Source: Ralstonia pickettii (GTDB lineage: Bacteria > Pseudomonadota > Gammaproteobacteria > Burkholderiales > Burkholderiaceae). Taken from it: DNA of 64,000 nucleotides. Made by a program: the position numbers and the translations under genes. Under the pieces are notes generated by a model. That model searched no databases. It was given only the letters and a program-made list of their open reading frames with translations, and was not told the DNA's origin. The DNA lies in assembly GCF_001699815.1 (NCBI RefSeq), contig NZ_MCGB01000097.1:62001-126000 (forward strand), read 5' to 3'. Shown in pieces: positions 1 to 64,000 of this stretch (position 1 is the stretch's first letter; every line of letters begins with the position of its first letter).

Positions 1-768
1 ATGCGGGGTGGGCGGCGGCAACTCCATCGCCTGATCGCGCGTCGCGGCCGGCAGCCGGGGGAACGGGTCGACGCCGGTGAATTGTGCGAGTTTGGCGATG
101 CTGACCACCGCATATTTCGGCGTGGCATCGTTGGGTGCGATGTAGGCTGCTGCGCCGACGCCCGGGACGTAGATCGCTTTCCACAGATAGTCGGGTACCC
201 GTACATGTTCGTTGAGGTAACGGGCCTTGCCGTCCGTGAATGCTGGGCCGGTCACCACGTAGGCTTCGCCGGTCTGCCGTACCAGGCGGCGGGTCGACGT
301 CTCCAGGTGGCTCCACATGCGGCGGTTGCTGACCGAGTTCTGCGGGACGACGTTGGCCAAGCTGAAACTTTCCTGTTGCGATGCCAGGTCGCCGAAGTCC
401 CCGCTTGGCGACATGTGGCCACGGTCAATCTGGACGTGCGAGCTACCGTGGTAGTCCTGCAGGGTGGCGCGGGCGGTTGCCGGCAAAGACGTCTCTTCGA
501 AGAAATCGCTTTCGCGCGGCAGCTCACGCGCCTGGTTCACCGCCTGCGCGGTCAGGTGTTCGGCTGACCACAGCGGTGTCCGGGTCGCCGAGGACACGAG
601 CACCGCGTAGGCGCGGTAGCAGAGCAGGTGGCTGGCGCCAGCGTGCTTGCTGGACAGCACCTTCGGTTGCGCGCCGTCCGCGACCGATGCGCCGCAGTGA
701 TCGGGAGAGGCGCCGGCGACCTGGAGGAATGCAGAGAGGGCAACGAAGAGCAGGGTTTTTTTGAGCAC
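1..768 (-). CDS. Secreted DNA/RNA non-specific endonuclease, 3' end beyond window
   Basis: A GTG-initiated frame runs without a stop to the window edge (256 codons seen). Residues 1-20 form a signal peptide (MLKKTLLFVALSAF, then VAGA), so the enzyme is probably exported. The motif DRGHM at residues 115-119 supplies the catalytic His of the Serratia-nuclease (NUC1) family. The spacing of N139, N148, E156 and R160 matches the metal-binding Asn, second Asn, Glu and Arg of that family. It would cleave DNA and RNA outside the cytoplasm with a divalent metal. No strong ribosome binding site precedes the GTG. Similar exported nucleases are common on conjugative elements, though their role there is not settled. 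Confidence 0.88.
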   Translation of the reverse strand, partial: MLKKTLLFVALSAFLQVAGASPDHCGASVADGAQPKVLSSKHAGASHLLCYRAYAVLVSSATRTPLWSAEHLTAQAVNQARELPRESDFFEETSLPATARATLQDYHGSSHVQIDRGHMSPSGDFGDLASQQESFSLANVVPQNSVSNRRMWSHLETSTRRLVRQTGEAYVVTGPAFTDGKARYLNEHVRVPDYLWKAIYVPGVGAAAYIAPNDATPKYAVVSIAKLAQFTGVDPFPRLPAATRDQAMELPPPTPH

Positions 769-1009
769 GGCAGTTGGGATCCGGGTTGACCTAGATCCAT
801 CGTGCCTTGTAACGGGCAATGTCAAGTACCCGAAAGCGAGAGCTTCTGCGGGCCGATTTGCGTGAAGGGTTTGGGAGTGCTGGGCACGGAACGAGATCCG
901 GCCGGCCAAAGCATGGCCGTTACCGCACGGTCATCTACCGCGCGTCGACGCCATCGTCAGTTGGAAGGTCAGCGCCTCGCCGATCGCGCGATCATGGTGG
1001 CGAGGGGCG

Positions 1010-1582
1010 CTAGTCGAGCTGAGGCTCCAGGGCATCCACCGCACGCGCGACGAATACGTCCATGCGCGCGAAGGCATTTTCTTCGCCTTCAACCAGTTCG
1101 GCGTCGAACGCGTCGAGTGGTTCGAAGCGGATCCAGGGACGGCCATCGACGTAGATGACCTTGGCCAATCGCACGAGCTTGCGATACCGGCCGGCGTCTT
1201 CAAGGACGGTGGCCATTGGTACTTCCGCGGCGGCGGGGGAAGCGGGCCTGCTGAGCTGGGCGGCCATTGCCGCGAATATCGGTCCGCGGGTTTCCCAATC
1301 CATGGCATTGCGGGCGATCGCGTCCAGCAGCATTGGGATGTCCACCGGCGTCAATTGGCGACGCGCGATCGAGGCCAGCTCGTGTTGATCGGTTGGGCGA
1401 TACTCGACGCGTCGGTTCCAGATCAAAGCCAGCTCGTCGTAGGCCGCTTCTTTGGAGGTTCCGATTTGCACGGGCGGCGTGCCAATGCCGCACTGTGTAC
1501 ACACAATGACGGCCTCCTTTCGGCCAGCGAAGAACCTGGCCCGTCCGCCGCAGTGACCACAGCCGATCAGATCGTCAAACAT
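1010..1582 (-). CDS. Lar-like zinc-ribbon protein with unknown C-terminal half
   Basis: The first 60 residues have CGHCGG and CTQCG cysteine pairs followed by ALIWNRRVE. That is the pattern of Lar-family restriction-alleviation proteins (two CxxC pairs and a terminal WN-R). Lar proteins modulate type I restriction in phages and mobile elements. The remaining ~130 residues have no motif I recognise, so the protein is about twice the usual Lar length. It lies 240 bp upstream of the nuclease in the same direction. The anti-restriction role is inferred from the N-terminal domain only. Confidence 0.6.
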   Translation of the reverse strand: MFDDLIGCGHCGGRARFFAGRKEAVIVCTQCGIGTPPVQIGTSKEAAYDELALIWNRRVEYRPTDQHELASIARRQLTPVDIPMLLDAIARNAMDWETRGPIFAAMAAQLSRPASPAAAEVPMATVLEDAGRYRKLVRLAKVIYVDGRPWIRFEPLDAFDAELVEGEENAFARMDVFVARAVDALEPQLD

Positions 1583-1662
1583 ACCGTTGGGTCTCGATGA
1601 TTGGATTTTAAGTCCGGATTATGCCTGTCGCCGAGTTTGTTGAACCACCACTGCAGACGGGT

Positions 1663-1905
1663 TTATGTTGCAGCGGCTCCAAAATATGCGTGAGACGTCG
1701 CCAAAATCCTGATGGCGGCGCTTTCCATGAAGCCTTGGATGATGGCTTCAGCCTCGGCGCGGGCGCGGCCGAACGCCCAGAACTCGTGCAGCCAGTGGCC
1801 TCCTGGGCTGTCTGGCCCCTGCTGGAGGCCGATGGACAGGGCGCCGCGCACGGCGATGATCGTTTCAGGGTGGGGAAATTCGGAGGAGAGATCTGCTGGG
1901 GGCAT
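1663..1905 (-). CDS. Small hypothetical protein (80 aa)
   Basis: The predicted product is a soluble, slightly acidic 80-residue protein with no signal peptide or recognised domain. Amino-acid composition is balanced, unlike the Arg/Pro-rich shadow frames around it, and the gene follows the direction of its neighbours. No clear ribosome binding site is visible. Function unknown. Confidence 0.45.
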   Translation of the reverse strand: MPPADLSSEFPHPETIIAVRGALSIGLQQGPDSPGGHWLHEFWAFGRARAEAEAIIQGFMESAAIRILATSHAYFGAAAT

Positions 1906-2139
1906 GTACTACGTTATTTGGTAAAGGCCAACTTCCTCACTGCGCTTTTGAGGAATGGCTGGAGATAATGCGGAGAATAGCTGGGCGGCACCAGAATGTA
2001 TGTTCATTGTGCGTGCCGATTGTTGCTGTTGTGCGGGATCAAGTCAGCGAGGCGACGTGGACGGCGCCGCGGGTTTGAGCAACTGGTCGAGCATCCGGCA
2101 GCGAAGCTCGCAGGCTGCTTTGCCCCAGGCGCTACCGCT

Positions 2140-2223
2140 CTACCTGTGGCGTTCGGCGAAGGGAAGGCCGGTCGTCGGGCTGCGACCACTGAAGATGCTG
2201 CGGAGGTTGACGTGCTCACGCAT
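2140..2223 (-). CDS. Possible 27-aa peptide gene, amber codon then 31 further codons
   Basis: The ATG overlaps the stop of the upstream gene by 8 nt (ATGCGTGA), which suggests translational coupling. After 27 codons comes TAG, then 31 more sense codons of ordinary composition in the same frame to TGA near 2044. This may be a small gene broken by an amber mutation. The rest of the 1906-2215 interval holds nothing I can identify. Confidence 0.25.
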   Translation of the reverse strand: MREHVNLRSIFSGRSPTTGLPFAERHR

Positions 2224-3079
2224 GGCCGCCGCCGCCCACCGGGGCGCTGGCATGTGGCTGGCCGGGAAGGCTGGGCCACATGCTGCTATCCGCTCCGGAA
2301 ATGTTCGTGTGCCAGTTGGCGAGTGCCGCAGCGGTCGTGATCGTGTGATGCAGCGCCTTGTCAACGTTGCCGGCCTGCAGGTACATCATGGAGCGGGTTT
2401 CGAGGTGGCCAACGAGAAAGACCCAGTCCGCTGGCGACTTGTCGGCGTCCTTGGCAGTTCCCCAACGCTGGCGCTGGTGGGCGGCTTCTTGCACGACCCC
2501 GCGGGCAAAGTCATGCAGCTCGGGGCTGTTGAGCAGTTGCTCTGCATTCAGTGCCCGGGCTCGCCAGTGGTCGAGCTCTGCGATCTGAGGGCGCGTGATG
2601 TCGAGAGAATGGCGCAGTGCATGCCAAACATGCGAATCCAGAGATCCCCGCTTGTGCGCGTAGACCGACTGGGCGAGCACCTTGCGATCCGAAGTGCAGC
2701 GGCGCAGTGTCACCCAGGTGGAGCCGTCGTCATCGGCCACACTGATTTCCCAGCCGGGAGGTAGCCATGGCGCGGCATTGTTGGATTTCTGGCATGCCCG
2801 GCAGGGAACCTTGCCTTTGTACACCGTCAGCTCGCTACCGAAGCCGTGGCAACTCGCACATGGCGCCTCGGGCATTGCCGTTGCCGCCGGCGTGGTGGTC
2901 GATTCCCCTTGTGGCCAGCCAAGAGCCTTCTGAGCCCGGTCAAAGGCGGGGCGGACGGTATCCGGAATGCCGTCTTCCTGGCCCGCCCACCATTGCACTG
3001 AAAGAACGAGGTCGGCAAGCAGCGTCATGGCTTCGTGTTGAGTTGTTGCCGGGGAAGCGTTCTCATTCGTCTGCTGCAT
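2216..3079 (-). CDS. Protein with DnaJ-like zinc knuckle and C-terminal diphosphohydrolase-like helical domain
   Basis: The start at 3079 is chosen because GGAGGT lies 6 nt upstream; it overlaps the upstream gene by 17 nt. Residues ~73-97 carry CASCHGFG and CRAC, a zinc-ribbon-like pair. The last ~90 residues (HQRQRWG, DWVFLVGHLE, DKALHHTITTAA) resemble the dATP/dGTP diphosphohydrolase / MazG-like segment often seen in phage and plasmid proteins of Burkholderiales. That suggests a nucleotide-pool function, but this is family resemblance only. It belongs to a three-gene overlapping set covering 2216-5302. Confidence 0.6.
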   Translation of the reverse strand: MQQTNENASPATTQHEAMTLLADLVLSVQWWAGQEDGIPDTVRPAFDRAQKALGWPQGESTTTPAATAMPEAPCASCHGFGSELTVYKGKVPCRACQKSNNAAPWLPPGWEISVADDDGSTWVTLRRCTSDRKVLAQSVYAHKRGSLDSHVWHALRHSLDITRPQIAELDHWRARALNAEQLLNSPELHDFARGVVQEAAHQRQRWGTAKDADKSPADWVFLVGHLETRSMMYLQAGNVDKALHHTITTAAALANWHTNISGADSSMWPSLPGQPHASAPVGGGGHA

Positions 3080-3395
3080 CGTTGACCTCCGTCGTCGTTG
3101 CTGTGCTGTGTGGAGCGGCCTTGCCATTGCCTCGTTGGTAGCCTGGACACCCACCGCCCGAATAGTCGAAGCCGGAGCAACCATCGGTTGCGTGTGGGCA
3201 CAGCGCGGCGCCGCATTCCTTGCTCATCGGGAGTACCTTGTGGCCCCTTGCCTTGTCGATCGTCAGCTTGGTGCGCGCCTCGGCTGGCGTGAGCGAGCGC
3301 CCGGTGGCATCACGGAAGAGGCCAATGTAGTCGTCCGGGTACGTGCTGCTCCGCACGAAGCCCTCGATGTCCAGGTGTATATGGAACCCCCACAT
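3063..3395 (-). CDS. Hypothetical protein, Cys-rich C-terminus (110 aa)
   Basis: The ATG overlaps the upstream stop as TGATG, so translation is probably coupled. The C-terminal half has three spaced cysteines (CGAALC and DGCSGF, then GGGCPG) that could bind metal. No family recognised. It sits between a long modular protein and the zinc-knuckle protein in one overlapping operon. Confidence 0.6.
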   Translation of the reverse strand: MWGFHIHLDIEGFVRSSTYPDDYIGLFRDATGRSLTPAEARTKLTIDKARGHKVLPMSKECGAALCPHATDGCSGFDYSGGGCPGYQRGNGKAAPHSTATTTEVNDAADE

Positions 3396-5302
3396 CAGCG
3401 TGGGCCCTCGTCTGCGTCAATCGACGCAGCACCGGGCGTATCGCGCAAAACTGTGTGGCCATCGGCGTCAGCGTTGGCCGTGCCGACTCCGTCAGCGCAC
3501 AATCGCAGCTCCTGGGGTCCTGGGTAGAACTCGACCACGTCGTAGCCATGCTCCTTCCAGTCGTCGGCGATCGCCTTGCTGTCGGTGATGGGCACGCACA
3601 CAGCGGGATGCGTCGTTTTCCAGATCGCGGGCCGTGACGTGTCCGGCCGGCCCTTGTCGGCCAGCTCGTCATCCACCGCCGTTGGCCCCAGCCACTGAGA
3701 GCCCTCGCCGGGGCACTCGACGTCCCAGGCGAGCAGTCCGTCCTTGTAGGGCACAACGGCGACCTCTGCGTCGTGACCACCGAAGAACTGCTGCAGGCTC
3801 TCGGCCTGGCGGAGGGTGATGAGCAGCATGGGGCGCCGCGCCGGTGTAATGCCCGCAGTTTGATGATCGCGGATTCGCTGCAGCACAGCGCGGGTGCGGG
3901 GTCCGCAATGGCCTTCGTCGAGACACCAGTCGATCTCGGCAGCCAGCGCGGCATTGTCAACCTCCAGCGTCGCCGGAACGACAGGGGCGCCACTCAACGC
4001 CGGTGGCCACGGCTCCGGCATTAGGTGCGTGACGTTGCGTGCCGGCTCGGTACCGGGCTCGCCGTTGCGGTCCGGATCAAGCTCGTAGAAGTCGGTGGCC
4101 TTCAAGGTATGGAACCGCTGGCCACCGTACAAGGGGTACACCTCGACTTCACAGCCACGGCCTCGGAAATGCTTCGCGGTGTCGTCTGCTTCACTGCGCG
4201 TGCGTACCAGCAATACTTTGTATCCGCTCACAGCCACGTCGAACGCCCTCGGCTCGCCCTGCTGTAGGTCGGAGTGGTGGGGGCAATCATCGTTCGTGCA
4301 CTGAAACTCCTCGCCCATCTCGGCCAGTGCGCTTTCGATCGTCGGATATGCCGCTGTGTCCCAGCAGCCCGGGTAGTGGATCGCCGCCGCCAGACTACTG
4401 CCCAGGACTTTGCGGACGGCGGCCAATGCTCCGTTCCAGCCTTCGTTGTGGTGCTCGGTTGCAAGATAGGCTTCCGTGCCGCTCCTATGCGGGTTGTGAT
4501 GTTTTTCGCTCAGCATTGCGCTTGTTCGCTGTGGTTTTCTTGAGGTCCGGCCGAACGGCTGGTCCCCATTCTGAAATGGGCTGTCAGGAGGCAAGGCACC
4601 GCAACCGTCCTCATGGACAAACAGCTCGTGAACGCCGCGCAGCGCGTCCATGACGCCTTTCGCATGCGCATCGGACAAGGCGATGGCGCCAGCTGGCGCC
4701 TCTTCCTCGGCTGCGCGCCTCTCGCGGTCCACAAGGTCCAGCATGGACAGGCGACGTATCACATCGTGGCCGTCAATCTGGCCGACGACCCTGATGGCGG
4801 CCAACATGTTGCGAAGGGTGGAGGGTTCACCGGCACCGGCACAGTCCGCGGGAACTGCTGCCGCGGGTGGCATGCTGGCTTGCGGGGCGTCGGCACGCCG
4901 CCATTTGTCGAACTCTCGAAGGAAGACCGTGTCGGCGAGCAGGCCAGCGATTGCGTTGGCAATCAGCCCGCGTTCCCGTGGAGTCGGGACATGGGACCCC
5001 AGCGTGCCGTGTAGCTGGTATCCGGACACAAACTGGTCGACCACCGCTTGCACCGGCGCGTACGCTGGTTCCTGTCGGTCAGCATCATCTACGGCGGTCA
5101 CCGCATTCAGCGCGGAGTGGTAGCCGCAACGAAAGCCTGGCACAACGAGTGCGCCATCTGGCACGCATTCGACGCAAGCATGATCGAGGGTGCGGTCTCT
5201 GCTGAGCAGAATCCATTTCGCCATGGTGAGCGTGGCGTTCGCGCGGGCGCGGCCATCGGGACCGCATGCGACTGCAGGGCTGGAGGATGCGGAGGTGTTC
5301 AT
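3395..5302 (-). CDS. Large hypothetical protein of plasmid type (635 aa)
   Basis: An uninterrupted 635-codon frame; ATG at 5302 is preferred over a TTG two codons earlier. The sequence looks like several short domains joined by low-complexity linkers. The N-terminal ~70 residues contain CVECVP and HSALNAV, as in short plasmid proteins with a WILLSRD start. A middle part carries CTNDDCPHH, a possible metal site. The C-terminal half repeats short alpha/beta units. No catalytic motif is recognised. The downstream gene overlaps it by one base. Confidence 0.6.
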   Translation of the reverse strand: MNTSASSSPAVACGPDGRARANATLTMAKWILLSRDRTLDHACVECVPDGALVVPGFRCGYHSALNAVTAVDDADRQEPAYAPVQAVVDQFVSGYQLHGTLGSHVPTPRERGLIANAIAGLLADTVFLREFDKWRRADAPQASMPPAAAVPADCAGAGEPSTLRNMLAAIRVVGQIDGHDVIRRLSMLDLVDRERRAAEEEAPAGAIALSDAHAKGVMDALRGVHELFVHEDGCGALPPDSPFQNGDQPFGRTSRKPQRTSAMLSEKHHNPHRSGTEAYLATEHHNEGWNGALAAVRKVLGSSLAAAIHYPGCWDTAAYPTIESALAEMGEEFQCTNDDCPHHSDLQQGEPRAFDVAVSGYKVLLVRTRSEADDTAKHFRGRGCEVEVYPLYGGQRFHTLKATDFYELDPDRNGEPGTEPARNVTHLMPEPWPPALSGAPVVPATLEVDNAALAAEIDWCLDEGHCGPRTRAVLQRIRDHQTAGITPARRPMLLITLRQAESLQQFFGGHDAEVAVVPYKDGLLAWDVECPGEGSQWLGPTAVDDELADKGRPDTSRPAIWKTTHPAVCVPITDSKAIADDWKEHGYDVVEFYPGPQELRLCADGVGTANADADGHTVLRDTPGAASIDADEGPR

Positions 5303-5403
5303 CGTCAATTGTGTGCGAGGCGGCTGGCCTCGGGTGGCAATGGATTCAGATCAGCGTAGCCAGCCCAGTACAAAGTCAAGGGATGGCACCAGCCGCTCGG
5401 TGG

Positions 5404-6174
5404 TCATGCCGTCGCGAGTTGCGCGTCAAGCGTGTCGAGTGCCGGAACAGGCAAACGTGGCGAGCCAGTGGTCGGCCCAGCGCGAGGGCGTTCGGTCGAC
5501 GCGTCGAAGGCCGCCGATTTGTCGCGCGTCAGAAGCTCCCCCAAACGAGAGGGAAGTTCTGCCAACACGAACGCGCATAGGTTCGTGTCTTGATCATCCA
5601 ATGCACTGGCCGCGCGGCGCCGACCGTCGGTGCCGGCGTTCGAGCGCCGGCAATGTCGATCCCCAGCGCCAGCCATCCGAGCCAGTAGCGGCTGCGCTTC
5701 GGAGGGAACCGGTGCGGCGCGATCCTGCACCACCTGGAGCACCCGCAGAAGGTCTGACGCTTGCTCACGTGCGCGTTCCAAGTCAGTGAGGTAGGCCCGC
5801 AGGTGGGCAATTTCAGCGTCGAATTCCTTCAATTCCTGGTAGCGGATCTGACTGAGATACGCCGTAAGCGCGTATTGGAGGATCGACAGCGACTCACGGG
5901 TTTGCTTGCGGGGAAACACCGCAAGGAATTTGCGCCCGCGGTGGAATTCCGCGATGACGTCGGAGGTCATGAATGCGGGGAGCCTGACCTGAAGCGAACG
6001 AACAACCGACCGAGAGACGGCCGGCACCAATATGCCGACCTGCGCGGCGAGATAGGCCGTGCGAATACGCTGCGCAGCACAGAGCTGTGAGTGCACCCGG
6101 TCGGCACGACGGCTCAGTGCCGACAGCGCCTTGGCCAGCGTGCTTTGCGCTGCGTCGATCAATTGCTCTGCCAT
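5404..6174 (-). CDS. Hypothetical helical protein (256 aa)
   Basis: The start has a good ribosome binding site (GGAGGAT). The protein is mostly helical, with heptad-like stretches near residues 1-50 and 110-150 that could form a coiled coil, and an Arg-rich low-complexity stretch near residue 175. No signal peptide or recognised domain. It is the last gene of a minus-strand run from 10709. Confidence 0.5.
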   Translation of the reverse strand: MAEQLIDAAQSTLAKALSALSRRADRVHSQLCAAQRIRTAYLAAQVGILVPAVSRSVVRSLQVRLPAFMTSDVIAEFHRGRKFLAVFPRKQTRESLSILQYALTAYLSQIRYQELKEFDAEIAHLRAYLTDLERAREQASDLLRVLQVVQDRAAPVPSEAQPLLARMAGAGDRHCRRSNAGTDGRRRAASALDDQDTNLCAFVLAELPSRLGELLTRDKSAAFDASTERPRAGPTTGSPRLPVPALDTLDAQLATA

Positions 6175-6213
6175 TCCATCCTCCGATGTCGTGTACGCCC
6201 GGGAGTCAGTCGT

Positions 6214-7467
6214 TCAGGCCACCTGCAGGTCGCCGGCGGCCAGCGCTGGCACGCGTGTCACCATGAAGCGGCGCACCGCGCGCAACCCCTGAGCCGAGTA
6301 GAAGGCCTCATTGGCCACGGATATCGGAAGCGCAATTACGTAGCAGGGATTGCCGTTGGCAAACTGGATCTGGGTCGACCCGTTGGGCAGCGCCACGTTG
6401 TGCTCGCGCCCACGCAAAAAGACGACTGCCACGGTGGGTTTGCCGGGCTCCTGAAACAGTGCATAGGTGGGTTGAGTCGCCAGCACATCGGCCGGCAGGC
6501 CCGGCTCCTCGGGATCGCCTGGGAGGAAAACGCGCCGCTCGTCGGACCAGACGTAGATGCGAAGCGCGCCGGCGTGGCGCATGCCGTCGGGTGCCGCGCC
6601 GTTCCACCAATCGCATAGAACGCGCACGGCCGGGTCAGCCTCGTAGTCGCTGCCACGACTGGGCATCTCGCCGCCGGCGGCTGTGAGTGCCTTCACCAGT
6701 GCGTCATAGTCACCCGTGACCGTCTGGTTGTCGCAGGCCTGCTCGAGGTCAGCGCGCCGGCGCTTCTTGGCCAGTGAGACCGGAATGCCGTGGAAATCAG
6801 CCAGGCTCGTCAGGTTGATGCGCTCGACGATGGGCCGATCTGCATTCCAGATGCCGGACAGCCATTCGTCCGTGCGATACAGCAAAACGAATTTTTGGCC
6901 TGCATCCGTTTGCGGAGTGGCCGCGAGCGCCTGTTCGAGGTCGCTTGCCGCAATCTCTGACTCCTTGAACCAGCCCAGGAACGCATCGTCGGGCTGCATG
7001 AGCATCAAGAGATCCAGGATCAGCCCTACCTCTTCCGGGTCGCAATAGAGCGACGCAAAACGAAGAGCATTGCTTTCGAGGTTGGGCGAGCGCATGACGA
7101 CCCCGTACACGCTCTTGTCGTCCCGCTCGCTCAGCACCAGCACCGGCCAGTTCGAGAGGCTGTCCTTGGCAGTCAGGCCCCACTTGACCGGCCAGCTGTC
7201 CTTGAGCACGTCGTGCTCTGCAAGGTGCAATTCGGCGGACCGGAAAGGCGATTGGGCCAGCAGCTCGCGCACGATGTCGTCGGGCTCGGCAGCGAACGTG
7301 CCGGTAATCGGAACCGGGCGCGCCAATGCATAGTGGACCGTCGCGCTTTTGACATCGCTGTCGTTCGGAACAACGGCCACGTAACGGAACAGGCGTGCGG
7401 TGCCGGTCACCCTGTCATGCTGGTCAAACAGCCAATCACGAATTGCCAAGCATTGCGTGTCTTGCAT
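6214..7467 (-). CDS. Hypothetical protein in DUF1173/helicase operon (417 aa)
   Basis: ATG at 7467 has AAGGA upstream. An alternative ATG at 7581 overlaps the stop of the DUF1173 gene (TGATG) and would add 38 residues of poorer composition. The product is a soluble alpha/beta protein without catalytic motifs I can name. Its position directly after the DUF1173 and helicase genes suggests a shared DNA-related role, which is only guilt by association. Confidence 0.6.
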   Translation of the reverse strand: MQDTQCLAIRDWLFDQHDRVTGTARLFRYVAVVPNDSDVKSATVHYALARPVPITGTFAAEPDDIVRELLAQSPFRSAELHLAEHDVLKDSWPVKWGLTAKDSLSNWPVLVLSERDDKSVYGVVMRSPNLESNALRFASLYCDPEEVGLILDLLMLMQPDDAFLGWFKESEIAASDLEQALAATPQTDAGQKFVLLYRTDEWLSGIWNADRPIVERINLTSLADFHGIPVSLAKKRRRADLEQACDNQTVTGDYDALVKALTAAGGEMPSRGSDYEADPAVRVLCDWWNGAAPDGMRHAGALRIYVWSDERRVFLPGDPEEPGLPADVLATQPTYALFQEPGKPTVAVVFLRGREHNVALPNGSTQIQFANGNPCYVIALPISVANEAFYSAQGLRAVRRFMVTRVPALAAGDLQVA

Positions 7468-7580
7468 GGGGGGTTCCTTGTTGACGATGTTACCGGTCAT
7501 CGCCGGCGACTTGAGTGAGCTGAGCGGGGCGCCTGGTTGCATGCGTGCGCCATCGGCAGAGCGGTTCAGTGGAGTCTTCA

Positions 7581-8801
7581 TCACCGGTCTCGATGTGTCG
7601 GCGGGAGGCGGGTGTCCGCTACGGGGTGTTTGTTCGGGTTCCATTCGACCAACCGGATACCGTTGGTCGCGTAGTACTCGCGCTTTTCCTGCATCCGCCG
7701 GTCGTACTCGCGGTTGCCGGTCATGCCGAGCACTTCGATAACGGTGCGCTGGTCGACATCCTTTAACTCGAAGTCCGGGTGGACTGCGGCGGCGCCCACA
7801 TGGCGCAGTGGCTTCTCGAACCTGCGCTGCAGGCGAATCAGGTGGTCGGCCATGACTGCCTCGTGCGACGAGTCGCATGGCAGGAAGGACGAGTTGGTCA
7901 ACATGGCTGCCATGTCGGCGACGTGCAAGTAGCCATTGGCGGTCTTCTCGACGGCCAGGACCGCCACGCTCCGCAAATCCTTGCGGCCGAGACCGGCCAG
8001 CGCAGTCGCGTAGGAGCGTGAGACCTTCTGAAACAGCGCATTGGACATGAAATACCGCTGGTGGCTTTGGCGCAGCACCAGCATGCCGCCGTGAGCGCTC
8101 GGTTTGAACTCGCCGACCTCGCCGATGATCAGCCCCCGGTGCGTCGTGGTGCCAGCAGTGGTCAGCCGCGCGACGAATGCATCGAACTCGGCAAGGATCT
8201 CGGCCTTATGTTCCGGGTCCCACCTGCGCATGATGTGCAGCACATCGGCTGCCGGGCGGCCGTTGATTTTCGCGTCGGCGAACTCGGCACTGAGCATGGA
8301 CCAGCATGCATTCCAACCGCGGTATCCCTGATCGGCCCACGCGTGCAATCCAGCCGCCTCCCAGGCGTATTCGAGAAATGCGAGGAGAGGTGCCGATCGG
8401 CGATGCGCTCGCGGCGCACTGGAGGCCTGGGGTGATCGCGGGCCAGGCTGGCCGGTGCCGGGCTGTGTAACCTCCAAGGACAGATCAAGCTGAATGAGGT
8501 GCTTGCCGTTCCGGGTTTGGAATGGGCCCTTGGTTCTTGCCGTCGCCGTGGCGTGGCCTTTGCGTTCCTGAAACGGGCACCCCTGACGATGCTTGTAGTT
8601 GGCATCTGGCCAGCGCGCCAGGATGAACGCCGACCGGAGGCGCCGGATGACGAGCTTCGGCCGAGGGGCATGCTCTGTGCAGCCGCACTCGGCGAACCCT
8701 TGAATTCGCTTGGCGCGCTCGAGCTGGGTTGTGTAGCGGCCCGGGTTCTCCAGCACCTCAGCAAGGTCGAAGTCGGACGGGCCGATCCGGATCTTGATCA
8801 T
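7581..8801 (-). CDS. DUF1173 family protein
   Basis: The 406-residue product matches what I know of the DUF1173 family found on Burkholderiales plasmids and integrative elements. It has an N-terminal CGCTEH and HRQGCP cysteine/histidine region, a long central helical part, and a C-terminal HPDFELKD...VIEVLGM segment. That last segment resembles the D...ExK core of PD-(D/E)XK nucleases. The start has AAGGGG upstream. It lies 11 nt downstream of the SF1 helicase gene, so the two are co-transcribed. Nuclease activity is an inference from the motif and is not established for the family. Confidence 0.7.
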   Translation of the reverse strand: MIKIRIGPSDFDLAEVLENPGRYTTQLERAKRIQGFAECGCTEHAPRPKLVIRRLRSAFILARWPDANYKHRQGCPFQERKGHATATARTKGPFQTRNGKHLIQLDLSLEVTQPGTGQPGPRSPQASSAPRAHRRSAPLLAFLEYAWEAAGLHAWADQGYRGWNACWSMLSAEFADAKINGRPAADVLHIMRRWDPEHKAEILAEFDAFVARLTTAGTTTHRGLIIGEVGEFKPSAHGGMLVLRQSHQRYFMSNALFQKVSRSYATALAGLGRKDLRSVAVLAVEKTANGYLHVADMAAMLTNSSFLPCDSSHEAVMADHLIRLQRRFEKPLRHVGAAAVHPDFELKDVDQRTVIEVLGMTGNREYDRRMQEKREYYATNGIRLVEWNPNKHPVADTRLPPTHRDR

Positions 8802-8812
8802 GGTGTGCCCCT

Positions 8813-10273
8813 TTACACCCCGGCATCCCGGAACATTCTGTGCATGTCAACTTGGATGGCAGTGATGTCCAGGTTGCGCTTGGCGCGCGTGAGTGCGACA
8901 TAGAGGAGGCGCTTCTCTTCCGTGTCCATCGTGTACTTGCCGTCGTCGTCCGTCTTGAACCTGAAGTCGCCGGCAATGCGGACCGAGTCGTACTCAAGGC
9001 CCTTGACCTGATGGATGGTCGAGACCACGTAATCGGCTTCGGACTCTGGGCTGACAGTGCTAAGCAGCTGGCGGACGTAGGGGATGCCTTCATCGTCGAT
9101 CAGCTTGACGAACGGCTTCAGGTCTCGCCCGGCAAACGAGTCGGCGTAGTCCTGCACCTCCGACCAGTTGGCGAACAGGGATAGCGCGGTCGGATAGTCG
9201 GTCCGCTGGCCGCACATCAGCCGTTCGGCGCCGTCCAGGAAGGCCATGATGTCGCGGATATTGGCGCGGATCGCGACCTTTTCGCCGCGTTGGAGACCAT
9301 CGGCGACATAGGACAGCACCGTTGCATTCTTGCGGCAAAGCACGGCGTTGACCTTCAGCTCGCTCGGCGAGATGTCCTTGTGGATACGCGATGCAATGCT
9401 GGCCTGGCCCCTGACGGGCACTTCCTCGTCCATCGTGCGCAGGATGCGGGTCGCCAGCGCAGCGATCGGCTCGCCAAAGCGGAAGGACAGCGTCAGCGCA
9501 CGCTTCTGCGCCTTGATGTGGTCCATCGCGTTGACGGCACCGCGCCACTCGTAGATCTGTTGGTACGGGTCGCCGACATAGATCACCTGGGCCGATTGGC
9601 GTCGAAGCACCGAAAGCATCAGGCCGTTTGCGTCTTGCGACTCATCGAATAGGATGTAGTCGGCAGGGATGGTCGGCCGGCTCAACTGCCACAGCTTGAC
9701 GTACACGTCGTGGGAGATAGCGCCCGGGGATTGGGGGTTTTGTGATTCCTCCCAGAGCTTGACGACCGAAGGCAGCAGCGCATGGCGTAGCGCTTCAGCC
9801 GCTTGCTCGGTGATCAGCGGATCGACCGGGATGTGCCAATCGAGCGGCGTCGGCTTGGCAGAGCCACAGAACCTGGCCAAGCCGTCTCGCACCATCCGGC
9901 CAAGCTTGGCGGAGGTCAGTTCAAGGTTCTTCCCGATCGTTGTCGGGACCTTGATAGGCTGTAGGCCGAATCGCTCTGCGAGGAGGTAGTTGGGCTCCAA
10001 CGGATTACGGAGCTTCCGGGTGATGTCGGCCGATACGGATCTGTATGCCTGGGAGTTGACCGTTCCGCACCGCACGGACAAAGGGAACTTGCGCTTGGCC
10101 TCCTCCGCAATGAGGCGATTGAAGGCCAAATAGACACCACGAGCCCGCCCTTTGGCGGTCGAGACGAGGCCTAGGGTGGAGGTCTTGCCGGCGCCCGCAC
10201 GAGCGTCAACCTTCAACGGTTCGCCATCCAAGGACGCATCAACGACAGCGGTTTGCTCTTCGGTAGGCTGCAT
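8813..10273 (-). CDS. SF1 (UvrD/Rep-like) DNA helicase
   Basis: All core SF1 motifs are visible. Walker A ARAGAGKTS is near residues 24-32 and Walker B LFDESQD near 209. Motif III reads VGDPYQQIYEWRGA, motif V IHQVKGLEYDSV and motif VI LLYVALTRAKRN. At 486 residues it is shorter than UvrD, closer to the compact FBH1-like plasmid helicases. It would unwind DNA with ATP, probably in repair or recombination of the element. It starts one base after the stop of the upstream gene (TGACATG), so they form an operon with DUF1173. Confidence 0.88.
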   Translation of the reverse strand: MQPTEEQTAVVDASLDGEPLKVDARAGAGKTSTLGLVSTAKGRARGVYLAFNRLIAEEAKRKFPLSVRCGTVNSQAYRSVSADITRKLRNPLEPNYLLAERFGLQPIKVPTTIGKNLELTSAKLGRMVRDGLARFCGSAKPTPLDWHIPVDPLITEQAAEALRHALLPSVVKLWEESQNPQSPGAISHDVYVKLWQLSRPTIPADYILFDESQDANGLMLSVLRRQSAQVIYVGDPYQQIYEWRGAVNAMDHIKAQKRALTLSFRFGEPIAALATRILRTMDEEVPVRGQASIASRIHKDISPSELKVNAVLCRKNATVLSYVADGLQRGEKVAIRANIRDIMAFLDGAERLMCGQRTDYPTALSLFANWSEVQDYADSFAGRDLKPFVKLIDDEGIPYVRQLLSTVSPESEADYVVSTIHQVKGLEYDSVRIAGDFRFKTDDDGKYTMDTEEKRLLYVALTRAKRNLDITAIQVDMHRMFRDAGV

Positions 10274-10274
10274 G

Positions 10275-10709
10275 TCAGGCGAGGGTCAGTTGTGTGTCAA
10301 CGAGAGACGCGCGAAACGCCGCATCCCTCTCCCGGATCGCCGCACGGCGGCGCTCGCCCTCGCCGGTTTGCTGCTCAACTACATAGATGAAGTTGTTGGG
10401 AGTGGTGGGGCCACGCCATGCTCGCCACGCTTCCTGGATGTGGGCACGAACGGCCGCCGGTTGGGCGAAGTACATGCTGCGACCTTTGCGCCAGTGTTTG
10501 GCCTGGAGCGCGCGCATACGCAGCTCCAGACTGTCGGAACGACGCTGGCGCAGGGCGATTTCGTCAGCGACGGTGCGTTGTGACTCGGCTATGTGCTCGG
10601 GAAACAGGGGATAGCGCGCACGCTCGCGGGCCTGCTTGCGAGCGAAAGCGGCCTCGCGGCGCGAGGTAAAATCGATCGGGTAGTAACGGAGATAACGTGT
10701 GAAGCGCAT
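10275..10709 (-). CDS. Basic helical hypothetical protein (144 aa)
   Basis: A highly basic, helical protein rich in Arg and Ala (for example RREAAFARKQARERAR), consistent with nucleic-acid binding. It is the first gene of the minus-strand operon that continues into the SF1 helicase with a one-base gap. No domain recognised. The 172 bp to the next divergent gene should hold the operon promoter; I could not assign boxes with confidence. Confidence 0.55.
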   Translation of the reverse strand: MRFTRYLRYYPIDFTSRREAAFARKQARERARYPLFPEHIAESQRTVADEIALRQRRSDSLELRMRALQAKHWRKGRSMYFAQPAAVRAHIQEAWRAWRGPTTPNNFIYVVEQQTGEGERRRAAIRERDAAFRASLVDTQLTLA

Positions 10710-10881
10710 GTCGGAAAACCATCGGGATATGGTTCCAAGTTACCGGCATGGCTGCGAAGTCAATGGCGCCGGTTGAGCGAACTGGCCGGTACGATTTTGG
10801 GGCGGGCAACGACGATCGAATCAAGCAAAAGCTCGATATTCGCGTGGGCTTTCGCCGCATTCCCACACCACAGCACACGAC

Positions 10882-11370
10882 ATGCGAGAAGTTGAAATAG
10901 GCGGCCGCCCAAAGGCCGAACCCTGCTCCCAGTTTGGGGAGGCTGAAGACCAGGCACTGGCCAGCATTGAGGCGCAGGCCTTCGCGCGCATGCTGGATCG
11001 CGTCTTCTGGTTCCCGGAGCCGCATGTGCTGCGGTTCGAGGCGCGCGTGCATTCGGATTCGCAAGGCATACACCACACTGTGGTGGGGGTTGTTGGGCAC
11101 GGCGGCGAAGCGTGGTTCAGCGAGGACCTCATTCCAGCTCGTTGGGACTATGTGGCGTTCAAGGAGATTGGCTGGAGCGTCTCCAAGCTACTACGCAACA
11201 AGCTCATCGCTGACGGCGTGCTTCGTGAGGACGCACCGGGCCTGCTGGCGGGGTTGATGCCAGACTTCTCAGGGATGCAAGAACCAGAGGAGAAGGACCA
11301 CTATCGCTGGGCCGTCGTCAATCGCTTGCGGAGCGCTGCAATGACGCGGCCGATGCCAGGAAGGTGGTAG
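10882..11370 (+). CDS. Hypothetical protein (162 aa)
   Basis: The plus-strand frame has normal protein composition (FEARVHSDSQGIHHTVVG, then KEIGWSVSKLL), whereas the overlapping minus frames are Arg/Ser rich. No signal peptide or known domain. It is divergent from the helicase operon and is the first plus-strand gene of the window. Confidence 0.5.
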   Translation: MREVEIGGRPKAEPCSQFGEAEDQALASIEAQAFARMLDRVFWFPEPHVLRFEARVHSDSQGIHHTVVGVVGHGGEAWFSEDLIPARWDYVAFKEIGWSVSKLLRNKLIADGVLREDAPGLLAGLMPDFSGMQEPEEKDHYRWAVVNRLRSAAMTRPMPGRW

Positions 11371-11421
11371 CGGGCTGGGCGCGCGTGCGCGCAGCTGCTG
11401 GAAAATGCAGAGCAACTGCGA

Positions 11422-11721
11422 TATTCTGAAACGGTTTGCCGCGTCTACGACGCATCGATTTTGACCGCCATCTGGGCGGCCTACATCTTGTTTCCCCCAC
11501 AGCTGTAGGGTCCGGTTTCATCTCCGACACTGCACGTGTCGGCCTATCGTTCGCATTCTGCGGCCGGTCTTTCCCTTGAACACCTGAGCGAACTTCGCTA
11601 CGTCGCGGTGTGCCTACGCACGCCGATTCGTTAGCGCTGGTCGGTCAGGTCGTTCCATCTTCTTCCCCGCTGGGAGCCGTCCCAGCAGGGACGTCTCTCG
11701 TCCATTTTCTGGAGACGTTCC
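11422..11721 (+). promoter_or_regulatory. Three-hairpin leader, copy 1 (methylase operon)
   Basis: A -10-like TATTCT at 11422-11427 lies 13 bp before hairpin 1 (GCGTC-tac-GACGC, 11441-11453) and ATCGA. Hairpin 2 is GCTGGGA/TCCCAGC at 11669-11686. Hairpin 3 pairs 11688-11697 with 11712-11721, ten pairs including one G-U. It covers the GGAGA ribosome binding site and touches the ATG. Spacing from hairpin 1 to the start (about 270 nt) is the longest of the set. Confidence 0.7.
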
Positions 11722-12096
11722 ATGTTCAACGCCGTTATTCAGCGTTTCAAAGAAGCACAGCTCAAAGCCTTCGAAAGCTACCTGGTGGTGGCTCGTTTCG
11801 AACAGGAGGCCTTGCCAATCCTCGATCCATCGTTGCGTGCAACGCGGATCAGGAAAGAAGCTGAGGTAACACACGAGTTCGAGCTGTTCTGTGTGCGAAT
11901 TGCACGTGCTGTTGTGGAGACTGTGCGCAGCAATGCTTCGACTAGTGTGGCATCGACTATCGATGTGGAATCGGAACTCCGGGTCGCTGAAGCCGACATC
12001 AAAGCCGCTCTGGCTATTGGCGCGGTCCCCGACATGGATGCCTTTTGCGCATCGCTGAACCAGCGCTTCAATGTGCGAGTTGGGGCTCTGCAATGA
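11722..12096 (+). CDS. Hypothetical protein co-operonic with the methylase-like gene (124 aa)
   Basis: A small soluble helical protein (FKEAQLKAFESYLVVARFE near the start) with no recognised domain. GGAGA lies upstream, inside hairpin 3 of the leader. The stop overlaps the next start (ATGA), so translation of the methylase-like protein is probably coupled to it. It may be a partner or regulator of that protein. Confidence 0.6.
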   Translation: MFNAVIQRFKEAQLKAFESYLVVARFEQEALPILDPSLRATRIRKEAEVTHEFELFCVRIARAVVETVRSNASTSVASTIDVESELRVAEADIKAALAIGAVPDMDAFCASLNQRFNVRVGALQ

Positions 12097-13025
12097 GCAG
12101 GGCAGCACAACGCCGGCACCTGGAGACCGCCGACGAACACCAAAAGGCCTTGGTCGATTTGATCAAGGCCTTCGGGTACCGTCACCGCGCAAGCGATGTG
12201 TTCTCCGACTTCGTTGAGATGTCCGCACTGAGCCTCAGCAATGCGGTCGATCTCGCTCAGCGAGACGGCCGAGAGGCTCGGTACATGGAGATCGTCAAGA
12301 AGTACACCAAAGAAGAAGTGGACCAGTTCCCGAAGATGCTTGGCCACCTCGTGCTCACTTACGAGCGCCGGATGACTGATGTCCTTCCCGGGTCGCCGGC
12401 GCCGGTCAGAGTCGCCGGTGGCTTTGGCGATGTGCTTGGTCACACCTACATGCTGCTTGAGCTGGGCAACGATAGGGCGGGGCAGTTTTTCACGCCCTAT
12501 TCGGTATCCAGCATGATGGCTGCGATGCAGGTCAATGACCATGATCCGGACGTCGCGGAACATGGCTTCATCACCGTGATGGAGCCAACCTGCGGCGCTG
12601 GTGGCATGGTGATCGCAATGGCGGAGGCTATGCATCAGGCGGGCCACAACTACCAGACGGCCATGCATGCAACGTGCATCGATATCGATCCACGGTGCGT
12701 ACACATGACGTATGTGCAGCTGGCCTTGCTCCATATCCCTGCGGTTGTCATCCTTGGCAACTCATTGATGCTTGAGGAGCGCGAGGTTTGGTACACACCA
12801 GCGCACGTGCTTGGCGGGTGGAACCGGAAACTGGCTGCGCGTGAGCGTAGCCAGGAAACCTCCCCGCCCGTTGATTCCGAACGCAATTTCGTGCCCGCAG
12901 AAATGGGTACGGTCCTGTCGATTCTGGAGGCGATTGAACCGCCGCAAGCGCCGGCCATCATTGAAGCGGTGCCGCAACAGCACGCTGAAATTGCCCGGCA
13001 ACGTGAGCAATTGTCGTTGTTCTAG
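12093..13025 (+). CDS. N6-adenine methylase-like protein without NPPY motif
   Basis: The start ATG overlaps the previous stop. Residues 130-143 (GQFFTPYSVSSMMA) and 163-180 (MEPTCGAGGMVIAMAE) match the substrate-entry helix and SAM-binding motif I of HsdM-type N6 methylases. CIDIDP at 195-200 is the acidic loop. The expected NPPY catalytic tetrapeptide is replaced by GNSL at 222-225. The protein is 310 residues, shorter than HsdM, and has no specificity subunit nearby. The SAM fold is clear. Catalysis on DNA is doubtful without NPPY, though related plasmid proteins with the same substitution exist as far as I recall. Confidence 0.8.
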   Translation: MSRAAQRRHLETADEHQKALVDLIKAFGYRHRASDVFSDFVEMSALSLSNAVDLAQRDGREARYMEIVKKYTKEEVDQFPKMLGHLVLTYERRMTDVLPGSPAPVRVAGGFGDVLGHTYMLLELGNDRAGQFFTPYSVSSMMAAMQVNDHDPDVAEHGFITVMEPTCGAGGMVIAMAEAMHQAGHNYQTAMHATCIDIDPRCVHMTYVQLALLHIPAVVILGNSLMLEEREVWYTPAHVLGGWNRKLAARERSQETSPPVDSERNFVPAEMGTVLSILEAIEPPQAPAIIEAVPQQHAEIARQREQLSLF

Positions 13026-13110
13026 GTTGGCCACTGGCCGGCCTCGCGCAAGAGCGGGTCCCCATCTGCGGAGGGGGATCCGCTGTCTGGCACCGCAGAC
13101 GTGTTTCCGG

Positions 13111-13291
13111 TATTCTCAAAGCTCACTCCGCGTCTTTGACGCATCGATCTCCTGATCGCAGGACGCGCAGCGTCTCGCGGTTGTCCGAGGGCCAGCGGTT
13201 CGGTGGCCCTCGCTTTCATTTTCCATCCCATCGGGAACCTGTTCCCGGTGCGGCAACGGGTTCCCCTTTTCCATCCCTGGAGAACCCACAA
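13111..13291 (+). promoter_or_regulatory. Three-hairpin leader, copy 2 (PRTRC operon)
   Basis: TATTCT at 13111-13116 is followed after 13 bp by hairpin 1 (GCGTC-ttt-GACGC, 13130-13142) and ATCGA. Hairpin 2 is CGGGAA-cctg-TTCCCG at 13232-13247. Hairpin 3 pairs GGGTTC (13258-13263) with GAACCC (13282-13287) and has GGAG at its 3' foot, four bases before the ATG of the ParB-like gene. Confidence 0.75.
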
Positions 13292-14956
13292 ATGCAAGAA
13301 AACCAACAGAGCGTCACCGTCAAACTCGGCCAAATCCGGCCGGGCAAGAACCCCCGGAAGTACTTCGATCCCGCGAAAATGGCGGAGATCACGGAGTCCA
13401 TCCGTGAGGATGGCGTAATTCAACCTGTACTGGTGCGCCCTCTTGAGGACGGCACCTACGAACTGGTCGCTGGCGAGCGCCGGTACCGTGGGGCGAAAGC
13501 TGCCTGCGGTGACGATTACGACATGCCCGTTGTCATCCGTGAGATGACGGAAGGGGAAGCGCGCCGGCTGGCGCTCATCGAGAACGTTCAGCGCGCCGAC
13601 ATGGCGCCGTCTGAAGAAGCCGTTGCGGCCGCGGACATCGTTGGGGACCTGAAAGGTGACCGCGATGAAGCTGCCCGCCAACTCGGCTGGCCGCGATCGA
13701 CCCTCGACCGCCGGCTGGCGCTAATGAACTGCAGTCCTGCGGTGCTGGACGCGCTGAACACGCGTTCCATCCAGCTTGGGCATGCCGAGCTGCTTGCGAC
13801 CCTGACGAAGGAAAAGCAGGACCTGTTCTTGCCGATCATTCTGCAAGAGAAAAAGACGGTGGCGGACCTCAAGAAGGCCATCGAACAAGCTGCCTGCAAC
13901 CTGAAGGACGCGATCTTCGACAAGAGCGAGTGTGCGACATGCGCGCACAACTCGGAATTGCAGTCGGTGATGTTTTCCGAGGCGATTTCCTCCGGTAGCT
14001 GTACCAACCCGACCTGCTACAAGGGCAAGACCGAGACGCAGCTGGAAGGTATCTCGTACGGCCTGAAGGACGAATACCCGGTTATCCGTATCGTCCGCGC
14101 TGGCGACAACCACACGCGCGTGCAATTGCAGGTGGAGGGACCGACGGGAGTCGGTGCCGAACAGGCGAAAGCATGTCACGGCTGCCAGAATTTCGGCGCC
14201 GCGGTGAGTGGTCTGCCGGACAGCCTGGGCAAGGTCTTCCGTGGTCAGTGTTTTGATCCGTCCTGCAATGCCAAGAAGGTTGCAGCGAGGATCAAGGCCG
14301 AGCGCGCTGAAGCGCCGTCTACTGTTAAGGGCCCCAAAGCCGCGCCGGCCAAGGAGGGCGCGGACAAGGGCGGAAAGGCCGAACACGCGGCCACGTCGAT
14401 TGCCGAGTCGGACAAGGTGAAGACCTACCGACAAGGGGTGTGGCGCAAGGCGCTACGCCGGGAGGTGGCGGCCAACGAAGCAACGGCCAACCACTATCTC
14501 CTCGCACTTTCGCTGTCCGGTCATGCACGCACCATCACCAGCGACAAGATGGGGACGCTCTTTGAACGGATCGCGGACGAGACCAGCTCTCCCACCGATC
14601 TCTCGAAGAACCTTATCTCTGTGGCCGGCCTGGCTACTGACAAGCGGCTCAATCTGACGATCTCGCTCGCGCTTGCCGCGATCGAAGGAATCGATGTGCC
14701 TGTCTTGACGTCGCTCTGCAAGTACCACGCGCTCGACCTGACCAAGCACTGGAACCTTCAGAAATCCAAGGATTTTCTGGAACTCCTGACCAAATCGGAG
14801 TTGAAGGCTCTCGCCGACGAGCTGGGCATGCGCAACGCGCTCGGCGATCGCTTTTCCAAGCTGTTCAACCAATCGAAGCTCGAAGTCATTGAGGCCCTCC
14901 TCAAGGTAGACGGGTTTGACTACACGGGCAAGGTGCCCAAGGTCTTGAAGTTCTGA
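13292..14956 (+). CDS. PRTRC system ParB family protein
   Basis: First gene of the PRTRC cassette (554 aa). Residues ~10-100 form the ParB/Spo0J nuclease-like N-domain: IRPGKNPRKYF, a GVIQPVLVRP strand, GERRYRGAKAA, and LIENVQRADMAP. A helix-turn-helix region follows (~115-160). The central part has several CxxC pairs (CATCAHN, CTNPTC, CHGCQN, CFDPSC) likely to bind zinc, a feature of this subfamily and not of ordinary ParB. A basic Ala/Lys linker precedes the helical C-terminal ~150 residues. No ParA is adjacent. It probably binds DNA and links the conjugation-like proteins downstream to it. Confidence 0.92.
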   Translation: MQENQQSVTVKLGQIRPGKNPRKYFDPAKMAEITESIREDGVIQPVLVRPLEDGTYELVAGERRYRGAKAACGDDYDMPVVIREMTEGEARRLALIENVQRADMAPSEEAVAAADIVGDLKGDRDEAARQLGWPRSTLDRRLALMNCSPAVLDALNTRSIQLGHAELLATLTKEKQDLFLPIILQEKKTVADLKKAIEQAACNLKDAIFDKSECATCAHNSELQSVMFSEAISSGSCTNPTCYKGKTETQLEGISYGLKDEYPVIRIVRAGDNHTRVQLQVEGPTGVGAEQAKACHGCQNFGAAVSGLPDSLGKVFRGQCFDPSCNAKKVAARIKAERAEAPSTVKGPKAAPAKEGADKGGKAEHAATSIAESDKVKTYRQGVWRKALRREVAANEATANHYLLALSLSGHARTITSDKMGTLFERIADETSSPTDLSKNLISVAGLATDKRLNLTISLALAAIEGIDVPVLTSLCKYHALDLTKHWNLQKSKDFLELLTKSELKALADELGMRNALGDRFSKLFNQSKLEVIEALLKVDGFDYTGKVPKVLKF

Positions 14957-15000
14957 CCACGCCTCGCTTCCCCATCCCATTCATTTTCAAGGAAATCCCT

Positions 15001-15486
15001 ATGTTTCAAGAACTGGTGCCGCTCGTGAAGGCGAGCGACAAGGTTGTTATCACCCTTTCAATGCAGGGTGACGAGATGACCGTGGTCGTCGCGCCGACCG
15101 TCAGCAAGCCGGACGACGCAGCCCTGGTTGCGCCGATTGCTCTGACGGCCACGCCGGCGGAGTTGGATGCTGAGTTTGCCAATGCGATCGGTGGTGTGAC
15201 GCAGGCCCGCCAGGGTCTCGCCGAACAGGTCGAGTCCACGAAGGCGGTGATTCAAGCGGCTACCGCTGCTCAGTCGAACAAGGCGACCAAGGCCCTCGCG
15301 ACATCCAATCGCGCCAATCCGAAGTTGCCGGCGCCCAAGTCGAAAGGCATGGACGACGACGATGACGATGGTGTGGTCGATGTTGAGGTCACTGAAACGA
15401 CGTCCGGTAGCACGAGTTCGTCAGCTAAAGATGCGCAAGGCGACAAAAAATCGTCTGGCACCTCCCTCGCTGATCTGCTCGGTTAA
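15001..15486 (+). CDS. PRTRC system protein E
   Basis: A 161-residue protein starting FQELVPLVKASDKVVITL, as in PRTRC protein E. A compact beta-rich N-terminal half is followed by an Ala-rich helical stretch and an acidic tail with a run of Asp (MDDDDDDG). The C-terminus ends in SGTSLADLLG. It lies 44 nt after the ParB-like gene, with AAGGAAA upstream. Biochemical role unknown. Confidence 0.85.
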   Translation: MFQELVPLVKASDKVVITLSMQGDEMTVVVAPTVSKPDDAALVAPIALTATPAELDAEFANAIGGVTQARQGLAEQVESTKAVIQAATAAQSNKATKALATSNRANPKLPAPKSKGMDDDDDDGVVDVEVTETTSGSTSSSAKDAQGDKKSSGTSLADLLG

Positions 15487-15495
15487 GGAGAAGCC

Positions 15496-15714
15496 ATGGC
15501 TATCACCATCAACACGGTCAAGCGCGAGTTTTCCTACAACGGCATGACGCTTGCCGATCCGGGAACGCAGTTCACTCCGGACCAAGTGCGCGACATGTAC
15601 ACCGCCCAGTATCCCGAACTCACCACGGCAGCCGTGGAGGGTCCGGAGTACAAGGGGGAAAACGCTGTGTACAAGTTCGTGCGTGCCGCGGGCGCAAAGG
15701 GCAACCATGCGTAA
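15496..15714 (+). CDS. PRTRC system protein C, ubiquitin-like
   Basis: A 72-residue beta-grasp protein. ITINTVKREFSYNGMTLADP and the YPELTTAAVEGP segment are typical of PRTRC protein C, the family described as prokaryotic ubiquitin-like (Prok_Ub) in comparative work by the Aravind group. The C-terminus reads FVRAAGAKG followed by NHA. There is no exposed Gly-Gly; the Gly is followed by three residues that would need removal before activation. The gene begins nine bases after protein E with AAGGAG upstream. It should be the modifier used by the E1-like, E2-like and JAMM proteins downstream. Confidence 0.88.
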   Translation: MAITINTVKREFSYNGMTLADPGTQFTPDQVRDMYTAQYPELTTAAVEGPEYKGENAVYKFVRAAGAKGNHA

Positions 15715-15925
15715 GCGCGATCTGATGAATGCGTTGGCCGATCCGGTCAGCATCAATGGAACTGAGAAACCGCCCGATAGGGCGGTTTTTCTACATGATG
15801 AGGAGGTGGAATCGTGTTGTTCGATTCTTGCCAAGGTTTATCAGGCTTCAGTGAAAGCCTCACCGGCGGGGCGGCATGTCGATTCGATTCCCCTGCCGGA
15901 CATAGAGCTGCCGATGGTTTTCTAA
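15707..15925 (+). CDS. Possible overlapping ORF (72 aa) between C and F
   Basis: An ATG overlaps the stop of protein C by 8 nt (ATGCGTAA). The frame encodes 72 residues and overlaps the first 37 codons of F in another frame. Composition is plausible but I know no family. Its codons 21-29 are formed by the terminator-like hairpin at 15767-15793. It may be only a translational bridge from C to F, or not expressed. Confidence 0.3.
   Translation: MRKRDLMNALADPVSINGTEKPPDRAVFLHDEEVESCCSILAKVYQASVKASPAGRHVDSIPLPDIELPMVF
15767..15793 (+). terminator. Intrinsic terminator-like hairpin inside the PRTRC operon
   Basis: Nine-pair stem AAACCGCCC / GGGCGGTTT with loop GATA and a following T-rich tract, between the C and F genes and just before the strong AGGAGGTGG ribosome binding site of F. 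It may attenuate transcription into F, B, A and ThiF. Confidence 0.6.
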
Positions 15926-16950
15926 CACTCCCGGCCATTTCACAATGCGTTCCAGCGATTGCACGCCTTCGGCATACCGACGAGGGAGACCTTACCGGTC
16001 TGATACGGGCGCATTTCGAGGCTGGTCCGCTCTCGCCGCGCGACGCTCGCTCCAGCGGCAATGCTGGTGACATGTTCGCAGAGGCGATGTTCGCGTGGCT
16101 GCGGCGACGCACACCGACGTGCAAGCGGCTTCTGTTTGGGTTCGCTTTGCTCGACCAGGCGGCAGCACGCGATCAGGTCGATCAGTTTGGATGGGAGACG
16201 GACCTCTCGGCGCCGTTGTACTTGGCGATCGAGTTGCCTCATGAGCAGATCTTCGAGATTGGCGCACGGATGCACCCACTGCAGCGCGCCCACCCCGGGC
16301 TCTTGTGCTCTGTGATGGCGCTGATCAACGAAGCGTCCTGCAACTCGCTCTTCTTGCGCACACCGAGTTACTTCCTGGAGATGTTCGCCAGGTGGTGGTG
16401 GGATTGGGATGAGGGTGTGTCCGACGAGAACGCGAGGGAGAGTCTTGCTGATCGCCTTGGGGCTGACAGTGAGGACATCGAGCGCTACCTGCCTTCCAAT
16501 GTTCGTCCGGTCCTGGCGCCGGAAGAAATGTTCCCCGAGCGCGGCAAGCGCAAGGGCCGGAAAGGCCCTCGGCGGTCCGTTCTCAAGAGGTCGGAGGTGC
16601 TGGAGCTGGCGCGTTCGTCAAGTCGCTGGATTCAGCGGGTATGCCGCGCGATGCTGCAGCTGGAAGATGCACTGCAGCGCGCCAAGGGCTCGAAGCTCTT
16701 CGAACATTCGCAATGGGCCGAACCTGCATATTCGGCCGCTTCCATTGCGGTGTTTTCCGAAGAGTGGATCGGCGAACTGCTGGATGACCATTTCGAATGC
16801 ATTAGCAATAGCGGAGAGGCGACGATGTACCAGGTGCTGATTCCGCTGGCGAGCGACCCGCAACAGGTGCCCAAGCAGTATGAGGACCTGTCGCGCATGT
16901 TCGAGATCGTAAAGGCTCTCGACCAATTACTGACCATCATTTCACGATAG
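15814..16950 (+). CDS. PRTRC system protein F
   Basis: GTG start with a strong AGGAGGTGGA site. The 378-residue protein contains the FLTLPAISQCVPA and LRHTDEGDL segments I associate with PRTRC protein F, a long helical domain, and a basic patch (ERGKRKGRKGPRR, residues ~245-257). No enzymatic motif is visible. Found only in PRTRC cassettes; likely a scaffold or substrate-binding part of the system. Confidence 0.85.
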   Translation: MLFDSCQGLSGFSESLTGGAACRFDSPAGHRAADGFLTLPAISQCVPAIARLRHTDEGDLTGLIRAHFEAGPLSPRDARSSGNAGDMFAEAMFAWLRRRTPTCKRLLFGFALLDQAAARDQVDQFGWETDLSAPLYLAIELPHEQIFEIGARMHPLQRAHPGLLCSVMALINEASCNSLFLRTPSYFLEMFARWWWDWDEGVSDENARESLADRLGADSEDIERYLPSNVRPVLAPEEMFPERGKRKGRKGPRRSVLKRSEVLELARSSSRWIQRVCRAMLQLEDALQRAKGSKLFEHSQWAEPAYSAASIAVFSEEWIGELLDDHFECISNSGEATMYQVLIPLASDPQQVPKQYEDLSRMFEIVKALDQLLTIISR

Positions 16951-16958
16951 GAGGCCCC

Positions 16959-17681
16959 ATGGCCAAGATCTTGACCGCCAGTCGGTCTCATGACGTGGCC
17001 CTGCAAGGGGCCATTTTGCTGTATGGGCCGGCCGAGGGGCAGTTCACATACTCGACGGCACACCGCATCACTCACGAGGCGGGGACTCGAAAGCCTGCAA
17101 TCGGCCCGGGTGTTCCGCTCAATCGGCGAGCACTCATTCACGCTGTGACCCAGGTTGCTTTGTCAGCGTTGCCGAAGGGCGAGTTCCTGACGCCGAACGT
17201 ACTGTCCGTGAGCACGCGCGCCGTAACGTGGTGGTGCCCGCCGGCGATTCGCCGGGTGTTCTTTCAATGCAAAGAATTGGGTACGCGCAGTGCGGTAGTG
17301 CCGCACCCGGGCTTGGTGTTCCAGGCGGCCAATGACGGGTTCAGCGTGTTTGCCTTGATGGAGGACGTCAGGCCGACGCCGGAATCCATGCTGCACGAGC
17401 CGCCGTACTTCAATACGTGGGACGTGGGAAGGATTTGCATCGGCTCTGCGCAGGTTCCGAAGCAGATCGATGTCGCTTCGATTGCCGGTTGGGAAGAAGC
17501 CTTCTTCTCGTCGGCCTTCACGCATCCAAACCGCGGCGCCCAACGCGTCAAGTTCGAAAGAGGTGTGTACGCCTTCTGGAAGGAGATGCTCGATGGCAAC
17601 TTTGCCGAGTACCCGAAGGAAGTGCTCATTCCGTTGAAGAAATCGCTCGGTGATCTCATCGCCGGCAAAGTTGGAGGTTGA
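16959..17681 (+). CDS. PRTRC system protein B, E2-like
   Basis: A 240-residue protein eight bases after F. The conserved WWCPPAIRRVFF strand, HPGLVFQA and a late WDVGRICIGSA segment match PRTRC protein B. That family has been proposed to hold a divergent ubiquitin-conjugating E2 fold (Prok-E2 family). The only well-placed Cys in the core is in GRICIG near residue 160, the candidate thioester residue. E2 activity is a structural prediction from the literature and is not shown by this sequence. Confidence 0.85.
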   Translation: MAKILTASRSHDVALQGAILLYGPAEGQFTYSTAHRITHEAGTRKPAIGPGVPLNRRALIHAVTQVALSALPKGEFLTPNVLSVSTRAVTWWCPPAIRRVFFQCKELGTRSAVVPHPGLVFQAANDGFSVFALMEDVRPTPESMLHEPPYFNTWDVGRICIGSAQVPKQIDVASIAGWEEAFFSSAFTHPNRGAQRVKFERGVYAFWKEMLDGNFAEYPKEVLIPLKKSLGDLIAGKVGG

Positions 17682-17682
17682 A

Positions 17683-18324
17683 ATGCATCCGATGGACATG
17701 ACGCTGCAAGCGTCTTTCCCGACGATCATGGTGCCGAAATTCGGTAGCCTGACACCATTGTCTGGTAGTGGTGAACGCCTGCTGGTGGGAACCAACGGCG
17801 TGTTCCTCGAAGTGGTTCGCCCGTGGCTGCGGGTAGTTCGCAAGATCGCAAGCTACGAAGTCGAAACTGCCGTCCCCTACGGGACTGTCAATGAGGAGAC
17901 CGAGTTGCCATGCGGTCAACTTCCAGCTGAACTGGTTGGCCAGTTTGGCGAGATGGCGCGTGCGTCGATGCCGAACGAAACCGGTGCTTGGATCGTCTGG
18001 AATGGCGTCTCGTGCGAGTTCCGGCTCGTCCCTGTCGCAATCTTGGATCACGGCTCCGGACATCTGCGTTACGACCGGCCGGTGCTGCAGGAAAACGAGC
18101 ACTTGGTCATGGACTGCCATTCCCATGGCACGTTTGAAGCCTTCTTCTCGGGAACCGACAATCAGGACGACAGGCACGACGTGAAATTTGCGTTCGTGCT
18201 GGGCAACTGCGCAAGCATTCGCCCGTCCATGGCGTTAAGGTTGTGCGTCAAGGGCATCTTCGAACGTGTCCACGACATACCGGCCGCCTGGAGGCAGAAG
18301 TTCGGCATTCGGGAGGTTGTGTGA
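17683..18324 (+). CDS. PRTRC system protein A, JAMM metallopeptidase
   Basis: ATG at 17683 follows GGAGG and lies one base after the stop of B. The product (213 aa) has a perfect JAMM signature: E99, then HSH at 146-148, seven residues, S156 and D159. JAMM/JAB enzymes are zinc isopeptidases that trim ubiquitin-like proteins or remove them from targets. In this cassette it is the obvious candidate to remove the NHA tail of protein C or to reverse its conjugation. Confidence 0.9.
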   Translation: MHPMDMTLQASFPTIMVPKFGSLTPLSGSGERLLVGTNGVFLEVVRPWLRVVRKIASYEVETAVPYGTVNEETELPCGQLPAELVGQFGEMARASMPNETGAWIVWNGVSCEFRLVPVAILDHGSGHLRYDRPVLQENEHLVMDCHSHGTFEAFFSGTDNQDDRHDVKFAFVLGNCASIRPSMALRLCVKGIFERVHDIPAAWRQKFGIREVV

Positions 18325-18329
18325 CCAAA

Positions 18330-19121
18330 ATGACGCATAGCATCCCTCGCGCGATGACAGAGCGGGCATGGCGCATTGCTGTAGTAGGCGCCGGCGGAAC
18401 GGGGAGTGCGGTTATCCCAAGTCTGGCGCGGCTCCATCACGCCATGCTCGAACTTGGCCATCCCGGTGGTATCGACTGTGTCGTCTATGACGATGACACG
18501 GTCAGTGAGAGCAACGTCGGCCGCCAGGGCTTCTATCCAGCGGATGTCGGTCGGCACAAGGCTGCTCTTCTGGTCAATCGGTTGAATGTGCTCATGGGCA
18601 CCAACTGGCAGGCGGAAGTGCAGCGTATCAATGCCAATGATCGGTTCTGCTGTGATTTGGTCGTTGGATGTGTGGATACGAGGGCGGCGCGAAAGGCCAT
18701 CCTCAAGGCCATGCAACGCGGCACGGGCGGCTACTATCTCGATTGCGGCAATGAGACCGATCGTGGTCAAGTCATCCTTGGCCAAGTTCGCGGCCGGGCT
18801 GAACATCGCCTACCTCACGTCGGCGACCTGTTTCCTGAGCTGATTGATCCGAAGCGCGATGCAAAGGACACGGCGCCGTCTTGTTCGATGGAGGATGCGC
18901 TGCGCAAGCAGTCGCTGGTCATCAACCAGGCGATTGCAGTGCAAGCCTTCAATTTGCTTTGGACATTGTTCCGCACCGGGACGCTGCAGTACAGCGGTGT
19001 GTTTGTAAATCTCGAAGCGGGGCGCACGAGTCCGCTCCCGGTAGACCCGGAGGCATGGGCGCGATTCGGGTACGTGCCGAGTATGCGCAAGGCGCAGAAG
19101 CCGCCGCGAATTGCTGCTTGA
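18330..19121 (+). CDS. PRTRC system ThiF/E1-like adenylyltransferase
   Basis: A 263-residue E1-like protein. VVGAGGTGS (residues 18-26) is the ATP-binding glycine loop. DDDTVSESNVGRQ (54-66) holds the acidic and N/R residues of E1 enzymes. DLVVGCVD (109-116) follows. C185 in APSCSMEDALRKQS is the candidate thioester cysteine. There is no CxxC zinc pair as in ThiF/MoeB. It would adenylate the C-terminal Gly of protein C. A GTG at 18321 overlapping the stop of A is an alternative start with the same GGAGG. Confidence 0.9.
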   Translation: MTHSIPRAMTERAWRIAVVGAGGTGSAVIPSLARLHHAMLELGHPGGIDCVVYDDDTVSESNVGRQGFYPADVGRHKAALLVNRLNVLMGTNWQAEVQRINANDRFCCDLVVGCVDTRAARKAILKAMQRGTGGYYLDCGNETDRGQVILGQVRGRAEHRLPHVGDLFPELIDPKRDAKDTAPSCSMEDALRKQSLVINQAIAVQAFNLLWTLFRTGTLQYSGVFVNLEAGRTSPLPVDPEAWARFGYVPSMRKAQKPPRIAA

Positions 19122-19129
19122 TTGAACAT

Positions 19130-19158
19130 GGCCATCCTCCGAAGGATGGCCTTTTTTC
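19130..19158 (+). terminator. Rho-independent terminator after PRTRC operon
   Basis: Stem GGCCATCCT / AGGATGGCC with a four-base loop, followed by six T. It lies nine bases after the ThiF stop and closes the cassette. Confidence 0.9.
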
Positions 19159-19265
19159 TTTCTGAGCGGCATTGAGAGTCGACCGGGATGTTGTGCTGCA
19201 GCCGCTGCGCGAGGTTGCCTAGGAGTGCGCAGAACGTGCCTCTGGTGCGTGTTCCTTTGCATCGA

Positions 19266-19400
19266 ATATCCTGCCTTCTTATCTCGCGCTTCTCGCGCAT
19301 CGATTCCGCGCCACACGGTGCTACCAACAGGCCTTGCCACGTTCTTCGGGGCATCTTGGCTTTCATCCCACCGGGAACTCATTCCCGGTGCGGGCATGGG
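19266..19400 (+). promoter_or_regulatory. Three-hairpin leader, copy 3 (third hairpin lost)
   Basis: TATCCT at 19266-19271 is 13 bp before hairpin 1 at 19285-19297. There the fourth pair is C-G instead of T-A, a compensatory change, and the fifth pair is lost. ATCGA follows. Hairpin 2 is a perfect CACCGGGAA / TTCCCGGTG stem (19369-19390). No third hairpin or normal ATG follows. Confidence 0.6.
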
Positions 19401-19931
19401 TTGCCTCGCATTGACGCCGAGATAGAGCGCACCAACGCGGAGCTGGATGCGCACATTGCCCAGTCCACGGCTTCCGCCGAGCAGAGCGCGGATCTGCTCG
19501 CCCTGCTTGGGCAGGTGAAAGCCAAGAAGGTGCCGTTGCCCGCCCAGGCAGAGGCACAGATCAGGAAGATTGCCGATGTTGCTCGCGAGAGGACAGCATT
19601 GAATTCTCGTCGTCAGCAGACCAGTTCAATGCCTTCCAGACAGCAGTTCGTCGGAAGCGACAAGCTGTCCAGCGACAGCGATGATTTTGATCTCTGGCTG
19701 TACATGGCGACAGATGTTCCGACCAGCCTGAGAACGCTGCTACTCAGTGCGCTCAACTCGTATCATCATGGCATGCCGACTGATTCACATGGACAATTCT
19801 CGGGCGCTGGGACGTCCGGGAACTGGGGCGATGACGCTCCGGATCAGAGAGCCTCGGATGCTGCTGCAGCTGCCATGGGGCTCGAAGCGCTGGCTATCTC
19901 GACAGATGACAGTCTCGGGCGCTACTCCTGA
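19401..19931 (+). CDS. Hypothetical protein, start uncertain (about 176 aa)
   Basis: The frame is clearly protein-like from about 19410 (IDAEIERTNAELDAHIAQS, heptad-rich; then an acidic Ser/Asp region and a Gly/Ser-rich end), but no ATG is in frame. A TTG at 19401 is the only nearby start, and no Shine-Dalgarno is seen. The join just after the leader hairpin suggests that the 5' end was lost or rearranged. Function unknown. Confidence 0.4.
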   Translation: MPRIDAEIERTNAELDAHIAQSTASAEQSADLLALLGQVKAKKVPLPAQAEAQIRKIADVARERTALNSRRQQTSSMPSRQQFVGSDKLSSDSDDFDLWLYMATDVPTSLRTLLLSALNSYHHGMPTDSHGQFSGAGTSGNWGDDAPDQRASDAAAAAMGLEALAISTDDSLGRYS

Positions 19932-20052
19932 CACGTTCGAAATCTTGAGCAAGCGGGGACGCGAGATGATCGAAGAGGCGAAGAGCGAGAACGCACCGAG
20001 CTTCTTCCTGCCGCCTGGGGGGAGCAGCTACTGCCGGACGCGTCCTCGGTGA
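19906..20052 (+). CDS. Possible small protein (48 aa)
   Basis: ATG at 19906 overlaps the end of the previous frame by 26 nt. The product (TFEILSKRGREMIEEAKSEN in its middle) has normal composition. No ribosome binding site is evident. The remaining 20053-20252 holds no gene I can support. Confidence 0.3.
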   Translation: MTVSGATPDTFEILSKRGREMIEEAKSENAPSFFLPPGGSSYCRTRPR

Positions 20053-20252
20053 AGTGCTCGCAGTGCCAGTGTTCGGATAGTGGGCCGGCCAAGCCCATAC
20101 CCGATGCCAGCCATTGAATCCGAAGAAAGGCGGCAGAAAAAACAGGGCTCTTGTCGATCATTCTGTTCTGCGCGACAGACATAATCGTGTTGCGGCGGTG
20201 CCAAGGTTTGCGCGCACAACGCCGTTGCCCCCAAAGGGTTTGCAACTCCTGA

Positions 20253-20270
20253 CCAGGAACATGTTCCTGG
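20253..20270 (+). other. Perfect hairpin upstream of SPFH gene
   Basis: CCAGGAA-catg-TTCCTGG, seven pairs, 33 bases before the ATG. It resembles hairpin 2 of the leader family but has no hairpin 1. Confidence 0.4.
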
Positions 20271-20303
20271 CAGTGCAGAACACACAAGAACCTGGATTTC
20301 TCT

Positions 20304-22379
20304 ATGGATTACCTCCTCGGTCATATTTGGCAGATTGTGGGTGCAATCGCAGTGATCAGTATCGCAGCAGCCTACCGCCAAGTGCTCTGGCTGTTTGGCG
20401 TCATCATCGTCCCCGATGACAGCATTGGCGTCGTGACGAAGAAATTCGTTCTCTTCGGCTCAAACCGCAGTCTCCCCGACGGGCGCATCTTGGCGCTGAC
20501 CGGCGAAGCTGGTTACCAGGCGGACACGCTCGCCCCGGGCCTCCATTGGGCGCTCTGGCCGTGGCAGTACGCAGTTGAGCTGAAGAAGTTCGTGACGATC
20601 CCGGTGGGGAAGGTTGGGGTCGTCGAAGCCTGTGACGGCCATCCTCTGCCGAGCGGCCGCATTCTTGCGAAACGCATCAACTGCGACATGTTTCAGGACG
20701 CGCGGCAGTTCCTCGAGGGAGATGGCCAACGTGGCCCGCAGATCGATGTAATTCCGCCGGGCACGTATCGGGTCAATCCCCTGCTGTTCAAGGTCACGCT
20801 CGCGGATACCATCACGATCCCGCCCAGCCAGATCGGCGTCGTGGAAGCCCGTGACGGCTCACCGTTGCCGGCGGGCCGCGTAATCGCCAAGCAGGTAGTG
20901 TGTGACTCCTACCAGGATGGCGCTTCGTTCCTGGAAAACGGTGGTGAGCGTGGGCCGCAGAGTGGCATCATCGCCCCGGGTTCCTATCGCATCAACCCGG
21001 TACTCTTCGATGTCAATGTGGCCGAAGTGGTGGACATTCCCGACAACAAAGTCGGCATCGTGACTACGCGCGAAGGCAAGCCCTTGGGGCGGGGCGAAAT
21101 CGCTGGCCCGGAAGTGCCTGACCACAACATGTTCCAGAATCCGCAGGCGTTCATCCAGAACGGGGGCTGCAAGGGTTTGCAGGAACAGGTGCTCCTCGCC
21201 GGCCGCTACTTCATCAACCCGCGCTTCGCCACCGTTGACGTCGTCGATATGACCGAGGTACCGATTGCCCACGTCGGCGTGGTGATCGCCTATGTCGGCA
21301 ACGAGGGACGGGACGTTTCCGGCGATTCCTTCAAGCATGCCAACCTCGTCTCGCGTGGTGAGAAGGGAGTATGGGCCGAGCCGCTCGATCCGGGCAAGTA
21401 TCCGATCAATCCCTACACCCACAAGATCCGCAATGTGCCGACCGCAAACGTCGTGCTGAACTGGGCGGCAGGGAAATCGGAGGCCCACAAGCTCGACGCC
21501 AATCTGTCGACCATCACGGTACGCTCGGCAGATGGCTTCAAGTTCAACCTCGATGTCAGCCAGATCATCCACATTCCGCGCAACGATGCTCCGAAGGTCA
21601 TTGCCCGATTCGGTGATATGTCCGCGCTGGTGACGCAGGTCCTTGAACCGACCATTGGCAACTACTTCCGTAACAGCGCCCAGGCCTCCGACATCATCGA
21701 CTTCCTGCGTGAGCGGTCGAAGCGTCAGGACGACGCCCGAAAGGCCATCGGTGACGCGCTGGCTGAGTACAACGTCGGCGCGGTTGACACGCTGATCGGC
21801 GACATCGTGCCACCCGAGCAGCTGATGCAGACCCTGACCGACCGGAAGCAGGCCGAGCAGGAGAGAGTCACGTTCGAAACCCAGAAGCAAGCCCAAGCCG
21901 TCCGTCAGGAGCTGGAGCAAGCGACGGCCCTGGCCAATACCCAGGCGAAGGTGGTCGACGCAGAGCGTCAGGTGTCCATCTCGGAGTTCAACGCTCGGGC
22001 GGCGGTGAAGCAGGCCGAGGGTGAAGCGCAAGCTAAGACGATCAACGCGGAAGCGGACGCCAAGGTGGTCAGGCTGGTGGGTGAAGCGGAGGCCGCGAAG
22101 GTCGAGGCCATCGGTACCGCGGAGGCCAGCGTCATCAAGCAGAAGATCGACTCGATGGAGAGCGGCAACTACGCCGTCGTCCAGGTCGCGGAGGCGCTTG
22201 CCGGCTCCGGGATGAAGCTGGTGCCGGATGTCGTTGCAACCGGCGGCAGCGGTAGTGGTGGCGGTACTCTCGTGGAAGTGCTGCTGGCCAATCTGATTCG
22301 CGATGGCATGCACAAGGGAAGTGGTCTGCCCTTGAATGGCGAGTCAGCGGTCAAGCCCGAAGCCCTCCCGGCCCCCTAA
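20304..22379 (+). CDS. SPFH/flotillin-like membrane protein with internal tandem repeats
   Basis: 691 aa. Residues ~8-38 form an N-terminal membrane segment. From ~34 to ~330 there are about five divergent copies of a ~72-residue unit: IP..VGVVEA.DG.PLP.GRI, then QD...FL..GG.RGPQ, then PG.YRINP.LF. An SPFH-like domain follows (~365-480). Then comes a long Ala/Glu/Gln-rich coiled coil with EGEAQAKTINAEADAK and a Gly/Ser-rich end, as in flotillins. It probably assembles as a membrane scaffold. It is longer than typical flotillins because of the repeats. Confidence 0.85.
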   Translation: MDYLLGHIWQIVGAIAVISIAAAYRQVLWLFGVIIVPDDSIGVVTKKFVLFGSNRSLPDGRILALTGEAGYQADTLAPGLHWALWPWQYAVELKKFVTIPVGKVGVVEACDGHPLPSGRILAKRINCDMFQDARQFLEGDGQRGPQIDVIPPGTYRVNPLLFKVTLADTITIPPSQIGVVEARDGSPLPAGRVIAKQVVCDSYQDGASFLENGGERGPQSGIIAPGSYRINPVLFDVNVAEVVDIPDNKVGIVTTREGKPLGRGEIAGPEVPDHNMFQNPQAFIQNGGCKGLQEQVLLAGRYFINPRFATVDVVDMTEVPIAHVGVVIAYVGNEGRDVSGDSFKHANLVSRGEKGVWAEPLDPGKYPINPYTHKIRNVPTANVVLNWAAGKSEAHKLDANLSTITVRSADGFKFNLDVSQIIHIPRNDAPKVIARFGDMSALVTQVLEPTIGNYFRNSAQASDIIDFLRERSKRQDDARKAIGDALAEYNVGAVDTLIGDIVPPEQLMQTLTDRKQAEQERVTFETQKQAQAVRQELEQATALANTQAKVVDAERQVSISEFNARAAVKQAEGEAQAKTINAEADAKVVRLVGEAEAAKVEAIGTAEASVIKQKIDSMESGNYAVVQVAEALAGSGMKLVPDVVATGGSGSGGGTLVEVLLANLIRDGMHKGSGLPLNGESAVKPEALPAP

Positions 22380-22388
22380 GCCAGCGCG

Positions 22389-22775
22389 ATGAACGCGGGG
22401 AGACATAACATCGGGACGGAGCATTGGCGTGGTGCCGGGGCGCCTTTTCTGCGTCAGCGCGCGAAGCGGGGATTGGGCCGACTGTTACTGACGGCCCTGA
22501 TGTCAGCTCCAAGCGTTGCGCTCGTGTTGGCGGATCAACTGGTTTCGGCCACGCACGAACTGGAGCTGGTGCTCTTCAATACGCTGCTTGCCAGCACGCC
22601 GGGCCCGATCGCGGAGGAGGTCTATCGAGCGATCGCCGGTGCCGAGAGCACCATTCGCGTGCTGCAGCGGTCGATGTTTGCGGCTCTTGTCGTGGCCACA
22701 GGCTTGGGGGCGGTGGGTGTCTTCCAGGTCTGGCGCGGTCCTCGCAAGCGAGCAGATGAGCCTCGCCGTGCTTAA
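22389..22775 (+). CDS. Small membrane protein, two predicted helices (128 aa)
   Basis: Hydrophobic segments lie near residues 30-50 and 95-115, with a charged loop between them and a basic C-terminus. It starts nine bases after the SPFH gene, so it may share its transcript and act with it at the membrane. No family recognised. Confidence 0.5.
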   Translation: MNAGRHNIGTEHWRGAGAPFLRQRAKRGLGRLLLTALMSAPSVALVLADQLVSATHELELVLFNTLLASTPGPIAEEVYRAIAGAESTIRVLQRSMFAALVVATGLGAVGVFQVWRGPRKRADEPRRA

Positions 22776-22913
22776 GCTCCCGGTGATGGCGGCGCCGTGT
22801 CGAGTTGAGGTCGTGGGCGTGCCACCAGTGCGCCCACGGCCTTTGCCGTGCGAAGTCGCGCGTCTGCGTTGTGAGAGCGTACGAACGACCATTCGGAATG
22901 TCTGGTGCACACA

Positions 22914-23297
22914 ATGAACCCCGAACCCAAGCCCAAAAAGCCACTCAGGTGGCGGATTCTCGCCCTCATGGTGCAATGCGCCGCCGTGGCGATCGCACTG
23001 AATGCGGTGCTGGTGCTATTTGGCGTCATCTCGAATCCCGCAGAGCAACGCCGCGAAGTTGATGCCGTGACGTACCGCATCCTGGCGGACGGCTATACGG
23101 CGGGCTCACCCGTGTACCGCGCAGCCGTTCGTGATGCGGTGAAAGAGCGTGGGGCGATCATGCTCGCTGATCGGGAGCGGCTGATGGGCATGTGGGCCAA
23201 GGCCGCGCCGGTTGGATATGGCGTGCCCGCTGCTATTGGGCCGCGCGAAACCGAGCGAGCGCGCCTTCTGCGCCTTGTGAAAGGCGAATCAAACTAA
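22914..23297 (+). CDS. Small membrane-anchored protein (127 aa)
   Basis: A Pro/Lys-rich start is followed by a single hydrophobic helix (ILALMVQCAAVAIALNAVLV) and a soluble C-terminal domain. The start is the ATG after an internal Met-His-Thr; no strong Shine-Dalgarno is present. No domain recognised. Probably inner membrane with the C-terminus outside. Confidence 0.5.
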   Translation: MNPEPKPKKPLRWRILALMVQCAAVAIALNAVLVLFGVISNPAEQRREVDAVTYRILADGYTAGSPVYRAAVRDAVKERGAIMLADRERLMGMWAKAAPVGYGVPAAIGPRETERARLLRLVKGESN

Positions 23298-23390
23298 CAC
23301 TGCCAACAGTTTGCGACTACGTAGACCGGCTAGGAACTTCTTTCGGCGTGTGTGCGCTTCGCGCGTCGGCTACGCAGGTAGAAGGAAAGG

Positions 23391-23579
23391 GTGAATAAAA
23401 CAAGGGCGCAGGCTATGCCAACAACACTACTTGGCCAAATCGGATTGGCACTCATCGGAGTGCTCTTCATGTCGGCTTTCAGCCTGGGGGTGATTGCACC
23501 ATTCAATCGATCGGTTTCATTGGGCGTGATCGCCCTGTGCATTGCGGCGGCAGTCGCATCGTTCGTCATACCGGGATAG
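23391..23579 (+). CDS. Very small membrane protein (62 aa)
   Basis: GTG start with AGAAGGAAAGG upstream. Two hydrophobic helices fill most of the protein. A GGTAGAAGGAAA block sits just before this start and again before the gene at 23617, which supports real expression signals. Confidence 0.5.
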   Translation: MNKTRAQAMPTTLLGQIGLALIGVLFMSAFSLGVIAPFNRSVSLGVIALCIAAAVASFVIPG

Positions 23580-23616
23580 GAAAAACGCCGGCTGCGCCGG
23601 TAGAAGGAAACAGACC

Positions 23617-24042
23617 ATGTCAATTGCGAACAACAGTACCGATCCGCAGCACCTGCTGGGGCACCTGGCCAGCCAGCCTGTCGCAGCACCGTTCAAAGTG
23701 GATTTGTCGAAGCCGACCGACTTGGTTGAAGCGATGTTCGGGCCAGGCGCCAAGATCGTGCATCCGTGCGATGCATTTGCGCGCCGGGCAGGGTGTGCGG
23801 ACTGGGCGTCTGCGGTGCAGGCGATGAAGGCAGGCAAGGTGCTGGTCGCGCAGGGCCCCAAGGTTGGAAAGTCGATGATGGACCTGATGATGTTCATTGA
23901 ACAGGTTCGTTCCGAAGGACTCCATTCCTACGCAGACGACCTTGGCCGGATCTGGCTGGGGCTGAAAGAGAACTTTCCGCAGTCCGTGCTCGACCGGCAA
24001 GAGCAGGAACAGCATCTGCGTGACCTTCTCATTGGGCGGTAG
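23617..24042 (+). CDS. Hypothetical soluble protein (141 aa)
   Basis: The start is set by the GGTAGAAGGAAA block upstream. A soluble protein with VEAMFGPGAKIVHPCDAFA and a segment AQGPKVGKSMMD that superficially resembles a P-loop but lacks its pattern. No family recognised. Confidence 0.5.
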   Translation: MSIANNSTDPQHLLGHLASQPVAAPFKVDLSKPTDLVEAMFGPGAKIVHPCDAFARRAGCADWASAVQAMKAGKVLVAQGPKVGKSMMDLMMFIEQVRSEGLHSYADDLGRIWLGLKENFPQSVLDRQEQEQHLRDLLIGR

Positions 24043-24050
24043 AAAGAAAC

Positions 24051-24284
24051 ATGCCGAGTCGCCGGCCGCCACACTGGGACGAACCACTCTCGCCGCTGTG
24101 TGAACACGGCAACGGCTATAGCTGCAAGCATTGCCGCGAAGTGCTTCCTTTCCCGACAGAGCCGTTGCCTCACCAGACCGGGCATCGCCCCAGCGGGAGC
24201 AAGCACATTCGCAAGGTGGCGGCCTACAGGACCAGTGATAAGTGCGAAGGAAAGACGCCGGCACCGCGCGGGCTGACGAAATAG
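24051..24284 (+). CDS. Small Cys/His protein (77 aa)
   Basis: Starts nine bases after the previous stop with GGTAGAAAGAAA upstream. CEHGNGYSCKHC (residues 17-28) could bind zinc. Basic C-terminus. Function unknown. Confidence 0.45.
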   Translation: MPSRRPPHWDEPLSPLCEHGNGYSCKHCREVLPFPTEPLPHQTGHRPSGSKHIRKVAAYRTSDKCEGKTPAPRGLTK

Positions 24285-24294
24285 GACAACGACG

Positions 24295-24459
24295 ATGAAT
24301 GCAAAATATGCGCTGCCGGGGTTAGTTGATGCGGTTGGTAGTCTTTTGTGGATGCAGGTTGATCGCTATTCGTTTAGTTCGTACTGGTGGGTTTCAACGC
24401 TGATCGCTTTGCTGGTTGCCATGGCCTGGATGGTGGCAGACGGTAAGGCGGAAGGTTGA
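24295..24459 (+). CDS. Very small membrane protein (54 aa)
   Basis: ATG with AGGACAA upstream; encodes one strong hydrophobic helix near the C-terminus (STLIALLVAMAWMVA). The DNA here is visibly richer in A/T than its surroundings. Confidence 0.4.
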   Translation: MNAKYALPGLVDAVGSLLWMQVDRYSFSSYWWVSTLIALLVAMAWMVADGKAEG

Positions 24460-24474
24460 TCGGAAGAACGGATA

Positions 24475-24771
24475 ATGCGTGAGCACGTTGAAATGCAGCT
24501 CGGCGAGTGGTTCGTGCGCTTGTTCTGCAAGCTGATCGCACTCGGCGCCGCGATATGCGGGGCTGGTGGCTTCGCGATTATCGGGATGCGGACCATCCTG
24601 CCGCTGCTGGATGATGGCAGGTACGTCGAGACCGCGTGCGCAGCCATCGCGTGTGTCGCAGTGCTGTACGGACTCACTCCACTCGCTTTGGCCGTGGACG
24701 GATCGCTTCTCCATGCCTTCGGCATGGAGCCGTTGAAAGGGCTTCGACAGGACCCGAATCAAGAGCGATAG
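24475..24771 (+). CDS. Small membrane protein (98 aa)
   Basis: Two hydrophobic helices (residues ~16-40 and ~52-75) with a short charged loop. Upstream GGAAGAA may serve as the ribosome site. Last of a run of seven short genes following the SPFH protein. Confidence 0.45.
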   Translation: MREHVEMQLGEWFVRLFCKLIALGAAICGAGGFAIIGMRTILPLLDDGRYVETACAAIACVAVLYGLTPLALAVDGSLLHAFGMEPLKGLRQDPNQER

Positions 24772-24923
24772 AGGGAAAGCCTCGGACGCCTGATCTGATC
24801 GTTGCCGCTGTGAAGGCAACAGTCGGACCCGAAAGGGGGTAGCCGGCCGGTGCCTTTTCGGGGATGCTGCGAGTTTTTCAAAATGCGTGTCGACGGCCCC
24901 TTTCCGGCGCCAAAGCAAGCTGC

Positions 24924-25052
24924 TACGATGCCCTTGCTTTCCGCGTCTTAGGCGCATCGATTCACACCAGTCTTTGGCTGGTATCTCTTCTCCCCCCCTT
25001 ACGGGCCCTCACGCCCGTAGGTGTGATGGGCCCGTTTTTTTCGAGGCCCATC
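24924..25052 (+). promoter_or_regulatory. Three-hairpin leader, copy 4 (SlyB-like pseudogene)
   Basis: TACGAT at 24924-24929 is 13 bp before hairpin 1 (GCGTC-tta-GGCGC, 24943-24955; the fourth pair is a T-G wobble) and ATCGA. Hairpin 2 is ACGGGC/GCCCGT (25001-25018). Hairpin 3 is a perfect eight-pair GATGGGCC/GGCCCATC (25025-25052) that ends at the ATG. Confidence 0.7.
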
Positions 25053-25532
25053 ATGTTCAAGTCCTTTTTCTCCGCTGCTCTCGTCGCCTTCTGCGTTCTA
25101 GCATCTGGATGCGCTCTTCAATAGAGCTCGCCCGACGTCTACCGCGGCATGGAAGTCATGCGCCGCGGTGATGCCGAGCAGGTCACTGTTGTTCGCGTTC
25201 GCAATGTCACGATCACTGGTGACGATGGCTACATGTCCGCATCAAGCGGCATGCCCGGTCTCATCGGGGCAGGCATCAGCGCATTCCTCGGTGGCCGTTC
25301 CATCGGTAACGGCAATGGCCGCTATGTCGCCGGCGCAGTCTCCGGCGCCGTGGGCGGTGTGATCACGCAGCAAGTCTCCCAGGTGCTGAACAAGCGCCCG
25401 GGCGTAGAAGTCATCGTTCGCACGGATGCTGGGCGAACGTTGGTCGTTACCCAGGATGCCACGCAGCAGTTTGTGGCTCGGGAGCGTCTGTACATGATCT
25501 CCAGCGCGGCGGGCTTTCGCCTGACCCGCTGA
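25053..25532 (+). pseudogene. SlyB-like glycine-zipper lipoprotein interrupted by in-frame TAG
   Basis: A lipoprotein signal (hydrophobic stretch then LASGC) is followed at codon 24 (25122-25124) by TAG. The same frame then continues for 135 codons with SSPDVYRGMEV and a Gly-rich zipper (AGAVSGAVGGVITQ) typical of SlyB-type outer-membrane lipoproteins. A single CAG-to-TAG change would explain it. Without suppression the protein is lost; an internal ATG would give a product with no signal. The leader and promoter upstream remain intact. Confidence 0.75.
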
Positions 25533-25602
25533 TCCTCTTGGTGGCCGCCGCAAGGCGGTCACCGCCCTGTTGGCGCTGCCAACGCTGCTCCCCCTCCACT
25601 CA

Positions 25603-25839
25603 ATGGCCACCCCAACCACAGACGATCTGGCTGTCTATCGTCGGGATCACCGGACGCTGGAAGTCTTCAGCCACCTGACGCGTGGCCGCTGTTCCACCGT
25701 CTTCTTCTTCGAATTCAGTTCGCATCCCTCGATCGTTCCGTTCCTGATTCCCAGCTACATGCAGGGCATCACGACGGAGTTGATCCGGGAGGCGGGCCAA
25801 CAATTCTTGCAACGCGAGGCGGCAGTACTGCCCGTCTAG
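25603..25839 (+). CDS. Hypothetical protein (78 aa)
   Basis: A small soluble protein with balanced composition (VFSHLTRGRCSTVFFFEFSS). No ribosome site or family recognised. It follows the SlyB-like pseudogene and may have been co-transcribed with it. Confidence 0.35.
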   Translation: MATPTTDDLAVYRRDHRTLEVFSHLTRGRCSTVFFFEFSSHPSIVPFLIPSYMQGITTELIREAGQQFLQREAAVLPV

Positions 25840-25849
25840 CCGACCCATC

Positions 25850-26083
25850 ATGAGCGAACAAAATCTCATCCGCTGCACTTCCTCGAAGTACCCAAATCCC
25901 GGCGAGGCGAGCGACGCTCTCTCGGGTTCCAGCTGCGTCCCGGGCTTTCGCTTCGGGTATGTCGATCAGGATCACCGAGTGGTGGTGTTCTTCGATGACG
26001 CACACCCGGAGAAACCTCTGCCCGAACGCAAGGGGCTGTTGCGCGTCACCGCGCGTGTTCCGCTGCCGCAGCTCCAGCGCTAG
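25850..26083 (+). CDS. Hypothetical protein (77 aa)
   Basis: Starts ten bases after the previous gene. Acidic first half, VVVFFDDAHPEKPLPERKG in the second half. No domain recognised. Confidence 0.35.
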   Translation: MSEQNLIRCTSSKYPNPGEASDALSGSSCVPGFRFGYVDQDHRVVVFFDDAHPEKPLPERKGLLRVTARVPLPQLQR

Positions 26084-26120
26084 TCCGCGGCGCTCCATCC
26101 CATAGCAAGCCCGAGAGGGC

Positions 26121-26154
26121 TTGCCCAACTGCCAACAGTTGGGCAAGCGCTTTT
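26121..26154 (+). terminator. Terminator-like hairpin
   Basis: Eleven-pair perfect stem TTGCCCAACTG / CAGTTGGGCAA with a CCAA loop and a short T tract. An alternative stem GCAAGCCC/GGGCTTGC (26105-26124) overlaps it, so the two exclude each other. Confidence 0.5.
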
Positions 26155-26158
26155 GATC

Positions 26159-26264
26159 GCGTCACCGACGCATCGAGCTTTGTCTGGCATGCCCAGACCA
26201 TACCCATCGCGGGACACCGTCCCGCTGGGGTTGGTGTACCGCACTCTTTCATAGGACACCAACG
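26159..26264 (+). promoter_or_regulatory. Three-hairpin leader, copy 5
   Basis: Hairpin 1 is GCGTC-acc-GACGC (26159-26171) with ATCGA. Hairpin 2 is GCGGGAC/GTCCCGC (26209-26225), extended by CCCA/TGGG. Hairpin 3 is TTGGTGT (26231-26237) with ACACCAA (26256-26262), two bases before the ATG. No clear -10 was found; a terminator-like stem lies just upstream. Confidence 0.65.
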
Positions 26265-26645
26265 ATGAAGATTCCTCAATCCTTTACCCGAAGCCGCTGC
26301 CCGTCGAACACGGCCGCCGGCGCAATCCTGCAACGTGATGCTTCACGCGTTCTGCGTCGCGTCGCCAATGACCTGGCGCTGCGTCAACGGGAATATTCGA
26401 TCCGCACGCGTCGCCAGCGTCGCCGCCTGGTCGACGTCTTCGCGCTGCACACCGACGCGCTGTACTTCGAAATCTCGCACGCGCCGGCGGACCCGAAGGT
26501 GTTGGTCCGCTATCGCACCTGCGCCGGCCGTCACGATCTTGGCGGCGGCCGCAACAACGCCGTCTGCCTGGAGTCGCTGGCATCGCCGGAAGGTTACAGC
26601 CAGCTTCTGGCCAACCTGCGATTCGTTGCCGGCCGCCGTGGCTAA
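26265..26645 (+). CDS. Basic hypothetical protein (126 aa)
   Basis: Arg-rich first half (RTRRQRRRLVDVF) and a mixed alpha/beta second half. It is the first gene behind leader copy 5 and is followed after 12 nt by a membrane protein gene. No family recognised. Confidence 0.5.
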   Translation: MKIPQSFTRSRCPSNTAAGAILQRDASRVLRRVANDLALRQREYSIRTRRQRRRLVDVFALHTDALYFEISHAPADPKVLVRYRTCAGRHDLGGGRNNAVCLESLASPEGYSQLLANLRFVAGRRG

Positions 26646-26657
26646 AGCGAGGCCGCC

Positions 26658-27128
26658 ATGTCCAAACTCATCAAGGTCATTCTGCGCTCGACCAGCGGGG
26701 ACGAGACATCTGGAAGGGCAGCCATCCAGGCTGACACCGATGTTGTCGTGTTGCCCAACCGGTTGGTGCAGCAGATCGAGTCGGCCAAGGCCGCAGGCGA
26801 GGCGTACGTCCTCGTTGCTGCCGAGGATGGCTACGAAATGCCGCTCGTGCACGTCGAAGCGGCGACGTTTCGCTTGAACCGCAAGGGCCGGGCGCGCAAG
26901 TCGTTGTGGAGCGTGGTGCGAAGCGCACTTCTCGCGCCAACGCGCGATCAGCGCCAGCAGTACGGTCGTTTCGCTCATACGCTGTCGGCCGCGGCGCTGA
27001 TCGGTGCTGCCAGCTATTTCAGTGGCAGTCGCGCTTGGACGCTGGGTGCCGTGTCCGATGTCGCTACGTTGATCGCCGTCACTGTTGTACTATTTGTAGT
27101 AGGCGCTGTTTTGTCCAAAGGAGACTGA
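26658..27128 (+). CDS. Membrane protein with soluble N-terminal domain (156 aa)
   Basis: A soluble N-terminal ~90 residues is followed by two hydrophobic helices (~108-125 and ~130-152). It lies in an operon with the basic protein before it and the 31-residue peptide after it. No family recognised. Confidence 0.5.
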   Translation: MSKLIKVILRSTSGDETSGRAAIQADTDVVVLPNRLVQQIESAKAAGEAYVLVAAEDGYEMPLVHVEAATFRLNRKGRARKSLWSVVRSALLAPTRDQRQQYGRFAHTLSAAALIGAASYFSGSRAWTLGAVSDVATLIAVTVVLFVVGAVLSKGD

Positions 27129-27130
27129 CC

Positions 27131-27226
27131 ATGACGCTCGGAATGTTCGCCGCTGTCGTCACGACATTGATCGCGGCATATCTGCTGTGGGCCGACCGAC
27201 GTGGTCGTCAGCTCAACAACGACTAG
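27131..27226 (+). CDS. 31-aa single-helix membrane peptide
   Basis: AAAGGAG sits at good spacing before the ATG. The peptide has one hydrophobic helix (FAAVVTTLIAAYLLW) and then a basic tail. It is followed by a strong terminator, so it closes the operon that starts at 26265. Confidence 0.55.
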   Translation: MTLGMFAAVVTTLIAAYLLWADRRGRQLNND

Positions 27227-27264
27227 CGATTGCTCGACGCTGGCCCAGCCAGCCACACCAAATG

Positions 27265-27292
27265 ACGCACCCATTCGTGGGTGCGTTTTTTT
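27265..27292 (+). terminator. Rho-independent terminator
   Basis: Nine-pair stem ACGCACCCA-TTCG-TGGGTGCGT with a TTCG tetraloop and seven T. Confidence 0.9.
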
Positions 27293-27345
27293 GTCCGTTT
27301 CGGCTTTGGCCGAAGCGGCAAAAGCCCTCTTAAGGAGGCTCAACC

Positions 27346-27855
27346 ATGATTTCAATCCGTTCACCCGAATGCCAGGCGTTGGCATACAACTGTAAGCTTG
27401 ACCCCCTCGGGGCAAGCGTTCTCATGTCGCTCTCGCGCGTCTTGTCGTCGGTTGACCCGATCGGCAGCCGGGAGCTGCAGGAGCGTGCCGAATGGGCGGC
27501 AGAACTTGCAGGAATGCAGGCCATCGATAGCGACCGCATTCCGGTCTTTGTAGCCGATGGCGGCTCGCTTGAGATGCACTTTCGCGATGGCCGCCGGCAG
27601 GGAAAGGAAGATGACGAATACGCCGAGCGTCACCCACCGACCGTTTGGTTTGGCAGGTGGCGAATGGACTTTGACGGTCTGCGCGAAACACGCGCGAGCG
27701 TTGCGCAGTCGCCAGCAGGCTACCTCCCGGGGCTGGAAGTCTCGTACCAAGGCGGAGATTGCGACGTGCATTACGGTGAAGCCGTGCCGACGCTTGAAGA
27801 GGCTGTTGCAGTCGCAAAGGAGCGCGAGAGCAATTGGCACCAGGCTGACGATTAA
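27346..27855 (+). CDS. Hypothetical protein (169 aa)
   Basis: Very good ribosome site (TAAGGAGG). A soluble protein with a WFGRWRMDFDG segment and an acidic C-terminus. It is preceded by a GTTTCGGC/GCCGAAGC hairpin. No family recognised. Confidence 0.55.
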   Translation: MISIRSPECQALAYNCKLDPLGASVLMSLSRVLSSVDPIGSRELQERAEWAAELAGMQAIDSDRIPVFVADGGSLEMHFRDGRRQGKEDDEYAERHPPTVWFGRWRMDFDGLRETRASVAQSPAGYLPGLEVSYQGGDCDVHYGEAVPTLEEAVAVAKERESNWHQADD

Positions 27856-27884
27856 ATCTCCACCTCAAGTCGCAGGATGGTCGT

Positions 27885-27977
27885 CAGTCATTGACGCCGC
27901 CGCATCACCATTTCATCCAACAACCCACGCGGGGTGCGTCCCCGATGGGGCACTCCGCGTACAACAAGGAGTTCTCC
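27885..27977 (+). promoter_or_regulatory. Degenerate leader, copy 9 (hairpins 2 and 3 kept)
   Basis: A decayed hairpin 1 (CAGTC-att-GACGC, 27885-27897) is followed by hairpin 2 CGGGG/CCCCG (27930-27944). Hairpin 3 pairs GGGGCACTCC (27947-27956) with GGAGTTCTCC (27968-27977) with one mismatch. It encloses the GGAG site and abuts the ATG. Confidence 0.55.
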
Positions 27978-28358
27978 ATGGGCCATCAAGTCGTCGGTGC
28001 CGGCTTGGCATCATTCCCAGCGGGCGTGACGATCGCCGTGCAGCTCTACACGGATATGCACGTCGCAGTTCATCTGCACGCGGCGGACGACGGTCTGCGC
28101 TATGCCTCGTTGTCCACCAACATCCGGCACGCTCCGCTCGCAGACGACGAGTTTGCATTTTCTTCGGGGCTGGTGCCGCAGGATATGTGCCAAGCACTGC
28201 TGCACACGGGCGCGTTTGCTGATACCGGGCGCGTCATTCGCAGCGGCTATGCGACGTTCCCCATCTGGCGCATTGCCGACGAGCAACTGATCGGCCAAGT
28301 CGTCGCGATGCGTGTCGACGCTGCTGCCGCGACAAAGAGGCGCCGCAAGTCGCACTGA
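27978..28358 (+). CDS. DUF4313-like plasmid protein (126 aa)
   Basis: The pattern VAVHLHAADDGLRYASLSTN, a short acidic loop, and DTGRVIRSGYATFPI resembles the DUF4313 proteins carried by conjugative plasmids. Function of that family is unknown. The start is set by GGAG inside hairpin 3. Confidence 0.5.
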   Translation: MGHQVVGAGLASFPAGVTIAVQLYTDMHVAVHLHAADDGLRYASLSTNIRHAPLADDEFAFSSGLVPQDMCQALLHTGAFADTGRVIRSGYATFPIWRIADEQLIGQVVAMRVDAAAATKRRRKSH

Positions 28359-28377
28359 CGCGCGGCCTTCAATTCCT

Positions 28378-28443
28378 TCCATCCCACCAGGGGCAATCGC
28401 CCCGGTGGGGCGCGTTGCCCCAGTCCTTATTGGAGCAACGTTC
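28378..28443 (+). promoter_or_regulatory. Partial leader, copy 10 (hairpins 2 and 3 only)
   Basis: Hairpin 2 is CCCACC-a-GGGG / CCCC-GGTGGG (28383-28409). Hairpin 3 is CGTTGC (28413-28418) with GCAACG (28435-28440) and holds GGAG at its 3' side, three bases before the ATG. No promoter or hairpin 1 is seen, so it probably acts inside a longer transcript. Confidence 0.55.
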
Positions 28444-29982
28444 ATGTACATCATCACCATCAACCATACGAAGACCGAGACCCGCACAACGATGGCCGGC
28501 GTCTTGGCCCTCCTGAACGCCGACAAATCGATTCCGCGCAAATTCACCGCGGACTCGTTCACTGTACATACCGTCGAAAATGGTCCAATCCCCGTCGTTG
28601 GTCTGCCACGCGGCCGAATCGGGCTGCGTCCCGACGGCACGGTGCACGAGATCCTCTTGCACGTGATCACCGAAGTCGAGCGGATCATCCTGAAACCGGA
28701 CGGCAAGCTGCTGCGGCCCTACGAGGTCAGCTTTGAATCCTGGGAAGCTGTCCTTGCCGCAAGCGCGCTGGCCTACGAGAGCGAATACCTGATCGATCCT
28801 GAACGCCTGAAGGAGGGCTCGCTTTTCTCGGAGTTCCAAGTCGAGAGTCCGCAGCGCTTCATCACGGACGAGCTACTTCGCCGGTTTGGCTTCGGAACAG
28901 GCGGGCCACACGCCTATCCGGGCGGAGGGGCGTGCAAGGGGCATGAATGGCACGTCGCCTACGCGCTACAACGTGGCGAGCGCGTCAAGGATTGCATCCT
29001 CAACTTCTACCGTCACACGAGCACGGCGATCCCTCACGGCTTGGAATGGCTGAACGCTCTCATTGAGTTCCCAGTGCTACGCGGCGCGCTGCCGGCGGAG
29101 ACGCTGCGGGACCTGTGTGATGTGCTCAGACGCGAGAAGATGGCGATGACCGAGCAAAACGTGTCGAAGCTGCTCGCCATCGTTCGGGCCTTGCCGGTCG
29201 GTAGCTCCTATATCGACATCGACGACGCGTTCTACGACGCGAAGATCCTCGGCCCACTCACGGCGCCGACACTTCAGCTCGCAGAGGGGCCTGACGCAGA
29301 GCCGCTTTCGCCGTTGGCCAAGCGCGTGACGGAGTGCGTCAACGAGAGCGTGTATGAGAAGACGGTGGCGCGGCTTCGGCAGGAGCGGGAGGACGGTAAC
29401 CTTTCGAAGCGCCGTTTCGAGCTGCAGATGATGATGGCCGAGCGCCAACGCAATTGCAGAAACTACCACTACGGCAACATGATTGCCTCGCTGTTGTTGG
29501 AGCGTAATGTCGCTGGGCTGCTCGAGATTCTGGACCAGCCCAACAACAAATCGAGCAAGCGCGCCATTCGTGAAGTCATCGGGGTCAACCTGCTGACGGT
29601 AACGGGAGCAGCGCGCCGGCGCGCCATCTTCAGCATGTGCGGGTTCGCCCAGCAGGAGCAGGACGTGTGGGAGCAGCATGCGGCCGAGGCCAAGGCGGAG
29701 AAGCGCCGCATTGAGGCCATGGAGCAGGCAAAGAAGACTGCTGAGTCGGTACGCTATTCCGTCGGCGGTGGGCAGGTCATGACCGGCAAGCAGTACGTCG
29801 ACCTGTGCATCGCGGAAGGCTTCTCGCAGATTGTTCCTTCGCGGCGCGGCAATGCTGTCAGCTACCTCTTCGTCGATCCGAAGCGCGACCTGGGCAGGCC
29901 ACTGAAGGTGAAGGACGGCACCCTGGACTATGCACGCGCTTGCTTGAGTACACCGGCAGAGCGTGTGCCGGCGTACGCCTGA
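28444..29982 (+). CDS. Hypothetical protein (512 aa) of plasmid type
   Basis: A beta-rich N-terminal ~90 residues (MYIITINHTKTETRTTM, then PRGRIGLRPDG) precedes a long helical domain with many Arg/Glu pairs (RLRQEREDGNLSKRRFELQM). No membrane helix or catalytic motif. It follows the DUF4313-like gene with its own partial leader. Confidence 0.55.
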   Translation: MYIITINHTKTETRTTMAGVLALLNADKSIPRKFTADSFTVHTVENGPIPVVGLPRGRIGLRPDGTVHEILLHVITEVERIILKPDGKLLRPYEVSFESWEAVLAASALAYESEYLIDPERLKEGSLFSEFQVESPQRFITDELLRRFGFGTGGPHAYPGGGACKGHEWHVAYALQRGERVKDCILNFYRHTSTAIPHGLEWLNALIEFPVLRGALPAETLRDLCDVLRREKMAMTEQNVSKLLAIVRALPVGSSYIDIDDAFYDAKILGPLTAPTLQLAEGPDAEPLSPLAKRVTECVNESVYEKTVARLRQEREDGNLSKRRFELQMMMAERQRNCRNYHYGNMIASLLLERNVAGLLEILDQPNNKSSKRAIREVIGVNLLTVTGAARRRAIFSMCGFAQQEQDVWEQHAAEAKAEKRRIEAMEQAKKTAESVRYSVGGGQVMTGKQYVDLCIAEGFSQIVPSRRGNAVSYLFVDPKRDLGRPLKVKDGTLDYARACLSTPAERVPAYA

Positions 29983-30148
29983 CGCCAATCTCTTTCACGC
30001 GCCAGTCCCTGCCCCTCCATCACGGGGGCAGGGCGGCCGTTTCTACCCCCTTGCGCGTGTGGCGCCGCGCCGCGCAACCTGCTAACCTCTCCTTGCTGAA
30101 AAGCGCTGTTCGGACTGGCCTGAGCCAACCCAAACACTGTTTTTCCTC

Positions 30149-30262
30149 GCGTCTCCGACGCATCGATCCAACGCCGGCAGCATCGGCCGTTTCTTCAACC
30201 ATCCCACAGGGGTCTACTCCCTGTGGGCGTGGATTCCGTGGGTTTTCGTCAAGTGATACCCC
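30149..30262 (+). promoter_or_regulatory. Three-hairpin leader, copy 6 (MoxR operon)
   Basis: Hairpin 1 is GCGTC-tcc-GACGC (30149-30161) with ATCGA. Hairpin 2 is a perfect nine-pair CCCACAGGG/CCCTGTGGG (30203-30227). A weaker third stem pairs GGGT near 30240 with ACCC near 30258, just before the ATG. The rest of 29983-30148 has no gene. Confidence 0.7.
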
Positions 30263-31327
30263 ATGGACAATACCCTTACCGATCAAGTTACGCCCCTCAC
30301 CAATCAGGTTTCCCCGTCGCAACTGGAGACCCTGTTGGCTGCCTACATTCCGGCACACCTGCCCGTGCTCGTGACTGGCGCGCCAGGTGTCGGGAAATCC
30401 GACATCGCAGCCGCGGCTGCAGAGCGCGCCGGCTACGACCTGCTGATCTCGCATCCGGTGGTCGAGGACCCGACAGACTCCAAGGGCCTGCCGTTCCCCG
30501 GCGCGGATGGCCAATCCGCCAGGTTCCTGCCGTTCGGGGATCTGGAGAGGGTGTTACACGCGAAAGAGCCGTTGGTCTGGTTCTTCGACGACCTCGGTCA
30601 AGCGTCTCAGGCGGTTCAAGCCGCCAAGATGCAACTGCTGCTCGCGCGCCGCATCGGCGAGCACAAGCTTCCCGAGCATGTGACGTTCTTGGCGGCGACG
30701 AATCGCCGGACCGACAACGCCGGCGTGTCTGGCATTCTCGATCCGGTGAAGTCGCGGTTTGCGACCATCGTCGAGCTTGTGCCAAACGTTGATGCCTGGG
30801 CGGCATGGGCTGTGAAGTCGCAGCTTCCCGCTGAACTGATCGCGTTCCTGCGCTTCAAGCCGGATCTGCTGGTGGCGAAGGAGCGCACGCGTGATATCGA
30901 GAACCTGCCGTCGCCGCGAGGCTGGGGCGCGGTTGGGAAGCAGATGCCCGTGGTGCCAGCTGGCTTGGAAGCAATCGTGTTCACCGGTGCTGTCGGCGCT
31001 GGTGCCGCGACCGAGTTCCAGGCGTTTCGCGAGACCTTTCGCAGTCTCCCCTCTGTGGCAAGCGTTCTGTTTGCGCCGGACACTGCCTCCATCCCGGAGG
31101 AGCCCTCGGCGCGCATCGGGATTGCGACGGCAGTTGCGAGTCAAACCACGGTCGCGAACATCGATCGCGTCCTCGTCTACGCCGACCGCATGCAAGCGGG
31201 CGGTGACGGTGACTGCGCAACGATGATGATCAGCGACGCGATCCGCCGTGACGAGTCTATCGTTTCCGTGCCGGCTTTCATTGCAGCGCAATCCGGCTGG
31301 ATCGGTGCCGCGATGGACGGCCGGTAA
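30263..31327 (+). CDS. MoxR-type AAA+ ATPase
   Basis: 354 aa. Walker A GAPGVGKS (39-46), Walker B WFFDD (~112), and ATNRR as sensor 1 (~149). The ATPase core is followed by a helical lid. MoxR ATPases work with VWA-domain proteins to remodel or load metals onto target complexes. Here a VWA/metallopeptidase protein is two genes downstream, so the partner assignment is strong. Substrate unknown. Confidence 0.85.
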   Translation: MDNTLTDQVTPLTNQVSPSQLETLLAAYIPAHLPVLVTGAPGVGKSDIAAAAAERAGYDLLISHPVVEDPTDSKGLPFPGADGQSARFLPFGDLERVLHAKEPLVWFFDDLGQASQAVQAAKMQLLLARRIGEHKLPEHVTFLAATNRRTDNAGVSGILDPVKSRFATIVELVPNVDAWAAWAVKSQLPAELIAFLRFKPDLLVAKERTRDIENLPSPRGWGAVGKQMPVVPAGLEAIVFTGAVGAGAATEFQAFRETFRSLPSVASVLFAPDTASIPEEPSARIGIATAVASQTTVANIDRVLVYADRMQAGGDGDCATMMISDAIRRDESIVSVPAFIAAQSGWIGAAMDGR

Positions 31328-31357
31328 ACCGGTTCCCTTTCAAGCAGTACATCCCAT

Positions 31358-31383
31358 GCGGCGAGCTTTGGCTCGCCGCTTTT
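31358..31383 (+). terminator. Terminator-like hairpin between MoxR and next gene
   Basis: Perfect nine-pair stem GCGGCGAGC-tttg-GCTCGCCGC followed by TTTT. It probably gives partial termination within the operon. Confidence 0.65.
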
Positions 31384-31403
31384 CATTTCAAGAGGCTATT
31401 TCC

Positions 31404-32327
31404 ATGAACATCCTCAACGTTCACGAGCGTGTCATGCTCGCATCCCTTGGCATCTCCGTTTGGCGCGCACGTCGCTTCGATACCCGCGCCACGGAAGAGG
31501 TGGAAAAGAACCACGCCACCAAAGACATCGGGCGCTTCAACAAGAAGCTCCTGACCGACGATGCCATTTCTTACAAGAGCGTGTGCAGCATCGCCACGCA
31601 AGCACGTGCCTTCTTCAATGCGCACACCCTCGAATACGACCAGCTTGGCGTGCGTTTGCTGCCCACGGCTGTTTACCTAAAGGTCGCTGACCGGCTGCGC
31701 GAGTTTCAAGACGAGTTCCGTGAAGCCACGTCAGCCTTTCTCGCCGAATACCCAGCGTTGAAGGAGCAGGCCAAGGGTGCTCTCAACGGGCTCTATACCG
31801 AGGCGGACTACCCGACCCTCGAAGCGCTGTCGACCAAGTTCGGTATACGCCTGTCTCCCTTGCCGTTTCCGGACGCAAGCCAGTTCGGCATCAACTTGCC
31901 GGCCAACGTGCTGGACGGCATCAAGGCGGATATGGACGAGCGGGTGTTCAGCGCGGTCAAGACGGCCAACGAAGACATCGTCGGCCGCCTCTACGACGCT
32001 GTGCAGCACTTCGCCAACCGTCTGTACGCGGGACGCAACGTCCGGCTGGGCGTTGTCGACAAGGTGCGCGAACTGTGTGACCTGCTTCCGACGTTGAACT
32101 TCACACAGGATCCGGCATTGACGGACATCCTGAACGAGACGCGCAATCACCTGGCTTGCTACACGGGCGCCGAATTGAAGGATTCGGCCGATCTTCGCCA
32201 GAAGGTGGCGGAGAAGGCGATGGAGATCGAGGCGCAGATGGCGGTGTACATGACCGGCGCGCTCAGCACGCCGGCAGCACCGGCACTTGGCGATTCGTCT
32301 GCGCTCAGTTTCCTCCTTGCCTCGTGA
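31404..32327 (+). CDS. Helical protein between MoxR and VWA genes (DUF3150-like)
   Basis: 307 aa, mostly helical (VADRLREFQDEFREATSAFL). Position between a MoxR ATPase and a VWA/metallopeptidase resembles plasmid loci where the middle gene is a DUF3150-type protein. The start has AAGAGG upstream. Probably a structural part of the ATPase-VWA complex. Confidence 0.55.
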   Translation: MNILNVHERVMLASLGISVWRARRFDTRATEEVEKNHATKDIGRFNKKLLTDDAISYKSVCSIATQARAFFNAHTLEYDQLGVRLLPTAVYLKVADRLREFQDEFREATSAFLAEYPALKEQAKGALNGLYTEADYPTLEALSTKFGIRLSPLPFPDASQFGINLPANVLDGIKADMDERVFSAVKTANEDIVGRLYDAVQHFANRLYAGRNVRLGVVDKVRELCDLLPTLNFTQDPALTDILNETRNHLACYTGAELKDSADLRQKVAEKAMEIEAQMAVYMTGALSTPAAPALGDSSALSFLLAS

Positions 32328-32336
32328 GGTGTGGCC

Positions 32337-33554
32337 ATGCTCGAACGGATCATCAAGCAGCGTGGTCAACTGGTGCTGAACCACCCTTTCTTCGGGGCGC
32401 TGGCGCTTCGTCTGAAGCCTGTCGAAGACCCCACGTGCCACACGTTCTGGGTTGACGGCCGGGCGCTTGGCTACAACGCGCAGTTCGTGGCCACCTTGGA
32501 CGATCTTGAACTGCGTGGGTGTCTCGCTCATGAGGTGCTGCACCCCGCCAGCGGGCATTGCTGGCGGCGTGGCAATCGCGATCAGAAGCTGTGGAACGCG
32601 GCCTGTGACTATGCGGTCAATCCGGTTGTGCTCGCTGCCAACTTGAAGCTCCCGAAAGGCGCACTGCTGGAGGAACGCTTCACTGGCAAGTCAGCAGAGG
32701 AGATTTATGCGGTGCTCCGCCAGGAACGGCCACCTGAGGCTCCCCAAGAGCCTCAGGCCCAGGGCGCTCGCGGTACGGGCGCTGGGCTGCCATCGCGCGA
32801 CCCGAACGCATCCGATGCGGCACAAGGGCAGGGCGCTGCCGAAGGTGGCAACGCCGACGGCAGCCCGACGTATGAGCCCGGCGACATCCGCAAGGATCGC
32901 GGCAATGACCAGGCCTCGACGGAGACGCAGTGGAAAGTCGCGGCGATGAAGGCTGCGCAGGTGGCCAAGATGCGCGGCAAGTTCGGTGCGGATCTGCAGA
33001 CCGTGGTTGACCAACTGGTTACGCCGGCGGTCGATTGGCGTGCGGCCCTCGCGCGCTTTGCAAGCGAGTCGGCCCAAGCCGACTACAGCTGGTCGATACC
33101 GAACCGCCGCTTCACGCACCTTGGTCTCTATTTGCCGGCGCTTCATAGCCGGCGGGTGGGGGACGCCGTGTTTGTGCGCGATTCGAGTGGCTCGGTGTTC
33201 GATGAAACGCAACGCCAGTTCGCATCCGAGATCCACCGCGTTTTCGATGAAGTGAAGCCATCGCGGCTGATCGTCATCGACTGTGACGCGCGTGTCACGC
33301 AGGTGCAGGTGTTCGAGCCCGGTGATGCGCTTGAACTGGCGCCTGTGAAAGGCGGCGGCGGTACCTGCTTCGCACCGCCGTTCGAGTGGGTGGAGGAACA
33401 GGGCTTTCGGCCGGCGTTTCTCGCCTATCTGACGGACATGTATGGCACGTTCCCCGAAGTGCCGCCGGAGTATCCGGTGCTGTGGGCCTCAACCACACCG
33501 TTGCGCAGAATCCATACCCCGCCATTCGGCGATTGCATCGAGGTCATCGTCTGA
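32337..33554 (+). CDS. VWA-like protein with N-terminal metallopeptidase-like domain (DUF2201 type)
   Basis: 405 aa. AHEVLHPASGH (64-74) is the HExxH-like zinc motif of the DUF2201 N-terminal domain. An acidic linker follows. The C-terminal domain has a DSSGSV MIDAS motif (~282) and YLTDMYG, as in VWA folds. GAGGTG upstream sets the ATG at 32337. It is the expected partner of the MoxR ATPase. Confidence 0.82.
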   Translation: MLERIIKQRGQLVLNHPFFGALALRLKPVEDPTCHTFWVDGRALGYNAQFVATLDDLELRGCLAHEVLHPASGHCWRRGNRDQKLWNAACDYAVNPVVLAANLKLPKGALLEERFTGKSAEEIYAVLRQERPPEAPQEPQAQGARGTGAGLPSRDPNASDAAQGQGAAEGGNADGSPTYEPGDIRKDRGNDQASTETQWKVAAMKAAQVAKMRGKFGADLQTVVDQLVTPAVDWRAALARFASESAQADYSWSIPNRRFTHLGLYLPALHSRRVGDAVFVRDSSGSVFDETQRQFASEIHRVFDEVKPSRLIVIDCDARVTQVQVFEPGDALELAPVKGGGGTCFAPPFEWVEEQGFRPAFLAYLTDMYGTFPEVPPEYPVLWASTTPLRRIHTPPFGDCIEVIV

Positions 33555-33558
33555 CCAT

Positions 33559-33587
33559 TGCCCCGGGCCATCCCGGGGCATTTCTTT
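33559..33587 (+). terminator. Rho-independent terminator after VWA operon
   Basis: Nine-pair stem TGCCCCGGG / CCCGGGGCA with a four-base loop and TTTCTTT. Confidence 0.8.
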
Positions 33588-33697
33588 GCTCCGGCATCGG
33601 TTGGTGGGTGTTCCGCCCAATTTGACCGCGTGCCGAAATCGATCAAAATTTTTGTGGCACTCGACATATCTAGTCCTGTGCCCGGAGGAGCAACATC

Positions 33698-34102
33698 ATG
33701 ATGGACAAAGAAGAGCCGATCGACATCGAGTCTCTTCCTCGCGCGGCCGACCTCGGGTGGATTGGCCGCTGGAAACAGGCTGTAGAAGAGGGTGGTACGG
33801 ATCTCGGGTTTGACGACTGGTTCGAATCCGCACTGATCGGCGCGGCCGGTGGCCGCGATGGCCAGCCGGTGCAGTATCGACAGGGATCAGTGATCTTCGA
33901 ACTGCAGCACGGCGCGGATTTCGAGATCGAGCAGGGCGGCAGCGCGAAGCGGCGCTTCCACTGCCTCATGGATGGACACGTACCGTTTGTGTCCTTCTAT
34001 GGTGATGGCGACGCAGAGCGCCGGCCCTGGATCTCGATCAGCCGGCTGTTCACGGCTGAAGAGTTGCACACGCTCATCCTGGTGCCCGGACCAGCGGCCT
34101 GA
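33698..34102 (+). CDS. Hypothetical acidic protein (134 aa)
   Basis: CGGAGGAGC gives a strong ribosome site. A soluble protein with WIGRWKQAVEEGG and a C-terminal ISRLFTAEELHTLI. No family recognised. It ends before a strong terminator. Confidence 0.55.
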   Translation: MMDKEEPIDIESLPRAADLGWIGRWKQAVEEGGTDLGFDDWFESALIGAAGGRDGQPVQYRQGSVIFELQHGADFEIEQGGSAKRRFHCLMDGHVPFVSFYGDGDAERRPWISISRLFTAEELHTLILVPGPAA

Positions 34103-34213
34103 TTTGCGCTAGGCATGGCGAAAGGGCTGATGCGCGAAGCGGCTTTCTGTGGATTTATCCTGAACGCGGTAAACGCGTGTGTCAGAACCCACCCGATGGT
34201 GGGGGTGCAAACC

Positions 34214-34244
34214 AAGGGGGCCAAGTGCCCCCTTTTTCTTTTTC
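34214..34244 (+). terminator. Rho-independent terminator
   Basis: AAGGGGGC-caagt-GCCCCCTT stem followed by a T-rich tract. It separates convergent genes. Confidence 0.85.
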
Positions 34245-34276
34245 TATCCTGAAGAGCAAGTGCGGCAGCGCCCGCC

Positions 34277-34633
34277 TCAAAGGTACTCACGCCCTCGAGG
34301 GCCATAGGGTTTGGGGTCAGGGGAACCCAATACGTCAAGAACTTCACTGTAGTGCGTGACGACCATGGGTGCACCGGCAGGACCATACGGTAGCGGCATC
34401 CAGTCGTTGCGTTCACGGCTGAATTGCAGCAAGTACATGCCGCCGGCGGCATTCGGTAGCAACTGCACCACCCAGACCAGGTACTCCTTATAGGGTGTTT
34501 CAGGCGGGGAAGGCTTGCGTTCACGACAATCAATCCAGTCGATCAAGGTGCTCACGGGTTCCACGGCGTCTCCAATGATTTGTTCAACACGATATTCCGA
34601 CTGGCCCTGTTTTCCGAGCAAAAAACGATGCAC
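34277..34633 (-). CDS. DUF551-like small protein (118 aa)
   Basis: DWIDCRERKPSPPETPYKEY followed by VVTHYSEV resembles the short W...R.P...YLV...V.HY pattern of DUF551 proteins from phages and plasmids. Function unknown. It is transcribed against the preceding genes. Confidence 0.45.
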   Translation of the reverse strand: MHRFLLGKQGQSEYRVEQIIGDAVEPVSTLIDWIDCRERKPSPPETPYKEYLVWVVQLLPNAAGGMYLLQFSRERNDWMPLPYGPAGAPMVVTHYSEVLDVLGSPDPKPYGPRGREYL

Positions 34634-34684
34634 GGAGCGATGTACGGTGTGTCTTGTAGGACGAGTCCATCCGGCGCCAGGTTG

Positions 34685-35374
34685 CTACCCGGCCTTGAGC
34701 AGGCGTCGATCGCGCTGCCCGCCCGCTTGGCATGTGAGCACATAGGCCGCTGGCGCGCGCGGTTCCCAGACGATCACCGCAGCGGGTCCTTCCGTGCTGA
34801 TGCGTGCCTCGGGCATGGTGCAACTCACCGGAATCGGATTCACAGGCGTCCCGTGCGCAGTCACGCGGATCGTAGACCCGCGACCGGTCATGAAATTGCC
34901 CTGCAGGCCGGCATACAGGAACGTGACAGTGGGTACGAGCGGGGGTTCGAGACCAGATTGGTCATCAGCCTCGTCGTCGGCGAGCGCGTCGATCTTGGCC
35001 TGCAGCCAGTGGCGGTCACTGTCGGAGAGATCGTGGCGGCTGAGCAGCGCCACCAGGAACGCGGTGCCAAGCCATCCCGGGCCGCTGCTTTCACGCTCGC
35101 GGATAACCTGCGCCAAATGAGCGGAGGGCTGTGCGCCACCTTCCAGCAGACTGCGGCGTGTGCCGCGCGCCCGCGCGCCTGGCGTGCTAGTCTGCGCAAG
35201 GCTGTTGGTCGCTGGTCGGTAGGTGCCGGGCTTGCTGGCGCCGGCAGACCGCGAAATGCCTCCGGCACTACGACTTGCTGTCGAGCTACCGCCAGCGCCA
35301 CCGCGGCCGGCGTCTGCGACCTGTGCCGCGCTCAAAAGCACGAGGGCAACGGTCAGGGTCGAGATCTTGCGCAT
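34685..35374 (-). CDS. Exported hypothetical protein (229 aa)
   Basis: The start at 35374 yields a clear signal peptide (MRKISTLTVALVLLSAAQ, then VADAG). A Ser/Gly/Ala-rich linker follows. The C-terminal domain (VTFLYAGLQGNFMTGRGST) is beta-rich. It starts ten bases after the stop of the lipoprotein gene upstream and is probably co-transcribed with it. Confidence 0.6.
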   Translation of the reverse strand: MRKISTLTVALVLLSAAQVADAGRGGAGGSSTASRSAGGISRSAGASKPGTYRPATNSLAQTSTPGARARGTRRSLLEGGAQPSAHLAQVIRERESSGPGWLGTAFLVALLSRHDLSDSDRHWLQAKIDALADDEADDQSGLEPPLVPTVTFLYAGLQGNFMTGRGSTIRVTAHGTPVNPIPVSCTMPEARISTEGPAAVIVWEPRAPAAYVLTCQAGGQRDRRLLKAG

Positions 35375-35384
35375 GGTGGTTCCC

Positions 35385-36116
35385 CTAGCGCCCAGCGAGA
35401 GACAGCACGGTGGGGTCGAGTGCCGCCTGTTCGGCCTGCCGGATCGCCGCCGTGGATAGGCGGCTGCGTAGCGATTCCGCGTTGACCGGGCGGTAGCCGT
35501 CATCAGGATGGCACTCGGCTCGGCAGCGTAACGCCCAAAGGTAGGCGTTGTTCAGGTCATGCAACGAATCGTAGAGCTGCGCGTTGTTCGCCGCTGCGGT
35601 CGGGTCGCCCGCCAACCAGGCGCGCGCGAACAACTCTGCCGCCTTGTCGGAGCTACGAATCACGTATTTTCCATCGCGCACGATCTGGCCAGCAACACGC
35701 AGGAGCCGACTATTGACTGCGGTACCCGTGGAAGCCTGGGCCGCCGCGAGAATGCGGGGCGCCATGTCGTCGCGTAGGGGCAGCATCGAGTCGCCCTCGA
35801 AGTATTCCGCCAGCTTTGCCGGCGTGAGCCGGTCCATCGCTTGCTTGATCCGCGCCGTGCGTGCGTCGTCCAGGTTGGCCATGGCTTGCACAATATCGCC
35901 ACAGACGACTTCGCAACCAGTCAGGGCATCTCGACCACTACCCTGCAGCGGATCGAGCTTGGCCAGAGCAGAAACCGGGTCGGAGATGGTCTTGGTTGTC
36001 TCGATCTCCCGGTTGATCTGCTTGGCTGTATCGGTTGTCTTGTCGCTGCAGGCGGCCAAGCCAAGGCAGAGTGCGGCGACCGGAATGAGGGCGGCGTATC
36101 TGGATGCAAGGTGCAT
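35385..36116 (-). CDS. Lipoprotein (243 aa)
   Basis: A lipobox (LGLAAC) ends the signal, so the protein is lipid-anchored. The mature part is helical with Sel1/TPR-like helices (AAELFARAWLAGDPTAA). It lies upstream of the exported protein. Function unknown. The gap 36117-36275 has only a 30-codon frame with no ribosome site. Confidence 0.65.
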   Translation of the reverse strand: MHLASRYAALIPVAALCLGLAACSDKTTDTAKQINREIETTKTISDPVSALAKLDPLQGSGRDALTGCEVVCGDIVQAMANLDDARTARIKQAMDRLTPAKLAEYFEGDSMLPLRDDMAPRILAAAQASTGTAVNSRLLRVAGQIVRDGKYVIRSSDKAAELFARAWLAGDPTAAANNAQLYDSLHDLNNAYLWALRCRAECHPDDGYRPVNAESLRSRLSTAAIRQAEQAALDPTVLSLAGR

Positions 36117-36275
36117 GATCGACCTGTCAGTTGGGTTTGTTGGTGCGGCTGGTCAGACAGCCAAAGAGCTGGAAGCGCGGCATCTCGTGTCGATCCATCA
36201 CGCCGTCGGTGATTTTCATGGTGTTTGCGTCGTGTCGATTTCGCATTGCCGCCATGCTGTGGCGAGAGGCCAGCG

Positions 36276-36659
36276 TCAGGTACTCGATTCGAGCGCATCT
36301 TCGACAGGAGGCGCGGGCGCCGCCGCTGAAAGGCGCGGAATGCGCGTGATGCGACCCTCCAGGTTGGCGTGCGGGCCGAGCCGAATCGTGCCGGCGTAGC
36401 GGATCTCGCCTTTGACCGCACCTTCCACCTTGAGAGAGACCTGGGCATTGACGTCGCCTTCGACTGCGCCCTGGATCAATACGAACTGCCCGGTGACCGA
36501 CCCCTTGATGACGGCGGCCGGGCCGATGTGGAGAAGGCCGCCTGACGAGACGACGTTGCCATTGACGAGACCCAGGATGGAGCCGCCATGGTCCATGTCG
36601 ACATTGCCGTGAATCGCCATGCCCTCGTTGATGATGCTGATTTCCATCTGCTCTTTCAT
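36276..36659 (-). CDS. Bactofilin-family polymer-forming protein
   Basis: 127 aa with the beta-helix pattern of bactofilins: GNVDMDHGGSILG, GLVNGNVVSSG, then repeated GSVTGQ, EGDVNA, KGEIRYAGTI. These proteins form filaments at the membrane without nucleotide. The flexible Pro/Ala tail is usual. It starts ten bases after the stop of a single-helix membrane protein, a likely anchor. Confidence 0.82.
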   Translation of the reverse strand: MKEQMEISIINEGMAIHGNVDMDHGGSILGLVNGNVVSSGGLLHIGPAAVIKGSVTGQFVLIQGAVEGDVNAQVSLKVEGAVKGEIRYAGTIRLGPHANLEGRITRIPRLSAAAPAPPVEDALESST

Positions 36660-36669
36660 GGTTTGCTCC

Positions 36670-37350
36670 TCAGAACATCTTCACGTCGCCGGACGGACGA
36701 TTCGCTTCCGTGGTGCGTGCCGGTGGTGTAGCGGCGCGCGGTGCCGTGGCGGTTGGTTGGGGTGCCGGCGCGGGCCGCGTAACAGGGGCTTGATCGGGTG
36801 CGGTGCGCTCGGTACGCCGAGCAGCGGGCTGAGCCGGGGCTGTTTCGACCTTCTCCGGCGCAGGAACGCGCTCGCGGGGCGCCACCTCGGCTGCGGAAAG
36901 GGCGGCTCGCTGTGGTTGAGCCACCGGTGCAGTGGGCGCGGCCGTGACAGATGCTGCAACCGGCGCTGAGGGCGTCGAGCTTCCGATGGCTGCCGGCGTG
37001 GCTTGGTTTGCGGCGACTGCAGGTTCCGGCGCCGAGGCAGGGGCGGCCGGCGCTTGCGTCTGTACTGCGTGCGTGACTTGCTCGGGCCCGGCCGCTGCCG
37101 CCGAACCCGCCCGGCCCTTCTTGGCGTACAGGTCCCCAAGCCCCAGGCCAGCAATCGTGGCCAGCACGATGAACGCGCAGCAGATCGCAGTAACCTTCAA
37201 GGCAGGCTTGTGCTGGTCCCACCGGCGCTTGCCGCCGGCGGCGTAGGTAAGGGCCGGTGCGGCCGCATGATCTTCCGCCGTGCCCATGTCGATCGTGACA
37301 GGGGAGTGCGAGTACTGCTGGTGCAATCGGTAGATTTCGCGAATATCCAT
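36670..37350 (-). CDS. Single-helix membrane protein with Ala/Pro-rich outer domain
   Basis: 226 aa. A short cytoplasmic part precedes one membrane helix (ICCAFIVLATIAGLGLG, ~56-73) and a long Ala/Pro-rich low-complexity region. It is co-transcribed with the bactofilin downstream. It may anchor bactofilin filaments to the envelope; this is context only. The 193 bp upstream of it show no gene. Confidence 0.6.
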   Translation of the reverse strand: MDIREIYRLHQQYSHSPVTIDMGTAEDHAAAPALTYAAGGKRRWDQHKPALKVTAICCAFIVLATIAGLGLGDLYAKKGRAGSAAAAGPEQVTHAVQTQAPAAPASAPEPAVAANQATPAAIGSSTPSAPVAASVTAAPTAPVAQPQRAALSAAEVAPRERVPAPEKVETAPAQPAARRTERTAPDQAPVTRPAPAPQPTATAPRAATPPARTTEANRPSGDVKMF

Positions 37351-37543
37351 GGCTCTCTCCAGCGGTTGGGGTGAGGGGGGCGCCTGAGAGGTCGTTTATT
37401 CGGTCCGCGATGCCTTCGCGCGGGACGACAATCCCCTCTGGCCTTCGTACCGGCCACTGTTTCGGGCGCCGTGTTGGCTGCTAGGTCGGATATGGCGCCA
37501 TGCCGGCTGCCATCCCGATGGGTGCGTTGGGTGGTGTGGTTGG

Positions 37544-38131
37544 CTATCCCGCAGGGGTGTCGCCGTCTTGTGCGCCGTCAGCAGCGAAACGGTCGTTGTC
37601 GGGGATGCAGCTCTGGTGGATTGAAGCGATCTTGCTGCCGGCCACTTTCATCGTGCCCTCGAATTCGAGCGCCGATATGGAGTTGGCGACGCGGGCGAAG
37701 ATGGCGAGCGCGAACAGCCTGTCGTGCTGGTTCAGGAGGCGAATGAGGCGCCCAGACAGCGGATGTGTGACCTGGACCTCAACGGTATCGGTCTCGATGG
37801 GGATGGGGGTTTGGCTTTTGTTCGCGTGCCACGCGATGGCTTTTTCGAACCAAAGCTCGGCTTCGCGGAATTTTTCGTCGAGCGCTCGGGTCTTGCCTGA
37901 CCTGGCGACTGAGAACTTGGAAGAGCAGAAGTTGTACGCGGAGCGCAGGAAATCGCGAACGTACACAGAGGAATAGGTGACTTGAGCACTGGCGGCCGTC
38001 TCGGGGACGATCCGCTTAATCCTGTTTTCTCCGACCAGCCGCGCGATCGGCTTGAGTCCGGAGTTGGATGTACTCGGCTGTGGCGCGCCTAATGGCGCCT
38101 CAAGTTCCTGGGGGTGTTGGGCAGCGACCAT
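37544..38131 (-). CDS. AcaB/DUF1845-like conjugative-element protein
   Basis: 195 aa. RDFLRSAYNFCSSK and SGRLIRLLNQHDRLFALAI resemble the family of integrative-element proteins related to AcaB (DUF1845). The match is partial and by eye. If correct it supports an ICE or conjugative plasmid origin for the region. Confidence 0.4.
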   Translation of the reverse strand: MVAAQHPQELEAPLGAPQPSTSNSGLKPIARLVGENRIKRIVPETAASAQVTYSSVYVRDFLRSAYNFCSSKFSVARSGKTRALDEKFREAELWFEKAIAWHANKSQTPIPIETDTVEVQVTHPLSGRLIRLLNQHDRLFALAIFARVANSISALEFEGTMKVAGSKIASIHQSCIPDNDRFAADGAQDGDTPAG

Positions 38132-38251
38132 GGTTCATGTGTGGTATCTCATCTCTCACTCGAAATTTTCCGGCACGTGAACACGGTGGCTGCTTACAAA
38201 AGCCACGCTATTTTGGCGAGCTTTCCGGGATTCCTAATGGATTGTCTGGTG

Positions 38252-38390
38252 CATACTGCAATCACTCCTCGCGTCATCGACGCATCGAACTGACTCCCTA
38301 GCGAGTCCATCTCCTTAAAAAAGTCGTGCCTTGCGCATGCGCCGACCAGTTGGCAACTGGTGTGGAAATCCCCCCTTGTGATGAGTGCTT
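38252..38390 (+). promoter_or_regulatory. Orphan three-hairpin leader, copy 7
   Basis: CATACT at 38252-38257 is 13 bp before hairpin 1 (GCGTC-atc-GACGC, 38271-38283) and ATCGA. A stem ACCAGTT/AACTGGT lies near 38346-38362. At the place where a gene would start only ATG-AGT-GCT-TAG is found. Confidence 0.6.
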
Positions 38391-38700
38391 AGCCAGACAC
38401 TCCCCATCTATCAGCCGTAATACGCGTTCCCGTGTGTATGACCCTAGGTCATGCCTGTGAACACCGTCTGAGCCCCGGAAATGTGTGGTCTCTCTCTCCA
38501 GCGCCTCCGGGTGCAGGACGGTTGTCGTCGACTGATCCGTGAACCTGCGGTGGACGAAAGTCCTAAATGGGTTGTTGTGCGGCGTGAACATGCTGCACGA
38601 GAACGACTTTACGTTCTCCCCCCTGAGCGAAGTGCATTGGCACGACGCTCCCTGTGAGCCACGCCCCCGAAAGGGGCGTGGCAGCAGGTTTCTCACAAGA
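38391..38700 (+). ncRNA. Possible non-coding transcript behind orphan leader
   Basis: No protein-like frame on the plus strand from the leader to the terminator at 38701. A perfect stem CCACGCCCC/GGGGCGTGG (38656-38678) lies near its 3' end. A minus-strand 132-codon frame exists but has poor composition. It may be a structured RNA or the remains of a lost gene. Confidence 0.35.
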
Positions 38701-38734
38701 AGCCCGCTTCCGGTTACCGGAGCGGGCTTTTTTT
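38701..38734 (+). terminator. Strong Rho-independent terminator
   Basis: AGCCCGCT / AGCGGGCT outer stem with an inner CCGG/CCGG stem, then six T. Confidence 0.9.
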
Positions 38735-38771
38735 GCTTTTAAGTGAGAGACCCCACACGGAGGAGCTGACC

Positions 38772-39089
38772 ATGGCACTCGAAATGACGTTGCAATCCCA
38801 GATCAAGGCGCAGATCGCCGAACTGATCCACGCCCGTCGACCGAAGTACAAGGACCAGCCGTACAGCTGGAAAAATTTTTGCGAGGCGGCGCACGTTGCC
38901 AGCCTTTCCGACGCCGCGCGAGCGGCATATCTCAACGAAGTAACGACCCAACGCGGGGCCGACGCCGCCCTGCATCTTGGGGACCGTGCTGAGACCCTTC
39001 GTTCCAAAGTCGTTCAGTACCTGAACAACAGGAGCGTTTCATGCACGCAATCCCAACCCACCCAGGCTTCGCGACCCCGCGCAGCATAA
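38772..39089 (+). CDS. Hypothetical protein (105 aa)
   Basis: CGGAGGAGC upstream sets the start. A soluble helical protein (QIKAQIAELIHARRPKY) whose last 16 codons overlap the start of the RDF-like gene. Probably co-translated with it. No family recognised. Confidence 0.55.
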   Translation: MALEMTLQSQIKAQIAELIHARRPKYKDQPYSWKNFCEAAHVASLSDAARAAYLNEVTTQRGADAALHLGDRAETLRSKVVQYLNNRSVSCTQSQPTQASRPRAA

Positions 39090-40318
39090 TTGAGGAGCGG
39101 CCCCTGCGGCCGCCCGTCATTGGAAAGATCCGCCCTGGCATCAAGGTCCTCACCAAGAAGGCCAGGGAGAATCCCCAAGCCGTCCAGATTCACGACGCGC
39201 TTCTCGCCCAAGGGCTCTCGTTCGAGGACATCGGTTCCGAGATCGAACGAAAAACCGGCCTGAGCTACGCCCTCATCCCCCGCAATACGCCGTACTTCAC
39301 GTGTCGTGGCAGTGATTTCACGAATCCTGCCATCGCGGAAGAGATCCTGACCCGATACGGGGAGGATCGCGGTGACGGCCTCAAGCTCTGGCGCTTTCCG
39401 GTCGTCTTTGCGTTCGACGACTGGTTGCGCAACATCCCCAACGAGCTGGCGGTATTCAACGGCACGGGAAAGGTGTTCTGGTCGCAGTACGGGGCGGATG
39501 GTCTTCGTCAATGCAAGACGTACGCACCTGTCGAGCGCAGTGACCGCGCCAGGCGTGCAAAGCGCATCTTCGGCGGCCGCACCATCATCCTGCGCCAGGA
39601 CGACGCCATTCCCGATGGCGTATGCGACCCGCAGGTCTGCCCGCAATACCAGGACCGACACTGCAACCTCACGGCCAGCTTCCTATTTGCGATCCTTGAC
39701 ATTCGAGGCCTTGGCTTGATTGAGTTGCCCACCAATTCGATCTACGTCCTGCAGAAGGCCCATGCGGCCATGCAGACTGTGGCGATTGCGCGCGGCGGCC
39801 GTCTGGTCGGCACCAGGTTCTGGCTCTCCAAGCAGGAAGTGGAGATTTCCCGCATCGACGATAACGGCTTGCCGGTACGCCAGAAACAATGGCTCACCAC
39901 GCTGGATGCCGAAATCGACCTGGGCGCGCTGCTGGATGGCGCTGACCATATTGGTGCTGCGATCGAGGTGGGTACGCAGACGGTTGCCCTGCTGGAGCAC
40001 CCGACGACCGAGCCGGCCGCCACTGCCACGCCAACGTCAGGCGAGGAGGGTGGTCAGCCAGGAGCGCAGAGCGAGCCGCCTGTCGGCGGCTCTATCGCCG
40101 AGCAGTTTGAACGTCTCATCGTGGCGCTGGGCATGGAGGGGCAGGAAACGCGCGAGCATTTGCGCGTGTACGCACACTCCAAGTTTGGCAAGGGCTGGAC
40201 CAAGCGCGAGCAGGACATGCGAGCGCTGATCGATGAGATGGGTGTGGCTCTCGTGTCTCCTCCCGCCTTCCGCGAGAAGGTGAAAGCGGAGTTCGATGGC
40301 AGTCTGTTCTCAGCTTGA
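39041..40318 (+). CDS. Gp3-like recombination directionality factor family protein
   Basis: 425 aa with AGGAG upstream. GKIRPGIKVL (~28-37), a PYFTCRGSD strand and a later CDPQVCPQYQDRHC cysteine cluster match the Gp3-like/RDF-related family, also annotated as hydrolase or metal-binding proteins on plasmids. The last ~80 residues are an extra helical domain after an Ala/Gly linker. Family members help control phage integrases; here no cognate integrase is adjacent, so the role is uncertain. Confidence 0.55.
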   Translation: MHAIPTHPGFATPRSIIEERPLRPPVIGKIRPGIKVLTKKARENPQAVQIHDALLAQGLSFEDIGSEIERKTGLSYALIPRNTPYFTCRGSDFTNPAIAEEILTRYGEDRGDGLKLWRFPVVFAFDDWLRNIPNELAVFNGTGKVFWSQYGADGLRQCKTYAPVERSDRARRAKRIFGGRTIILRQDDAIPDGVCDPQVCPQYQDRHCNLTASFLFAILDIRGLGLIELPTNSIYVLQKAHAAMQTVAIARGGRLVGTRFWLSKQEVEISRIDDNGLPVRQKQWLTTLDAEIDLGALLDGADHIGAAIEVGTQTVALLEHPTTEPAATATPTSGEEGGQPGAQSEPPVGGSIAEQFERLIVALGMEGQETREHLRVYAHSKFGKGWTKREQDMRALIDEMGVALVSPPAFREKVKAEFDGSLFSA

Positions 40319-40357
40319 CCTGCGCCGGCTTGGCGCCTGGTCGTAGCATCAACGTGC

Positions 40358-40390
40358 GGCGTCGAGAGTTCCCCCGACGCCGTTTTTCTT
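40358..40390 (+). terminator. Rho-independent terminator
   Basis: GGCGTCG / CGACGCC stem with a ten-base loop and five T, just after the RDF-like gene. Confidence 0.75.
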
Positions 40391-40439
40391 TTCTGTTGCT
40401 GTGACCGTTCTGGTTGCGGCTATTCCATAGGAGGTGAGC

Positions 40440-41852
40440 ATGCCCAACGATGGCGAAAGCCTTCACGTGGGTCATTTTTCCGACCTGCACTATTCGACTG
40501 AGCGGTTGGTGGAAGCGGACCGATGCTTCGGTTTCGCCGTGGAAGATGCGGTCGCGCGTGGTTGCCATGTGGGTATCGTTTCCGGTGACGCAACCGATCA
40601 TCGGCTCGACGCGCACACGCCGGCACTGCGGGTGCTTGCCGAGCGCATTCATGCGCTGTCGGGCCACATGCCGGTCCTCATGCTGCAGGGGACCTTCTCG
40701 CATGAGCCGCCGGGCACGCTGGACCTGTTCCGGCTGATCGGTAGCCGCCACCCCGTCTACGTCGCCGATCGCATTCACCAGGTTGCGCTCGTCGGATCGA
40801 CGTTCCTGCCATCGGCCGGCCCGCTGTTCACCGTCGAAGAGCTGGAAACGCTGCTGCAGGAGGGCACACCCTCTGCTGTGTTCACCTGCGTTCCGACCGT
40901 CAACAAGGCTGTGCTGGCGGGCATCGTGGGCGCCATGGATGCGGCAACCGCGGTGGGCGAGCATCTGACGGTATTCCTGGGTGCCGCCGGCAAGGTGAAT
41001 CGGCTGTTGCGGTCCAAAGGCATCCGAACCATCGGTGTGTCGCATGGAACGGTCAATGGCTGCTACACCGAGCACGGCGTACCGATGGCCGGGTTCGACC
41101 ATGAGTTCTCGCTCGGCGCGCTGTTCGAAGCCGAGTGCGATGCCTTCATGCTGGGACATATCCATGCGATGCAGTTGTGGGAACGCGAAGGCCGGCTGGT
41201 CGGTTACGCCGGTTCCATCGGGTGCTTCCACTACGGCGAAAAGGGCAAGAAGGGCTACCTGAGCTGGCAGATCAAGCCGGGCCGGGCCGAAGCGGTGCAG
41301 GTGGAAACGCCGGCGCGCGAAACGGTCTGTGTCGATTTCGACGGCCCGCCGGATATGGAGCGCCTGGCCAACATCGCCGAGCAAACGCAGGACAAGTTCG
41401 TGCGCGTTCGCTGGACCATTGACGAGGAGCATCGCCAGCTGGTCGACCGCGAGGCCATCCGCACGCTGTTCGCCGGCGCCGCGGAGCTGAAGCTGGATCC
41501 GCGTGTGTTGCCTGCCGTCAGAAGCCGTGCGGAGGGCATCAGCCGCGCGGCGACTCTCGGTGAGAAGGTTCAGCGTTGGTGCGGTTTGACCGACGTGAAG
41601 CCGGACGCGTTGCTGGAGCGCCTGTCCATCCTGGAGGCACTGGAGCCGCAAGACATCGCGGATCGAGTGGTCGCCTCGTTGGAGAGCGGGTCTGCTGCCG
41701 ACAACGGTGAAACGGTGGCGTCCGCCACGGCTGAGCCGGTGACAGTTCAGCCGGCCTGGCAGGACGCTGACCAAGTTCAGAACCAATCGTCGTTGGATTG
41801 GCTGACCGATGACCTTTTCGCGGCAGATGCCGCCCAACCCTTGAACGTGTGA
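40440..41852 (+). CDS. Mre11/SbcD-like metallophosphoesterase
   Basis: 470 aa; ATG at 40440 lies five bases after GGAGG. Motifs of the calcineurin-like fold: DLH (15-17), GD (~48), GHIH (~238). The usual GNH(D/E) motif reads GTFSHE, so the metal-bridging Asn is replaced by Thr. A C-terminal helical region and an acidic tail follow. The Rad50-like ATPase is encoded one gene downstream. It would process DNA ends, if the altered motif still supports catalysis. Confidence 0.78.
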   Translation: MPNDGESLHVGHFSDLHYSTERLVEADRCFGFAVEDAVARGCHVGIVSGDATDHRLDAHTPALRVLAERIHALSGHMPVLMLQGTFSHEPPGTLDLFRLIGSRHPVYVADRIHQVALVGSTFLPSAGPLFTVEELETLLQEGTPSAVFTCVPTVNKAVLAGIVGAMDAATAVGEHLTVFLGAAGKVNRLLRSKGIRTIGVSHGTVNGCYTEHGVPMAGFDHEFSLGALFEAECDAFMLGHIHAMQLWEREGRLVGYAGSIGCFHYGEKGKKGYLSWQIKPGRAEAVQVETPARETVCVDFDGPPDMERLANIAEQTQDKFVRVRWTIDEEHRQLVDREAIRTLFAGAAELKLDPRVLPAVRSRAEGISRAATLGEKVQRWCGLTDVKPDALLERLSILEALEPQDIADRVVASLESGSAADNGETVASATAEPVTVQPAWQDADQVQNQSSLDWLTDDLFAADAAQPLNV

Positions 41853-41898
41853 GCCACGTTCCGACAGCCTTCGGGGCTGTCGAAACTCGGTTTTCCCC

Positions 41899-41996
41899 GC
41901 GTCTACGACGCATCGACCAGCAGTACCTATTCCTTTGAACCCGGACGGGCGCACAACCCGTTGGGGATGCGCTTCGCCCAATTTTTGGAGTGCATC
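41899..41996 (+). promoter_or_regulatory. Three-hairpin leader, copy 8 (Rad50-like operon)
   Basis: Hairpin 1 is GCGTC-tac-GACGC (41899-41911) with ATCGA. A second stem (CGGACGGG with CCCGTTGG, imperfect) follows near 41942-41964. Hairpin 3 pairs GATGCGCT (41966-41973) with AGTGCATC (41989-41996), eight pairs with one G-U. It overlaps GGAG and ends at the ATG. Confidence 0.7.
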
Positions 41997-42509
41997 ATGA
42001 TTCTCTATCCCGCAGGTTCCCAGTGGACCCGTTGCTTTGAAGCCGATCTGCCGGCCTCCGAGTTGGCCGCGCGGTTGGTGGGCAAGCACGAATTCACTCG
42101 TGCGATGCTGTTCCAGCCGTTCGGTCATGGTCGTGGCGCGGTGATCGCCACGCGCGGCCACATGCTCGTCATGGCTGTCGAAACGGACGGTGAGCGCACG
42201 GTTTTTACCGTGGCGCCCACGGTCCAGGTGCAGAACCTTCTGTGGTCCCTCTCCAACGGCTACACCAGCCAGTGGAGTGAGGCTGAACTCAAGGCCTTGA
42301 CCGCATGCACCACCTTTCCGGAGGTGCTTGACCTGGCACGGACGCAATTTTTCGCGGCCGTGCGTTCGTTCGAGCGCGCACTAGCCGGCAAGCCGGAAGT
42401 CGACGTCGTCGTCACGTATGACGACTCGCGTGAGGTGCTGGAGATCCCCGGCGACTACTACATGACTGGCTTCAGCGGTGAGGGGGCACCATGCGACCTC
42501 TCAAACTGA
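41997..42509 (+). CDS. Hypothetical protein upstream of Rad50-like gene (170 aa)
   Basis: Soluble alpha/beta protein with no recognised domain. Its last six codons overlap the Rad50-like start. It lies between the Mre11-like and Rad50-like genes and may be a third subunit. Confidence 0.6.
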   Translation: MILYPAGSQWTRCFEADLPASELAARLVGKHEFTRAMLFQPFGHGRGAVIATRGHMLVMAVETDGERTVFTVAPTVQVQNLLWSLSNGYTSQWSEAELKALTACTTFPEVLDLARTQFFAAVRSFERALAGKPEVDVVVTYDDSREVLEIPGDYYMTGFSGEGAPCDLSN

Positions 42510-44815
42510 CCCTGTCTGGCTTTCGCGGCATCCTGGATGGGATGCACCGCGACAGTGTGACGGTCGACCTGCGCGAGCTGCCGACCGGACTGATCGCCGT
42601 GATGGGCCCTAACGGTGCCGGCAAAACGACGATCATGGACAACCTGCATCCGTATCCGCTGATGCCTAGCCATGCATCGAAGATGTCGGCCGATGCGTTT
42701 TCGTACTGGGACCACCTCACGGGTACCCGGGCCGAAAAGGATTTGGAATGGGAGCACGATGGCCAGCAATACCGGTCACAGTTCGCGTTTCGTAATTCTG
42801 GCAAGACGCGCAAGGCCGAGTACTACCTGTTTGTGCTTGGCTCGGACGGCGTATGGCAACCGGTTCAACTGGCAGACGGATCGCTGTCTGACGGTAAGGC
42901 GGAGACGTACAACCGCTGTGTGGAATCGGTCCTCGGATCATCGGAGGCGTTCTTCACCAGTGTCTTCTCTGCCCAGAACCGACGGCCGATTGCTGGCTAC
43001 CAGACCTCTGAAATCAAGAAGTTGCTTGCTGAGCTGCTTGGTCTGGAGCGGATGCGTGAGCTGTCGGGCAAGGCTATGGACGTGGCGAAGTGCCTCGGCC
43101 GTGCTTTGGATGTCGTTCAGCACAACATCACCAGCCTGGTTGGTCGGCGCGATCGTGTTGCACGACTCTCCTTGGAGATCGAGCAGGCGGAGGCCTCGTT
43201 GGTTGAGACCCGCCAGGCGCGTGATCGTGAGCTGGAGGCCAATGCGCAGATGGTTCAGGAGCGTGCGACGCTTGCAGCCAAGCAGGCGAGCAGCACCGTA
43301 GCAGAAGCGCGCATGCGTGAGCTTGGCCAACAGAAGGTGGCCCAGGAAGCAAGGCGCCGAACGCTTGACAACGACGAACGGGCTGCCGTGCAACGTACCG
43401 AGGCGCAAGCCAAGGAACTGGGGGCCGTCATTTCAAGCCGCCGCGCAATCCTGGCCAGCAGCACCGCCATCCTGGCGGCCGCAACCTCGCGTGATGCTTT
43501 GCAATTGACCGTCACGCAGCGACAGTCGGAGGCAATTCGGCTGCAAGAGGGGATTGCTCAGCTCGAAAAGGTTGTGCCTGACCAATCGCGCATCATCGGC
43601 GAATTGCAAAACATGGCCGGTCAAGGTGAATCGAAGGCTGTCCTTGAAAAGTCGCTGAAGGGCCAGGCCGACGTCATTGAGTCTGTTCCGTGCCGGGACA
43701 ATCCGATGCACTCGACGTGCCCATTGCTGGCTCAGGCGCGCAGGGCGAGCACGGATCTCACGGAAGTGCGGATCTCGTTGGCAGAGCTTCGAACCGGCTA
43801 CCGGGACAAGCTCAAGCTCAAGACGGCGCTCGATGAGCAGCTCGCGCCGTTGGCGGGCCAACGTGCTTCACTTCGAGCACTGCAGGGGCAGGTGGCGGCC
43901 GACCAACGGGAGTTGCAACGGCTGACCGAACTTGCTGCGCAGAAGCCATTGCTTGACGACGCCCAAGAGGCGCTGGCGAAGGCCGAGCGTGATCTGGTCG
44001 AGCTGAACGCCGAAGCTGCCGCCCGAAAGGAGCGATACCAGCGCGACGTTGTTGCGACGGACGATCAGTTGGCCACGATCAACCGGGAGGTTACGTCACT
44101 GCAAAGTGCCGACGTTACCGGAAAGATCGCGGACTTTGATCGTCAGGTTGCCAGCTCGCGCGAGCGCATTGCCCAGTTCGAAGGCCGGATTGAAGCACTG
44201 ATCCGGACTCAGACTGCGCTCAGCACCGAGCGGCAGGGCCTCCTGGTTGATCTGGAGGCACTACCCGTTGTGCAGCGTAAGGCAGAGCGGATCTCCGACG
44301 AGATTTCGTCGTGGAAGCTGCTCGGCAAGGCCTTGGGCAATGACGGTGTGATTGCGCTGTCGATCGACGATGCAGGCCCTGAAATCACGAAGAAGGTCAA
44401 CGACCTGCTCCTGGCGTGCTATGGACCCCGATTCACAATCGGTATCCACACGCAAACGGAGCTGGCCAACGGCGATAAGCGTGAGGGGTTTGAGATTCGT
44501 GTCCACGACGCTCAGGCTGACAGCGAGAAGGAGTTCGCGGTCATGTCCGGCGGGCAGAAGGTGTGGATCAACGAATGCCTGACGCGTGGTATTGCGCTAT
44601 ATCGCGCGCAGGGCGCCGGCACCGCCTTCCAGACGTTGTTCACGGACGAGGCGGATGGCCCGCTTGATCCGGAGCGCAAGCGCGAGTTCATGAAAATGAA
44701 GCGCGAGGTGTTGCGCCAGGGAGGGTATGAGCGGGAGTTCTTCATCTCGCAAACACCCGATCTGGTCGACGAGGCCGATGCTGTCATCGATGTGGTCGCA
44801 CTGGCCACTCAGTAG
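42491..44815 (+). CDS. Rad50/SbcC-like SMC-family ATPase
   Basis: 774 aa. Walker A GPNGAGKTT (40-48) follows an N-terminal FRGILDG strand. A long coiled coil is interrupted near residue 400 by PCRDNPMHSTCPLL, which may be a variant zinc hook (CxxxxxxxxC instead of CxxC). The ABC signature MSGGQKV is near 684 and Walker B LFTDEADGP near 717. The H-loop position reads FISQTPD, with Gln instead of His. It is shorter than SbcC (~1050). Probable partner of the Mre11-like protein in DNA-end processing. Confidence 0.82.
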   Translation: MRPLKLTLSGFRGILDGMHRDSVTVDLRELPTGLIAVMGPNGAGKTTIMDNLHPYPLMPSHASKMSADAFSYWDHLTGTRAEKDLEWEHDGQQYRSQFAFRNSGKTRKAEYYLFVLGSDGVWQPVQLADGSLSDGKAETYNRCVESVLGSSEAFFTSVFSAQNRRPIAGYQTSEIKKLLAELLGLERMRELSGKAMDVAKCLGRALDVVQHNITSLVGRRDRVARLSLEIEQAEASLVETRQARDRELEANAQMVQERATLAAKQASSTVAEARMRELGQQKVAQEARRRTLDNDERAAVQRTEAQAKELGAVISSRRAILASSTAILAAATSRDALQLTVTQRQSEAIRLQEGIAQLEKVVPDQSRIIGELQNMAGQGESKAVLEKSLKGQADVIESVPCRDNPMHSTCPLLAQARRASTDLTEVRISLAELRTGYRDKLKLKTALDEQLAPLAGQRASLRALQGQVAADQRELQRLTELAAQKPLLDDAQEALAKAERDLVELNAEAAARKERYQRDVVATDDQLATINREVTSLQSADVTGKIADFDRQVASSRERIAQFEGRIEALIRTQTALSTERQGLLVDLEALPVVQRKAERISDEISSWKLLGKALGNDGVIALSIDDAGPEITKKVNDLLLACYGPRFTIGIHTQTELANGDKREGFEIRVHDAQADSEKEFAVMSGGQKVWINECLTRGIALYRAQGAGTAFQTLFTDEADGPLDPERKREFMKMKREVLRQGGYEREFFISQTPDLVDEADAVIDVVALATQ

Positions 44816-44831
44816 GTTCCACCAACCATAT

Positions 44832-44868
44832 TGGTCCGCTCTCACCAGAGGCGGACCATTTTTTTTTT
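44832..44868 (+). terminator. Rho-independent terminator
   Basis: TGGTCCGC / GCGGACCA stem and ten T, directly after the Rad50-like gene. Confidence 0.85.
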
Positions 44869-44907
44869 GAGATATCGAAATGACTACGATTCAAATCTCA
44901 GCCGTCG

Positions 44908-45153
44908 ATGCTGAACGGCTTCTCCCACAGAAAAAAAGAAGTGCACACGTTCATTCGCAGTCTGGGCTGGATGGGGGCAGACGTGACGCGCGAGAAGGCG
45001 CTCGCAGCCTTCAAGGCCTCGGTCCGCGTTGATCTGTCGGATGAAGCGGACATGTTTGATCACCAACTGGTCGTCGCGATGGATGGCCTGCGCACGTTCG
45101 TCGAAACCGATCAGCAGGCGCTGGCCACGTTGTTTCCGCAGTTTGCGGGGTAA
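44908..45153 (+). CDS. Hypothetical protein, probably frameshifted at 5' end and cut at 3' end
   Basis: The 81-codon frame is protein-like from KEVHTFIRSLGWMG onward, but its first codons are not. An ATG at 44880 opens another frame (MTTIQISAVDAERLLPQK) that runs into a stretch of seven A at 44931-44937. Removing one A fuses both into a single protein. The stop codon TAA lies in GGGGTAA, the likely outer end of the transposon, so the natural 3' end may be missing. Confidence 0.5.
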   Translation: MLNGFSHRKKEVHTFIRSLGWMGADVTREKALAAFKASVRVDLSDEADMFDHQLVVAMDGLRTFVETDQQALATLFPQFAG

Positions 45154-45185
45154 TTGTCCTTTTCGTGCATTTTCTTACGGTTTCC
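45148..45185 (+). repeat. Candidate left terminal inverted repeat of Tn3-family transposon
   Basis: GGGG followed by an A/T-rich 34-base stretch with TTTTCGTGCATTTTCTTACGG, the layout of Tn3-family ends (GGGG start, about 38 bp). The matching right end is not in the window, so this is tentative. Confidence 0.4.
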
Positions 45186-45310
45186 CCGCAGAGCCTTTAT
45201 TCATAAGGGCCCCAGGTCTCTGCCGACAATTGTCTGCTGCCCTCCAGTGACTTCGGGAGTACGATATTCGCCCGCGATTTCGGATCGCGCCACCTTGACG
45301 GGGGCACAAG

Positions 45311-48244
45311 ATGCCGGGCTTGGAATTTCGCTATGTGGGAAGAGACTCCCTACCCACGCGTCTGCCGGAGTTCGACGTCGAGCATTACTTCGCGTTGACC
45401 GCTAGCGATGTCGCCGCGATCAACCAGAAGTTCCGACGCGCCAGCCGCCCTGGAGTCGCCATTCAGTTGGTCTTTCTGCGCGCCAGCGGCCGTACGCTGG
45501 ACCAACTCAACACACTCCCCCGTCAGTTGCTGCGCTATATCGGCGAAAAACTCGCCGTCGAGACACCAACGATCGCCTCGCTGCGCACCATTTACCAGCG
45601 ATACCCGACGCTGTATGAGCATCAGGTCTGGGCCCTCCAATATCTGGGCCTGACACGCCTCGATGACGAGCAATGGGCCGGACTCGAAGCCTGGATGCGT
45701 CAGGACGCCGCCGAATCGCTGACCGTTGAGGAACTGCTTCAGCACGCGCACTACTGGTTGTACGAACGGCGCATTCTGATCCCGTCGACGCGTGCGCTGC
45801 AGGATCTGGCCCGCTCCATCTGGGCGGGCATCGAGCGGGATCTGCTGGCCATGATCGACGTGGTGGTCTCGCGCGAGCAGATCCTGCGGGCCGAGGCTGC
45901 GGTGTTTGCCCAGCACGCCACATCGGGCACGACGGTGCTGGAATGGCTCAAGACCCCACCCGCGCGCCACAGCCCGTCAACGATGACCGAGATGCTGGCC
46001 AAGATCAGCTTCTTGAAGGACCTCGGCGCGCATACCTGGACATTTGACGCGGTCCCCATCGAGAAACAGCGGGCCTACGGCCAACGTATCCAGGCCCGCC
46101 GTCCCGCCAAAATCCGCGAACTCAAAGCGTCGACGCGCACGCTCGAACTGGTGTTCTTCCTGCGTGTCACCTTGCTGGAGTTGACTGACGCCATGGTGTA
46201 CCAAAGCGGGCGCCGTATCTCAGACCTGGTCCGGCAGGCGTACAACAAGACCACGACGAAGCAAGCCCGCTCGGCGATCGAATACCGGCAGCAACTGGTG
46301 GAGATCAAGGCCCTGGTGGACGATACCCGCCGCTCGGCCGAGGACCGACTGGCCGACATCGGCAAGCTGCTTAAGGGTCTGTCCAGTCGGCCGCCGGCAA
46401 GTCACGCCGCAAGCGTGCGCGAAACCCTTACCGAAGACCACCACCGACTCCGCAACCTCCTGACACCCTTGCGGGCGTTGGAATTCGCCAGTCACGGTAA
46501 CGATCCTGCCATGCGCCAACTCGATCTCGTTGGCGGTTTGCACGATCGGGGCATGACGGAGTTGCCGCCAGACTGCAATGTGCCAGTGAGCGCCAGTTGG
46601 CGCGACCTGGTCGACGGTGAGGACCGCCAGCGCGCGCTGCGTGCCTTGGAGGCCTCTGCTGTAATGAGTTTGCGCAAGGGGCTGCGCCGCGGCACGGTGT
46701 GGATCAACCATAGCCTGTCGTTTCGAGAACGAGACCAGTTGCTGATTCCGCCGGCACAGTGGGAGGTCGACCGCGACCGGCATCTGTCTTCGCTCGGCCT
46801 GCCAAGCCAAGCGAGGCTCTATCTTGATCGCCTGACCGAGCATTTGAAGGCGGGTCTCGCTGCGCTGGACGAGGCCCGTGAGGCTGGCCACTTTACGATC
46901 GACGCGGACGGCATCCTGCATTTGTCGCCATTGGAAGCGCAGACCACGGATACCACGCCTCAACGCACCCGAGATCTGCTGTTCAAGGACATCGGCAGCG
47001 CACAGTTTGCCGACATGATTCTGGAGATGGATGCGCGCACCAATTTCAGTGAAGTGCTGTTGGCGCGCAAGGCGCGGGATGCCCACGAACTCGTCTCCCT
47101 TTATGCAGCCCTGATCGCGCACGGCACCGAACTGGATGCCAAGGGCGTCGCGGCGATGATCCCGCAGTTGGACCTCGCGCACGTCTCCACCGCGATGCGC
47201 TCCCTGGAAATGCCCGGCCGGCTGCGCCGCGCCAACGAACGTGTGGTGGAGTTCCAGCGCACGCACCCGATCACCGATCTATGGGGCACCGGCCAACTCG
47301 CCTCCAGCGACTCCATGAGCCTGGACACGTCCCCACATCTGTTCTACGCGCGCGCTGATCCCCGCCGACGCACGCACGCCGCTGGCGTCTATACGCACGT
47401 GCTGGATCAGCATGGGATCGTCTACAACCAGCCGATGGTGCTCAACGAGCGCCAAACTGGCGCGGCGATCGAAGGCGTCATGCGTCACAACGAAACCCGC
47501 GCTGACGGTGGGCTGCTGCGGCTCGCCGTCGACACCCATGGCTACACGAACGTGGGGATGGCGGTGGCCAAGCTACTTGGCTTTGACCTCTGTCCCTGGC
47601 TGCGCAACCTGTCGGAGCGCAAGCTGTACCTGCCGCGTGCCCTGTCGGTGACGGAGGGATTGTCGGCTGCCGTGTCGCACGAGGTCTCCCTCAAGGCGAT
47701 CCGCGACGGCTGGGATGGCTTGCTACGCCTGGTGGCGTCCATTCACGCGGGGCGCGTGAGCGCGATCGTTGCGCTGCAACGCTTCGGCAGTGCTGCCCAG
47801 GGTGACCCGATCCACCGGGCAGCGGATCACCTGGGCAAGCTGCTGCGCACGCTGTTCCTATGCGACTTTTTCAGCAACATCGAGTTTCGTCGCGAGTTGC
47901 GCACGCTCCTCAATCGGGGTGAATCCGTGCACCATCTCCAGCGGGCGATTTATATGAGTAAGGTCCAACACGAGCGCGGTCGCCGCCAGGACGAGATGAT
48001 CGCGATTTCCGGGGCGCTCTCGCTGCTGACCAATCTGGTGATTGCCTGGAATACCGAGCGGATGCAAACGACGGTGGATACGTGGCAGCGCAAGGGGCAA
48101 CGGATCGACGATGACTGGCTGCGCCGCATGGGGCCGGCACACTTCGCCCATGTGAATTTCCGGGGCGTTTTGAGCTTCAAGATCCACCAATTTCAGGATG
48201 CCCTGTTGGAGGCGGCACCTCGCCGGCGTGCGAGCCAAGCATGA
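45311..48244 (+). CDS. tnpA: Tn3-family transposase
   Basis: Full-length 977-residue transposase. The N-terminal DNA-binding region is followed by the conserved C-terminal DDE domain: SSDSMSLD (first Asp), VDTHGYTNVGMA (second Asp), and the RRQDEMIAISGALSLLTN segment with the Glu. LFYARADP and RTLFLCDFF segments are typical of the family. It carries out replicative transposition at the terminal repeats. It reads away from the candidate left end and appears intact. Confidence 0.95.
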   Translation: MPGLEFRYVGRDSLPTRLPEFDVEHYFALTASDVAAINQKFRRASRPGVAIQLVFLRASGRTLDQLNTLPRQLLRYIGEKLAVETPTIASLRTIYQRYPTLYEHQVWALQYLGLTRLDDEQWAGLEAWMRQDAAESLTVEELLQHAHYWLYERRILIPSTRALQDLARSIWAGIERDLLAMIDVVVSREQILRAEAAVFAQHATSGTTVLEWLKTPPARHSPSTMTEMLAKISFLKDLGAHTWTFDAVPIEKQRAYGQRIQARRPAKIRELKASTRTLELVFFLRVTLLELTDAMVYQSGRRISDLVRQAYNKTTTKQARSAIEYRQQLVEIKALVDDTRRSAEDRLADIGKLLKGLSSRPPASHAASVRETLTEDHHRLRNLLTPLRALEFASHGNDPAMRQLDLVGGLHDRGMTELPPDCNVPVSASWRDLVDGEDRQRALRALEASAVMSLRKGLRRGTVWINHSLSFRERDQLLIPPAQWEVDRDRHLSSLGLPSQARLYLDRLTEHLKAGLAALDEAREAGHFTIDADGILHLSPLEAQTTDTTPQRTRDLLFKDIGSAQFADMILEMDARTNFSEVLLARKARDAHELVSLYAALIAHGTELDAKGVAAMIPQLDLAHVSTAMRSLEMPGRLRRANERVVEFQRTHPITDLWGTGQLASSDSMSLDTSPHLFYARADPRRRTHAAGVYTHVLDQHGIVYNQPMVLNERQTGAAIEGVMRHNETRADGGLLRLAVDTHGYTNVGMAVAKLLGFDLCPWLRNLSERKLYLPRALSVTEGLSAAVSHEVSLKAIRDGWDGLLRLVASIHAGRVSAIVALQRFGSAAQGDPIHRAADHLGKLLRTLFLCDFFSNIEFRRELRTLLNRGESVHHLQRAIYMSKVQHERGRRQDEMIAISGALSLLTNLVIAWNTERMQTTVDTWQRKGQRIDDDWLRRMGPAHFAHVNFRGVLSFKIHQFQDALLEAAPRRRASQA

Positions 48245-48343
48245 AGTCCTGCTTGGCACGGGTCGGCCGCAATCGCGTTTATTAGAGGTTCATGCAAGGT
48301 TACTGCGTCAAAGCAATGGCAGAGGTCCGCCAGACCGGACCTG

Positions 48344-49306
48344 TCAGACTGCAATGCCCGGCCGGGGTGCGACCGACAGCGCTGTTTCGATCCGATGCTG
48401 GGCAAATGGGTCGGCCGCGTCGATATAGCGCATGGCCGAGCGTACGTCCTTCCAGCCGACGTATTCCATCAGCATCTTGAGATCCCACTGGTTCGAGTTC
48501 GCCCAGGTTGCAAAGCCCCGTCGTAGTGAGTGGCTGCTGTAGCGGTCCGATTGCGGCAGTCCTGCGCGATGGAGCAGCGCGCGCAACAAAGGCACGATGC
48601 TGCTGGCCTGCAGTCCATCGGCTGCGATTCGGCTCCAGCGGTCAATCCTGCGGAACGCGGGGCCCTCGGTCAGGCCGGACGCCGCCAACCAGGCCTCGTA
48701 GGCGGCGACTGGGCACAAGCGCGACAACGCGGGCGCCTTGTGGGTCGTACCGACATGGTTGCGGTCCGTCTTGGTGCGCGGCAGGAAAATCGTCATGCCC
48801 CGGCCGGGCTCCACCGTGATGTGCTCGATCTGCAGCCGACTCAGTTCGTCCGACCGGAAGCCCCGCCAGAAGCCGATCAGCACCAGCGCCTTGTTGCGGG
48901 TATGCACCTGGAGTTGATGGGCGTTGCCCTCAGACGAGGCGGTCGCGATCTGCGCATCCAGCGAGGCAACCAGTTGCTCCAACTGGGCGAGCTGCAATGG
49001 CTTGGCGCGCCGCTCCTGCGCGGGGTGCAGTGCCTGGATGCCCTTGAGCACCTTGCGGACGTGCGGTGCTCGCGTGGGGTCGGGAAAGCCCTGCGAAACG
49101 TGCCACTGCGCGATCGCAGCCAACCGTTGGCGCAGCGTGTTGATGGAAAGCGTCTGTGCGTGCTCAGCCAGATAGCGTGCAACGCTGTCGGCGCTGGCCG
49201 GCAGGAAGCCACCCCACTCTTGCTCGAAATGACGGATGGCGGACTGATAGCTGCGCCGTGTGTGATCGCGGGTCGCTGCCTGCAGATACCTGTCGATATC
49301 CGCCAT
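48344..49306 (-). CDS. Tyrosine recombinase (TnpI/TnpS-type resolvase or integrase)
   Basis: 320 aa. The N-terminal SAM-like core-binding domain (~1-100) is followed by the catalytic domain with R in GFWRGFRSDEL, HSLRRGF (H-x-x-R), VGWKDVR and the nucleophile Tyr in MRYID. It is convergent with the transposase, 100 bp apart. Some Tn3-family elements use a tyrosine recombinase to resolve cointegrates, which is the most likely role. Confidence 0.88.
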   Translation of the reverse strand: MADIDRYLQAATRDHTRRSYQSAIRHFEQEWGGFLPASADSVARYLAEHAQTLSINTLRQRLAAIAQWHVSQGFPDPTRAPHVRKVLKGIQALHPAQERRAKPLQLAQLEQLVASLDAQIATASSEGNAHQLQVHTRNKALVLIGFWRGFRSDELSRLQIEHITVEPGRGMTIFLPRTKTDRNHVGTTHKAPALSRLCPVAAYEAWLAASGLTEGPAFRRIDRWSRIAADGLQASSIVPLLRALLHRAGLPQSDRYSSHSLRRGFATWANSNQWDLKMLMEYVGWKDVRSAMRYIDAADPFAQHRIETALSVAPRPGIAV

Positions 49307-49330
49307 TGAACTCTCAAATCAAGGTAGCGA

Positions 49331-51259
49331 CTACGCTTTGCTCGATGCCTTCTGCGATCGGAGGTTATACGCGAAGCTGAGCACAATGATCAGCAAGATC
49401 GCCACCTGTGCGATCACCGTCTGCATGGACGGGTAAATCCCCAGCACGTCAATACGCGGCATCGAAATCGGCGTGATGTGCAGAAAACCAACCTTCTGCA
49501 ACGCCGCAACGCCCTTGCCGATCAGCACCACTGCCAGGACCGCGACCAGAGCCGAGCTGAAGGCAAAGAACTGGCGGATCGGCAGGCGCGCCGAGGAGCG
49601 CAGCAGCACGACGGCGATGATCGCCAGGATCGCAATCCCGGAGCCCAAGCCGGCCAGCAGGTAGATGCCGTTCCCTTCGCTCCACAGCGCGGCGTAGAAC
49701 AGCACGGTCTCGAACACCTCGCGGTACACCGTCACGAATGACAGCACGAACAGCATGATCGCCGAGCGCTTGTTCAGCGCGGAGGACAGCTTCTGCTTCA
49801 CATAGGCCTGCCAGCGACCGGCCAGGCTCTTCTGGTGCATCCACATGCCCACGCCGAGCAGGACCACGGCCGCAAAGATTGCCGAGAAGCCTTCGGTCAT
49901 CTCGCGGCTGGCACCGCTCAAATCCACCAGGTAGGTAGCGACGGCCCACGTCAGTCCACCGGCGGCCAGCGCAACAATCCAGCCGGCATGGACGTATGGC
50001 AGCACGTCGGTGCGTTCGGCCTTCTTCAGGAAGGCCATCATGGCGACCACGACAAGCAGTGCCTCCAGGCCCTCGCGCAGCAGGATCGTCAAGGCGCCCA
50101 GGAACGTCGACAGCGGGTCGTTGGTGCCACCCAGTGCATCCTGGGCTTCAGTCAGCATCGTCTGCAGATGCTGCGCGATGTCCCGTACCTGCTCGGCCTG
50201 ACCGGTAGTGATCGCGTTGCGATACAGGCCCATCATTTTTTCGATGTCCTGGAACAGCGACTGGTTCTTGGCGGCCAGGGCCGGTTCGACCGGCTCGAAG
50301 CCGTCGAGGTAGGCGGAGAGCGCCAGGCGCGAGGCAGTCGCTTTGTCGCCCTGGTCGAAGGCGGCTACGCTCTCTTTGAGCTTGTCCTTGGCGATTGCGA
50401 GACTGTCTGCGTTGGAGGCGTTCAGCACATCCGGCGCGCTTCTCAAATAGGCGGTCAATTGCCGCGCGGCATCCGGGCTGATCGTCTTGGCCAGCAACGC
50501 TTCTGGCGTCTGGCTGAGCTTGGCGAGCGTCGGCACCGCGCTATGCAGCTCCGGGCGGGATGCCCACAATTTGGCGCCGGCTTGCCGGTCCGCATCGGAA
50601 TAGGACAAGGTCGACGCAAAATAGGCCAGTGCCCAGCGATCATCGTCAGTGAGCTGCGCGAAGCTCGGCATCGAGGTGCCCTCGACACCGCGCGTGATGA
50701 TCTGCTGGAGGGCGAAGACGCTGCGCTCCTGGGCGCGCTGATGATCGGCCAGGGCTATGGGGGGCGGGCTCAGCTTGGCGGCCAGCGGACCATCGGCGTG
50801 TCCGGTGTTGCCATGGCAGGACGCGCACTGGCTTTGATACAGCGTAGCTCCATGCTTCAGGTCGGGCACCTTGCTGGGCGCCATCGGCACCGGGTAGGCG
50901 GCCAGCAAGCTGTCCGCGAGCTTATGCGCCTGTTCACCGACGACGGTGGGTGCGGCCTTGTCGGCGATGAGCGTGCGCAACGCGCCAGCATCCTTGAGCA
51001 AGGCTTGCGTCTGTGGCCCCGCCGGCAACTCGGCAATCTGGCGCTGCGCCGCATGCGCAAACTCCTGCATTTCGGCGTACTCATCGGCATTGGCCACCTG
51101 GCCGTCCTTGACGGAGCGACCGTAATCGACCGCCAGATAGTCGAGTAATTGCCAGACCTGCTTGGTCTTGTCTTGAGTGGACAGCGTGTCGGCGTACGCG
51201 CTTGAAACCGATGTCAGCAGGTAGAACAGGATGAGGGTGACGACGCGCTGCAGTTGCAT
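49331..51259 (-). CDS. pbrT: PbrT-type FTR1 permease fused to cytochrome c domain
   Basis: 642 aa. Signal peptide; then a periplasmic part with heme motif CASCH (145-149) and later helical domain. The C-terminal membrane domain has the two FTR1 motifs REGLEALL and YREVFE with about seven helices. FTR1 proteins take up ferric iron; PbrT of Cupriavidus metallidurans is linked to lead uptake in its pbr locus. The gene lies beside pbrR and reads the same way. Confidence 0.85.
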   Translation of the reverse strand: MQLQRVVTLILFYLLTSVSSAYADTLSTQDKTKQVWQLLDYLAVDYGRSVKDGQVANADEYAEMQEFAHAAQRQIAELPAGPQTQALLKDAGALRTLIADKAAPTVVGEQAHKLADSLLAAYPVPMAPSKVPDLKHGATLYQSQCASCHGNTGHADGPLAAKLSPPPIALADHQRAQERSVFALQQIITRGVEGTSMPSFAQLTDDDRWALAYFASTLSYSDADRQAGAKLWASRPELHSAVPTLAKLSQTPEALLAKTISPDAARQLTAYLRSAPDVLNASNADSLAIAKDKLKESVAAFDQGDKATASRLALSAYLDGFEPVEPALAAKNQSLFQDIEKMMGLYRNAITTGQAEQVRDIAQHLQTMLTEAQDALGGTNDPLSTFLGALTILLREGLEALLVVVAMMAFLKKAERTDVLPYVHAGWIVALAAGGLTWAVATYLVDLSGASREMTEGFSAIFAAVVLLGVGMWMHQKSLAGRWQAYVKQKLSSALNKRSAIMLFVLSFVTVYREVFETVLFYAALWSEGNGIYLLAGLGSGIAILAIIAVVLLRSSARLPIRQFFAFSSALVAVLAVVLIGKGVAALQKVGFLHITPISMPRIDVLGIYPSMQTVIAQVAILLIIVLSFAYNLRSQKASSKA

Positions 51260-51295
51260 GAAGAGCCTACCGGCGAAGCGGGAGAAATGGCTTTA

Positions 51296-51316
51296 AATGA
51301 GAATGATTGTAATTCA
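51296..51316 (-). promoter_or_regulatory. Possible Fur-box-like site upstream of pbrT
   Basis: ATGAGAATGATTGTAATTCAT, an A/T-rich partial palindrome similar to Fur boxes, 37 bases before the pbrT start. The permease may also answer to iron. Match judged by eye. Confidence 0.3.
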
Positions 51317-51403
51317 TGTTTCGTGACGCAGATGTCGCGCTGGTCAAAAAACATGCGGCCGAAGGGGTCACATAGCGAACCCGTTCGGCCATTCCCCTTC
51401 GTG

Positions 51404-51835
51404 TCAGCGGTGCGTGCCGTCTCCAGTGCACGTGCCGCTACCTTCGGACAACCCCTGCAGGATTCCGCAAGCTTCTGCAGCTCGCCCGTCGGAACAGGTC
51501 TCGCGCAGCGCGCACAAATGGTGCTTTAACACCCCCAGTGCCTCGATACGCCGCTCGACTTCCTCGATGTGCTTGTCCAGGAGGGTGTTCACCGCGCCGC
51601 AATCCTCGTCCGGTCGCTCGCGGTAGCGCAGGAGTGTCCGCACGTCGTTCAGCGGCATGTCCAATGACCGGCAGTGGAGGATGAACTGCAGCCGCTCAAT
51701 GTGCCGCTCGCTGTACAGCCGGAAGTTGCCCGAGCTGCGGTCCGGCGGCGGCAACAGGCCTTCGCGCTCGTAGTACCGGATGGTTTGAATCGGGCAGGCC
51801 GTGCGCTTGGCGAATTCACCGATCTGAATGTTCAT
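51404..51835 (-). CDS. pbrR: Lead-responsive MerR-family regulator
   Basis: 143 aa. Start is the ATG of MNIQIGEFAKRTACPIQT, which places the helix-turn-helix at the N-terminus. Cysteines sit at 14, 55, 79, 114 and 123, the positions known for PbrR; 79, 114 and 123 are the expected metal ligands. It faces pbrA across the promoter at 51855-51885 and should activate it when Pb(II) binds. Confidence 0.92.
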   Translation of the reverse strand: MNIQIGEFAKRTACPIQTIRYYEREGLLPPPDRSSGNFRLYSERHIERLQFILHCRSLDMPLNDVRTLLRYRERPDEDCGAVNTLLDKHIEEVERRIEALGVLKHHLCALRETCSDGRAAEACGILQGLSEGSGTCTGDGTHR

Positions 51836-51854
51836 GATGTCGGGCCGAAGTCCC

Positions 51855-51885
51855 TTGACTCTATAGTAGCTATAGAGTGTGTACT
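51855..51885 (+). promoter_or_regulatory. MerR-type pbrA promoter with 19-bp spacer
   Basis: -35 TTGACT (51855-51860) and -10 TGTACT (51880-51885) are 19 bp apart, the over-long spacer typical of MerR-controlled promoters. CTCTATAG/CTATAGAG forms the operator dyad in the spacer. Confidence 0.88.
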
Positions 51886-51922
51886 TGAGTCCAATCCATT
51901 TCAAGCGACAAAGGGAGGTGCT

Positions 51923-54325
51923 GTGAGTGATTGCGGCTCCAAGGGGTGCGGTTGTGCTGCCACCAACGTGGTGACGCCGGCGGACGGCGATGCGGCGGCT
52001 GTTGACCTGAAACGATCCCGCTACCGGATCGACAACATGGACTGCCCGACGGAAGAAACGCTCATTCGCAATAAGCTGGCGGCGCTGCCCGGCGTGGTCA
52101 ACCTTGAGTTCAACCTGATGCAGCGTTCGCTGGCCGTCCAGCACCGGCTGCCATCCCCGGCGCCGATCGAGCAAGCCTTGGCAGCCGTTGGCATGCGAGC
52201 GGTTCGCGCCGATGAAAGCCCCGCCGGGCAGAGCACAGTCCTGACCATTCGTCAGATGGACTGCCCGACCGAAGAAACGCTGATTCGCGGCAAGCTGGCG
52301 GGCATGGCGGGCGTGTCAGACATGCAGTTCAATCTCGTCCAACGCACACTCGCCGTTCAACACGCTGCCGATGCGCTACCGCAAGTGCTGGCTGCCATTC
52401 AGTCGCTTGGCTTCGATGCCGAGGTGCGCGACCGCTCTGCCGCAGCACCGCTTCCCGAACAAGATGCCGCGCCCACCAAATGGTGGCCGCTTGCCATTGC
52501 CGGCGCGAACGCCGTCTTGGCGGAAGTGGTGTATTGGCTCAACGGTGGCAACCATTGGGTGGTGGTGATCCTGGCGCTGGCCGCGATCCTGACCGGCGGG
52601 CTGTCCACCTACAAGAAAGGCTGGATCGCGCTCAAGAACCGCAACCTGAACATGAACGCCCTCATGTCGATCGCAGTCACTGGGGCGATGGTGATCGGCC
52701 ATTGGCCGGAAGCGGCGATGGTGATGGTCCTCTTCGCCTTGGCGGAGGTCATCGAAGCCCGTTCGCTGGACCGCGCCCGAGATGCGATCCGGGGGCTGAT
52801 GGATCTCGCCCCGGAGACAGCCACGGTACAGCGCAGCGACGGCAGTTGGTCCGACGTCGATGCCAAGACCGTGGCCGTTGGCAGCCGTGTGCGGGTCAAG
52901 CCGGGCGAGCGCATCGCGCTCGATGGCACGATTCTGCAGGGGCGGTCATCCGTCAATCAGGCGCCGATCACGGGCGAGAGCCTGCCGGTCGAGAAGGCAG
53001 CGGGCGACTCCGTGTTCGCCGGCACCATCAACGAATCCGGGTCGTTCGAATATCGCGTCACCGCAGCGGCAAGCGACTCCACACTGGCACGGATCATTCA
53101 CGCCGTCGAGGCCGCGCAAGGCAGTCGAGCGCCCACGCAGCGCTTCGTTGACCAGTTCGCCCGGCTGTACACGCCCATTGTGTTCGCGGTTGCGCTTGCG
53201 GTGGCCATCGTCCCTCCGCTGGTCTTCGGTGCGACTTGGCTGGACTGGATCTACAAGGCCCTAGTTCTTCTCGTGATTGCTTGCCCCTGCGCGCTCGTGA
53301 TCTCGACGCCGGTGAGCATTGTGAGCGGCCTGGCGGCCGCCGCGAAGCGCGGCATCCTCATCAAGGGCGGCGTCTATCTGGAAGAGGGACGCAAGCTGAA
53401 ATGGTTGGCGCTCGACAAGACCGGCACGATCACGCACGGCAAGCCAGCGCAGACGGACGTCGTGGCCTGGAACGGTGCGGACGCGTCCGCCGCCCAGATC
53501 CTGGCAGCTAGCCTGGCTGCCCGCTCCGACCATCCCGTCTCCCTGGCCGTGGCCCGCGCGGCGCAGGACCAAGGCCTAGCCCTGCGCGACGTCACCGATT
53601 TTGCGGCCTTGCCCGGACGCGGCGTCCGGGGCCATGTCAACGGTGCGCTCTATCACCTGGGCAATCATCGTCTGGTCGAGGAACTGGGCGTGTGTTCGCC
53701 GGCATTGGAAGCACAGCTTGCCGTGCTGGAAACCCAGGGCAAAACGGTCGTGATGCTGATCGGCCAGGACGGCGTACGCGCGTTGTTCGGTGTGGCGGAC
53801 ACCATCAAGGACAGCAGTCGCCAAGCGATCAAGGAATTGCACGCACTGGGCATCAAGACTTTGATGCTGAGCGGCGACAATCCGCACACCGCAGAGGCGA
53901 TTGCGCAGCAGGTCGGTATCGACGAGGCTCGCGGTAATCTGCTGCCGGAAGACAAGCAGCGCGAAATCGAGCGCCGATCCGCACAAGGAACCATCGGCAT
54001 GGTCGGCGATGGCATCAACGATGCGCCGGCGCTGGCACGGGCCGATATTGGATTCGCAATGGGCGCGGCCGGGACGGACACGGCGATCGAAACGGCCGAC
54101 GTTGCGCTGATGGACGACGATCTGCGCAAGCTCCCGGCGTTTGTACGACTATCCCGGTCCACGGCCGGGGTGCTGAAGCAGAACATTGCGCTGGCGCTCG
54201 GCATCAAGGTCGTGTTCCTGGCACTGACCTTTACAGGCCAGGCCACCATGTGGATGGCGGTGTTTGCCGACATGGGCGCCAGCCTGCTGGTGGTCGGCAA
54301 CGGGCTGAGGTTGCTGCGCAAATGA
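51923..54325 (+). CDS. pbrA: P1B-type lead/cadmium/zinc-exporting ATPase
   Basis: 800 aa from a GTG start with GGGAGG upstream. A Cys-rich start (SDCGSKGCGC) and two heavy-metal-associated domains, each with MDCPTEE (near 39 and 108) and not the usual CxxC. The transmembrane CPC motif is near 453 (IACPCAL), DKTGT near 498 and GDGINDAP near 695. It pumps divalent soft metals out of the cytoplasm. It overlaps the next gene by four bases (ATGA). Confidence 0.92.
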   Translation: MSDCGSKGCGCAATNVVTPADGDAAAVDLKRSRYRIDNMDCPTEETLIRNKLAALPGVVNLEFNLMQRSLAVQHRLPSPAPIEQALAAVGMRAVRADESPAGQSTVLTIRQMDCPTEETLIRGKLAGMAGVSDMQFNLVQRTLAVQHAADALPQVLAAIQSLGFDAEVRDRSAAAPLPEQDAAPTKWWPLAIAGANAVLAEVVYWLNGGNHWVVVILALAAILTGGLSTYKKGWIALKNRNLNMNALMSIAVTGAMVIGHWPEAAMVMVLFALAEVIEARSLDRARDAIRGLMDLAPETATVQRSDGSWSDVDAKTVAVGSRVRVKPGERIALDGTILQGRSSVNQAPITGESLPVEKAAGDSVFAGTINESGSFEYRVTAAASDSTLARIIHAVEAAQGSRAPTQRFVDQFARLYTPIVFAVALAVAIVPPLVFGATWLDWIYKALVLLVIACPCALVISTPVSIVSGLAAAAKRGILIKGGVYLEEGRKLKWLALDKTGTITHGKPAQTDVVAWNGADASAAQILAASLAARSDHPVSLAVARAAQDQGLALRDVTDFAALPGRGVRGHVNGALYHLGNHRLVEELGVCSPALEAQLAVLETQGKTVVMLIGQDGVRALFGVADTIKDSSRQAIKELHALGIKTLMLSGDNPHTAEAIAQQVGIDEARGNLLPEDKQREIERRSAQGTIGMVGDGINDAPALARADIGFAMGAAGTDTAIETADVALMDDDLRKLPAFVRLSRSTAGVLKQNIALALGIKVVFLALTFTGQATMWMAVFADMGASLLVVGNGLRLLRK

Positions 54326-54927
54326 ATTGGAAGTTCCTCGTGTACGACTGGGGCGGCTGGAACGTCGCGCTATTCCACGCCATCAACTCGGGGATGCCAA
54401 GCGCCCTGGACCCGGTGGCGTGGTGCTTTAGCCTGATTGGCAACTACTGGACTGCGCCGCTCTTGCTGCTGGGGCTCTGGCGGTGGTCGATATCAGCGTC
54501 GAATCCAGCGCGCGCGTGCGCTGTCAGGCAACGCCTCGTCACGTTTGGGTTGGCCTTCGCGCTTGCCCTGCTGGCCGCTTCCGCCTTGAAGTGGTGGCTG
54601 GATTTCCCACGGCCACCGGCGGTACTCGGCCACCTCGTGCACGTCATTGGTGAGCCGGAACTGCACTACAGCCTGCCGAGCGGGCACTCGACGTTCGCAG
54701 CGCTTGTGGTCGGGGCACTCTGGCCCTTGGTGGGTTTTCGGGGGCGTCTCGCGTTGGTGTTCTACGCCGCGTTGGTCGGGTGGTCGCGTGTTGCCGCCGG
54801 GATGCATTTCCCGGCGGATGTGGTCGCCGGCTGGATGCTCGGGGCTAGCAGCGTCGCTATAGCAGGGTTGTTGCGCTCAGCATTGATGTCACGACAAGGC
54901 GCCCTCGTGAAGGGACTTTCTGGCTGA
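54322..54927 (+). CDS. pbrB: PAP2-family undecaprenyl-pyrophosphate phosphatase, PbrB-like
   Basis: 201 aa membrane protein with the PAP2 motifs: KWWLDFPRP, PSGH, and SRVAAGMHFPADVV. PbrB of Cupriavidus releases phosphate in the periplasm, which precipitates exported lead. The start overlaps the pbrA stop, so output is coupled. The PbrC (LspA-like signal peptidase) part present in C. metallidurans is absent. Confidence 0.88.
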   Translation: MNWKFLVYDWGGWNVALFHAINSGMPSALDPVAWCFSLIGNYWTAPLLLLGLWRWSISASNPARACAVRQRLVTFGLAFALALLAASALKWWLDFPRPPAVLGHLVHVIGEPELHYSLPSGHSTFAALVVGALWPLVGFRGRLALVFYAALVGWSRVAAGMHFPADVVAGWMLGASSVAIAGLLRSALMSRQGALVKGLSG

Positions 54928-54941
54928 TTCCGCAGCATGCA

Positions 54942-54971
54942 GCGGCGCACGACCGATGGGCCGTGCGCCGC
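54942..54971. terminator. Bidirectional terminator-like hairpin
   Basis: Perfect ten-pair stem GCGGCGCACG / CGTGCGCCGC between the convergent pbrB and cusF genes; weak T tract. Confidence 0.5.
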
Positions 54972-54978
54972 CGAGGGT

Positions 54979-55317
54979 TTACTTGCTCCGCAAATCGACG
55001 ACGGTCGGCTGACCGTCGACCATATCAAAGACGGCCCACACCGCTTGGCCCTCCTTGAAGTGCTGCAGTGATGCCTTGTCCTTGACGGCAAACGTCATCG
55101 TCATGGCGCCCATGCCGAGATTGTCGATGGCGCCGTGCTTAAGCGTGACCTTGCCGGTGTCGAGGTAGATCTTGCGGACCTCTGCTGCCACGGGCTTGGG
55201 CGCCTGCTTGGTTTGACCAGCAGGCTTCATGTCCATACCTTCCATCGGCGTGGCCGCAAAGGCGGCTGGAGTCGACGCCAGCGTCAGGGCGAATACAACA
55301 GCGGAAACGTAGTTCAT
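54979..55317 (-). CDS. cusF: Periplasmic copper chaperone CusF
   Basis: 112 aa. Signal peptide ending AFA, then a small beta-barrel with the CusF copper site: H in TLKHGAI and two Met in GAMTMTF. It hands Cu(I)/Ag(I) to the CusCBA pump. The start overlaps the cusA stop by four bases. A Met-rich stretch (TPMEGMDM) follows the signal. Confidence 0.88.
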
Positions 55318-58300
55318 CGTGAGACCTTGTCATGAGAGGGTGGTTGGGGAATGGATTGCCCGCTGCCACGCCTGCGCAGCAGCAGGTAGACAGCAGGAAC
55401 GACAAACAGGGACAGCAACGGCGCGGTGATCATGCCGCCGACCATCGGCGCGGCAATGCGCTGCATGACTTCGGAGCCTGTGCCGTCCGACCACATGATC
55501 GGGAGCAGGCCAGCCAGGATGACGGCCACCGTCATGGCCTTGGGGCGTACACGCAGCACGGCGCCTTCCTGAATCGCTTCCAGTAGCGCTTGGGTAGAAG
55601 TTTGACCGTTTTCCTGCCGCTCGGTCCAAGCGTGTTTGAGATAGAGCAGCATGATCACGCCGAATTCGGCCGCCACCCCGGCGAGCGCAATGAAGCCGAC
55701 GACTCCGGCCACCGACAGGTTATAGCCGAGCAGATACAGCAGCCAGAACCCGCCGATCAGTGCGAGCGGCAGCGTGCCCATGATGAGCAGCGCCTCGTCG
55801 ATACGGCCGAACACGAGGTACAGCAGCACGAAGATGATCAGCAAGGTGAATGGTACGACCACCTGCAGCTTGGCACTCGCACGCTCCAGGTACTCGAACT
55901 GCCCTGACCAGCTCAGCGCGTAGCCCGCCGGCATCGGCACCGCCTTGGTCACTGCTGCCTGCATGTCCTTCACCGCCGAGCGCAGGTCGCGCCCCCGGAT
56001 ATCGACATAGATCCAACCCGAGAGCCGGGCATTCTCGCTGCGCAGCATCGGCGGGCCCTGCACGACGCGGATGTCCGCGACGTCGGACAACACAATCTGC
56101 TGGCCCCGGTCAGTGACAATCGGCAAACGCCGCAACTGCTCCACGGAATCCCGATAATCGCGCGGATAGCGGAGGTTGATCGGGAAGCGGGCCAGGCCGT
56201 CAACCACCTCACCGACATTATCGCCACCGATGGCGGATGACACGATGCTTTGCACGTCGTCGATGTTCAGGCCGTATCGGCCGGCGGCCTGTCGGTTGAT
56301 GTCCACGTCGATGTATCGTCCGCCGGACAACCGCTCCGCTAGCGCAGAGGTGACACCCGGCACGGTTTTGACGGTCTCCTCGATCCGAGTGGTCAGTCGA
56401 TCGATCTCCTTCAAGTCCGTGCCCGCCACCTTGATGCCGACCGGGCTCTTGATGCCGGTGGCGAGCATGTCGATGCGGTTGCGGATCGGTGGCACCCAGA
56501 TGTTGGACAGCCCCGGCACCTTGACCACGCGGTCGAGTTCTTCCACCAGTTTGTCGGTCGTCATACCGGGGCGCCACTGGTCGTGCGGCTTGAACTGGAT
56601 GGTGGTCTCGAACATCTCGATCGGCGCCGGGTCCGTTGCGCTGTCCGCGCGCCCAGCCTTGCCGTACACGCTGGCCACTTCGGGAACCGTCTTGATGAGG
56701 CGGTCGGTCTGCTGCAGGAGCTGAGCCGCCTTGCCGGCCGACAACCCAGGCAATGCTGACGGCATATACAGCAGATCGCCCTCATCCAGCGGCGGCATGA
56801 ATTCGCCGCCTGTGCGCAGGATCGGCCAGGCCGTTGCCCCCAGCAGCACAATGGCGATAGCGACCGTCGCCTTGGGATACGCCAGCACCTTGGACAGCAT
56901 TGGCTGGTAGAGGCGGATCAGCCAGCGGCTGAGCGGGTTCGATTGCTCGCTCGGGATACGCCCGCGGATCAGGTAGCCCATCAGCACAGGCACCAGCGTG
57001 ACCGACAACCCAGCCGCTGCCGCCATCGAATACGTCTTGGTGAACGCCAGCGGCGAGAACAGGCGGCCCTCCTGCGCCTCCAGCGTGAACACGGGGATGA
57101 ACGACAGCGTGATGATCAGCAGCGAGAAGAACAGCGCCGGCCCCACTTCTGCCGCCGATTCCCCGATCACGTTCCAGCGCTCGTGGCCTGTGAGTTCGCG
57201 GCCGGGGTTGTCCTCGAGCCAATGCTCCAGATGTTTGTGCGCGTTCTCGATCATCACCACGGCCGCGTCGACCATGGCGCCGACGGCGATGGCGATGCCA
57301 CCCAGCGACATGATGTTGGCGTTGACGCCCTGGTATCGCATCACCAGGAAGGCCGCCAGGACGCCCAGCGGCAGCGAGACGATTGCCACCAGTGCCGAGC
57401 GCAGATGGAACAGGAACACCAGGCACACGACAGCGACGACGATGAATTCCTCGATCAGCTTGTGCGTCAGGTTGTCCACCGCGCGCTTGATCAAACCGGA
57501 CCGGTCGTAGACAGGAACGATCTCCACGCCTTCGGGCAGACTGGTGCGCAGCGTGGCGAGCTTGGCCTTGACGGCTTCGATCGTCTCCAGGGCATTCTTG
57601 CCTGAACGCAGGATGACGACGCCACCTGCCACCTCGCCCTGACCGTTCAGTTCCGCGATGCCACGGCGCATCTCGGGCCCGAGTTGGACGGTGGCGACAT
57701 CGCCCAAATGCACGGCGATGCCCGCATCGTTCGTCATCAGGGGAATCTGCCGGAAGTCGTCGAGCGTCTTCAGGTAGCCGCTGGCGCGGACCATGTACTC
57801 GGCTTCGCCCAGTTCCAGCACGGAGCCACCGGTCTCCTGGTTGGCACCCTTGAGCGCTGCCAGCACCTTGGCCTGTGTCAGGTTGAACGCACGCAGCCGG
57901 TCCGGCTGCAACACCACCTGGAACTGCTTGACCATGCCGCCGACGGAAGCGACCTCCGCGACGTTCGGCAGGGCCTTCAACTCGAAGCGCAGGAACCAGT
58001 CCTGCAACGCCCGCAGTTGGGCCAAGTCGTGCCGGCCGGTCTTATCGACCAGCGCGTATTCGTAGATCCAGCCCACGCCGGTGGCATCCGGGCCCAGCGC
58101 CGGTTTGGCCGCCGCAGGCAGGCGGGACTGCACCTGGTTCAAGTACTCCAGCACGCGCGAGCGTGCCCAATACAGGTCAGTCCCGTCCTCGAACAGCACA
58201 TAGACGAACGAATCGCCGAAGAACGAGTAGCCGCGCACCGTCTTGGCGCCCGGCACCGACAGCATGGTGGTGGTCAGCGGATACGTGACCTGGTTTTCCA

Positions 58301-58481
58301 CGATCTGCGGCGCTTGGCCAGGGAACGGCGTGCGGATGATGACCTGTACGTCCGACAGGTCGGGCAGCGCATCGAGCGGCGTGCTGCGCGCGGCCCACAG
58401 ACCCCAGGCCGTCAGCATGACGGTCGCTAGCAGCACCAGGAAGCGGTTGCGGATGGACGCGAGAATCAGCCGTGCGATCAT
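55314..58481 (-). CDS. cusA: Heavy-metal RND transporter CusA
   Basis: 1055 aa, full length for the HME-RND family, with two blocks of membrane helices. The N-terminal [16 protein letters not shown] and the [13 protein letters not shown] segment in helix 4 (proton relay Asp) are diagnostic. Gene order cusC-cusB-cusA-cusF with four-base overlaps throughout. It exports Cu(I)/Ag(I) from the periplasm; substrate is assigned from CusF and the CusB tail. Confidence 0.92.
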
Positions 58482-60028
58482 GGCTTGCCCCCCTGATCCG
58501 CGCCGGCCGGCTCGACCGAGGACAGGACTGCCATGCCATCGTCATGCAGTTGGAACCGGAAGCGCACACGGTCCCCAGGCTTGAAGCGCTTTGGCAGGCC
58601 GGAGGGCGGTGCGGCAAAATCCATTGTCATCGCGCTCCAGTGCGCGGACGGAATCGCGCCATGTGAGATCGTCAGGCCTTCGCTGGTGACAGCCTCAATG
58701 CGGCCGACGCCTTCATGCTCGATGGCGGCCGCTGCGGGCGCGGAGGCCGCAGGTGGCGATGCCATGCGTTGGGCGGTGCCGCGCAGGCTAGCTTCCGAAT
58801 CAATCAGGAACTGCCCGGAAACCACCACCTTCTGTCCCGCGCTCAAACCGTCGGTCACTTCGGTCTGCCCATTGGCTTCGGCTCCGGTCTTGACTTCGAT
58901 GGGGTTGAAGCCGCCATTGCCGGCGTCCACCATGACGATCGTGCGCGTACCGGTGCGAATCAACGCCTCCGTGGGGACCAGCAGCTTGTCCGGGCCGGCT
59001 TGCGCGCCAAACCGCACGTTGGCGAACATGCCGGGCAAGAGGCGGCGGTCCCGGTTCTGGAGTTCGACGCGCACCTTGACGGTTCGCGTATTGGCATTGA
59101 CGTCGGGCAGGATGGCATCCACCTTGCCGGTCAGCGCGTGTCCAGCGATTGCCGTCGCCGTGGCCGTCACCGCCTGGCCCGGGCGGATGGCCGATGCTTG
59201 GCTCTCGGGAATCTCCGCCAAGACCCACACGGTGGACAAGTCGGCAATCTTGAAGAGCGTCATGCCGGGTGCGACAGCCATGCCGTCCCGGACCCCGACC
59301 TCGGTGATGACGCCATCGATGTCGCTGGAAATCGCCAGCCGTGGCTGTGGCTTGCCGGTGGATTCGACCAGCCGGATCTGCGCCTCCGTCATGCCGGCCT
59401 GGCGCATGCGCAGCAACGCTGCGCTGCGCAGGTCCCCCTGCAGGGCGTTGGCCGTACGCGAAACGGCCAGGTACTCCTCTTGTGCGGCGACCCATTCCGG
59501 CGCGTAGACGACGATCAGCGGTTGCCCGCGCTTGACCGGGTCTAACGTGGTTTTCGCGTACGCCCGTTCGACAAAGCCGGCGGCGCGCGCTTGAATGATC
59601 TCGATGCCGCGCTCGTTGATGGCGATATTGCCGGGCACTTCCAGCATGGCGTCCAGCCGGCCGGTCTTGACCTCAGCCGTGCGCACAGCAAGATTCTGTG
59701 CCACACGGCCATCAACCGTGACGGCGGCGCTCCCGCCGGCGCCATTCTCGTAGACGGGGGCAAGCGGCATGTCCATGAAAGGTGATTTGCCTGGTTTGTC
59801 GAAACGCTGGCCAGGTGCCATGGGGTCTTGCCAATAGAGAATCCGCTTGCCCGTCTTGGGATCGATGTCGCCCGCTTTGAGCGGGGCATCGGCGGCTTGG
59901 GCAGATGCTGCCGCCTGCGTGGGCGCGCTCCGCTGTCCCTGCCTCACGCCAAGGTAGTAGGTGGCGCCCATGCCAAGGCTCGCCAACACCAGACTGGCTG
60001 CAATGCGCGCAAAGATGGTTCGGTTCAT
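58478..60028 (-). CDS. cusB: RND adaptor CusB with fused CusF-like domain
   Basis: 516 aa. Membrane anchor at the N-terminus; a variant heavy-metal-binding segment ([12 protein letters not shown], then [12 protein letters not shown]) without cysteines; barrel-sandwich and beta-barrel domains of membrane-fusion proteins. The last ~90 residues form a CusF-like domain (ISHGAI, then [11 protein letters not shown], giving His, Trp and two Met). The pump therefore has both a fixed and a free chaperone. Confidence 0.9.
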
Positions 60029-61329
60029 GGTTGAACTCCAACGTTGGAGGTCGGCTGGTTTGCCGTGGGGAGCGGTTTGAGGAAGGCGAGCTCGGCCCAG
60101 AGTTGGGCCGTCGACGCTTCGAGCTTGAGACGTTCCAGCGCAAGGTCGAGTGCCTTGCGGCTTGCCTCGGCGACCGCGGCGAGCGAACCGCTTCCAGTCC
60201 GGTAGGACGTTAGCGCTGCCTCGGTTTGCGCGCGCGCTAGCGGGACGGTCGTGGTTTGATAGCGATCCAGGCGGCGTTGGTTCAGTCGCAACGTCTCGCG
60301 CTTGCCCAGAATCTGGCCCACCATGTTGCGCCGCAAGACTTCTGCTTGAGCGCGCGCGGCATTGGCTTGCGCCAGCTTGGCCGAGACCTCGCGGTCCTGG
60401 CGGTTCTTCTGATCCCAGGGAATCGGCAGGGAGACGTTCAACGACACCATGTTGGCGTAAGCCGGTCCGCGCTGGCTATACATCAGCTCCACCGTCACGT
60501 CGGGTGTCTTGGCCGCACGAGAGACACGTCCTTCAGCGTCCGCCATGGCGGCTTGCGCGCTGGCAGCGGCCACATCGGGCAGGGTATCGATGGCCGCGTC
60601 GTCCAGCGCGTCGAGCCACTGCGGGACGTCGAACCTGGGGGGCGCGGCGGGCGGGCGGCTGGATGCGTCGCCTACCCAGCGCCGCAGCATGGCCTTGGCA
60701 GACGCTTCCGTCGCCCGGGCCTCGTCGGTCCGGTCTTGCAACTGCTGCCGTTCAAGGCGTGCAGCTACGATGTCGGCGCGTGAGCCGCGATTGCCGCGAT
60801 AGGCCGCCTCGGCTGCCTCGACCTGCAAGGCGACAGAGGCTGTTTGTTCCGCCAGCAGTTGAACGGTACGTGCGGCATACCAGCGGTCAAGCCAGGCTTG
60901 CGCTGTGCTGCGCTGGACGGCTGCCAGCGCGGCGACACGCTGTGTTTCGGCCGCGGAGGCCTCGGCGTTGAAACGTTCCGCACGGGCACGGCGCTTCTCG
61001 GTCCGCGTGAGCTCTTGCATCACGCTGACCGAGCGCATGGTCATGAAATCGGTGCCGATGGAGAACCGGTCGCTGCCATCGGCGGGAACATTGTTCACGC
61101 CGAATTTGAGGACAGGGTCGGGCAGTTGGGCTGCCGCCACGGCCATGTCGAGCGCCGACTGTACACCGGCGCGGGAGGTTTCCGCGTCGGCGGAGCGGGA
61201 CGATGCCAAGCCGATCGCTTCCTGCAAGGAGAGCGCATCGGTCTGGCTATACGCCAGATGACTGCTTAAAAGCAGCAGGACGGCGAGCGCGAGCAAGCGC
61301 CCACCGCGTGGGGGAAAACGCAAAAGCAT
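60025..61329 (-). CDS. cusC: Outer-membrane factor CusC (TolC family)
   Basis: 434 aa. ATG at 61329 has GGAGG five bases upstream; a TTG at 61347 is less likely. Signal peptide, then the duplicated helical-barrel domains of the OEP family (SLQEAIGLA, Ala-rich coils, MVSLNVSLPIPW). It overlaps cusB by four bases. It forms the outer-membrane channel of the pump. Confidence 0.88.
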   Translation of the reverse strand: MLLRFPPRGGRLLALAVLLLLSSHLAYSQTDALSLQEAIGLASSRSADAETSRAGVQSALDMAVAAAQLPDPVLKFGVNNVPADGSDRFSIGTDFMTMRSVSVMQELTRTEKRRARAERFNAEASAAETQRVAALAAVQRSTAQAWLDRWYAARTVQLLAEQTASVALQVEAAEAAYRGNRGSRADIVAARLERQQLQDRTDEARATEASAKAMLRRWVGDASSRPPAAPPRFDVPQWLDALDDAAIDTLPDVAAASAQAAMADAEGRVSRAAKTPDVTVELMYSQRGPAYANMVSLNVSLPIPWDQKNRQDREVSAKLAQANAARAQAEVLRRNMVGQILGKRETLRLNQRRLDRYQTTTVPLARAQTEAALTSYRTGSGSLAAVAEASRKALDLALERLKLEASTAQLWAELAFLKPLPTANQPTSNVGVQP

Positions 61330-61353
61330 AAAGCCTCCGGAAAGCAACGACCA

Positions 61354-61375
61354 CCTTGCCGGTTAGGCGGCAAGG
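61354..61375 (-). repeat. Inverted repeat upstream of cusC
   Basis: CCTTGCCG / CGGCAAGG, eight perfect pairs around a six-base centre, 24 bases upstream of the cusC ATG. It could be an operator or an mRNA hairpin. Confidence 0.5.
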
Positions 61376-61400
61376 CGTGAGAGATACGTCGCTTCGGAGG

Positions 61401-61877
61401 CTACGTGCGGAAACAGCAGTTCAGGATGGGAATCGGGGGTGGTGGTGCACGGGGCGCCACATCGGCGAGCAAGACCGATTGGCCGTCCGCCATGATGACT
61501 GGCTCGGCCGTGATCATCCGGATCAGGACGGGCAGGAAGATGGGAATCTGCGGCGATACGTGATTGGCCGACTTGGTGCCGCTCTGGCAGTGCTCAAGAC
61601 AGAGGCCGTCATGCTGGTGCACATCCTGCTGCGCCTGCATGGCCATCTCGGGGCACGACTGCACCATGGCACCGGCGTCGGTCGCATCGGCCATGGTGGG
61701 CATGACCTCCGCTGAGCCGCGGCTTGCCGCACAGGCGTATGCTGCCGCTGCCAGTTGAACTGTCAGGAAAGCGATGACTAGGAATCCGGCGAACCACGGC
61801 CGGCGAAGCGATGCGCGCACGTTCTGCAGATGATGTGATTGGATCGAATGGTAACAGCGGCTACGCGCGATGTGCAC
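61401..61877 (-). CDS. Secreted or membrane-anchored metal-related protein (about 158 aa)
   Basis: Hydrophobic helix (FLVIAFLTVQLAAAAYACAA), then His/Met/Cys-rich mature part (MAMQAQQDVHQHDGLCLEHC). Such proteins accompany cus and cop operons. The ATG at 61877 lacks a ribosome site; a GTG at 61820 just before the hydrophobic helix is equally possible. It precedes cusC in the same direction. Confidence 0.6.
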   Translation of the reverse strand: MHIARSRCYHSIQSHHLQNVRASLRRPWFAGFLVIAFLTVQLAAAAYACAASRGSAEVMPTMADATDAGAMVQSCPEMAMQAQQDVHQHDGLCLEHCQSGTKSANHVSPQIPIFLPVLIRMITAEPVIMADGQSVLLADVAPRAPPPPIPILNCCFRT

Positions 61878-61970
61878 GCGGACGCGGCTTATGATCGAAC
61901 GGGTTGATCTGCCGCAAACGTGCCATCGCGCGATGGGCGTCCTGCCGATAATGCAGAACGCCCCACCGTG

Positions 61971-62171
61971 TTATTTCGGCGCTTGAATCATGTCTTGGCA
62001 GGGCTGCGGCATCGCAGGCATGCCAGCGCTTTTCTGCGCTTGCGCTGCGCGGATCTGCGCAAGTTTCGCGTTGCGAGCTTTCTCGATGACCTGCCAGTCT
62101 GGCCCGGCAATGGCCGTCAACGATGTCAAAACAGCCGCCAAGCCGACAGCGGAAAGAATGACCTTCTTCAT
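61971..62171 (-). CDS. Small periplasmic protein (66 aa)
   Basis: Strong GGAG ribosome site. Signal peptide (MKKVILSAVGLAAVLTSLTA), then a charged helix and a MPAMPQPCQDM tail with Met and Cys that could bind copper. Part of the metal gene cluster. Confidence 0.6.
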   Translation of the reverse strand: MKKVILSAVGLAAVLTSLTAIAGPDWQVIEKARNAKLAQIRAAQAQKSAGMPAMPQPCQDMIQAPK

Positions 62172-62290
62172 GGTGATGCTCCAGTGATTTCACGCGGGGC
62201 CGGCATGAATGCCGGCTTAGCAATTTGCGTGGCGTATTCGCTTACGCCGCTATACGGATGCCGCACTGCAAAAAGGCGCGATCCGTAAAG

Positions 62291-62662
62291 CTAAATGGAG
62301 CGGGCTCGGGGTGGCCGTTCGAGCGGCACAGGAACTGCGGAAATATAGACAGGCTCCTGGGCGGGAACCAGGATGTGCATCCCCTTGGCGCCGAGCGGCA
62401 TCGCTGGGCTGGAAAGCGCCCCGATCACAGCGCAGAAAGACACGCAAGGAGCGGTGTCCGTGCAGTCGGAACCACTCTGGGCATGGCCGTCACCGGTGAT
62501 ATGGCAGGGGTGTCCTTTCTCGGCTTGTACGACATCATGCGCTGTCGACAGCCCTGGCAGACCCACAGCGCCGTGCATCTGCATTGATGCCATGGGGAGC
62601 CCGCGCGCAGGCAACGCCACGGCAAGCAGCACGATCATCAGCATGCGCCAAAGGGGATTCAT
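62291..62662 (-). CDS. Exported Cys/His/Met-containing protein (123 aa)
   Basis: N-terminal hydrophobic signal (MLMIVLLAVALPARG), then GHPCHITGDGHAQSGSDC and APCVSFC. Likely periplasmic metal-binding protein of the resistance cluster; no family name is certain. Confidence 0.55.
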   Translation of the reverse strand: MNPLWRMLMIVLLAVALPARGLPMASMQMHGAVGLPGLSTAHDVVQAEKGHPCHITGDGHAQSGSDCTDTAPCVSFCAVIGALSSPAMPLGAKGMHILVPAQEPVYISAVPVPLERPPRARSI

Positions 62663-62777
62663 CGCGCGCGGATTTTTGTCAGATGTTGCGTAGGTTCAAG
62701 CTAACGGTCAGCAGGTATGCGTCACGCACGCCTGTTGACCAATTCTGGGCAGTATTCACCTTCCCACAATGGCAACG

Positions 62778-63278
62778 TCAAGGTTTCTTTGATGGTTCCT
62801 GCTGTTTGAGCATCTGGTCCATCATCATCTGCATCATGTCCATGCGGTTTTCCATCATGTTCATGCGCTGCTCCATGGGCATGCCCGAGCCGCCCATCAT
62901 CGGCGCCGCACCGCCGGCCCCCATCCCTTGACCGCCCATCATGTCCATCATCATCGGGCCGCCCATACCGTGCATTGTCTGCATCGTGTCCTGCATGGCC
63001 TGCATGTGCTCGGCCATCAGACGTTGCCGTTCCTTCGGGTCCTTGGTCTGATGGATCTTGTCCATCTGGGCCTGCATCTTCTTCATCTGCTGACGGGCTT
63101 GCTCGAAGCGCTTTTCCGTATCCGCAGAGTTTGCCGTGGCAGGGGCAGTCTTCGCTGGGGTTGCCGCACTAGGCTGGCTCGCTGCGGCGGGGTGGTGCTC
63201 GTCAACGGCCCAGACCGATGCACTGGCGATCAGCAGCGCGCCTGCTACAAGAAAGCCAACATGCTTGTTGTTCGTCAT
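62778..63278 (-). CDS. Met-rich periplasmic protein (166 aa)
   Basis: Signal peptide (FLVAGALLIASASVWA). A coiled, charged middle precedes a strikingly Met-rich region (about one residue in four from 90 to 155, such as MMENRMDMMQMMMDQM). Met-rich periplasmic proteins bind Cu(I). It is divergent from the copper ATPase gene at 63464. Confidence 0.7.
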   Translation of the reverse strand: MTNNKHVGFLVAGALLIASASVWAVDEHHPAAASQPSAATPAKTAPATANSADTEKRFEQARQQMKKMQAQMDKIHQTKDPKERQRLMAEHMQAMQDTMQTMHGMGGPMMMDMMGGQGMGAGGAAPMMGGSGMPMEQRMNMMENRMDMMQMMMDQMLKQQEPSKKP

Positions 63279-63463
63279 GGTGCTGCCTCCTGAAATGATG
63301 GGATTTCATTTTGATATGCGATCGGTGGTCGCCAGTTGACGTATCACAACGAATTGCTCTCGCTTGACCCGTATCAACCTCCCGTTCCGGGCGTGGAACA
63401 CACTGCAATCGTAGTTGTGCCCAGACCTAATCAAGTTAAACAATCAGCACATCCGAGGTTGGC

Positions 63464-64000
63464 ATGCCAAGCGATTCCATCGGACACCATCGTGGCGATC
63501 AAGTGGTCGGTCGGCAGAGCGCGCTGCGCATCGCTCAACCGGTCGTCGATGCCGGTCGCGTGCGCGATCCGGTTTGCGGTATGGAGATTTCCCCTGCGCA
63601 GGCAGCAGCCAGCACGGAAGTCGGGCATCAGCGCTATTGGTTCTGTTCTCGGCACTGTGAGAAGACTTTTCTCGCTGATCCGGCGCGATATCTCTCGCAT
63701 GACGCGCATGACGCGCATGACCACGACGGCGCGGCCCATGATCACGCGCCAACCGGAGTTGCTGCGGTGTCCGCAAGCACGAAGCAACTGGCCAAGGACC
63801 CCATCTGCGGAATGATGGTTGACAAGGCCACTGCCTTGTCCGCAGAGCGAGGAGGGCGAAAGTACTACTTCTGCAGCGAGAGCTGTCTGCACACGTTTGA
63901 GTCGCCGGAGTCCGAACTGAAGGCGATGAAGACGCGCGTCACCATTGCCTTGACCGGTGTGCTGGCGTTGGCGGTGTTACGCGCCGGGGCGTTTCTGGCC
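63464..64000 (+). CDS. Copper-translocating P-type ATPase, N-terminal part
   Basis: ATG with GAGG upstream; frame open to the window edge (179 codons). Two YHS-type domains (DPVCGMEI...FCSRHC and DPICGMMV...FCSESC) flank a His/Asp-rich linker (HDAHDAHDHDGAAHDH). A first membrane helix (IALTGVLALAVL) begins at the end. This is the N-terminus of CopF/SilP-like Cu(I) ATPases. The catalytic part lies outside the window. Confidence 0.82.
   Translation, partial: MPSDSIGHHRGDQVVGRQSALRIAQPVVDAGRVRDPVCGMEISPAQAAASTEVGHQRYWFCSRHCEKTFLADPARYLSHDAHDAHDHDGAAHDHAPTGVAAVSASTKQLAKDPICGMMVDKATALSAERGGRKYYFCSESCLHTFESPESELKAMKTRVTIALTGVLALAVLRAGAFLA

Follow-up and report, generated by a model that had tools for sequence, protein, structure and literature searches.

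A candidate family of RNA leaders with a putative start-codon switch on a PRTRC-type plasmid of Ralstonia pickettii

Introduction

Why do many operons of a Ralstonia pickettii plasmid carry the same small hairpin, and what might it control? The window analysed here (the whole 64,000-nt stretch of DNA) is part of a 336-kb PRTRC-type plasmid contig. An earlier note, made from the sequence, described eight copies of a 13-nt hairpin, each followed by ATCGA, as part of a family of cis-regulatory leaders that may act on translation and resemble radC RNA. The reading favored here, to which we give a probability of about 0.6, is that the leaders are two-part RNA regulatory modules of the plasmid backbone, consisting of a part with hairpin 1 (hp1) and a switch at the start codon. 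The main new point is a competing strand, b, that the earlier note missed.

Hairpin 1 in the window

All eight hairpins are present with their ATCGA. Seven fit CGCGTCTNNGACGCATCGAT at no more than three mismatches, all on the + strand; chance fits averaged 0.17 in 100 shuffles, none of which reached seven. The eighth, placed by the earlier note at 19285, is a variant that starts at 19286 (GCGCTTCTCGCGC-ATCGA) and has a broken fifth pair. The variation claimed for the fourth pair is real (T-A in six copies, C-G at 19286 and T-G at 24943), as are the five −10-like boxes, whose ends lie 13 bp upstream of hp1 at 11441, 13130, 19286 and 24943 (TANNNT type) and at 38271 (CATACT). The downstream layout attributed to the leaders, a GC stem and then a stem enclosing the Shine-Dalgarno (SD) sequence, is predicted for six of the eight copies (11441, 13130, 24943, 26159, 30149 and 41899) and fails for the other two: no downstream SD hairpin or gene start was recognised at 19285, and 38271 leads to an sbcD RNA 273 nt downstream. 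The switch described below is missing from these two copies. At 27885 and 28383, the two downstream hairpins are predicted without hp1, as claimed. Window leaders stand in front of genes such as ParB and the small one that precedes an N6 methylase; the gene after copy H is in turn followed by an SbcC-like gene. The start-codon hairpin of copy F has diverged and fails the strict scanner, which passes modules A, B, E, H, I and J (Table 1).

Table 1. Leader features and sbcD RNA in the window
Feature	Start	End	Strand	Details
Copy A	11422	11458	+	−10-like TATTCT (11422-11427), hp1 (11441-11453), ATCGA
Copy A switch	11672	11724	+	b..b' 11672-11683; x 11688-11698 (GGGACGTCTCT); SD arm GGAGACG; ATG 11722
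Copy B (PRTRC ParB)	13111	13147	+	−10-like TATTCT, hp1 13130-13142, ATCGA
Copy B switch	13233	13294	+	b GGGAACC; x GGGTTCCCC (13258-13266); SD arm GGAGAACCC; ATG 13292
Copy C	19267	19303	+	−10-like TATCCT (19267-19272), variant hp1 19286-19298, ATCGA
Copy D	24924	24960	+	−10-like TACGAT, hp1 24943-24955 (fourth pair T-G), ATCGA
Copy D switch	25003	25055	+	b GGGCCC; x 25023-25032, then T-tract; SD-side arm GGCCCATC; ATG 25053
Copy E	26159	26176	+	hp1, ATCGA; no −10 seen, upstream hairpin in place
Copy E switch	26211	26267	+	b GGGACACC; x GTTGGTGT (26230-26237); SD-side arm ACACCAAC; ATG 26265
Module I, without hp1	27931	27980	+	b GGGGTGC; x GGGGCACTCC; SD arm GGAGTTCTCC; ATG 27978
Module J, without hp1	28390	28446	+	b GGGGCAAT; x GCGTTGCCCCAG; SD arm TTGGAGCAACGT; ATG 28444
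Copy F (AAA ATPase)	30149	30265	+	hp1, hp2, hp3 (b..b' 30209-30221); ATG 30263
Copy G	38252	38288	+	−10-like CATACT, hp1 38271-38283, ATCGA, then sbcD RNA
sbcD RNA	38544	38691	+	RF01757, 139.7 bits
Copy H	41899	41916	+	hp1, ATCGA; no −10 seen, upstream hairpin in place
Copy H switch	41947	41999	+	b GGGCGCA; x GATGCGCTTCG (41966-41976); SD arm TGGAGTGCATC; ATG 41997

Distribution and covariation of hairpin 1

No Rfam family matched hp1. At least five copies occur in 76 of 397 genomes of the family, and matches at E ≤ 1e-7 in an order-wide sample were confined to the family. A stem scan of distant PRTRC plasmids (Piscinibacter, Sulfuricystis, Polaromonas, Rhodoferax, Methylomonas and Xanthomonas regions) found no hp1, and R1 matches on the same plasmids were all weak, the best at E 0.007. 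Four matches in viral contigs were rejected, none being leader-like by eye. Across 51 aligned copies, four of the five stem pairs vary on both sides; stem variants that keep the pairing include GCGTC, GCGCC, GCCTG and GCTCG. Covariation exceeds chance (score 0.260, and 0.084 when shuffled), with most of the 51 rows having come from a scan in which pairing was required. Of 96 copies, 42 have a TANNNT whose end lies 12-14 nt before hp1 (exactly 13 nt in 35), and only four have one 17 to 46 nt before it. A large group of copies has no promoter, and some intercistronic copies come after a hairpin and T-tract.

Among the matches listed for open-access titles and abstract openings, none describes these leaders. 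A table row of a 2010 survey names a Burkholderiales-1 motif without an Rfam accession (Weinberg 2010, PMC2864571); the window leader may overlap this motif.

Alternative pairing at the start codon

Together, the two hairpins nearest the start codon make up a three-strand module, in which a strand, x, fits either the SD or an SD look-alike, b, just upstream. Evidence in support of this pairing came from exchanging strands between 19 protein families, using 80 leaders in which hp3 was placed by eye. The fit of b to its own x scores 15.8, compared with 12.2 ± 0.5 after swapping, and none of 100,000 permutations reached the natural score. With x set from the SD alone, the scores are 13.8 and 10.9 ± 0.5 in 17 families, again with 0 of 100,000 permutations. 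Scoring just the bases of b that follow GGG weakens the signal (515 of 100,000 permutations reach it), and swaps are not beaten in three of the 19 families, or in four of the 17 with x set from the SD alone. Clustering by leader sequence was dropped in favor of protein families after 78 of 80 leaders chained into one group.

The module is also enriched at gene starts. The strict scanner passes 30 of 47 hp1-preceded starts, where 0.65 would be expected from shuffles, and 17 of the 47 fail; among other starts it passes 27 of 224 (1.8 expected), and among minus-strand genes 0 of 96. A uniform scan found the module at 106 of 1058 starts on hp1-bearing plasmid loci compared with 3 of 402 on chromosomal contigs of seven genomes. 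It occurs at 0 of 30 starts on P. putida pTTS12, and three modules in Xanthomonas look genuine by eye.

In predicted folding, the mean probability of b:x pairing is 0.40 before the SD arm is included, compared with 0.04 in full leaders. In chimeras the mean is 0.06; natural combinations exceed it in 13 of 17 families, or 48 leaders of 80 (p = 0.0013). Freeing the SD costs less in natural leaders than in chimeras for only 11 of the 17 families, or 47 leaders of 80 (p = 0.095). Over the region from hp3 to the start, opening costs a median 8.1 kcal/mol relative to the closed state, so an input would be needed, while three leaders, including window copies B and I, are predicted to be open even at this full length. 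The opening energy of the SD is modestly higher than at other starts (median 10.6 vs 7.7, n = 36 vs 213, p = 0.001).

Relation to radC RNA and sbcD RNA

Identity with radC RNA did not hold. RF01754 has no match at gathering (40 bits) anywhere in the window, and relaxing the Rfam radC model to E ≤ 5 over 11000-43000 yielded no match either; conversely, an hp1 model run on 38 radC-bearing loci gave nothing convincing (best E 0.026). The resemblance was nevertheless a good lead. A first pattern search for radC loci found nothing and a second gave 101 stretches, 80 of them listed; of these 101 loci, 18 were scored with Rfam, and radC was above the cut-off in all 18. The b-x-SD module, found in this analysis and lying outside the Rfam radC model, occurs at the next start after 27 of 30 Rfam-scored radC RNAs from these 18 loci, and in 66 of 67 core-pattern radC leaders when any start within 60-260 nt is allowed. 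Both counts are post hoc, since the relaxed scanner that produced them was written after such leaders had been seen; on chromosomal starts it passes 3 of 402. The 30 leaders are not independent, since five gene families supply them all (8 from RadC, 9 from STY4534-like genes and the rest from three more); one of the five passes in only two of five cases. The strict scanner passes 3 of 51 radC leaders (0.9 expected) and 5 of the 30 Rfam-scored ones, a low yield explained by the longer hp3 loops of many leaders.

At the gathering threshold, sbcD RNA alone among Rfam families matched the window, and the leaders themselves have no RF01757 match; nor did any known metabolite riboswitch family match at this threshold. 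By a comparison of two result tables, sbcD exceeds its cut-off in 69 genomes, all among the 76 with at least five hp1 copies (seven of these 76 are without it), and in 0 of 321 other genomes. An hp1 copy lies upstream, on the same strand, of 9 of 9 sbcD copies in the loci scanned.

Proposed mechanism and alternatives

Comparative evidence supports the idea that these are cis-regulatory leaders controlling translation, leaving aside any identity with radC RNA: hp1 covaries, recurs in related plasmids and in about half of the copies stands at a fixed distance from the −10, and the SD lies within a conserved alternative-pairing module. Sequence comparison establishes the covariation of hp1, the family-specific fit of b, x and SD, and an over-representation of this fit at gene starts of two kinds of mobile element. 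The most likely function is control of translation across the whole element, with the switch closed once the mRNA is full-length.

The 5' part would consist of hp1 (GCnnn, about 3 nt, n'n'n'GC, then AUCGA), beginning about 6 nt from the putative transcript start or following an upstream hairpin between genes, and then a second, sometimes terminator-like hairpin. The 3' part would comprise six blocks in alternation: a (CCC), b (GGGnnC), b' (CCC), a' (GGG), x (GnnCCC) and SD (GGAGnnC). Once the leader is complete, a:a' and b:b' would form one hairpin while x covers the SD, giving low translation; in the other register, b would pair with x, with b':a' nested within, and the SD would be free. Switching between these registers presumably takes place in the cell. 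Control would then be fuse-like, with nascent mRNA open before the SD arm is made and closing thereafter, and hp1 may receive an element-wide signal.

Simpler explanations have to be weighed against this mechanism. Hairpin 4 might lower translation by static occlusion of the SD, with b resembling the SD arm through hairpin duplication and no switching occurring. The 8.1 kcal/mol median gap, by which x:SD is far stabler than b:x in most full leaders, and the non-significant energy test with chimeras are consistent with this explanation, but b and x fit within gene families despite sequence divergence, and strong nascent b:x pairing is predicted only for natural combinations; we consider static occlusion unlikely, though the strongest of the competitors. 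Slightly less probable is transcription attenuation, with the b:x hairpin or hp2 as an intrinsic terminator and the competing hairpin as antiterminator; hp1 would decide between the two, for instance by signalling processive antitermination. At least five T within 9 nt follow hp2 in 25 of 61 leaders, at least six follow x in 11 of 80, and the hairpin and T-tract before some intercistronic copies would also suit attenuation. However, the T-tract after x is found in only 3 of 17 families, and in 73 of 80 predicted folds the partner of x lies on the SD side.

Other alternatives concern what acts on the leader. Pairing of sbcD RNA in trans with arm a (CCCA), which would open the switch and is compatible with the favored two-part reading, is suggested by the co-occurrence with hp1-rich genomes (69 of 69, and 0 of 321 elsewhere) and by a single-stranded, largely conserved UGGG segment. 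Co-occurrence may merely reflect one shared backbone, with seven of 76 genomes without sbcD; two of nine sbcD copies have AAGGG, GGGCUG or GGGCCG variants were seen without a matching leader change, and covariation between sbcD and the leaders was looked for and none was seen. Such pairing is a long shot. A role for hp1 at the DNA level, as an operator recognised by a plasmid repressor in the manner of the IncP Kor operators, we regard as very improbable. While hp1 is palindromic, stands at a fixed −10 distance in many copies and is repeated at many operons, its stem sequence varies with pairing kept, the ATCGA flank is asymmetric (on the 3' side in aligned copies), and a large group lacks a promoter. 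Equally improbable is an RNA thermometer, or translational coupling to the upstream gene: the SD is held in a hairpin and some modules are intercistronic, but the stems are GC-rich and neither explains the conserved b:x pairing.

We tentatively raise one extension of the two-part reading, that PRTRC megaplasmids and radC-bearing ICEs, two different classes of large conjugative element, control many of their core genes via one metastable three-strand fuse, open only on newly made mRNA, each with its own 5' sensor (hp1 or radC RNA). If so, the core genes of each element would answer one signal, and the control target of radC RNA would be explained. The leaders described here add an RNA family without a match to any Rfam model; the switch logic is explicit, and the role of radC RNA is opened to direct test. 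Should it operate in cells, the switch would give megaplasmids and ICEs a common means of keeping translation of many backbone genes low, yet ready for a joint response.

Comparison with known systems

Like the window leaders, radC RNA occurs in leaders of mobile-element genes, including DNA-handling ones. It differs in having its own 149-nt domain, the one missing from 11000-43000. It is tabulated without known function in a 2010 survey table (RF01754; Weinberg et al. 2010, PMC2864571). The STAXI motif (RF01728), described there as tandem pseudoknots, resembles the leaders as a repeated RNA element near DNA-handling genes (PMC2864571), with no Rfam match in the window. The sbcD RNA shares the plasmids of the hp1 leaders but is a different structure, an Rfam-annotated sRNA downstream of an hp1 leader. 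IncP plasmids carry Kor operators, which as DNA sites call for an invariant sequence, whereas the bases of the hp1 stem vary with pairing kept. In hok mRNA, folding is metastable and nascent RNA is unlike finished RNA. The nascent fold of the leaders is likewise predicted to differ from the finished one, although here the nascent state would be open, and neither a toxin nor 3'-end processing is implied. The closest parallel in pairing logic is the rep mRNA of IncI-alpha, IncB and IncL/M plasmids, where an upstream hairpin captures the 5' arm of the SD-sequestering hairpin and thereby opens the SD. In the window leaders, too, the 5' arm of the SD hairpin matches part of a hairpin further upstream; unlike in rep control, the whole hp3 arm would shift register, and the device is repeated at many plasmid genes.

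A three-strand module at the start codon

Most of the 40 leaders folded from the window and eight plasmids show a 5' hairpin (hp1) followed by ATCGA, a second hairpin (hp2), a third (hp3), and a hairpin at the Shine-Dalgarno (SD) sequence; two window modules, I (27885) and J (28383), have no hp1. hp3 is laid out as CCC-a, GGGnnC, loop, CCC, GGGG, and the SD-covering strand fits GGGnnC too. This strand, x, could thus pair with the SD (closed state) or with b, an upstream SD look-alike (open state). The b, x and SD-arm strands read GGGAACC, GGTTCCC and GGAGAACC in the ParB leader, GGGACC, GGTCCC and GGAGACC in the Robbsia ParB leader, and GGGCAAT, ATTGCCC and GAGGCAAT in a B. cepacia leader.

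The pairing of b with x was assessed by swapping strands between gene groups or protein families in 100,000 permutations. Among the 40 leaders (12 gene groups), the fit of b to its own x was 16.1, compared with 11.8±0.6 after swapping (0/100,000). A set of 80 leaders from 19 protein families gave 15.8 versus 12.2±0.5 (0/100,000), with the own fit beating the mean of the others in 16 families; this set holds leaders whose hp3 could be placed by eye (the 40 first folded and 40 of 79 later entries), and leaves out hits lacking a start or hp3, among them sbcD, SSB-type and some DUF932 leaders. When x was picked by the SD alone, over 17 families, b:x fit was 13.8 versus 10.9±0.5 (0/100,000), and the own fit beat the mean of the others in 13.

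Predicted folding and mode of action

In the full region from hp3 to the start codon, the closed state dominates: of 80 predicted folds, 73 place x opposite the SD side and 77 form hp3, and the open state is a median of 8.1 kcal/mol worse. Three leaders are predicted to be open, namely window copy B (13130), window module I and pHG1 copy E, and copy B takes the closed fold once more upstream sequence is included. Before the SD arm is transcribed, the mean b:x probability is 0.40, exceeding 0.5 in 33 of 80 leaders, and it falls to 0.04 afterward. For chimeric leaders the probability is 0.06, and the natural leader exceeds its chimera in 48/80 leaders and 13/17 families (p=0.0013). The values for natural leaders suggest that nascent RNA may briefly take the open state until the SD arm has been made. 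However, freeing the SD in the full leader does not come at a clearly lower cost than in chimeras (p=0.095), and relative to other starts the SD is buried only modestly deeper. Under a different model, transcription attenuation, the b:x hairpin could itself act as a terminator in the minority of leaders where a T-tract follows x.

Association of the module with hp1-bearing plasmids

A module scanner was applied to annotated plus-strand starts of eight plasmid regions and to 23 hand-listed starts of the window. Among starts preceded by hp1, 30 of 47 passed (0.65 predicted from shuffles), as did 27 of 224 without a preceding hp1 (1.8 predicted); none of 96 minus-strand genes in the scanned plasmid regions passed. 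In more distant PRTRC plasmids, 2 of 178 starts passed. Under a uniform start definition, the scanner accepted 106 of 1058 distinct starts in plasmid loci bearing hp1 and 5 of 375 in distant PRTRC plasmids; for chromosomal contigs from seven genomes the figure was 3 of 402. The distant modules that look genuine are from Piscinibacter and Xanthomonas.

The window corresponds to positions 248757-312756, minus strand, of a contig 336,372 bases long; the genome has three contigs and totals 5.36 Mb. The contig has much gene order in common with Cupriavidus pMOL28 and pHG1, for which one source (PMC2864759) describes a common backbone, and shares part of its gene order with B. ambifaria pBMC401. From these relatives we infer a PRTRC-type plasmid, and on the same basis we take the family of 397 scanned genomes to be Burkholderiaceae. 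The window also encodes a DUF2201 VWA protein.

Coordinates of genes, modules and related features (L-numbers denote loci scanned outside the window; a trailing minus sign is the minus strand)
Feature	Position	Remark
PRTRC ParB	window 13292	
PRTRC E	window 15001	
PRTRC F	window 15814	
PRTRC B	window 16959	
PRTRC ThiF	window 18243	
SbcC-like ATPase	window 42491	
Tn3-family transposase gene	window 45311-48241	just 3' of SbcC-like gene
Copy D reading frame	window 25053-25124	in-frame TAG after 23 codons, just 3' of lipobox-like signal
Piscinibacter plasmid modules	L019 12754-, 13056-	before JAB-domain (RadC-like) gene and neighbour
Xanthomonas PRTRC plasmid modules	L025 10341, 11156; L081 27529	no hp1
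Short-form leaders	L009 7117-; L013 4829; L018 4627	hp1 + ATCGACC, SD almost at once, no hp3

The hp1 family

All eight window hairpins reported in the earlier note are present, each with ATCGA immediately 3', and seven fit the consensus with at most three mismatches (0.17 expected). The one placed at 19285 begins one base later, at 19286, and its fifth pair is broken. A GC hairpin and then an SD hairpin, claimed as the common layout, follow at six copies but not at 19285, where no gene start was recognised downstream, or at 38271, which leads to an sbcD RNA. Matches at window 12665 and 18457, L011 14663 and 18309, and L012 18886 were set aside as chance; they fall within genes or have the opposite strand orientation. 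At the position of the TAG after copy D (24943), relatives read through, and the copy D frame looks broken or truncated.

Copies lie at matching genes in pMOL28 (8, one variant included), pHG1 (6) and pBMC401 (8), and each of ten control tails gives 0 to 3 matches per locus. The stem varies with pairing kept (GCGTC, GCGCC, GCCTG, GCTCG), and the covariation noted earlier is borne out, with four of five pairs changed on both sides among 51 aligned copies. The 99.6% pairing in this alignment is by construction, since most rows come from a scan that requires pairing; the control-tail comparison is not so biased. Stems of the short-form leaders differ (GCCTG/CAGGC, GTCCG/TGGAC).

An hp1 covariance model, R1, matched 292 of 397 family genomes at E<=0.01, many by one or two weak matches, and 76 had at least five copies (with at most 19 candidates scored per genome). 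At E<=1e-7, two of 399 genomes in an order-wide sample matched, both from the same family as the window. On nine named plasmids, 75 of 77 matches follow the prevailing direction of their own plasmid. Across the sequences scanned, hp1 had no match to an Rfam family. Weinberg 2010 has a table row for a Burkholderiales-1 motif without an Rfam accession (PMC2864571). We regard hp1 leaders as a cis-regulatory RNA; they may overlap with the Burkholderiales-1 motif.

Putative promoters and the sbcD RNA

Among 96 distinct hp1 copies, a TANNNT box ends 13 nt upstream in 35, 14 nt in six and 12 nt in one; in four, such a box ends 17 to 46 nt upstream. CACAAT, GATACT or similar sequences take up the −10 position in several sbcD-type copies. 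By eye, most copies lacking the box have a hairpin upstream, with a T-tract in some, and look intercistronic. A GAGCTTT-like box is common to promoter-type copies about 45-54 nt 5' of hp1 (by eye; e.g., L015 16127, L013 8777), upstream of the −10, with no TTGACA seen there; it hints at a common activator. For pMOL28, one study (PMC7563307) describes transcription starts mapped by tagRNA-seq.

Of the 397 family genomes, 69 carry an sbcD RNA (RF01757) over the cut-off, and all of these belong to the group of 76 in which hp1 has at least five copies; the other seven of that group have no sbcD over the cut-off, and one additional family genome has a match below it. The RNA occurs in 8 of 9 named plasmids, and all nine sbcD copies in the loci scanned have hp1 upstream on the same strand. 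It seems to belong to the same regulon. In the window (38271-38691), the hp1 leader lies about 270 nt upstream of the Rfam sbcD RNA, and by eye the intervening stretch looks conserved and rich in hairpins in several plasmids. This leader may be the start of a longer RNA whose 3' part is the Rfam sbcD RNA.

Comparison with radC RNA leaders

Because the Piscinibacter module precedes a JAB (RadC-like) gene, we inspected true radC RNAs (RF01754). With the Rfam model, 274 genomes of the class yielded four copies, all from a single genome. A radC core pattern found 101 stretches in genome contigs, those listed including Pseudomonas, Stutzerimonas, Thauera, Acidovorax and Bordetella hinzii; Rfam scoring of 18 of the 101 loci put radC over the cut-off in all 18 (30 copies). 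Of four radC-like plasmid regions, the three annotated ones sit among ICE genes.

radC leaders finish in the same b-x-SD arrangement, often with longer hp3 loops (e.g., CCCCAGGAGGGTTTGCCCTCCAGGGGCAGGCGCCCTCC...GGAGGTTCGCCATG before radC). At the first start after the 30 Rfam-scored copies (five gene families), the strict scanner found the module in five and a relaxed scanner, defined post hoc, in 27. The relaxed scanner also recovered it in 66 of 67 distinct pattern-found leaders, compared with a background of 3/402 chromosomal starts, and in 145 of 1014 starts across radC-bearing loci. The likeness to radC RNA proposed in the earlier note appears to hold for the 3' end but not the 5' end: hp1 and radC leaders have different 5' domains, and their 3' start-codon module appears to be common to both.
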